Source: a virus | Direction: 5' to 3' (one strand) | DNA length: 21,238 nucleotides | Virus record (IMG/VR): IMGVR_UViG_3300032360_001426 | Coordinates: 1 to 21,238 of that record | Part shown: positions 1-21,238 of the stretch, piece after piece | Numbering within the stretch: position 1 is the stretch's first letter | Layout: each line of letters begins with the position of its first letter | The notes under the pieces: model-generated | Told to the model about the DNA's origin: nothing | Seen by the model: the letters and a program-made list of their open reading frames with translations, nothing else | Databases searched by the model: none | Position numbers and translations under genes: made by a program

Positions 1-414
1 TACCTACATTGTTATAGATTGACTGCTAAATTTTGGTTTGGAGCTAATAGTTTAGACGAAAATCACTGGGTTGTAGATTTTGGTAATCTAGGTCATCTTA
101 AAAAAATTCTAAGAGAGCAATTTGATCATACAACATGTATTGCAGCAGACGATCCTGCGTTACCTATTTTTGAAGAACTTCGAAAAGCTGATGCATGTGA
201 TTTGAGAGTTATGTCTAAAGGTACTGGTATTGAGCGTATTGCTGAATATTGTCATGATGTTTCAGATGAAATTATAAAAGAACAAACTGAAGGTAGATGC
301 TGGGTAGATAAAGTTGAAGTTTTTGAACATGAAAACAATTCTGCGATTTATACAGAGAATATGATTACTACGATGAGATTTGCTGATCCGGAAGGTGGTT
401 ACCAAAATGGGTAA
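1..414 (+). CDS. queD: QueD-like 6-carboxytetrahydropterin synthase, 5' end outside the window
   Basis: The frame is open from base 1, so the N-terminus lies upstream. A TTG at 19 lies inside the conserved core and is not the real start. Visible motifs are LHCYRL at codons 2-7, then VVDFGNL, then FDHTTCIAADDP, the typical order of the QueD/6-pyruvoyl-tetrahydropterin synthase fold, which turns 7,8-dihydroneopterin triphosphate into carboxytetrahydropterin in the preQ0 (7-deazaguanine) pathway. The zinc-binding element is normally HGH. Here it reads HCY: the first His is kept, while the second position is Tyr as in the HGY variants I recall from phages and proteobacteria. A queE gene follows one small gene later, which supports the pathway call. 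The product would act in the cytoplasm on tRNA or DNA deazaguanine precursors. Confidence 0.85.
   Translation, partial: YLHCYRLTAKFWFGANSLDENHWVVDFGNLGHLKKILREQFDHTTCIAADDPALPIFEELRKADACDLRVMSKGTGIERIAEYCHDVSDEIIKEQTEGRCWVDKVEVFEHENNSAIYTENMITTMRFADPEGGYQNG
390..398 (+). promoter_or_regulatory. Shine-Dalgarno site for the small basic protein
   Basis: GGAAGGTGG lies 8 bases before the ATG at 407. It is one of the few clear ribosome-binding sites in the window and decides the start of the small basic protein. Confidence 0.55.
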
Positions 415-568
415 AGGAAGTAAAAGACGAAAAGGAGAAAATACAAATAGTATTGTTACTAATTGGGATGAAATTGACTGGAACCATACGCTAAAGGCGA
501 TGGCCCGGTATTTAAAATCTACTAAAAAGAAAGATGATCGAAAAAGAATCAACGATAATGAAAGCTGA
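407..568 (+). CDS. small basic MGKGSKRR-type phage protein
   Basis: A 53-residue basic protein starting MGKGSKRRKG. The frame continues upstream to 380, but I chose the ATG at 407 because a purine-rich GGAAGGTGG sits just before it (390-398) and because MGKGS(K/R)R starts are common in small proteins of T4-like marine phages. A central NWDEIDW stretch matches the NWDxIF/W pattern of that small family as I remember it. It overlaps the end of queD by 8 bases and the start of queE by 11, so the three genes are probably translated together. Function is unknown. The high Lys/Arg content would allow nucleic-acid binding, but nothing shows this. Confidence 0.7.
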   Translation: MGKGSKRRKGENTNSIVTNWDEIDWNHTLKAMARYLKSTKKKDDRKRINDNES

Positions 569-1304
569 CGGAACTGAGACGATATACTTATCCGACGATA
601 AGATATTTTATACAATTGAAGGAGAAGGAGAATTTATAGGTTATCCCTCTGTCTTTATGCGACTATCAATGTGTAATTTAACTTGCAAGGGATTCGCTTC
701 TGCTGATTCTCCTCATGGCTGTGATAGTTATATATCTTGGAGTGTAAAAAATAAACTTACATTAAAGGAGATCTTTGATTTTTTTGCAAGTAGTGGTTAT
801 AAAGATCATTTATACAACGGTGCTATATTAAAAATAACTGGAGGAGAACCTTTAGTACAACAAAAAGCTCTATTAAAATTTTTAGAGTATATGGAGGTTG
901 AATGGGGCTGGATTCCAAGGATAGATTTTGAAACTAATGCAACTATTATGCCTGATAAAGAATGGACAAGAGTAGGTGCTACGTTTACTACTTCTCCTAA
1001 AATGAGTAATAATGGAGATCCAGAAGATAGACGCTATAAGCGTAATGTTTTAGATTGGCATTCTATAAATGGGTCTGGTTTTAAGTTTGTTATTGATAAA
1101 GAGTCCGATATCGATGAGGTTTTCGGTAAATTTATTACACCGTTTGATATTCCTACGGGTAGGGTATGGTTAATGCCATGCTGTGGTAGTAGGGAAGAGC
1201 ATATAGAAAAGGCTCCTATGGTTGCTGAGCTAGCTAAGAAGTATAGATTTAACTTTAGTCCTCGGTTACATTTATTAGTATGGGATATGGCTTTAAAAGT
1301 GTAA
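558..1304 (+). CDS. queE: QueE-like 7-carboxy-7-deazaguanine synthase (radical SAM)
   Basis: A 248-residue protein if the ATG at 558 is used; an ATG at 534 would add eight residues lying inside the upstream gene. QueE converts carboxytetrahydropterin to 7-carboxy-7-deazaguanine using SAM and a 4Fe-4S cluster. Seen: EGEG near residues 21-24, a Cys cluster at C39, C43 and C55, the SAM-binding GGEP at 95-98, and the C-terminal SPRLH..VW signature near 234-242. The cysteines follow CX3C-X11-C instead of the usual CX3CX2C, a nine-residue insertion in the cluster loop of the kind I recall in phage QueE proteins. The gene follows queD, so the window carries two consecutive steps of preQ0 synthesis. 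Such genes in phages serve either host tRNA queuosine or deazaguanine modification of phage DNA, and the sequence does not say which. Confidence 0.88.
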   Translation: MKADGTETIYLSDDKIFYTIEGEGEFIGYPSVFMRLSMCNLTCKGFASADSPHGCDSYISWSVKNKLTLKEIFDFFASSGYKDHLYNGAILKITGGEPLVQQKALLKFLEYMEVEWGWIPRIDFETNATIMPDKEWTRVGATFTTSPKMSNNGDPEDRRYKRNVLDWHSINGSGFKFVIDKESDIDEVFGKFITPFDIPTGRVWLMPCCGSREEHIEKAPMVAELAKKYRFNFSPRLHLLVWDMALKV

Positions 1305-1308
1305 TTAA

Positions 1309-1315
1309 CTAAATA
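1309..1315 (+). promoter_or_regulatory. possible T4-like late promoter element CTAAATA
   Basis: CTAAATA resembles the TATAAATA late-promoter octamer of T4-like phages. It ends only 9 bases before the ATG at 1325, leaving almost no leader, and such AT-rich strings are common by chance here. Confidence 0.2.
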
Positions 1316-1324
1316 TTAGATAAT

Positions 1325-2074
1325 ATGAGAATTGCAATTAGTGGGACAGCATGTCAAGGAAAAACTACTTTAATTAAAGATTTTTTAGAGCAATGGCCTA
1401 GTTACAGTACACCTAAAAAAACTTATAGAGATATTATTAAAGAAACTAGTCTTGATGATTCTTCTAATATTAATAAAAAAGTTCAAAAAAATATTTTGGA
1501 TTTTATGATTAAAGAGCAAAAGAAATATCGTAGGTCTGATAATGTGATTTTTGATAGATGTCCATTAGACAATCTTGTATATAGTATGTGGGCGACAGAA
1601 CAATCTGAATTAGATATTGACGAAAAGTTTGTTGAAAAGTGTATACCTCAGGTGAGAAAAAGTTTCTCTAATTTAGATATTATATTTTTTACTCCTATAA
1701 CTAAGGTGGCGCCAGCTGAAATTGAAGAAGATGACTTACATGATACAGACTCTAAGGTTATAGAGGAGCTTGATAATATTTTTAAAGCTATGCATCGAGA
1801 GTATATGGATAATGATGCTAGTGTTTTTTTTATTAAAGATGATAAGCCGGGAATTATAGAAGTATTTGGTAATAGACGAGAACGTATACAGATACTTAAA
1901 CTTTATATTGATGCAGAAGGAGATATGCATTCAGGAGGTGATCTTCTTGATGAAGATATGTTAGCTGATATGAAAGCATTAAGTGGGGTATGGAACGATG
2001 TAGATCCTACAGAACATTCTCATATACAGAAATCTATAGAAGAGCAAAATAAGAAAGATCGGATGAATAAATAA
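1325..2074 (+). CDS. NadR-like AAA_28 P-loop kinase/ATPase
   Basis: A 249-residue protein with a Walker A loop GTACQGKTT at residues 7-15 and a FDRCPLDNLVY block at 76-86, the DRxPLD lid/catalytic pattern of NadR-type and deoxynucleoside-kinase-like AAA_28 proteins. These phosphorylate small nucleosides or nicotinamide riboside with ATP. The exact substrate cannot be read here; a phage nucleotide-salvage kinase is the likeliest role. The C-terminal ~60 residues are acidic, low in recognisable motifs, and may be disordered. It lies 20 bases after queE in an AT-rich gap that contains CTAAATA. Confidence 0.7.
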   Translation: MRIAISGTACQGKTTLIKDFLEQWPSYSTPKKTYRDIIKETSLDDSSNINKKVQKNILDFMIKEQKKYRRSDNVIFDRCPLDNLVYSMWATEQSELDIDEKFVEKCIPQVRKSFSNLDIIFFTPITKVAPAEIEEDDLHDTDSKVIEELDNIFKAMHREYMDNDASVFFIKDDKPGIIEVFGNRRERIQILKLYIDAEGDMHSGGDLLDEDMLADMKALSGVWNDVDPTEHSHIQKSIEEQNKKDRMNK

Positions 2075-2078
2075 TTAT

Positions 2079-2270
2079 ATGACGGATTATGATAAATTAT
2101 GTGAACGATATATGACTAGACAAGTACGTTCCTTTTATCCTCGTAAATTTGAATTATCAAAAGAGTTTATTGATGCGTTTAAATTAGAATATTCTAGATT
2201 AACTGAAAGCGGTCAAAATCGAAAGACATTATTAGAGAGAATTCGTAAGGCTTTAAGTTTCCATCTTTAA
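2079..2270 (+). CDS. small protein of unknown function
   Basis: A 63-residue, charged, probably helical protein with many Lys, Arg and Glu residues. I do not recognise its family. It begins 4 bases after the NadR-like gene, consistent with one transcript, but no clear ribosome-binding site is visible. Its last 18 bases overlap the 3' end of the convergent phoH gene. It has no Cys/His cluster and no hydrophobic segment. Its place in a tightly packed operon favours a real gene, but a chance reading frame is possible. Confidence 0.5.
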   Translation: MTDYDKLCERYMTRQVRSFYPRKFELSKEFIDAFKLEYSRLTESGQNRKTLLERIRKALSFHL

Positions 2271-3053
2271 ATTTCGTAATACTTTTACGATGTGTTTTAA
2301 TATTTCAGATCTCACAATATCTAATTCATTAAATCTAAATGTATATATACCGTGTTCATAGGATTCTTTTTTATCAAATACATTCGTGATAGTTTTAAAT
2401 CCAGTCTTACTTCCTATATCACTTTGCTGAGTGTCACCAGTAACTATATATTTTGTATTTTCGCCAAATCTTGTTAAAATCGTAGTTAACTCTACTGGTG
2501 TTAAATTTTGCGCTTCGTCAACAATAACACATGCATTATTGAACGTTAGTCCTCGTACATAATTAACAGGAACACATTTAATATATTCTTCGGTTATTAA
2601 ATTAGAAGACATAGATTTATCTAAAAACTCATTTAATTTTTCAAACAGTGGAAAACACCATGGTAAAAACTTTTCATCAACCTCACCCGGGAGAGATCCC
2701 ATGCTTTTTGAAGCAGATTCCACAATGCTTCTTATATAGATAATTTCTTGTACTTTTCGTGTACGTAATAATTGTAAAGCAACATATACTGATAAATATG
2801 TTTTTGCAGAACCTGCTGGTCCATCAACAAGTACCATCTTACATTCATCTTTAAAACAATTTTCAAGAAATTGTTCGTGAACAGGTGTTATGTCATATTT
2901 TTGTGTAACATTAAAATTTAGAAATGTATTTTTTTCAATACTCTCTTTAATTTCTTTATTATTAACTACTGTTTTTCTACTAACTCGTCTGCCACTTAGC
3001 GCAGTCTTTTTAGTTGAGTTAGAAACCGACGATAATCGTCCTTTTCTAGCCAT
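2253..3053 (-). CDS. phoH: PhoH-like ATPase
   Basis: A 266-residue protein of the PhoH/RhaB P-loop family. Seen: Walker A GPAGSAKT at residues 78-85, Walker B VIVDEAQN at 176-183 and GDTQQSD at 206-212, all in the family's usual order. The first ~40 residues are basic and rich in Ser/Thr/Lys/Arg, a low-complexity tail. PhoH-like proteins are a hallmark auxiliary gene of marine phages. Their role is still unclear: RNA helicase/nuclease-linked or phosphate-stress roles have been proposed. It is transcribed against its neighbours: it converges with the gene ending at 2270 and diverges from the oxygenase gene at 3126, so it forms its own short transcription unit. Confidence 0.92.
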   Translation of the reverse strand: MARKGRLSSVSNSTKKTALSGRRVSRKTVVNNKEIKESIEKNTFLNFNVTQKYDITPVHEQFLENCFKDECKMVLVDGPAGSAKTYLSVYVALQLLRTRKVQEIIYIRSIVESASKSMGSLPGEVDEKFLPWCFPLFEKLNEFLDKSMSSNLITEEYIKCVPVNYVRGLTFNNACVIVDEAQNLTPVELTTILTRFGENTKYIVTGDTQQSDIGSKTGFKTITNVFDKKESYEHGIYTFRFNELDIVRSEILKHIVKVLRNLKMET

Positions 3054-3125
3054 ATCTTTAATTATTTATTGCATTTCATACAAATTAAAATCAATAATTA
3101 AGCACTTATTGATATTAAAAATAAA
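3054..3125. promoter_or_regulatory. divergent AT-rich promoter region between phoH and the glycan island
   Basis: A 72-base, almost entirely A/T gap between divergently transcribed genes, so it should hold promoters for both. On the minus strand, AATAAATA (3070-3063) is one base from the T4-like late octamer TATAAATA, but lies only 9 bases from the phoH ATG. On the plus strand, TTGCAT at 3069-3074 is a weak -35 candidate without a convincing -10. Its role as a promoter region is positional inference. Confidence 0.4.
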
Positions 3126-3842
3126 ATGAATATATTAAAACCTACTGAAGATTTCTTTTTTAATGGGTACTCTACACTTTCTCTCAAAGATTCTCCCGTA
3201 CAGAAGAAATTTTTAAACGCAATTGAAAAAGCTAAAGAAAACGAATTCGATCAAGAAAAGTTTTCCTGGAAGACAAAATATCCTGGTACAGAAGATTTTA
3301 GAGAGAGTATTTTTGACTATGACCCGTGTTTTATAGACATATTATTTGATAATAACATACCAGAACTAATCGAGAAATGTATTAATTATAAAAGAGTAAC
3401 ATTATCTCATATACAACTAAGAAGAGCCTACCCTGGTAATAGTTATATGGATTGGCATAGAGATAGCTATATAGACAACGGTAAACAAATCGGTATGTTT
3501 CCACCTAGCATTAAAATTATTTTTTATCCACATTATTCAAAAGATGAGGACTGCTTAAAGATTATACCTGGAACTCACATTAGATTTTTCGAAGACAGGA
3601 AAATTGATCTTGAAATTAACACTAAATTCCCGCAAAAAATCATCAAATCATCAGATCACAATATGACGCTTTTTGACACCTCTATTTGGCATAGCGCGAT
3701 CAACGGAAATGACCCAAAAGGATCACTTAGATTAGTTTATAACTTTTCAAACAAAAAACAATATTTAGAAAATTTCGCGGAGAAACCCATTCATGAAAGA
3801 ATAAACAGTTACTATGAGCAAAAACTCCAAGAAAAAAATTAA
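3126..3842 (+). CDS. phytanoyl-CoA dioxygenase-like 2-oxoglutarate/Fe(II) oxygenase
   Basis: A 238-residue protein with the 2OG/Fe(II) dioxygenase facial triad: H111 and D113 in DWHRDSY, distal H189 in DTSIWHSA, and R202 in GSLRLVYNF as the likely 2-oxoglutarate-binding residue. The spacing and length match small PhyH-type oxygenases. These hydroxylate small molecules, sugars or protein side chains using O2, Fe(II) and 2-oxoglutarate. It is the first gene of a long plus-strand sugar island, so a hydroxylated sugar or a glycosylation site on a protein are plausible targets, but the substrate is not visible. It overlaps the next gene by 29 bases, indicating co-translation. No signal peptide is seen. 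Confidence 0.75.
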   Translation: MNILKPTEDFFFNGYSTLSLKDSPVQKKFLNAIEKAKENEFDQEKFSWKTKYPGTEDFRESIFDYDPCFIDILFDNNIPELIEKCINYKRVTLSHIQLRRAYPGNSYMDWHRDSYIDNGKQIGMFPPSIKIIFYPHYSKDEDCLKIIPGTHIRFFEDRKIDLEINTKFPQKIIKSSDHNMTLFDTSIWHSAINGNDPKGSLRLVYNFSNKKQYLENFAEKPIHERINSYYEQKLQEKN

Positions 3843-4872
3843 AACATGTTTTATTGGTTTAGGTAAGAGAGCTAGGACGTTCTATATACCAATATTGCAA
3901 AAACTTAATGAAGAATTTGAACTCACTGGCTTTACAAAAAAGACTAACCTTCGTGCAAAAGAAATAGAACAGCAATATAACATTCGTTTTTTTAATTCGA
4001 TTAGATCTATGGTAGAAAATAACCCTTCAGAATTAATAATCGTCTGTGTACCGTCTACCGAAGTACCTAAAGTTGTTAATGAGCTCCAAAATGTCAATGC
4101 TACTATTTTTATTGACACTCCAGTATACTGGGATGTTAATCAAACAAGTAAATTAAACATTTTAGCATCAGAGCAATGGCCATTTTTGCCTATAGAACAG
4201 TTTAAAAAGTTATTAATTGATAGTGGAGAACTCGGTGATGTATTTTATTCAGAGAATGACAGCAGAACTTTCGAATATCATGGAATAGCACAATTAAGAA
4301 ACTATTTTCATTCTAAAAAACAAATATCTAAAATTACAGGTTCAATGTTATTTAGACCTGAGGAACAATGGAATTTTGGAGTAGTTCGATATTCAGATAA
4401 TACTGGATTTTTGTATAAATTTAGCTATTTCACTAAAAAGTCTAGTTTTAGAACACATCAAGCATTAAAAATATATTGCACAAAAGGCAGTATTATTTCT
4501 GGCTGCTTACATGAAAAAGGGAATGACTATGAAATTTTTAAAATCTCTAAAGCTGTTAATGATAACGCAGAACATTGTAACGCTATAGTCAAAAGAAGTG
4601 AAAAAACTATAACAAACAAAGACACTTCGTACCATAGTGGTACAAACTACTATGAAATAGAGAGTATATCTTGTGAGTTTAGCAACGACAAAAAAATAAT
4701 TTGGCAAAACCCGTTTTTAGGAAAAGGATTTAATGATCAAGAAATAGCGATAGCCACATTACTTACTAACGCTAGAAATGTTTCTCAAGGAACAAGCGAA
4801 GCTCTCTACCCAGCTTACAAATCATATCAAGATTACGTAATTATGAACCATATACGACAGTCATCACAATGA
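3814..4872 (+). CDS. Gfo/Idh/MocA-family oxidoreductase with atypical active-site motif
   Basis: A 352-residue protein with an N-terminal Rossmann fold (CFIGLGKRA around residues 12-20, then IIVCVPST near 75-82) and a long C-terminal alpha/beta part, as in Gfo/Idh/MocA NAD(P)-dependent sugar oxidoreductases. The family's catalytic EKP tripeptide is replaced by DTP at residues 101-103, so the usual active-site lysine is missing. YHGIAQLRNYF near 155-165 could carry other functional residues. The protein may be a dehydrogenase of different chemistry or a non-redox sugar binder. It overlaps its upstream neighbour by 29 bases and is joined to the downstream methyltransferase gene by an ATGA overlap, so it belongs to the same operon. 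Confidence 0.65.
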   Translation: MSKNSKKKIKTCFIGLGKRARTFYIPILQKLNEEFELTGFTKKTNLRAKEIEQQYNIRFFNSIRSMVENNPSELIIVCVPSTEVPKVVNELQNVNATIFIDTPVYWDVNQTSKLNILASEQWPFLPIEQFKKLLIDSGELGDVFYSENDSRTFEYHGIAQLRNYFHSKKQISKITGSMLFRPEEQWNFGVVRYSDNTGFLYKFSYFTKKSSFRTHQALKIYCTKGSIISGCLHEKGNDYEIFKISKAVNDNAEHCNAIVKRSEKTITNKDTSYHSGTNYYEIESISCEFSNDKKIIWQNPFLGKGFNDQEIAIATLLTNARNVSQGTSEALYPAYKSYQDYVIMNHIRQSSQ

Positions 4873-5477
4873 AAACAACACCTAATTTAGATTTTATAGT
4901 AAAAAAACATCATTTAAATGATACTGGATTAACAAGACATTATTTAACTTTATATTCTATAGTTTTAGGAATGGAATCAAAAAATGTATTTGAATTTGGC
5001 GCTGGTTTCTCAACTCAAGTAATAGTAGAAGCGCTAAAATTAACTAATGGTAAATTAACCAGTGTAGATATGAGACCTTTATTTACACGAGAAGATATAC
5101 CCAGTGATTTTTTAGATAATAATAAGGATGTATGGTCTTTTAATGAAGGTAATTCGTTAAACGTTGTACCTACTTTAGATCATAGTGAGTGCTACGATGT
5201 TGTATTGCACGACGGCTCTCATACAGGTACCGAAGTTACTCAAGATTTAAACAATATAGCTCCGTATGTTAAAAGCGGTGGTTTAGTTTTAATACATGAT
5301 ACAGCTCATTATGACTTAGGTCCTGAAATGAGACAAGGATTATTAAATAGTGATTTAATTAAAAACTATAAACATGATGGATCGACGCTACCGTATGGTT
5401 ATGGTTTAACTATTGTTAAAATCCTTCGTAATCATAATAATAATAAATCAGTTAATATTACATGGAGAAAAATGTAA
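4869..5477 (+). CDS. class I SAM-dependent methyltransferase (Methyltransf_24-like)
   Basis: A 202-residue protein with the class I fold signature: motif I FEFGAGFST at residues 41-49, acidic strand-2 end SVD at 65-67, YDVVLHDGSHTG at 109-120 and GGLVLIHDT at 137-145. The HDGSH/HDT pair is typical of small methyltransferases often found next to glycosyltransferases and O-antigen genes, where they methylate sugar hydroxyls. The start ATG overlaps the stop of the oxidoreductase gene (ATGA), giving translational coupling. The target is unknown; a sugar O-methyl group is the contextual guess. Confidence 0.75.
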   Translation: MKTTPNLDFIVKKHHLNDTGLTRHYLTLYSIVLGMESKNVFEFGAGFSTQVIVEALKLTNGKLTSVDMRPLFTREDIPSDFLDNNKDVWSFNEGNSLNVVPTLDHSECYDVVLHDGSHTGTEVTQDLNNIAPYVKSGGLVLIHDTAHYDLGPEMRQGLLNSDLIKNYKHDGSTLPYGYGLTIVKILRNHNNNKSVNITWRKM

Positions 5478-5478
5478 T

Positions 5479-6300
5479 ATGGGTTTAGGAGGTCATTTAA
5501 TGTGGACAGCCGTCGCCGCGGCAATAAAAAAGGAAAAAAACGTACCGGTTTTACCGATAGATGATTCTCGTACGGTAATAAATAGTGAAATATTTATTAA
5601 TAATTCAAACTTCACAACTAATAAGAATAATGATCATTTTTGTATAAATTTATCTAATCCAGCATTAATTTATTTGGAAGAACATGGCTCTAGAGTTAGG
5701 TTTAAGACTAACGAACATGTAATTACATTTTGTTGTAAACAATTAGGTATAAAAAATTATAAATTAAAGTGTGAACTATTTTTAACTGAAGCTGAGGAAA
5801 CTCAGGCACAAAAAGTTGTTCAAACTTTACCAACAAAATACATATGTATTGAGCCTTATTCAAAAATGAGCTGGTCGCAAGGGAAAGTATACCCTTTTAC
5901 AAAATGGCAAAACATAATTAACACTCTAAAAGATAAAGTTTCTTTTGTTCAGGTCGGATCAGGAGGTCAACCGGCCTTAGAAAATGTAATAGATTTAAGT
6001 GGTAAGCTTTCTTTTAGAGAATGTTCGTACGTACTCAAGAAGTCGTCTTTACTTTTAGCTTCAGAAGGCGGTATTGTTCATCTAGCTAACGCAGCTAACA
6101 CTAAATCTGTTGTAATTTTTACAAGCTTTCACTCTCATCCTTCTGTTTTTCATTATCCAGATAATATTATAGTTGATATCTCTCTCTACCGAGACGAGAT
6201 TGGCGGTTATAAAAATCATCCACTTTTAAAACAAGAGCGTGATATACACAATGAGAATGAAATAATACATTTTATAAATGAAAATATATATAGCTTTTGA
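5479..6300 (+). CDS. GT9 (heptosyltransferase-like) glycosyltransferase
   Basis: I start this 273-residue protein at the ATG at 5479, one base after the preceding TAA. It begins MGLGGHLMWTAV, matching the glycine-rich G-x-GD/G-x-L start of GT9 proteins; a longer frame from 5413 would add an Ile-rich stretch that reads as an artefact of the upstream gene. The C-terminal nucleotide-binding half is recognisable: YICIEPYSK near 121-129, a W..KW run near 132-143, DLSGKLSF near 172-179, and SEGGIVHLANA near 195-205, which fits the GT9 pattern D/S-x-G-x-x-H-x-A. GT9 enzymes add heptose or related sugars from nucleotide donors. The N-terminal acceptor half is shorter than in the usual ~350-residue enzymes. 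Confidence 0.65.
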   Translation: MGLGGHLMWTAVAAAIKKEKNVPVLPIDDSRTVINSEIFINNSNFTTNKNNDHFCINLSNPALIYLEEHGSRVRFKTNEHVITFCCKQLGIKNYKLKCELFLTEAEETQAQKVVQTLPTKYICIEPYSKMSWSQGKVYPFTKWQNIINTLKDKVSFVQVGSGGQPALENVIDLSGKLSFRECSYVLKKSSLLLASEGGIVHLANAANTKSVVIFTSFHSHPSVFHYPDNIIVDISLYRDEIGGYKNHPLLKQERDIHNENEIIHFINENIYSF

Positions 6301-7207
6301 TTTTATTGATGGTCCCTCTGGCGGAGGAAATCAATTTTTAAAAAATTTACATGATGAATTCTTTAAAAAGGATGTATATTGCAATGATCCGGGACAAGCA
6401 GATGTTATTCTTTTTAACGGTCATCACAACCCGAATGAAATAGGAAGGCTAAAAAATAAATTCTCAAATAAGTTTTTCGTACATAGGATTGATGGTGTAT
6501 ATAAATTATATAATAGGCTCACCGATATTCGACAAGATATATCTTTTAAAATGAATGAAGCTTTCTCTGATGCGACTGTATTTCAATCTAAATGGGCGTA
6601 TACCGAACTTATAAAACAAGGATTAAACTTACAAAATAAACCTAATAGAGTAATATCAAATGCAGCAGATAATAAAGTCTTTTTTTCATGTCCTTCATAT
6701 TTAACACGTGAACATTCTGATAAAATAAACATTGTTTCTACCGGATGGTCAGATAATCCTAATAAAGGTACTTCTTTTTATAATTATTTGGATAGTCATT
6801 TAGACTTTAGTAAGTATACTTTAACTTTTATAGGCAATTCTCCCACTAAATTTAAAAATGCAAAATCTATTCTACCACTTAATAGAGAAGACTTAGCTAA
6901 TGAATTAAGGTCAAAGGATATATTCTTTTTCCCGTCAAAATATGAGTGTTGTTCGAATTCTCTTATAGAAGGAATAAGCTGTGGTCTTATTGCTATAGCT
7001 TTGAATAGTGGTGGTAACATAGAGATTATTAATAGATGTAGTGCAGGTGTTTTATTTGATAATAAGGAAGATTTAATTTGCAAAATTCAAGAAATAAGTT
7101 ATAATATAAAAGAGCGAAGAGAAAGAATAACACCCCCGGTTCTTGATATTATATCTAATCAATATATTAATTTTTTTAAACGATGCATAGAGTCAACATT
7201 AGCATAG
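6278..7207 (+). CDS. GT4-type (group 1, GT-B) glycosyltransferase
   Basis: A 309-residue protein with the retaining GT4 signature. SKYECCSNSLIEG gives an E223-x7-E231 pair, followed by the nucleotide-binding GLIAIALNSGG near 236-246. The N-terminus has a glycine-rich GPSGGGNQFL loop at 12-21, as expected for the acceptor domain, and VHRIDGVY near 68-75 resembles the family's VHR.dg pattern. Such enzymes transfer a sugar from a nucleotide donor in the cytoplasm. The ATG lies 23 bases inside the end of the GT9 gene, and the frame runs 25 bases into the deacetylase gene, so the three are likely translated as a block. Confidence 0.82.
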   Translation: MKIYIAFDFIDGPSGGGNQFLKNLHDEFFKKDVYCNDPGQADVILFNGHHNPNEIGRLKNKFSNKFFVHRIDGVYKLYNRLTDIRQDISFKMNEAFSDATVFQSKWAYTELIKQGLNLQNKPNRVISNAADNKVFFSCPSYLTREHSDKINIVSTGWSDNPNKGTSFYNYLDSHLDFSKYTLTFIGNSPTKFKNAKSILPLNREDLANELRSKDIFFFPSKYECCSNSLIEGISCGLIAIALNSGGNIEIINRCSAGVLFDNKEDLICKIQEISYNIKERRERITPPVLDIISNQYINFFKRCIESTLA

Positions 7208-7887
7208 ATGACGTGAGTCCTCACCCACGCTCGTCTATTACTGTTTTAGATAGGTGCTATGAACTAATAGATATTTTTCCTGATATTAAATTTACTTTAT
7301 TTGTACCTACTGCTTATTGGCGAGCAATGTCTGAACCAAACCAAGAGCCATATTTTTTGCATAAGTATTCAAAATTTTGCGAAGCATTAAAGAAATTAAA
7401 TAAACAAAATTTTGAATTAGGGTTTCACGGTCATTTTCATAGTTCGATACATAATAAAAGTAATAATGATGAATTTAGACATGTAACGTATAAACAAGCA
7501 ACACAAATAATTAATACAATGCTGTTGGAGTGTAATCAATCTGGATTAATAGATTATTTTAAACCTATTATTAGACCTCCTGCATGGAAAATGACAAAGG
7601 AAGCTATAAAAGCTGCGTCTGATTCGGGTATAAAGTATTTTTGTTTATCAAAAGCAGATTATGCTATTAAAACGTATGAAGGAGCTGACAAAAACGTTAA
7701 TACTATTTATCAAACATGTAGTCCTCCGTTTCTCCCTCTTAACCTCACAGAGCAAACAGAGATAGTCTATCATGCTTATGAACCAGATAGAAATTTCTTA
7801 AGTATAACAATGAAAAATGACCTTGTTGACTTTTTAAAAGTAAATAAAAAAGAAATAAAGTTTTGCTTTATACAAGATATGTTGTAA
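7183..7887 (+). CDS. polysaccharide deacetylase-like protein (NodB/DUF2334 type)
   Basis: A 234-residue protein carrying the carbohydrate esterase 4-like metal and catalytic motifs: ISIDDVSP with D9/D10, ELGFHGHFHS with H82, H84 and H86, and IRPPAWK at 131-137. These are the typical order and spacing of NodB/DUF2334 deacetylases, which remove an N-acetyl group from amino sugars using a divalent metal. No signal peptide or anchor is present, unlike exported peptidoglycan deacetylases, so it should act in the cytoplasm, for example on a nucleotide-linked or lipid/protein-bound sugar. It overlaps the GT4 gene by 25 bases. Confidence 0.72.
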   Translation: MHRVNISIDDVSPHPRSSITVLDRCYELIDIFPDIKFTLFVPTAYWRAMSEPNQEPYFLHKYSKFCEALKKLNKQNFELGFHGHFHSSIHNKSNNDEFRHVTYKQATQIINTMLLECNQSGLIDYFKPIIRPPAWKMTKEAIKAASDSGIKYFCLSKADYAIKTYEGADKNVNTIYQTCSPPFLPLNLTEQTEIVYHAYEPDRNFLSITMKNDLVDFLKVNKKEIKFCFIQDML

Positions 7888-7890
7888 AAA

Positions 7891-8478
7891 ATGATAAAAA
7901 AATATTATACAAAAGAGAGCTTTGATAAAAAGGAGTACACGACTGCTCAAATAAAAAGACATTCAGTTAAAGCTAACCAACGTAAAAGTGAAGGATTTTA
8001 TAGAATTGTACACAAAAACTTGACGCCTTTCTTGTCCCGAGTCCATCCCTCAAAACTAAAAATGCTTTGCCTTGGAACACGAAACAACTGGGAAAGAGAC
8101 GTATTTCAATCTCTATTAAAAGAGGTCAAAGTGTATTCTTTAGATATAGCCCCGGCTTCCAACGCAGACTATATTATGGATTTTAATAGTTTTCCAAACG
8201 ATTGGGAGAACAAGTGGGATATAATATATTCTAATGCAATAGATCATTCAATATCATCTGATAACTGTTTTAAGGAATGGGTTAGAATATTAAAACCAGG
8301 AGGATTAATGTATACAGACTGGGCAACCCAAAACTCAAAAAAAATAACCCCAACCGCAGCAGATTGTAGCATTTTTTCAGAAGAAGCCGTGAAGACAGTA
8401 ATGGGAGACACCTCCTTTAATATTGAAATACTTTTAGAGAAAGAGGGCCAATGGTTAATTAAAAAAGGTGAGAGATAA
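7891..8478 (+). CDS. class I SAM-dependent methyltransferase (Methyltransf_11-like)
   Basis: A 195-residue protein with a variant motif I, MLCLGTRNNWE (58-68), an acidic strand-2 end VYSLDIAP (81-88), KWDIIYSNAIDHS (108-120) as motif II and WVRILKPGGLMYTDW (130-144) as motif III. Motif I lacks the usual GxGxG, having GTRNN instead, but the rest fits a class I fold. The N-terminal ~40 residues are basic. It starts 3 bases after the deacetylase stop. The next gene is another methyltransferase-like protein with a similar LKP-G-V/YxDW segment, so the two may be paralogues with different acceptors. Confidence 0.65.
   Translation: MIKKYYTKESFDKKEYTTAQIKRHSVKANQRKSEGFYRIVHKNLTPFLSRVHPSKLKMLCLGTRNNWERDVFQSLLKEVKVYSLDIAPASNADYIMDFNSFPNDWENKWDIIYSNAIDHSISSDNCFKEWVRILKPGGLMYTDWATQNSKKITPTAADCSIFSEEAVKTVMGDTSFNIEILLEKEGQWLIKKGER
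8465..8472 (+). promoter_or_regulatory. Shine-Dalgarno site deciding the start at 8480
   Basis: AAGGTGAG lies 7 bases before the ATG at 8480. It favours that ATG over the GTG at 8468, which falls inside the site itself. Confidence 0.5.
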
Positions 8479-8479
8479 C

Positions 8480-9082
8480 ATGGGCAAATCAGATCCGCAT
8501 TATTTTAATTTTTGTAACCAGCATATAAAGTCTGAAGGAGAAACGGCGCTTCTAGGATTTGTCAATAACAATCATTTCCAAGGTGACTTATATGACTTAT
8601 CTCTTAACAATTGGGATATTAACTCCAACTGGAGACTTACTCAAAAATATGATACCATAATTTGCACAAGATGTGCTTACTTCTCAAAAGATCCGCGAGA
8701 CTTTATTGAAATATGCCACAAACACTTAAAACCTAAAGGGAAACTATTCGTTGATTGGGGTCTCGGCGATCATTGGAGATTTCCAAATTATAAGGTAGGT
8801 TGGGTAAAAGATGGAGAACATGAATGGGCATATAAAGAAGACAATTATCTTTGGTCGACAGTTTGGGATGATTTATTTATTGATAATAATGAATTTCAAA
8901 CTTTTTCTCAAAGAATACAGAAACATAATTATCAAAATACTAAAGTGGCAATTTTCGATGAAGTGCCTAAAATTATTAATATAGGTTTTATAAACACACT
9001 CTTTGAAACTGAGTATAATATGTTGACTTTATGGGAAGATTCACCACAGCTTTATATACTTATATCAGGTACTAAAAAATGA
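8480..9082 (+). CDS. methyltransferase-like protein lacking motif I
   Basis: A 200-residue protein from the ATG at 8480. KYDTIICTRCAYFSKDPRDF (56-75) and HLKPKGKLFVDWGLGDHW (82-99) resemble the last two conserved blocks of class I SAM methyltransferases, and VGWVKDGEHE (106-115) follows. The N-terminal glycine-rich SAM-binding motif I is not recognisable: the region reads ALLGFVNNNHF. Either the fold is reduced and binds SAM differently, or it partners with the complete methyltransferase directly upstream. The gene is separated from that neighbour by one base and runs into the dehydrogenase gene with an ATGA overlap. Confidence 0.55.
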   Translation: MGKSDPHYFNFCNQHIKSEGETALLGFVNNNHFQGDLYDLSLNNWDINSNWRLTQKYDTIICTRCAYFSKDPRDFIEICHKHLKPKGKLFVDWGLGDHWRFPNYKVGWVKDGEHEWAYKEDNYLWSTVWDDLFIDNNEFQTFSQRIQKHNYQNTKVAIFDEVPKIINIGFINTLFETEYNMLTLWEDSPQLYILISGTKK

Positions 9083-9873
9083 ATAACTCAATAGGAATAA
9101 TAGGAGGAGGTTTTGTTGGCTCTGCAACAGCTTGGGCCTTTCGCCCTACTCATGAAGTAAAAGTTTATGATAAAGACCCGAAAGCCTCTATGCACACGCT
9201 CAAAGAAGCAGTTGACTCAGACTTTGTATTTATATGTGTACCAACTCCACCTAAAGAAGACTGGACAATAGATCTTTCTATAATAGAGAGTGTGTTTGAA
9301 AATATAAAATTATATCAACGATATCCTCCTCAACAATTTTTAATTAAATCAACTGTCCTTCCCGGTACTTGTCGTAAGATGTCGAAAAAATACGGACTTA
9401 GAGTTTCATCTAATCCTGAATTCTTAACAGAAAGAAGAGCTAAGTGGGACTTTATAAACGCTGCCCAAATATTAATCGGATCTGACGATTCGGAAGATGC
9501 TAGTAAAATTCAAGAACTTTATGAACAAAGATTCAACTCAATGAAATATACTATCACCGATACAGTTACGTCAGAGCTTATAAAATATACATTGAATTGT
9601 TTTTTCGCCACTAAGGTCTCATTCATGAACGAAGTTAAAATACTATCAAATAAAATAGGAGCAGACTGGGACAAACTGGTAGAAGGTTTCACGAGCGATA
9701 GCAGAGTCGGAGACTCGCATGTAGATGTCCCCGGGCCTGATGGAAAGCTTGGATTCGGCGGTAAATGTTTTCCAAAAGATCTGAACGCCTTAATGGAGCT
9801 ATTTAGAAGCAATAATATTGACCCTTTGGTTATGCAAGCCGCTTGGGAGAGAAATCAAAAAACCAGAATATGA
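9079..9873 (+). CDS. UDP-glucose/GDP-mannose dehydrogenase-family enzyme, short form
   Basis: A 264-residue NAD-dependent sugar-nucleotide dehydrogenase. Seen: Rossmann IGIIGGGFVGSA (5-16), VFICVPTP (50-57), STVLPGT (91-97), SSNPEFLTE (110-118), the K169/N173 helix followed by MNE (183-185), and the catalytic thiol C230 in GFGGKCFPKD. These enzymes oxidise the C6 alcohol of UDP-glucose, UDP-GlcNAc or GDP-mannose to a carboxylate. Usual members are 390-450 residues with a third C-terminal UDP-binding domain. Here the protein ends 34 residues after the catalytic cysteine, so that domain is missing. All catalytic residues I can check are kept. ATGA overlaps join it to both neighbours. Confidence 0.8.
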   Translation: MNNSIGIIGGGFVGSATAWAFRPTHEVKVYDKDPKASMHTLKEAVDSDFVFICVPTPPKEDWTIDLSIIESVFENIKLYQRYPPQQFLIKSTVLPGTCRKMSKKYGLRVSSNPEFLTERRAKWDFINAAQILIGSDDSEDASKIQELYEQRFNSMKYTITDTVTSELIKYTLNCFFATKVSFMNEVKILSNKIGADWDKLVEGFTSDSRVGDSHVDVPGPDGKLGFGGKCFPKDLNALMELFRSNNIDPLVMQAAWERNQKTRI

Positions 9874-10901
9874 ATTTCATTGTTAGTGAAGTTACTTTTT
9901 TAAGATACTTTATTCCTCTTATAATAGAGGGTAATAAAAGAGGAGTTACATCTAAAGTTTTTTTACGTCCAACACCCTCTAAATACAATTGCCCTGGTAA
10001 GTGGAAGTCGCGAATCAAAGAATTGTCTGCAGAATATGCATTTGAAACACTTTCTATATCAAAAATCGACACAGAACCGGGATTAACTTTTTTAGTTGAA
10101 GGATGCGGAATAGAACACTTAAACAATTCTCATTATAAAATCTCTTTAACCTTTATGCTTGATTTTTGTGGCGCTAGTTACGATAAGTATATCGATAAAG
10201 TTGATTTAGTTATTTTTATAAGTGAGTTCGTGGCGAAACACTACAATAGAATTTCAGAAAAAAATCTGTACCTAGGTTCTCCAAAATATGATGTTACTCT
10301 TGACAGAGACATCATTATAAAAAACTTTAAATTAGATCCTGACAAAAGAAATGTTTTTATATTAGGTCCGCCAACCTCTCAAAGGAGCACTACAACATAT
10401 CCTCATCTAAATAAAAACAAAATAAACAGCCTATATAACAATTTACGTGAAAATTTAAAAGAGTATAATTTTATTTATAAAACACGAGGTAAGGATCCTC
10501 TTGCTGGTAACCCATATTCTAATAAAACAGGTAGTCAATTTGAAGATTCTTTTTGGTTTCCTCATGATTCAATGCAACTTATACATATTAGCGATTTTGT
10601 TGTGTGTTTTGATTCCTCAGCCATAAAAGAAGTAACCATGATGGAAAAACCTCTTATAAATTTTAAAACAATGGATTCACTTCCTTCTCTCGATCCTCCT
10701 AGATGCTTAACTAAAGCTAGAGGTTTCGATTTCTTATATCAATACAATCATTGTTTAGACAGAACCTTAGATTTATCTTCAAAAGAATTAGAAAAAGATA
10801 TAAATCACCTATTAACTAGTAAATTTGATTTTACGGAAGCGAAACAAAAACATTTTTACCTAGGAAAAAGGTCTAGCGAAGATATTTTAAATACGTTATA
10901 A
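9870..10901 (+). CDS. putative GT-B glycosyl/glycerophosphotransferase-like surface-carbohydrate protein
   Basis: A 343-residue protein from the ATG at 9870, whose ATGA overlap couples it to the dehydrogenase. A longer frame from a TTG at 9843 is less likely. The C-terminal block at residues 231-265 (PHDSM..LIHISDFVVCFDSS..KEVTMMEKP) matches the D/S-x-x-S...E...P pattern of the nucleotide-binding half of CDP-glycerol glycerophosphotransferases and UDP-GlcNAc 2-epimerase-like GT-B proteins. VFILGPP near 162-168 could begin the second Rossmann domain. The exact family is uncertain and the donor unknown. A role transferring or rearranging an activated sugar fits the position just before neuB. 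A 2-epimerase role would supply the ManNAc needed by NeuB, but no epimerase-specific residues can be confirmed. Confidence 0.45.
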   Translation: MNFIVSEVTFLRYFIPLIIEGNKRGVTSKVFLRPTPSKYNCPGKWKSRIKELSAEYAFETLSISKIDTEPGLTFLVEGCGIEHLNNSHYKISLTFMLDFCGASYDKYIDKVDLVIFISEFVAKHYNRISEKNLYLGSPKYDVTLDRDIIIKNFKLDPDKRNVFILGPPTSQRSTTTYPHLNKNKINSLYNNLRENLKEYNFIYKTRGKDPLAGNPYSNKTGSQFEDSFWFPHDSMQLIHISDFVVCFDSSAIKEVTMMEKPLINFKTMDSLPSLDPPRCLTKARGFDFLYQYNHCLDRTLDLSSKELEKDINHLLTSKFDFTEAKQKHFYLGKRSSEDILNTL

Positions 10902-10902
10902 A

Positions 10903-11724
10903 TTGAACCAATTAAAAATCATTGCTGAAATAGGGATCAATCATAACGGAGACGTGGATATTGCAAAGAGACTCATTGATGTAGCTGTTGTTGCCAACTG
11001 TGATTATGTTAAGTTTCAAAAACGTAGCCCTGATCTCTGTGTTCCTGAGTCTCAAAAAAATAAAAAGAAAATCACTCCATGGGGAGATATGACCTATATT
11101 AAATACAAACATAAAATTGAATTTGGCAAAAAAGAATATGATGAAATAGATAGTTATTGTCGGCAAAGAAATATAGAATGGTTTGCAAGTGTTTGGGATA
11201 TCGAATCCGCTGATTTCATGAGGAATTATAGTAATTATTCCAAAATACCTTCGGCATTAATAACCGATTTAAAATTATGTCGATACGCAAGAGAGAAATA
11301 TGCTACGCTTATTGTATCTACAGGTATGTCTACGGAAAAAGAGGTCGAAGAATGTATAGAGGCTTGCAATCCCAATATAATTTTTCATACAAACTCGACA
11401 TATCCATCTCCTGTTAGTGAATTAAACTTAAAATATATTCAATGGTTAGCTTTAAAGTATCCAGATAAAATAATTGGATATAGTGGTCATGAGTTTGGAC
11501 TCGTTCCGACGTTCGTTGCTGTTGTTTTAGGTGCTCAGTATATAGAGAGACATATTACTCTCGATAGGACAATGTGGGGATCTGATCAAATGTCTTCTGT
11601 TGAACCAGCAGGTTTAATTAAAATGACTAAAGCTATAAAAGATATAACAGTTAGCATAGGAGAGCTTGGACCGAGAACGCTATTGAAAAGTGAAAAAGAC
11701 AAAAGAGAAACTCTCAGAAAATGA
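10903..11724 (+). CDS. neuB: NeuB-family nonulosonic acid (sialic acid-like) synthase
   Basis: A 273-residue protein starting at a TTG, the only plausible start: the next upstream in-frame stop is at 10888 and the conserved sequence AEIGINHNGD begins at codon 8. NeuB enzymes condense a hexose derivative such as ManNAc with phosphoenolpyruvate to give N-acetylneuraminate or a relative. Seen: EIGINHNGD (9-17), DYVKFQKR (34-41), STGMSTE (139-145), GYSGHEFG (192-199), ERHITLDRTMWGSD (215-228). The protein stops after the barrel and lacks the C-terminal SAF (antifreeze-like) domain of ~340-residue NeuB; shorter homologues of this kind exist. The exact sugar (neuraminic, legionaminic or another) cannot be read. 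An ATGA overlap couples it to the cytidylyltransferase gene. Confidence 0.88.
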   Translation: MNQLKIIAEIGINHNGDVDIAKRLIDVAVVANCDYVKFQKRSPDLCVPESQKNKKKITPWGDMTYIKYKHKIEFGKKEYDEIDSYCRQRNIEWFASVWDIESADFMRNYSNYSKIPSALITDLKLCRYAREKYATLIVSTGMSTEKEVEECIEACNPNIIFHTNSTYPSPVSELNLKYIQWLALKYPDKIIGYSGHEFGLVPTFVAVVLGAQYIERHITLDRTMWGSDQMSSVEPAGLIKMTKAIKDITVSIGELGPRTLLKSEKDKRETLRK

Positions 11725-12353
11725 CAATTTTATCACTTATATTGGCCCGAGGCGGGAGCAAGTCAATACCTAAAAAAAATATTACTTTATTACAAGGTAA
11801 ACCACTATTACATTACTCAGCAACCGCATCGCTAAGCTCAAATGCTCAAGAAACTTGGGTGAGTACAGACTGCCCAGACATTAAGCGGGTCGCTATTGAT
11901 ATTGGATGTAAAGTTATCGATCGGCCTGCAAATATTTCTGGAGATAATTCTAAAAGCGACGAAGCGCTTGTTCATTTTGCTGATAATGTTGATTTTGATA
12001 TTTTGGTTTTCATCCAACCAACATCACCCTTAATCACCGCGCAAGACATCAACATAGGTTTGGAAAAGATGCGCGAATACGACTCCGTTTTCAGTGTATG
12101 CAAAGAGCATTGGGTTCCAAGATGGACTCTTAATATTAAGCCCTTCGACTGGAATATAAACAACCGACCGATGCGACAAGACATTGAAGAAAAATATATT
12201 GAAAACGGTGCATTTTATATCACAACTCGCGAACAACTACTAAAAACCAGACTTCGATACGGAGGGAAGATGTCTGTGGTTGAAATGCCTCCGTATCGAA
12301 GCTTCCAAATAGATACTCCTGAAGATCTCCTGCTCCTAGAGAAAATAGCGTAG
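11721..12353 (+). CDS. neuA: NeuA-family CMP-nonulosonic acid cytidylyltransferase
   Basis: A 210-residue protein with the CMP-sugar synthetase motif RGGSKSIPKKNI at 10-21, WVSTD at 46-50, IDRPA at 66-70, QPTSPL at 99-104 and a closing FQIDTPEDL. It activates a nonulosonic acid with CTP to the CMP-sugar used by transferases. Translational coupling to neuB makes a NeuB-NeuA pair. Length matches the N-terminal catalytic domain of NeuA; no extra esterase domain is present. By eye this gene uses more C- and G-ending codons than the genes downstream. Confidence 0.85.
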   Translation: MTILSLILARGGSKSIPKKNITLLQGKPLLHYSATASLSSNAQETWVSTDCPDIKRVAIDIGCKVIDRPANISGDNSKSDEALVHFADNVDFDILVFIQPTSPLITAQDINIGLEKMREYDSVFSVCKEHWVPRWTLNIKPFDWNINNRPMRQDIEEKYIENGAFYITTREQLLKTRLRYGGKMSVVEMPPYRSFQIDTPEDLLLLEKIA

Positions 12354-12385
12354 AGAAATTTAAAAATTCGAGAATAAATTAATAT

Positions 12386-13333
12386 ATGAGATATGTAGTT
12401 ACCGGCGGGGCAGGATTTATTGGTAGTACTCTTATAGATGAAGTTTTATTAAAAGATAAGGACGCAGAAATAGTTTGTATAGATAACTTTTCAACTGGTT
12501 ATGCTAATAATATACCAAAGTCTGTTAATGTTAAAATTATTGAAACTGATATTTCTGTATTAACTGCAGATAGTCAATTTACTGAAACGGTAAAGGCCGC
12601 AGTATCTGGCGCAGACGTCATGTTTCATTTTGCTGCAAAGGCTAGAGTTCAACCATCTATAGATAATCCTATAGAATTTAATGATACAAATGTAAGTGGA
12701 ACACTTAATTTATTAGAGATATGCCGACAAGTAGGTATACGGCGGTTTATTTTTAGCTCTTCTTCCTCTATATATGGAGATACTGATATATTTCCTACAC
12801 CAGAAACTGCGCCAATATCGCCTTTGAGCCCATATGGTCTTCAAAAACTAATAGGTGAGCAGTATTGTCAATTATACTCTACAATACATAATTTAGAAAC
12901 TGTGTGTTTGAGATATTTTAATGTATATGGTAATAAGATGCCTACCGAAGGTGCGTATTGTTTAGTTATGGGTGTCTTTGCTCAGTTAAAAAAGCTTAAT
13001 AAGGCGTTACCTATATATGGTGATGGTTCTCAGAGAAGAGATTTTACTTATGTAAAAGATGTTGTACAAGCAAATATATTAGCTAGTACAAGTGACAACG
13101 TAGGTAGTGGTGAAATTATTAATATAGGAAACGGAGACAATAGATCCGTACACGATATTGCTGATATATTTGGAGGACCGTTTGACTATAAGCCAAAAAG
13201 ATTAGAGCCATTTAAAACTTTGGCAGATAATACTAAAGCTCGCCAATTATTAGGCTGGTTACCGCATGGAAACGTAGAACAGTGGCTTATAAATTATTTA
13301 AACAATGAAGGTTTCCGCGACAATACCAATTAA
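12386..13333 (+). CDS. NAD-dependent nucleotide-sugar epimerase/dehydratase (GalE-like SDR)
   Basis: A 315-residue extended SDR enzyme: TGGAGFIG (6-13) binds NAD, the catalytic Y150-x3-K154 lies in SPYGLQK, the SSSSSIYG run (124-131) supplies the third catalytic Ser/Thr, and LRYFNVYG follows near residue 170. The length suits UDP-glucose 4-epimerases and UDP-glucuronate/GlcNAc epimerases. The exact substrate is not readable. Supplying an epimerised UDP-sugar for one of the glycosyltransferases is the likely job. The gene begins after a 32-base AT-rich gap, so a promoter may sit between 12354 and 12385. It overlaps the next gene by 29 bases. Confidence 0.82.
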   Translation: MRYVVTGGAGFIGSTLIDEVLLKDKDAEIVCIDNFSTGYANNIPKSVNVKIIETDISVLTADSQFTETVKAAVSGADVMFHFAAKARVQPSIDNPIEFNDTNVSGTLNLLEICRQVGIRRFIFSSSSSIYGDTDIFPTPETAPISPLSPYGLQKLIGEQYCQLYSTIHNLETVCLRYFNVYGNKMPTEGAYCLVMGVFAQLKKLNKALPIYGDGSQRRDFTYVKDVVQANILASTSDNVGSGEIINIGNGDNRSVHDIADIFGGPFDYKPKRLEPFKTLADNTKARQLLGWLPHGNVEQWLINYLNNEGFRDNTN

Positions 13334-13958
13334 AAGCAATTCTACTAGAGTAAAGGATAAGAATTTTAGACTTTTAGGAGACAAGCCGTTATATCAGTAT
13401 ATTATTGATCATTGTATACAAGCAGAATGTTTTGATAGTATATATGTTGATACAGATAGTGAAGATATAAAGAGTTATTGCTTTCAGAATAAGGTAAAAT
13501 GGATAGAGCGTAAACCAGAGCTTACTTTAGATACAGCAAACGGTAATGATGTATTTCATTATGATATAGATCATATAGATGAATATGATTTCTATTTTCA
13601 ATTATACGCTACAGCGCCATTTTTAAAGTCAGAGACAATTAGAGCATGTGTTGATAAGCTAACTCATACAACAAAGTATGATTCTATATTAACCGCTACA
13701 AAGGAATATGGATGGCATTGGTTTCAAAATCAACCAGTTAATTATCAGCCTAATATCTTACCTAGATCTCAAGATGCACCTCCTGTAATTAAAGAGACGA
13801 CTGGGTTATACGGTATATCTAAAAGAGCCTATGAGCGGTATAGATGTAGAGTAGGTGCCACTCCATATTTTTATATAATAAACGATAGAATGGAGTGTAT
13901 TGATTTAGATACACAGGAGGATTTTGTTATTGCTGAGCAATATGCAAATTATGTATGA
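13305..13958 (+). CDS. second CMP-sugar cytidylyltransferase
   Basis: A 217-residue cytidylyltransferase-fold protein starting MKVSATIPIK. The family motif appears as IPIKSNSTRVKDKNFR (7-22) where NeuA has RGGSKSIPKKNI: the first Arg-Gly pair is Lys-Ser, with the later RVKDKNFR conserved. Further parts are YVDTDSEDIK near 47-56, QLYATAPFL at 99-107 in place of QPTSPL, and a terminal IDLDTQED. It is clearly related to, but distinct from, the neuA product upstream, so it probably activates a different acidic sugar. An ATGA overlap couples it to the GT2 gene. Confidence 0.72.
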   Translation: MKVSATIPIKSNSTRVKDKNFRLLGDKPLYQYIIDHCIQAECFDSIYVDTDSEDIKSYCFQNKVKWIERKPELTLDTANGNDVFHYDIDHIDEYDFYFQLYATAPFLKSETIRACVDKLTHTTKYDSILTATKEYGWHWFQNQPVNYQPNILPRSQDAPPVIKETTGLYGISKRAYERYRCRVGATPYFYIINDRMECIDLDTQEDFVIAEQYANYV

Positions 13959-14743
13959 TTGATATTATTTTTACATATTTTAATCAAAAAGAATATACTA
14001 GAGAAATGCTTTTATATCTTGATAAATTTATAGAAAAGCATTTTTTAGAAAAAATTATTTTTACAATCGTTGATGATAATAGTGATTATCCTTTAATAGA
14101 TTATTTACCAGAGCTTAATAATTTAAATTTAAAAATATATAGAACGGATTTTAATGGTTATAATATAGCAGGAGCAATAAATCTTGGTTGCCATATGGCA
14201 GAAACATCGTCCGTTTGTTGTTTAGATATGGACATGATATTATATAATAGTTTTATTGAGGAATTATTACAGTTAAGAATTACTGATGACCGTCATTATA
14301 GGTTTTTGTTAGATAGGTGTACACAGGTTCACTTATCTACAGGGAAAATAAAATATAAACCTACAGGTTGGCATGGAATTACGTCTAAAAATAATAGAAT
14401 TAAATTTTCTCACGACGAGCGATTTTCAGGTAGTTGGGGATACCACGGAAAGTTTATGTTAGATTGCTTAAGCAACCATGGTATTACATCATCTTATTTA
14501 CATAACAAAGTAATAATGCCTAGGCAAGTTCTTATTAATGGTGAGTTATATAATCCTTATTCTAATACTACAGAAAGTAAAAATACAAAGCATCATACTG
14601 CTGGAGAAACACCAGACTTAAATAGAAACAAACTAACAAATAAGCCATTATATAATAAACTATTGGCTGAGCTTAAGACGGGTAAATATCAACCGTCTAC
14701 ACCTTTAAATTTTAATTATAATTTAATATATAAAAATATATGA
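13955..14743 (+). CDS. GT2-type (GT-A) glycosyltransferase, copy a, with altered catalytic site
   Basis: A 262-residue GT-A protein. Seen: IIFTYFNQK (4-12), VDDNSDYP (39-46), RTDFNGYNIAGAINLG (63-78) and the metal-binding DMD at 91-93. The C-terminal acceptor half has WGYHGKFM at 161-168. The minus-strand GT2 (18156-18920) has the same layout, sharing the TYFNQ, RTD..x.N.AGA.NLG, D-x-D and LNFNY elements. It carries YGYEDEYF at the equivalent site, so the usual Glu-Asp catalytic pair is replaced here by His-Gly. The product may be inactive, may act on a different donor, or may be structural. Both neighbours overlap it by ATGA. Confidence 0.75.
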   Translation: MIDIIFTYFNQKEYTREMLLYLDKFIEKHFLEKIIFTIVDDNSDYPLIDYLPELNNLNLKIYRTDFNGYNIAGAINLGCHMAETSSVCCLDMDMILYNSFIEELLQLRITDDRHYRFLLDRCTQVHLSTGKIKYKPTGWHGITSKNNRIKFSHDERFSGSWGYHGKFMLDCLSNHGITSSYLHNKVIMPRQVLINGELYNPYSNTTESKNTKHHTAGETPDLNRNKLTNKPLYNKLLAELKTGKYQPSTPLNFNYNLIYKNI

Positions 14744-15603
14744 ATATTGCTGTATGCATAAGCGGGGAGCCTCGTGAATTTACTTTTTTTGAGAATAGTA
14801 TAAACTTGTTTAAAGAACAGTGTGCTAATAATAATATTACTTTGCATGTTTTTTATCATTTATGGGATCATATTTCTCGTCGACAACGCAATTATAAATC
14901 TCAAGAACCGATTTTGCAAAAAATCCCTGTAGAAGATATTGTTACTAAAATACCTGTTACTGATGGTGTATTTGAAAATAAAGATTCTTTATTACCGGAA
15001 GTAGATTACGTTTGGGAATATATTTGTAATCTTAAAGAATCGCATCCTAGATATGATACTAAAGAAATTTTAAAGAATCAGCTTTTATATACTAATTCTC
15101 CCGGGTATTGTCAATTATCTAGTTTGTGTAAAAGCAATTTAATTAGAATAGAGTATGAAAAGAGATATAATATACAGTACGATCTGGTTATAAGAACTAG
15201 AACTGATGTGGAGTTTTTCTGTAAAGACATTACTTATTTAATAAACCTTATAAACAACGGTACCTTTGATAAAAAAATATATTTTCCTGAAATAGAAGTA
15301 TGGAATATGAAAAATGAATTACAGGTGATTCCGGAGTTTTGTTTTTTACTTTCTAATTCTAATATATTGAATGAGAATATATTTAATAATTATTGTGAAA
15401 AAATTACTAAGGATATGTTTTTTTATAACAATACAAGAAAAAATGTTGGAATTCGCAACGATCATACGGTTTTTGTAAATCTTATCTTACATAATATAAA
15501 AATTAAACTCCAATCTAATATTCGCAATGCGTTTAAATATAAAATTTACCAACTATCTGCCGAATATAGTAAGGACATAAAAACAAAATATAGTCATTAT
15601 TAA
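14740..15603 (+). CDS. YDxVIxxRTD-family glycosyltransferase-like protein X1a
   Basis: A 287-residue protein starting MNIAVCISGEPREF. Its parts are IAVCISGEPRE at 3-13, an F-x-H-x-WD block at 38-43 and YDLVIRTRTD at 147-156, where the final RTD resembles a GT-A metal-binding acidic motif. I do not recognise a named family with certainty. Three other genes here share this layout, and this one is closest to the gene at 18920-19909 by its GEPRE/TEPRF start and HVF.HxWD block. A GT-A glycosyltransferase is the likeliest role from context and motif, but it is an inference. It overlaps the GT2 gene by ATGA and the kinase-like gene by TAATG. Confidence 0.5.
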   Translation: MNIAVCISGEPREFTFFENSINLFKEQCANNNITLHVFYHLWDHISRRQRNYKSQEPILQKIPVEDIVTKIPVTDGVFENKDSLLPEVDYVWEYICNLKESHPRYDTKEILKNQLLYTNSPGYCQLSSLCKSNLIRIEYEKRYNIQYDLVIRTRTDVEFFCKDITYLINLINNGTFDKKIYFPEIEVWNMKNELQVIPEFCFLLSNSNILNENIFNNYCEKITKDMFFYNNTRKNVGIRNDHTVFVNLILHNIKIKLQSNIRNAFKYKIYQLSAEYSKDIKTKYSHY

Positions 15604-16319
15604 TGAAATTGCCCCATACCAATAAAAAGCAGGTTGACTTGTTTTATAAAAATTTCACACGTCTTGCGCGCAAGCACAGGAAGTATATTAAAAAAAGTTC
15701 AAACAATACTATATTAAAATGGTTTAATAATAAAGGCCATAAAGATAATCCGCGATCCCATAATGCATTTTATAGAGAATTAAGTATATTACAAACTCTC
15801 GAAAGAGAATTTATTAATGAGCCTAAAATAAATCATTACCCGTTCCCTAAGATATTATCATACAGTGAGGTACCAGATTCGCAAAATATGATGTATTTTG
15901 AAATGAACTATTGTGGTATAAATGCTCTAGAAAACGCTTTTAATTACACACACCAAAAAAATATACAACCTACTAATTTATACGACACAGTAGTATGTAT
16001 AATAAACAATTTAAAAAACAATTTAATACAATATGAAGATTTTAAAGCTAATAATGTATGTATTAACAATCATGGATATATAACATTAATTGATTTTGGG
16101 AGGTTTAAAAGGTTATGCCCGGGGCATCAGCCCAGTAAAGGTGTTACAAAAGAAAGTATTAATAAATTTTATAAAAAAAAGAACAATCTAAAAGATAAAC
16201 TATATGATAACATAGGGTGTTTAGAACATGAACATTTAATATACAAAGCCTTAGAGGACTTTAAATGGAAACGTTCAATATTTAAACTAAATCCATGGAG
16301 TATGTTGTATATGTTTTAA
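15603..16319 (+). CDS. protein-kinase-fold protein, possibly a sugar/LPS kinase
   Basis: A 238-residue protein with a kinase-like C-lobe: YEDFKANNVCI at 144-154 corresponds to the catalytic loop (D146 as base, N151 for metal) and TLIDFGRF at 161-168 to the DFG magnesium motif. FYREL near 56-60 could give the alpha-C glutamate (E59). The glycine-rich loop and the VAIK-type lysine are not clear, but the N-terminal ~50 residues are very Lys/Arg-rich. It is about 240 residues, like LPS core kinases of the WaaP/KdkA type, which phosphorylate sugars. It could equally phosphorylate a protein. It sits inside the glycosyltransferase cluster, coupled by TAATG to the gene before it. Confidence 0.6.
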   Translation: MKLPHTNKKQVDLFYKNFTRLARKHRKYIKKSSNNTILKWFNNKGHKDNPRSHNAFYRELSILQTLEREFINEPKINHYPFPKILSYSEVPDSQNMMYFEMNYCGINALENAFNYTHQKNIQPTNLYDTVVCIINNLKNNLIQYEDFKANNVCINNHGYITLIDFGRFKRLCPGHQPSKGVTKESINKFYKKKNNLKDKLYDNIGCLEHEHLIYKALEDFKWKRSIFKLNPWSMLYMF

Positions 16320-16351
16320 TTTTTTATAAAACTCTAATGAAATTAACACAT

Positions 16352-16360
16352 TGATATAAT
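16352..16360 (+). promoter_or_regulatory. extended -10 promoter candidate TGATATAAT
   Basis: TGATATAAT contains a perfect TATAAT preceded by TGN, the extended -10 form recognised by a host sigma-70 factor. It lies 36 bases before the ATG at 16397, in one of the few gaps of the island (16320-16396). No good -35 is visible. A short leader of about 30 bases would follow. Confidence 0.45.
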
Positions 16361-16396
16361 GAAATCAGCCCGGTCAACTTCGTGGTATATAAAAAA

Positions 16397-17338
16397 ATGA
16401 AAGTCGCAGTTTTATTATATGGACAGCCTAGATTTCTTCATTTAACTTATAAGAAAATTAAAGAAGAATATAATATACCTGGTACTGATGTAAAGTTCTT
16501 TATTCATTTTTGGGAAGACATTAGTTTTTATCCTCTTTGTGATAGACATAATAATTATATTACTGATTACAATATATCTAAATACATTGACTACATAAAA
16601 CCAGAAAAAATTAATATAGAAAGTTTTAAAGATTTAGATACATTAACCTTACAATTACAAAACACATTAAGTTTTTTACAATTTAAAAAGGTATCTACTA
16701 GGACTGTTAAAACAAAAGATAGATATAAATTCGGACAACATTTAAGCCTTCATAAAGCATATAATTTAATGGAATTATATGAAAATGAAAACAATATAAA
16801 GTTCGATGTTGTAATTAAAACTCGTACTGATTTTATATATGATAAAAATAAAAATAATAAATATGAATCTTATATACCCCCTAAGAATAAACTACATTTA
16901 AATTGCGCTATCGCTTCAGGTTTGAGTATAAGAACATATAATGTTGAAAATCAAGAATTTTTTGGTAGTAAATTAAAAGAATATATTCCTGATATCACTT
17001 TAAAGGAAAAACAACTACACTGTAATATAAGAATGGATGATATTAACGTGAGTGCTACTCGAGCCGCGGCGAGGTATTTTTTTACTAAATGGTTTACAAC
17101 ATTTATACGTACATTTATATTTGATATGGACAATAACACAGAAGGGAACTTACGGTCGTATAAAGGTCACGATGTAATACAAGGAGATATAGCTTTATAT
17201 TATAAAATAAATGTAATTAGACGTCCAATAAAGCGATATATACGGTTATATTTAAAGGATAAGTGTAAAGCTAAATGGATAACGGGTTCGTCTATTGATG
17301 TGACTAATATTAAAAGAGAAAGGGATTTAATTTATTAA
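16397..17338 (+). CDS. YDxVIxxRTD-family glycosyltransferase-like protein X2a
   Basis: A 313-residue protein from the ATG at 16397; a GTG at 16382 would add five residues but is less convincing. It has MKVAVLLYGQPRF at 1-13, KFFIHFWED at 33-41, YKFGQHLSL near 110-118 and FDVVIKTRTD at 136-145. It is closest to the minus-strand gene at 19914-20984, sharing GQPRFL, YKFGQH and the RTD element. Family not named with certainty; a GT-A-like transferase is inferred from the RTD element and context. Its 3' end overlaps the convergent minus-strand gene by 12 bases. Confidence 0.5.
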   Translation: MKVAVLLYGQPRFLHLTYKKIKEEYNIPGTDVKFFIHFWEDISFYPLCDRHNNYITDYNISKYIDYIKPEKINIESFKDLDTLTLQLQNTLSFLQFKKVSTRTVKTKDRYKFGQHLSLHKAYNLMELYENENNIKFDVVIKTRTDFIYDKNKNNKYESYIPPKNKLHLNCAIASGLSIRTYNVENQEFFGSKLKEYIPDITLKEKQLHCNIRMDDINVSATRAAARYFFTKWFTTFIRTFIFDMDNNTEGNLRSYKGHDVIQGDIALYYKINVIRRPIKRYIRLYLKDKCKAKWITGSSIDVTNIKRERDLIY

Positions 17339-18163
17339 TTGCTTATATAAATTTATAATTTTCTCTAATTTATCTTTCAAATGAAATTTTGAAAATAATC
17401 TTATTTTATATCTCGGTATATTCATCATGCTCTCTATCTCTCTCACATATGCTTGGGCATAATTTTTAAAAAAATCTGGACTCATTACATGCTCTTTTGT
17501 ACCCATAGCAGATAACCCTTTCCATAAAGATATACTATGTAAATGATAAATTTGCAAAGAAATTGGATGCTTATAAAAAAAATATCCATGTTTTGATGTT
17601 AAAGTGTCATAGGTAGTGTGATCAGCATCCCATATATTTCCTGTCATAAGGTCTTTATGTAAGACTTCGTCGGTAATAAATAAGGATTGATTAGATTGAA
17701 TCCGGGTCCTCCCATTACTATAGCGAACATGTTTATGTACATGAAATCCTTTTTTTCTTCTTCCGCCCAGAGGGTCCATACAGGCATATTGAAATACGTT
17801 TACTCCAGTATAATAGGAATCGCGCAGACCTCCATAGTCTCCGTGAATATCAACAATAAATAGGTCATCGTCATCTTGTTGATAAAATAATATATTTTTA
17901 TCTTTTGTATTATAAAAATATTCTTTACACTCTTGATTATTTTTTAATATAGTAGTAAAATAATTAGACTCTTCTATATTTTCTATTACTATATCTCTTA
18001 TTTTTTTTCGAAACTCTAAATATGGTATGTTTAAACTTTCATCCCATATTTTTATAATCTTAAATATGACCTTATATAGTTTTTTTTTGTTTTTAAATAC
18101 CGGATATATATTTAAATTCTCCCAATAATCTTTATCACCTCTAATATGACATATTTTATGCAT
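17327..18163 (-). CDS. putative glycosyltransferase with QDDDD motif
   Basis: A 278-residue protein. The one clear motif is YQQDDDDLFIVDIHGDYGG near residues 94-112: a run of four Asp like the DDDD metal-binding stretch of rhamnosyltransferase-like GT-A proteins (TRLDDDDAL-type). The C-terminal half has GFHVHKHVRYSNGRTR near 139-154 and many aromatic residues. There is no signal peptide or membrane segment. The donor is unknown and the family call rests on the single motif plus the surrounding transferase genes. It is the last gene of the minus-strand block, overlapping the upstream GT2 gene by 8 bases. Confidence 0.45.
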   Translation of the reverse strand: MHKICHIRGDKDYWENLNIYPVFKNKKKLYKVIFKIIKIWDESLNIPYLEFRKKIRDIVIENIEESNYFTTILKNNQECKEYFYNTKDKNILFYQQDDDDLFIVDIHGDYGGLRDSYYTGVNVFQYACMDPLGGRRKKGFHVHKHVRYSNGRTRIQSNQSLFITDEVLHKDLMTGNIWDADHTTYDTLTSKHGYFFYKHPISLQIYHLHSISLWKGLSAMGTKEHVMSPDFFKNYAQAYVREIESMMNIPRYKIRLFSKFHLKDKLEKIINLYKQLIN

Positions 18164-18920
18164 AGTTCGACATTGTTAATTTATAGTTAAAATTTAATTG
18201 CATTGTTGGTGTAATAAAATTCTTTTTCTTCTCGCAATACAAATCATAATTAATTTTTACATCACCTTCTCGGTCTAACCCAATTGTATACCCAGGATTA
18301 TTTCTCGGAGTTTTACCGAGATTCCGGTCCTTTATGTATATAGGGTACATAACTATTCTATTTGTAAAAAAACTTGATTTAATTTTATTATACTTGAGTA
18401 TATCTTTAAAATATTCATCTTCATATCCATAATGATTATTGAAGTCTTCATCCATCGGATATTTCATATATAATTCTCTTTTTATATACACCGGAGAGGC
18501 AATCTGCTTGTAGAGAAATAAATTATTCTCTAAATCTATACTTAAAGGTCCTTCTCTAAGAAATCTCTTATATTCGTTATTAGTTAATTTACAGTTTAAT
18601 ATTTCATATAAAAGGTTATTAGTTAAAATCATATCTATATCTACACTAACAATATTATCAGCTCTACTTTTTATAACTCCTAAATTTCGAGCACCAGCGA
18701 CATTAAATTTTTTGTAATCGGTGCGCCAAATTTCAAAGTTTAAATTTTTAGTTTTAGGGAAATAATTATGAGCTGGATATTCATGGCTACAATCATCAAC
18801 AATAATAAAATTTATTTTATCTTGTATACTTTTATCTAAAAATTTGTCATAATATTTAAAAAGTACATTGAGCATTTGATGCTGATTAAAATATGTATAA
18901 ACTATAGATATTTTTTTCAT
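18156..18920 (-). CDS. GT2-type (GT-A) glycosyltransferase, copy b, intact catalytic motif
   Basis: A 254-residue GT-A protein: IVYTYFNQH at 6-14, VDDCSHEYP at 41-49, RTDYKKFNVAGARNLG at 66-81, metal-binding DID at 94-96, and YGYEDEYF at 164-171, whose ED is the expected catalytic/metal-contact pair of GT2/GT7-like transferases. A closing LNFNYKL is shared with the plus-strand copy at 13955. It is preceded by the RTD-family gene at 18920, with which it shares a TAATG overlap. It adds a sugar from a nucleotide donor in the cytoplasm; the donor is unknown. Confidence 0.78.
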   Translation of the reverse strand: MKKISIVYTYFNQHQMLNVLFKYYDKFLDKSIQDKINFIIVDDCSHEYPAHNYFPKTKNLNFEIWRTDYKKFNVAGARNLGVIKSRADNIVSVDIDMILTNNLLYEILNCKLTNNEYKRFLREGPLSIDLENNLFLYKQIASPVYIKRELYMKYPMDEDFNNHYGYEDEYFKDILKYNKIKSSFFTNRIVMYPIYIKDRNLGKTPRNNPGYTIGLDREGDVKINYDLYCEKKKNFITPTMQLNFNYKLTMSNYA

Positions 18921-19909
18921 TAAAACTTTAAATGCTGGTACATTTTTTTAGTTTTTATAATTTCATGTTGATGTAATTTATATGCAGTAGATGTATATTC
19001 ATGTTCATGCCAAATTTGTCTACTTAAATGGTTTAATTTATACTTCCACATTCCGGGCTTGGTATTTCCTCCGTTTATTCCAGGTTTCATGTGCTGAATA
19101 ATATATTCAGGAACTACAAAATGAGAAGTTCGCTCATGTATTTTATCTTTTATATATGGTAATGTAATATTATATAATTTTTCCTCAAAATTGTTTAAGG
19201 TTTTAGTATTTATAAATGTTGAAGACCCTAAAAAGGCAGCATATTCCATCCACAAATTTCTACCTGGATTAATACATAACCGAGGACATAAGGTATTATG
19301 CCTTATAGAGTTTTTCTTAAGTTTATTTATTCGTGCCAAGCAATACTGCGGATCGTTGTTTAATATTTGATATAAAGCTTGATCAATACGACTACGAATA
19401 ATAATATCATATTGTATATCATTCTTTTTTGCGTAATTACTTGCAATCTGGAAACTTTTTAACATGCTATATATTTGAGATATGCATGGTTCGTTAGTAT
19501 ATTTTATTCTAAATTGTAAATGTTTTTCGTCTTGTACCCATTGTCCGCTTTGTATATGTTTTTTATGGGGTTGTATAATAAACTGTTCTGTATATTCGTC
19601 TAATATATCTTTATTTTGTACTAAATAATCTGTTGGTTGAAATTCATCAATTAGTTTATTTATTTCTATATTATAGTTAAAGATAAAATCCTTTTTTTCA
19701 TATTTTTTAGTTTTGAAAATTTGCTTATACTCTTGTTGATCATATCTTATTGACAATTCATCCCAAACATGTATAAAGACATGTAAATTTATGCCTCTTT
19801 GCTTAGCCCAGTGTTTTATATACTTTGTATTTTCAGCGGTTACTTCCCAAAATCTTGGCTCTGTACTTAAACATAACGCTATATTATTATTAAAAATATT
19901 CGGCGTCAT
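18920..19909 (-). CDS. YDxVIxxRTD-family glycosyltransferase-like protein X1b
   Basis: A 329-residue protein starting at the ATG complementary to 19909. It shows NIALCLSTEPRFW (9-21), HVFIHVWDE (43-51) and YDIIIRSRID (167-176), the RSRID version of the family's RTD element. The closest relative in the window is the plus-strand gene at 14740. An extra ~40-residue stretch lies between the HVWD block and the RID element, compared with the plus-strand copy. Function inferred as a GT-A-like transferase. It starts 4 bases after the stop of the upstream X2b gene. Confidence 0.5.
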   Translation of the reverse strand: MTPNIFNNNIALCLSTEPRFWEVTAENTKYIKHWAKQRGINLHVFIHVWDELSIRYDQQEYKQIFKTKKYEKKDFIFNYNIEINKLIDEFQPTDYLVQNKDILDEYTEQFIIQPHKKHIQSGQWVQDEKHLQFRIKYTNEPCISQIYSMLKSFQIASNYAKKNDIQYDIIIRSRIDQALYQILNNDPQYCLARINKLKKNSIRHNTLCPRLCINPGRNLWMEYAAFLGSSTFINTKTLNNFEEKLYNITLPYIKDKIHERTSHFVVPEYIIQHMKPGINGGNTKPGMWKYKLNHLSRQIWHEHEYTSTAYKLHQHEIIKTKKMYQHLKF

Positions 19910-19913
19910 ATAA

Positions 19914-20984
19914 TTATTTAAATTTATGTGTTAATATATTCTGACGTATTTGTTCTTCTGATCTAACCATAATTTTCCCCTTAGTTCCCACATCTTTTTT
20001 TACTTGCAAAGGATGTAGTAATCTTACATCTCTTCTAGGACTTATTTTTCGAGCTATTAAATTATAATTTAATAGCATTTGCCCTTGTAAGCAATGATCT
20101 GACATAGATATAAAAAAGTCATTGGTATTATTATTAATTATATCTTTAGATACAGTAAGAAAATAATTTTCAAACCAATTATTAAACATTATCTCTGCTC
20201 CTTCTCTATTAGCTATTAAAGTCCAATCATTAAACGCAAGTCTCTGCTTGTAGTTTTCTGTTTGTTTAGTCCATCCTACTTCATTTAACGGGTCATATTT
20301 TATATCTTCATTCTTGTGAAACAAAACATGATTATTATAAAACGCACGCATCGGTATATTATGCTCTGTTGATTTACCATTAATTTTTTCTGTAAGATCT
20401 ACATATCGCAGCGCAGCACACTTCACCATAGGTACATTAAAATTTAAATTGGTGTACATATCTTCTTTGGTTTTATAATACTTTTCTTCGTCACTATAAT
20501 TTTCTTTTACACTATATACTATATCTGTTCTTACTTTAATAATAACATCATATTTAAAGTTGTTTTCATGTTCGTATGACATAATACGTCTAAAGGCCCA
20601 CTTCATACTTTGATGCTGACCGAATTTGTATCTTAATTTTTCGATTGCACTGTTTATACTTATAGGTAGATTTCGTTTATGTAATCTTATAAAATTTAAT
20701 ATATTATTACATGTTTCATCTAAATTTTCATAGTTTTGTATAATTATATTTCTCTGTGATGGTTTGTTAGGAAGAACTGAATTAGGTAATTTTTCTTCTA
20801 CTAAATCATATATTTCTTTTTTGTCATATTCCTCCTCTTCACCATTAGGTATATACCCAATTTTATCCCACCAATGAGCGAAATAATGTACTTCGTGACC
20901 TGGGAGATCAAATTCTTCTCTTATTAGATTAATAGTATGCTTTAAAAATCTAGGTTGCCCAAACATTAATATTGCTATTTTCAT
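19914..20984 (-). CDS. YDxVIxxRTD-family glycosyltransferase-like protein X2b
   Basis: A 356-residue protein if the ATG at 20984 is used; a TTG three codons upstream is less likely, and this ATG overlaps the TGA of the preceding methyltransferase (ATGA). Motifs: MKIAILMFGQPRFL (1-14), HYFAHWWDK (33-41), YKFGQHQSM near 119-127 and YDVIIKVRTD (145-154). It resembles the plus-strand X2a gene at 16397 over its whole length but is ~40 residues longer, with an acidic insert after the WWD block. Function inferred as a GT-A-like transferase. Confidence 0.5.
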   Translation of the reverse strand: MKIAILMFGQPRFLKHTINLIREEFDLPGHEVHYFAHWWDKIGYIPNGEEEEYDKKEIYDLVEEKLPNSVLPNKPSQRNIIIQNYENLDETCNNILNFIRLHKRNLPISINSAIEKLRYKFGQHQSMKWAFRRIMSYEHENNFKYDVIIKVRTDIVYSVKENYSDEEKYYKTKEDMYTNLNFNVPMVKCAALRYVDLTEKINGKSTEHNIPMRAFYNNHVLFHKNEDIKYDPLNEVGWTKQTENYKQRLAFNDWTLIANREGAEIMFNNWFENYFLTVSKDIINNNTNDFFISMSDHCLQGQMLLNYNLIARKISPRRDVRLLHPLQVKKDVGTKGKIMVRSEEQIRQNILTHKFK

Positions 20985-21238
20985 AATATACAAAGATAAT
21001 TAGATTTTGTTATATATACATAAGAACTATAATTTTGTAATTTTTTTAACCACCACTTGGTTCCTTGTATCGTGGCGTGTAATTCTCCGTCGCCAAATTT
21101 ATTTTCTAATGACCGGCGCTTATGTCTACTAGGGTTGTGATTAATAGAATGAATCATTATATGTTTACCTATACGAGTCATTTCGCTTAAAACCTTATCC
21201 ACTTCTTCTGGTATTAAATGTTCTAAAAAATCAAATGA
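20981..21238 (-). CDS. C-terminal end of a class I SAM methyltransferase, cut by the window edge
   Basis: The reading frame stays open to base 21238, so the start lies outside the window; a GTG at 21202 is internal and not the true start. The visible 85 residues begin SFDFLEHLIPEEV, then LSEMTRIGKHIMIHSIN. This matches the D-x-x-EH..P...v...l.EM.Rv.k segment that follows motif II of Methyltransf_11 proteins. It is the first visible gene of the minus-strand block and is coupled by ATGA to the X2b gene, suggesting a shared role in glycan tailoring. Its substrate is not visible. Confidence 0.55.
   Translation of the reverse strand, partial: SFDFLEHLIPEEVDKVLSEMTRIGKHIMIHSINHNPSRHKRRSLENKFGDGELHATIQGTKWWLKKLQNYSSYVYITKSNYLCIL

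Follow-up and report, generated by a model that had tools for sequence, protein, structure and literature searches.

A sialic-acid-type branch among the exchangeable carbohydrate genes of a T4-like marine myophage

Introduction

What does a phage build with 18 kb of carbohydrate genes, and on which molecule, when no gene for moving the product across a membrane lies among them? This question is raised by the window analyzed here, a complete IMG/VR contig of 21,238 bp in which a T4-like phage backbone (positions 1-3053) is followed by a sugar island (3126-21238). The initial annotation had recognized an 18-kb sugar-modification island at these positions, and both its extent and its gene content were borne out by our analysis. 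The annotation had also inferred from the lack of export genes that the glycan is assembled in the cytoplasm on a soluble acceptor such as a virion protein or modified DNA, and it is this step that we re-examined.

Results

A carbohydrate island in a conserved slot of a T4-like genome

The backbone portion encodes a QueD-like 6-pyruvoyl-tetrahydropterin synthase that is cut at its 5' end and kept in relatives (1-414, plus strand; PF01242, 9.5e-10; PHROG 2389), a QueE-like radical SAM protein (534-1304, plus; PHROG 2076, 1.5e-43) that is 79-96% identical in relatives, and a nucleoside/thymidylate kinase-like AAA protein (1325-2074, plus; PF13521, PHROG 2107). PhoH (2253-3053, minus; PF02562, 2.4e-50), which matches at 82-98% identity in 26 viral contigs, forms the left boundary of the island. 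Blastn blocks and alignment delimit a conserved intergenic stretch between phoH and the island (3054-3125), and homology to type A phages ends at 3123, just ahead of the first island start codon. The check for structural phage genes in the flanks was made through relatives, which encode a portal, a gp23-type capsid protein, a tail sheath and a terminase, together with gp43, UvsX and gp46/47-like genes; the PreQ0-pathway genes QueC, QueD, QueE and FolE were also found in the phage group. The window thus derives from a T4-like marine myophage and carries its carbohydrate island.

In all relatives the island occupies one slot, from phoH to a radical-SAM gene, while its contents vary among three main kinds: 17 contigs carry type A genes after phoH, five carry those of the G008 type, one shares the type of the window, and there is one other. 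Homology blocks stop at gene edges, and the island genes are exchanged gene by gene, at gene boundaries. One contig, L002, independently spans the phoH-island junction at 93% nucleotide identity, and another, L087, links the right island edge to the conserved radical-SAM boundary. With its T4-like backbone, its conserved slot of variable content and its contiguous sugar-nucleotide enzymes and several glycosyltransferases, the island belongs to a known class, the exchangeable carbohydrate (LPS-type) islands of T4-like marine phages.

Gene content of the island

The island opens on the plus strand with the gene that had been called an oxygenase (3126-3842). The open reading frame and an HxD motif are present, and the gene is conserved at 97% in L002 (dN/dS 0.25), but no family match was obtained in Pfam, NCBIfam, PDB or PHROG. 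Downstream on the same strand are a Gfo/Idh/MocA sugar oxidoreductase (3814-4872; PF01408, 4.7e-10; PDB 3uuw), a class-24 methyltransferase common to type A islands at 81-84% (4869-5477; PF13578, 1.2e-17), a GT9 (heptosyltransferase-like) glycosyltransferase (5479-6300; PF01075, 3.6e-8) that probably starts at ATG 5479, the TTG at 5413 being an unlikely start, and a GT4 glycosyltransferase (6278-7207; PF00534, 5.2e-12; PHROG 2170). These are followed by a polysaccharide deacetylase-like DUF2334 protein with DD and HxH motifs (7183-7887; PF10096, 7.9e-13), for which a PDB sequence search gave no match, and by two methyltransferase-like proteins whose weak matches fall under the cut-off (7891-8478, PF13847, 6.6e-4; 8468-9082, PF13489, 2.4e-4).

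A UDP-glucose/NDP-sugar dehydrogenase without the C-terminal domain (9079-9873; PF03721, PF00984, TIGR03026 at 5e-51; GGKCFPKD motif) and a possible glycosyltransferase, matched weakly by NF046086 only (9843-10901; E = 0.0038), precede the sialic-acid-type genes described below. Still on the plus strand, a GT2 glycosyltransferase (13955-14743; PF00535, 2.6e-6) and two members of PHROG 13607 (14740-15603, PHROG match and alignment A1; 16382-17338, PHROG match and alignment) flank a kinase-like protein with a DFG motif, probably a sugar or lipid kinase (15603-16319; PF00069, 1.4e-9).

The remaining genes lie on the minus strand. A protein with a QQDDDD motif (17327-18163) had no Pfam match, and its AF2 model (pLDDT 62) was too poor to use; its family is also present in the G004, G005 and G006 islands and absent from G008. 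A GT2-like glycosyltransferase just below the cut-off (18156-18920; PF00535, 1.8e-4) is followed by two further PHROG 13607 proteins, one identified by PHROG match and alignment and conserved at 92% in L087 (18920-19909), the other with a likely start at ATG 20984 (19914-20993), and by a methyltransferase gene that runs off the end of the contig (20981-21238; PHROG 24759), of which L087 carries a full-length relative at 93%.

PHROG 13607 is a family without annotation. Foldseek matched the predicted structure of the 19914-20993 protein (AF2, pLDDT 84.5) to B3GNT2, LARGE1 and other GT-A glycosyltransferases with probabilities up to 1.00 and low TM scores (0.17-0.47), and the four members are accordingly predicted to have a GT-A fold. 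Counting them, we found the nine glycosyltransferase-like proteins that had been claimed as a minimum (GT9, GT4, two GT2, one weak NCBIfam match and four PHROG 13607). The three methyltransferases plus a partial fourth likewise hold, as one strong match, two weak ones and the gene cut by the contig end, and family matches agree with the dehydrogenase, epimerase, deacetylase and kinase calls. Overlooked until now were the Gfo/Idh oxidoreductase, NeuB and two CMP-sugar cytidylyltransferases.

A sialic-acid-type branch

The central enzyme of this branch is a NeuB-type nonulosonic (sialic) acid synthase (10903-11724, plus; PF03102, 7.7e-60; PDB 6ncs). It consists of the TIM-barrel part only and carries the active-site motifs, which places it in the NeuB family. 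Its match to TIGR03569 (2.4e-57, 194.5 bits) lies below the equivalog cut-off of 399.65, so the exact sugar could be Neu5Ac or another nonulosonate. Next to it, also on the plus strand, are a CMP-sialic-acid-type cytidylyltransferase with a ARGGSKSIPKKN motif (11721-12353; PF02348, 8.6e-23; PDB 1qwj, 6e-31), a GalE/TviC-like nucleotide-sugar 4-epimerase with a 75% copy at a second locus in G004 (12386-13333; PF01370, 4.3e-56; PHROG 540), and a second cytidylyltransferase that is 77-83% conserved across all compared island types (13305-13958; PF02348, 2.3e-19; PDB PpNeuA, 2.7e-14).

A UDP-GlcNAc 2-epimerase of the NeuC/WecB kind (PF02350) was absent from the window, which is a genome fragment, and from G001-G007, and present in G008 and G012. 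The sialic acid pathway is therefore incomplete in the sequence seen, and the N-acyl-mannosamine-type precursor must come from the host or from elsewhere in the genome. The closest cellular relatives of NeuB (Anaerolineales, Verrucomicrobia and Gemmatimonadaceae) are only ~50% identical, and we rejected host inference from them as not informative.

Membrane and export genes

To look for membrane proteins, we scanned for 19-residue stretches with a Kyte-Doolittle mean of at least 1.6, a procedure that detected both E. coli Wzx and Wzy as positive controls. No open reading frame in the window contained a candidate segment, in agreement with the earlier statement that the island proteins lack them. 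Since flippase or polymerase genes just outside the window would tell against a soluble acceptor, we followed the flanks through relatives. In the ~790 ORFs of seven related phage records, one of which is 200 kb long, the scan never detected more than two membrane segments per protein, the Wzx family PF01943 had no match across 11 records, and the L087 bridge contains only glycosyltransferase-type and short methyltransferase-like genes, with no flippase or polymerase. The flippase and polymerase of a Wzx/Wzy-type O-antigen locus are thus both missing from these sequences, as is, by the membrane scan of the window and relatives, the integral membrane subunit of a Wzm/Wzt ABC-export locus.

The idea of a soluble acceptor consequently survives the flank test, but the step that leads to it is weak. 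The sugar cluster of the cultured phage P-SSM2 encodes no polytopic protein either, and polytopic proteins occur in 0 of 80 phage NeuB neighborhoods compared with 12 of 28 bacterial ones. Phages seldom encode polytopic proteins at all, and missing membrane genes are a property common to phage sugar islands rather than peculiar to the window. The host, moreover, could supply the lipid carrier, flippase, polymerase and ligase.

Late-promoter-like motifs

In G004, the late-promoter-like motif TAAATAATT, derived by composition in an AT-rich genome, lies upstream of 12 of 43 virion-region genes and none of 27 replication-region genes, and the leaders of both island operons carry it with one mismatch. 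A sigma-70 promoter scan gave no signal (124 sites compared with 119 in shuffles). Gene 149 of G004, a PHROG 13607 member, adjoins the large genes 151-155 of the tail/fiber region. The late-promoter-like motifs lean toward virion glycosylation and slightly favor a virion protein as the acceptor, while modified DNA found no support.

Discussion

We propose, with a probability of roughly 0.48, that the soluble island enzymes build a glycan whose acceptor is a virion protein, late in infection, so that exchange of the island would alter the sugars coating the particle. Judging from the enzyme families, the activated sugars would be made in the cytoplasm, with NeuB and the NeuA-type enzyme yielding a CMP-activated sialic-acid-like sugar; about nine soluble glycosyltransferases, with the methyltransferases and the deacetylase, would then assemble and decorate the glycan. 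The acceptor, which is uncertain, may be a tail fiber, sheath or capsid protein. Virion protein glycosylation has a precedent in mycobacteriophages such as Che8 (cited in PMC11256854), and a comparable system here would likewise use phage-encoded transferases with their product on capsid proteins. Against this reading count the mismatch of the island leaders to a motif derived by composition in an AT-rich genome, and the missing 2-epimerase.

Modification of the host surface is nearly as likely. The phage glycosyltransferases might act on host lipid-linked precursors at the inner membrane face and so alter the LPS O-chain or capsule of the infected cell, the product being exported by the host's flippase, polymerase and ligase and keeping competing phages from adsorbing. 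Bacterial O-antigen glycosyltransferases are themselves often soluble, and the surface glycans of bacteria commonly contain nonulosonic acids, both of which count for this possibility. It is also the published interpretation of similar islands in pelagimyophages (PMC7029224), P-SSM2 and jumbo cyanophages (PMC7824862), and the P-SSM2 cluster so interpreted likewise lacks membrane proteins. However, late-type motifs before the island leaders fit early exclusion poorly, and the phage encodes no membrane-bound initiating enzyme or ligase.

The other explanations are far less probable. Sugars could be placed on phage DNA bases to guard them from restriction, and the PreQ0-pathway genes of the group fit this proposal, but we consider it improbable. 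To our knowledge, nine transferases and CMP-sialate chemistry exceed any DNA sugar system, and eight records searched with positive controls contained neither a thymidylate-synthase-type base hydroxymethylase (PF00303), as in T4-type DNA glucosylation, nor TGT/DpdA (PF01702). Glycosyltransferases that hypermodify phage DNA do exist, according to a reference in PMC12619734, whereas a review reports no evidence of DNA glycosylation in cyanomyoviruses (PMC2984593). We give equally little credence to a free soluble product, either a small glycoside or a secondary metabolite, that is not attached to any macromolecule: jumbo cyanophages have been suggested to carry a second cluster of this kind (PMC7824862), but the island has many glycosyltransferases and no recognized scaffold-making enzyme. 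That the genes are stuffer DNA, gathered by recombination without selection, was raised for cyanophage LPS clusters (PMC3037559). We rejected this explanation as very improbable because the island genes are intact and under purifying selection, with dN/dS values of 0.06-0.25 against relatives, intact catalytic motifs and tightly overlapping frames that are open throughout. Least credible is a chimeric contig or a misclassified bacterial O-antigen locus, for which gene content and nothing further speaks; it was rejected because L002 and L087 span the joins, the latter connecting window-type genes to phage backbone.

Comparison with known systems places the island among its peers. The LPS clusters of the T4-like myophages P-SSM2, S-SM2 and S-SSM7 (PMC3037559) are similarly compact sets of epimerases, glycosyltransferases, a 2OG oxygenase and a methyltransferase near phoH and/or hli03, and that of P-SSM2 has no membrane segment; no cyanophage record, however, gave a NeuB match at E 1e-5, and the major head protein of our group is only ~31% identical to that of cyanophages. 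The pelagimyophage host recognition cluster (PMC7029224) is also hypervariable, rich in glycosyltransferases and subject to gradual cassette exchange, but it is located between VrlC and gp14 and includes tail fibers, whereas the island studied here has no identified fiber gene and its own slot. Bacterial O-antigen and capsule nonulosonic acid loci similarly combine NeuB, NeuA, NDP-sugar enzymes and glycosyltransferases, and differ in the polytopic proteins noted above.

Among sequenced phages a sialic-acid-type pathway is extremely rare, with NeuB in only 3 of 50,697 records, compared with at least 538 matching stretches of IMG/VR viral contigs. It is conceivable, although unlikely, that the virions are sialylated in the cytoplasm by a lytic phage that produces the CMP-activated sialic-acid-like sugar itself, in which case the island would be an exchangeable 'serotype' locus of the particle, not of the host. 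Closely related phages with a constant backbone, in which mainly the sugar island changes, make the function of phage 'LPS genes' directly testable.

Exchanged sugar genes in a fixed slot

Since the window spans a complete contig (the virus record is exactly 21,238 bases), its flanks had to be read via relatives. Positions 1-3053, left of the island, encode the backbone proteins QueD, QueE, a kinase-like AAA protein, a 63-aa protein and PhoH. The window PhoH matched 33 viral contigs, 26 at 82-98% identity and the remaining seven at 49-55%. Seven related virus records were compared (G001, G002 and G004-G008), the largest of which, G004 (200,819 bp), has PHROG matches to a T4-like portal, head closure, gp23-type major head protein, contractile tail sheath and terminase and, read by eye, genes for UvsX, DNA polymerase, gp46/47 and UvsW. 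Its major head protein is ~31% identical to those of cyanophages (S-SKS1 and P-TIM68, for instance).

G004 also encodes a DUF1552 protein (128970-130214, locus L047) and a prepilin-type N-terminal methylation protein (62-66 kb, L044), kinds that we take to be associated with planctomycetes and verrucomicrobia; DUF1552 relatives were found in 5/96 Verrucomicrobiota genomes (best 46%) and 0/96 alphaproteobacteria. These proteins hint that the host may be neither SAR11 nor a cyanobacterium. Nearly 60 kb of this record (24-82 kb, L042-L045) is almost without counterparts in relatives and holds a carbamoyltransferase, a second copy of the window epimerase (12386-13333) and two tRNA genes. Elsewhere, an RmlA-like (glucose-1-phosphate thymidylyltransferase-like) gene (127783-128676, L047) adjoins the tail sheath gene and is preceded, at a distance of 9 nt, by TATAAATA.

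In every backbone-sharing relative reaching far enough, phoH is followed by island genes belonging to one of a few sets. The first genes are of one set, type A, in 17 contigs, of the G008 set in five and of the window set in locus L002; L022, compared over 2.6 kb beyond phoH, has none of the three and probably carries a fourth island type. Nucleotide homology with type A relatives breaks off at 3123; the island's first start codon lies three bases further on. Within the island, homology returns in blocks that correspond to individual genes: 4869-5471 (the ORF ending at 5477), 13305-13958, 12361-13258, which has its match at another locus of G004, and 18910-21238, matched by the viral locus L087. 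The first 620 bp of ORF 19914-20993 (window 20366-20985) are 91% identical to L085/L088 and the remainder 73%, a pattern read as a recombination join inside this predicted glycosyltransferase ORF. Exchanged island genes have dN/dS values of 0.06-0.25, so they are under selection. A radical-SAM gene (G004 192145-193194) forms the right end of the slot, with the portal gene roughly 11 kb beyond it, as traced through G006 (genes 144 to 158), since G004 is cut at this point.

Island enzymes and the nonulosonic acid module

ORF-by-ORF family and structure-database matches showed the gene list of the initial annotation to be correct but somewhat too short, as it lacked NeuB, two CMP-sugar cytidylyltransferases and a Gfo/Idh oxidoreductase, all present in the window. 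Four ORFs that Pfam leaves unnamed fall into PHROG 13607. An AlphaFold2 model from its 21-member alignment (pLDDT 84.5) matched GT-A glycosyltransferases in the PDB by Foldseek (B3GNT2, LARGE1; probability up to 1.00, E about 1e-5 to 1e-3, with low TM scores of 0.17-0.47), and cyanophage S-SKS1 and giant-virus proteins in a viral structure library. By these matches, the window holds a predicted nine glycosyltransferase-like ORFs, the four of PHROG 13607 included. A PHROG 13607 relative in cyanophage S-SM2 adjoins a capsular polysaccharide gene, LPS clusters near phoH were described in P-SSM2 in 2010 (PMC3037559), followed in 2020 by the hypervariable glycosyltransferase islands of pelagimyophages (PMC7029224). 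Thus, the window island belongs to an already described kind of phage sugar island.

Less expected in this island is its module for nonulosonic acid, whose NeuB is in few phage records yet common in IMG/VR. NeuB (10903-11724) matches PF03102 at 7.7e-60 and keeps the TIM-barrel motifs, ends before the usual C-terminal domain, and aligns over equal length with phage relatives (L035-L037). Because its score stays under the N-acetylneuraminate synthase equivalog cut-off, its predicted product is given as a nonulosonic acid, not narrowed to N-acetylneuraminate. From the sialic-acid branch, UDP-GlcNAc 2-epimerase is missing in the window and G001-G007 but was found in G008 and G012. Of 50,697 phage records, 3 contain NeuB (one under the label Moritella viscosa, the other two from uncultured viruses), while an alignment-based IMG/VR search confirmed at least 538 viral-contig stretches; of the best 80 of these, kept as loci L091-L170, 18 also encode a homologue of PhoH in the flanking sequence covered. 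No paper on NeuB in phages came up in literature searches, although one may exist.

Absence of membrane and export genes

As the initial annotation had claimed, no window ORF contains a candidate membrane segment (19-residue Kyte-Doolittle mean of 1.6 or more). Among about 790 ORFs of the seven relatives none has three or more segments; run on the E. coli O16 locus, the scan detected both Wzx and Wzy. PF01943 was not found in 11 records, among them contigs of 200 and 236 kb, while 13/14 control genomes were positive. Nor did relatives reveal a flippase or polymerase just beyond the window. L087 bridges its right end, carrying the terminal methyltransferase (20981-21238, minus strand; 93%) and glycosyltransferase genes (92%, 75%), then one further PHROG 13607 protein and a short one resembling G004:248, after which come the conserved radical-SAM gene and phage backbone, so the nearest relative's island ends without export genes.

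This lack is not special to the island. The P-SSM2 cluster (193,428-205,500, by annotation) likewise has no membrane segment in any ORF. Proteins with four or more segments numbered 0/1,026 (≥100 aa) in the neighbourhoods, mostly 5 kb each side, of the best 80 of at least 538 IMG/VR NeuB stretches, versus at least one in 5/20 NeuB neighbourhoods of comparable extent from alphaproteobacteria (Fisher p = 2e-4) and in 7/8 from other bacteria, some of these taken with broader flanks. Since phages generally encode few polytopic proteins, this contrast tells more of phages than of the glycan.

Timing and the acceptor of the sugars

In G004, 12/43 virion-region genes versus 0/27 replication-region genes have TAAATAATT in the 40 nt ahead of them, and a wider pattern, [AT][AT]AAATAATT, has 23 of 57 genome-wide sites within 60 nt before ORFs (expected about 4%). 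In each of the two island operons, the leading gene (228, 257) has TAAATAATT with one mismatch, a form upstream of 9/43 virion-region and 2/27 replication-region genes; this is a weak sign that the island may be expressed late in infection.

The island enzymes are predicted from their families to make and transfer sugars, and the initial annotation had proposed a soluble acceptor, such as a structural protein or modified DNA. DNA is disfavoured: neither a thymidylate-synthase-type base hydroxymethylase (PF00303) nor the TGT/DpdA family (PF01702) had a match in eight records searched. PreQ0-pathway genes are present (QueD and QueE, window 1-1304; QueC-like and FolE-like, G004 148810-149496 and 162502-163149) and may serve queuosine in the host or some atypical base in DNA. 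Published authors favour a change of the host surface (PMC7029224, PMC2984593, PMC7824862), which we regard as a serious possibility at clearly less than even odds. Late timing, the lack of a membrane-bound lipid-linked step and the mycobacteriophage precedent for virion protein glycosylation (PMC11256854) slightly favour the other candidate, namely that virion proteins would be the acceptor (probability roughly 0.48).
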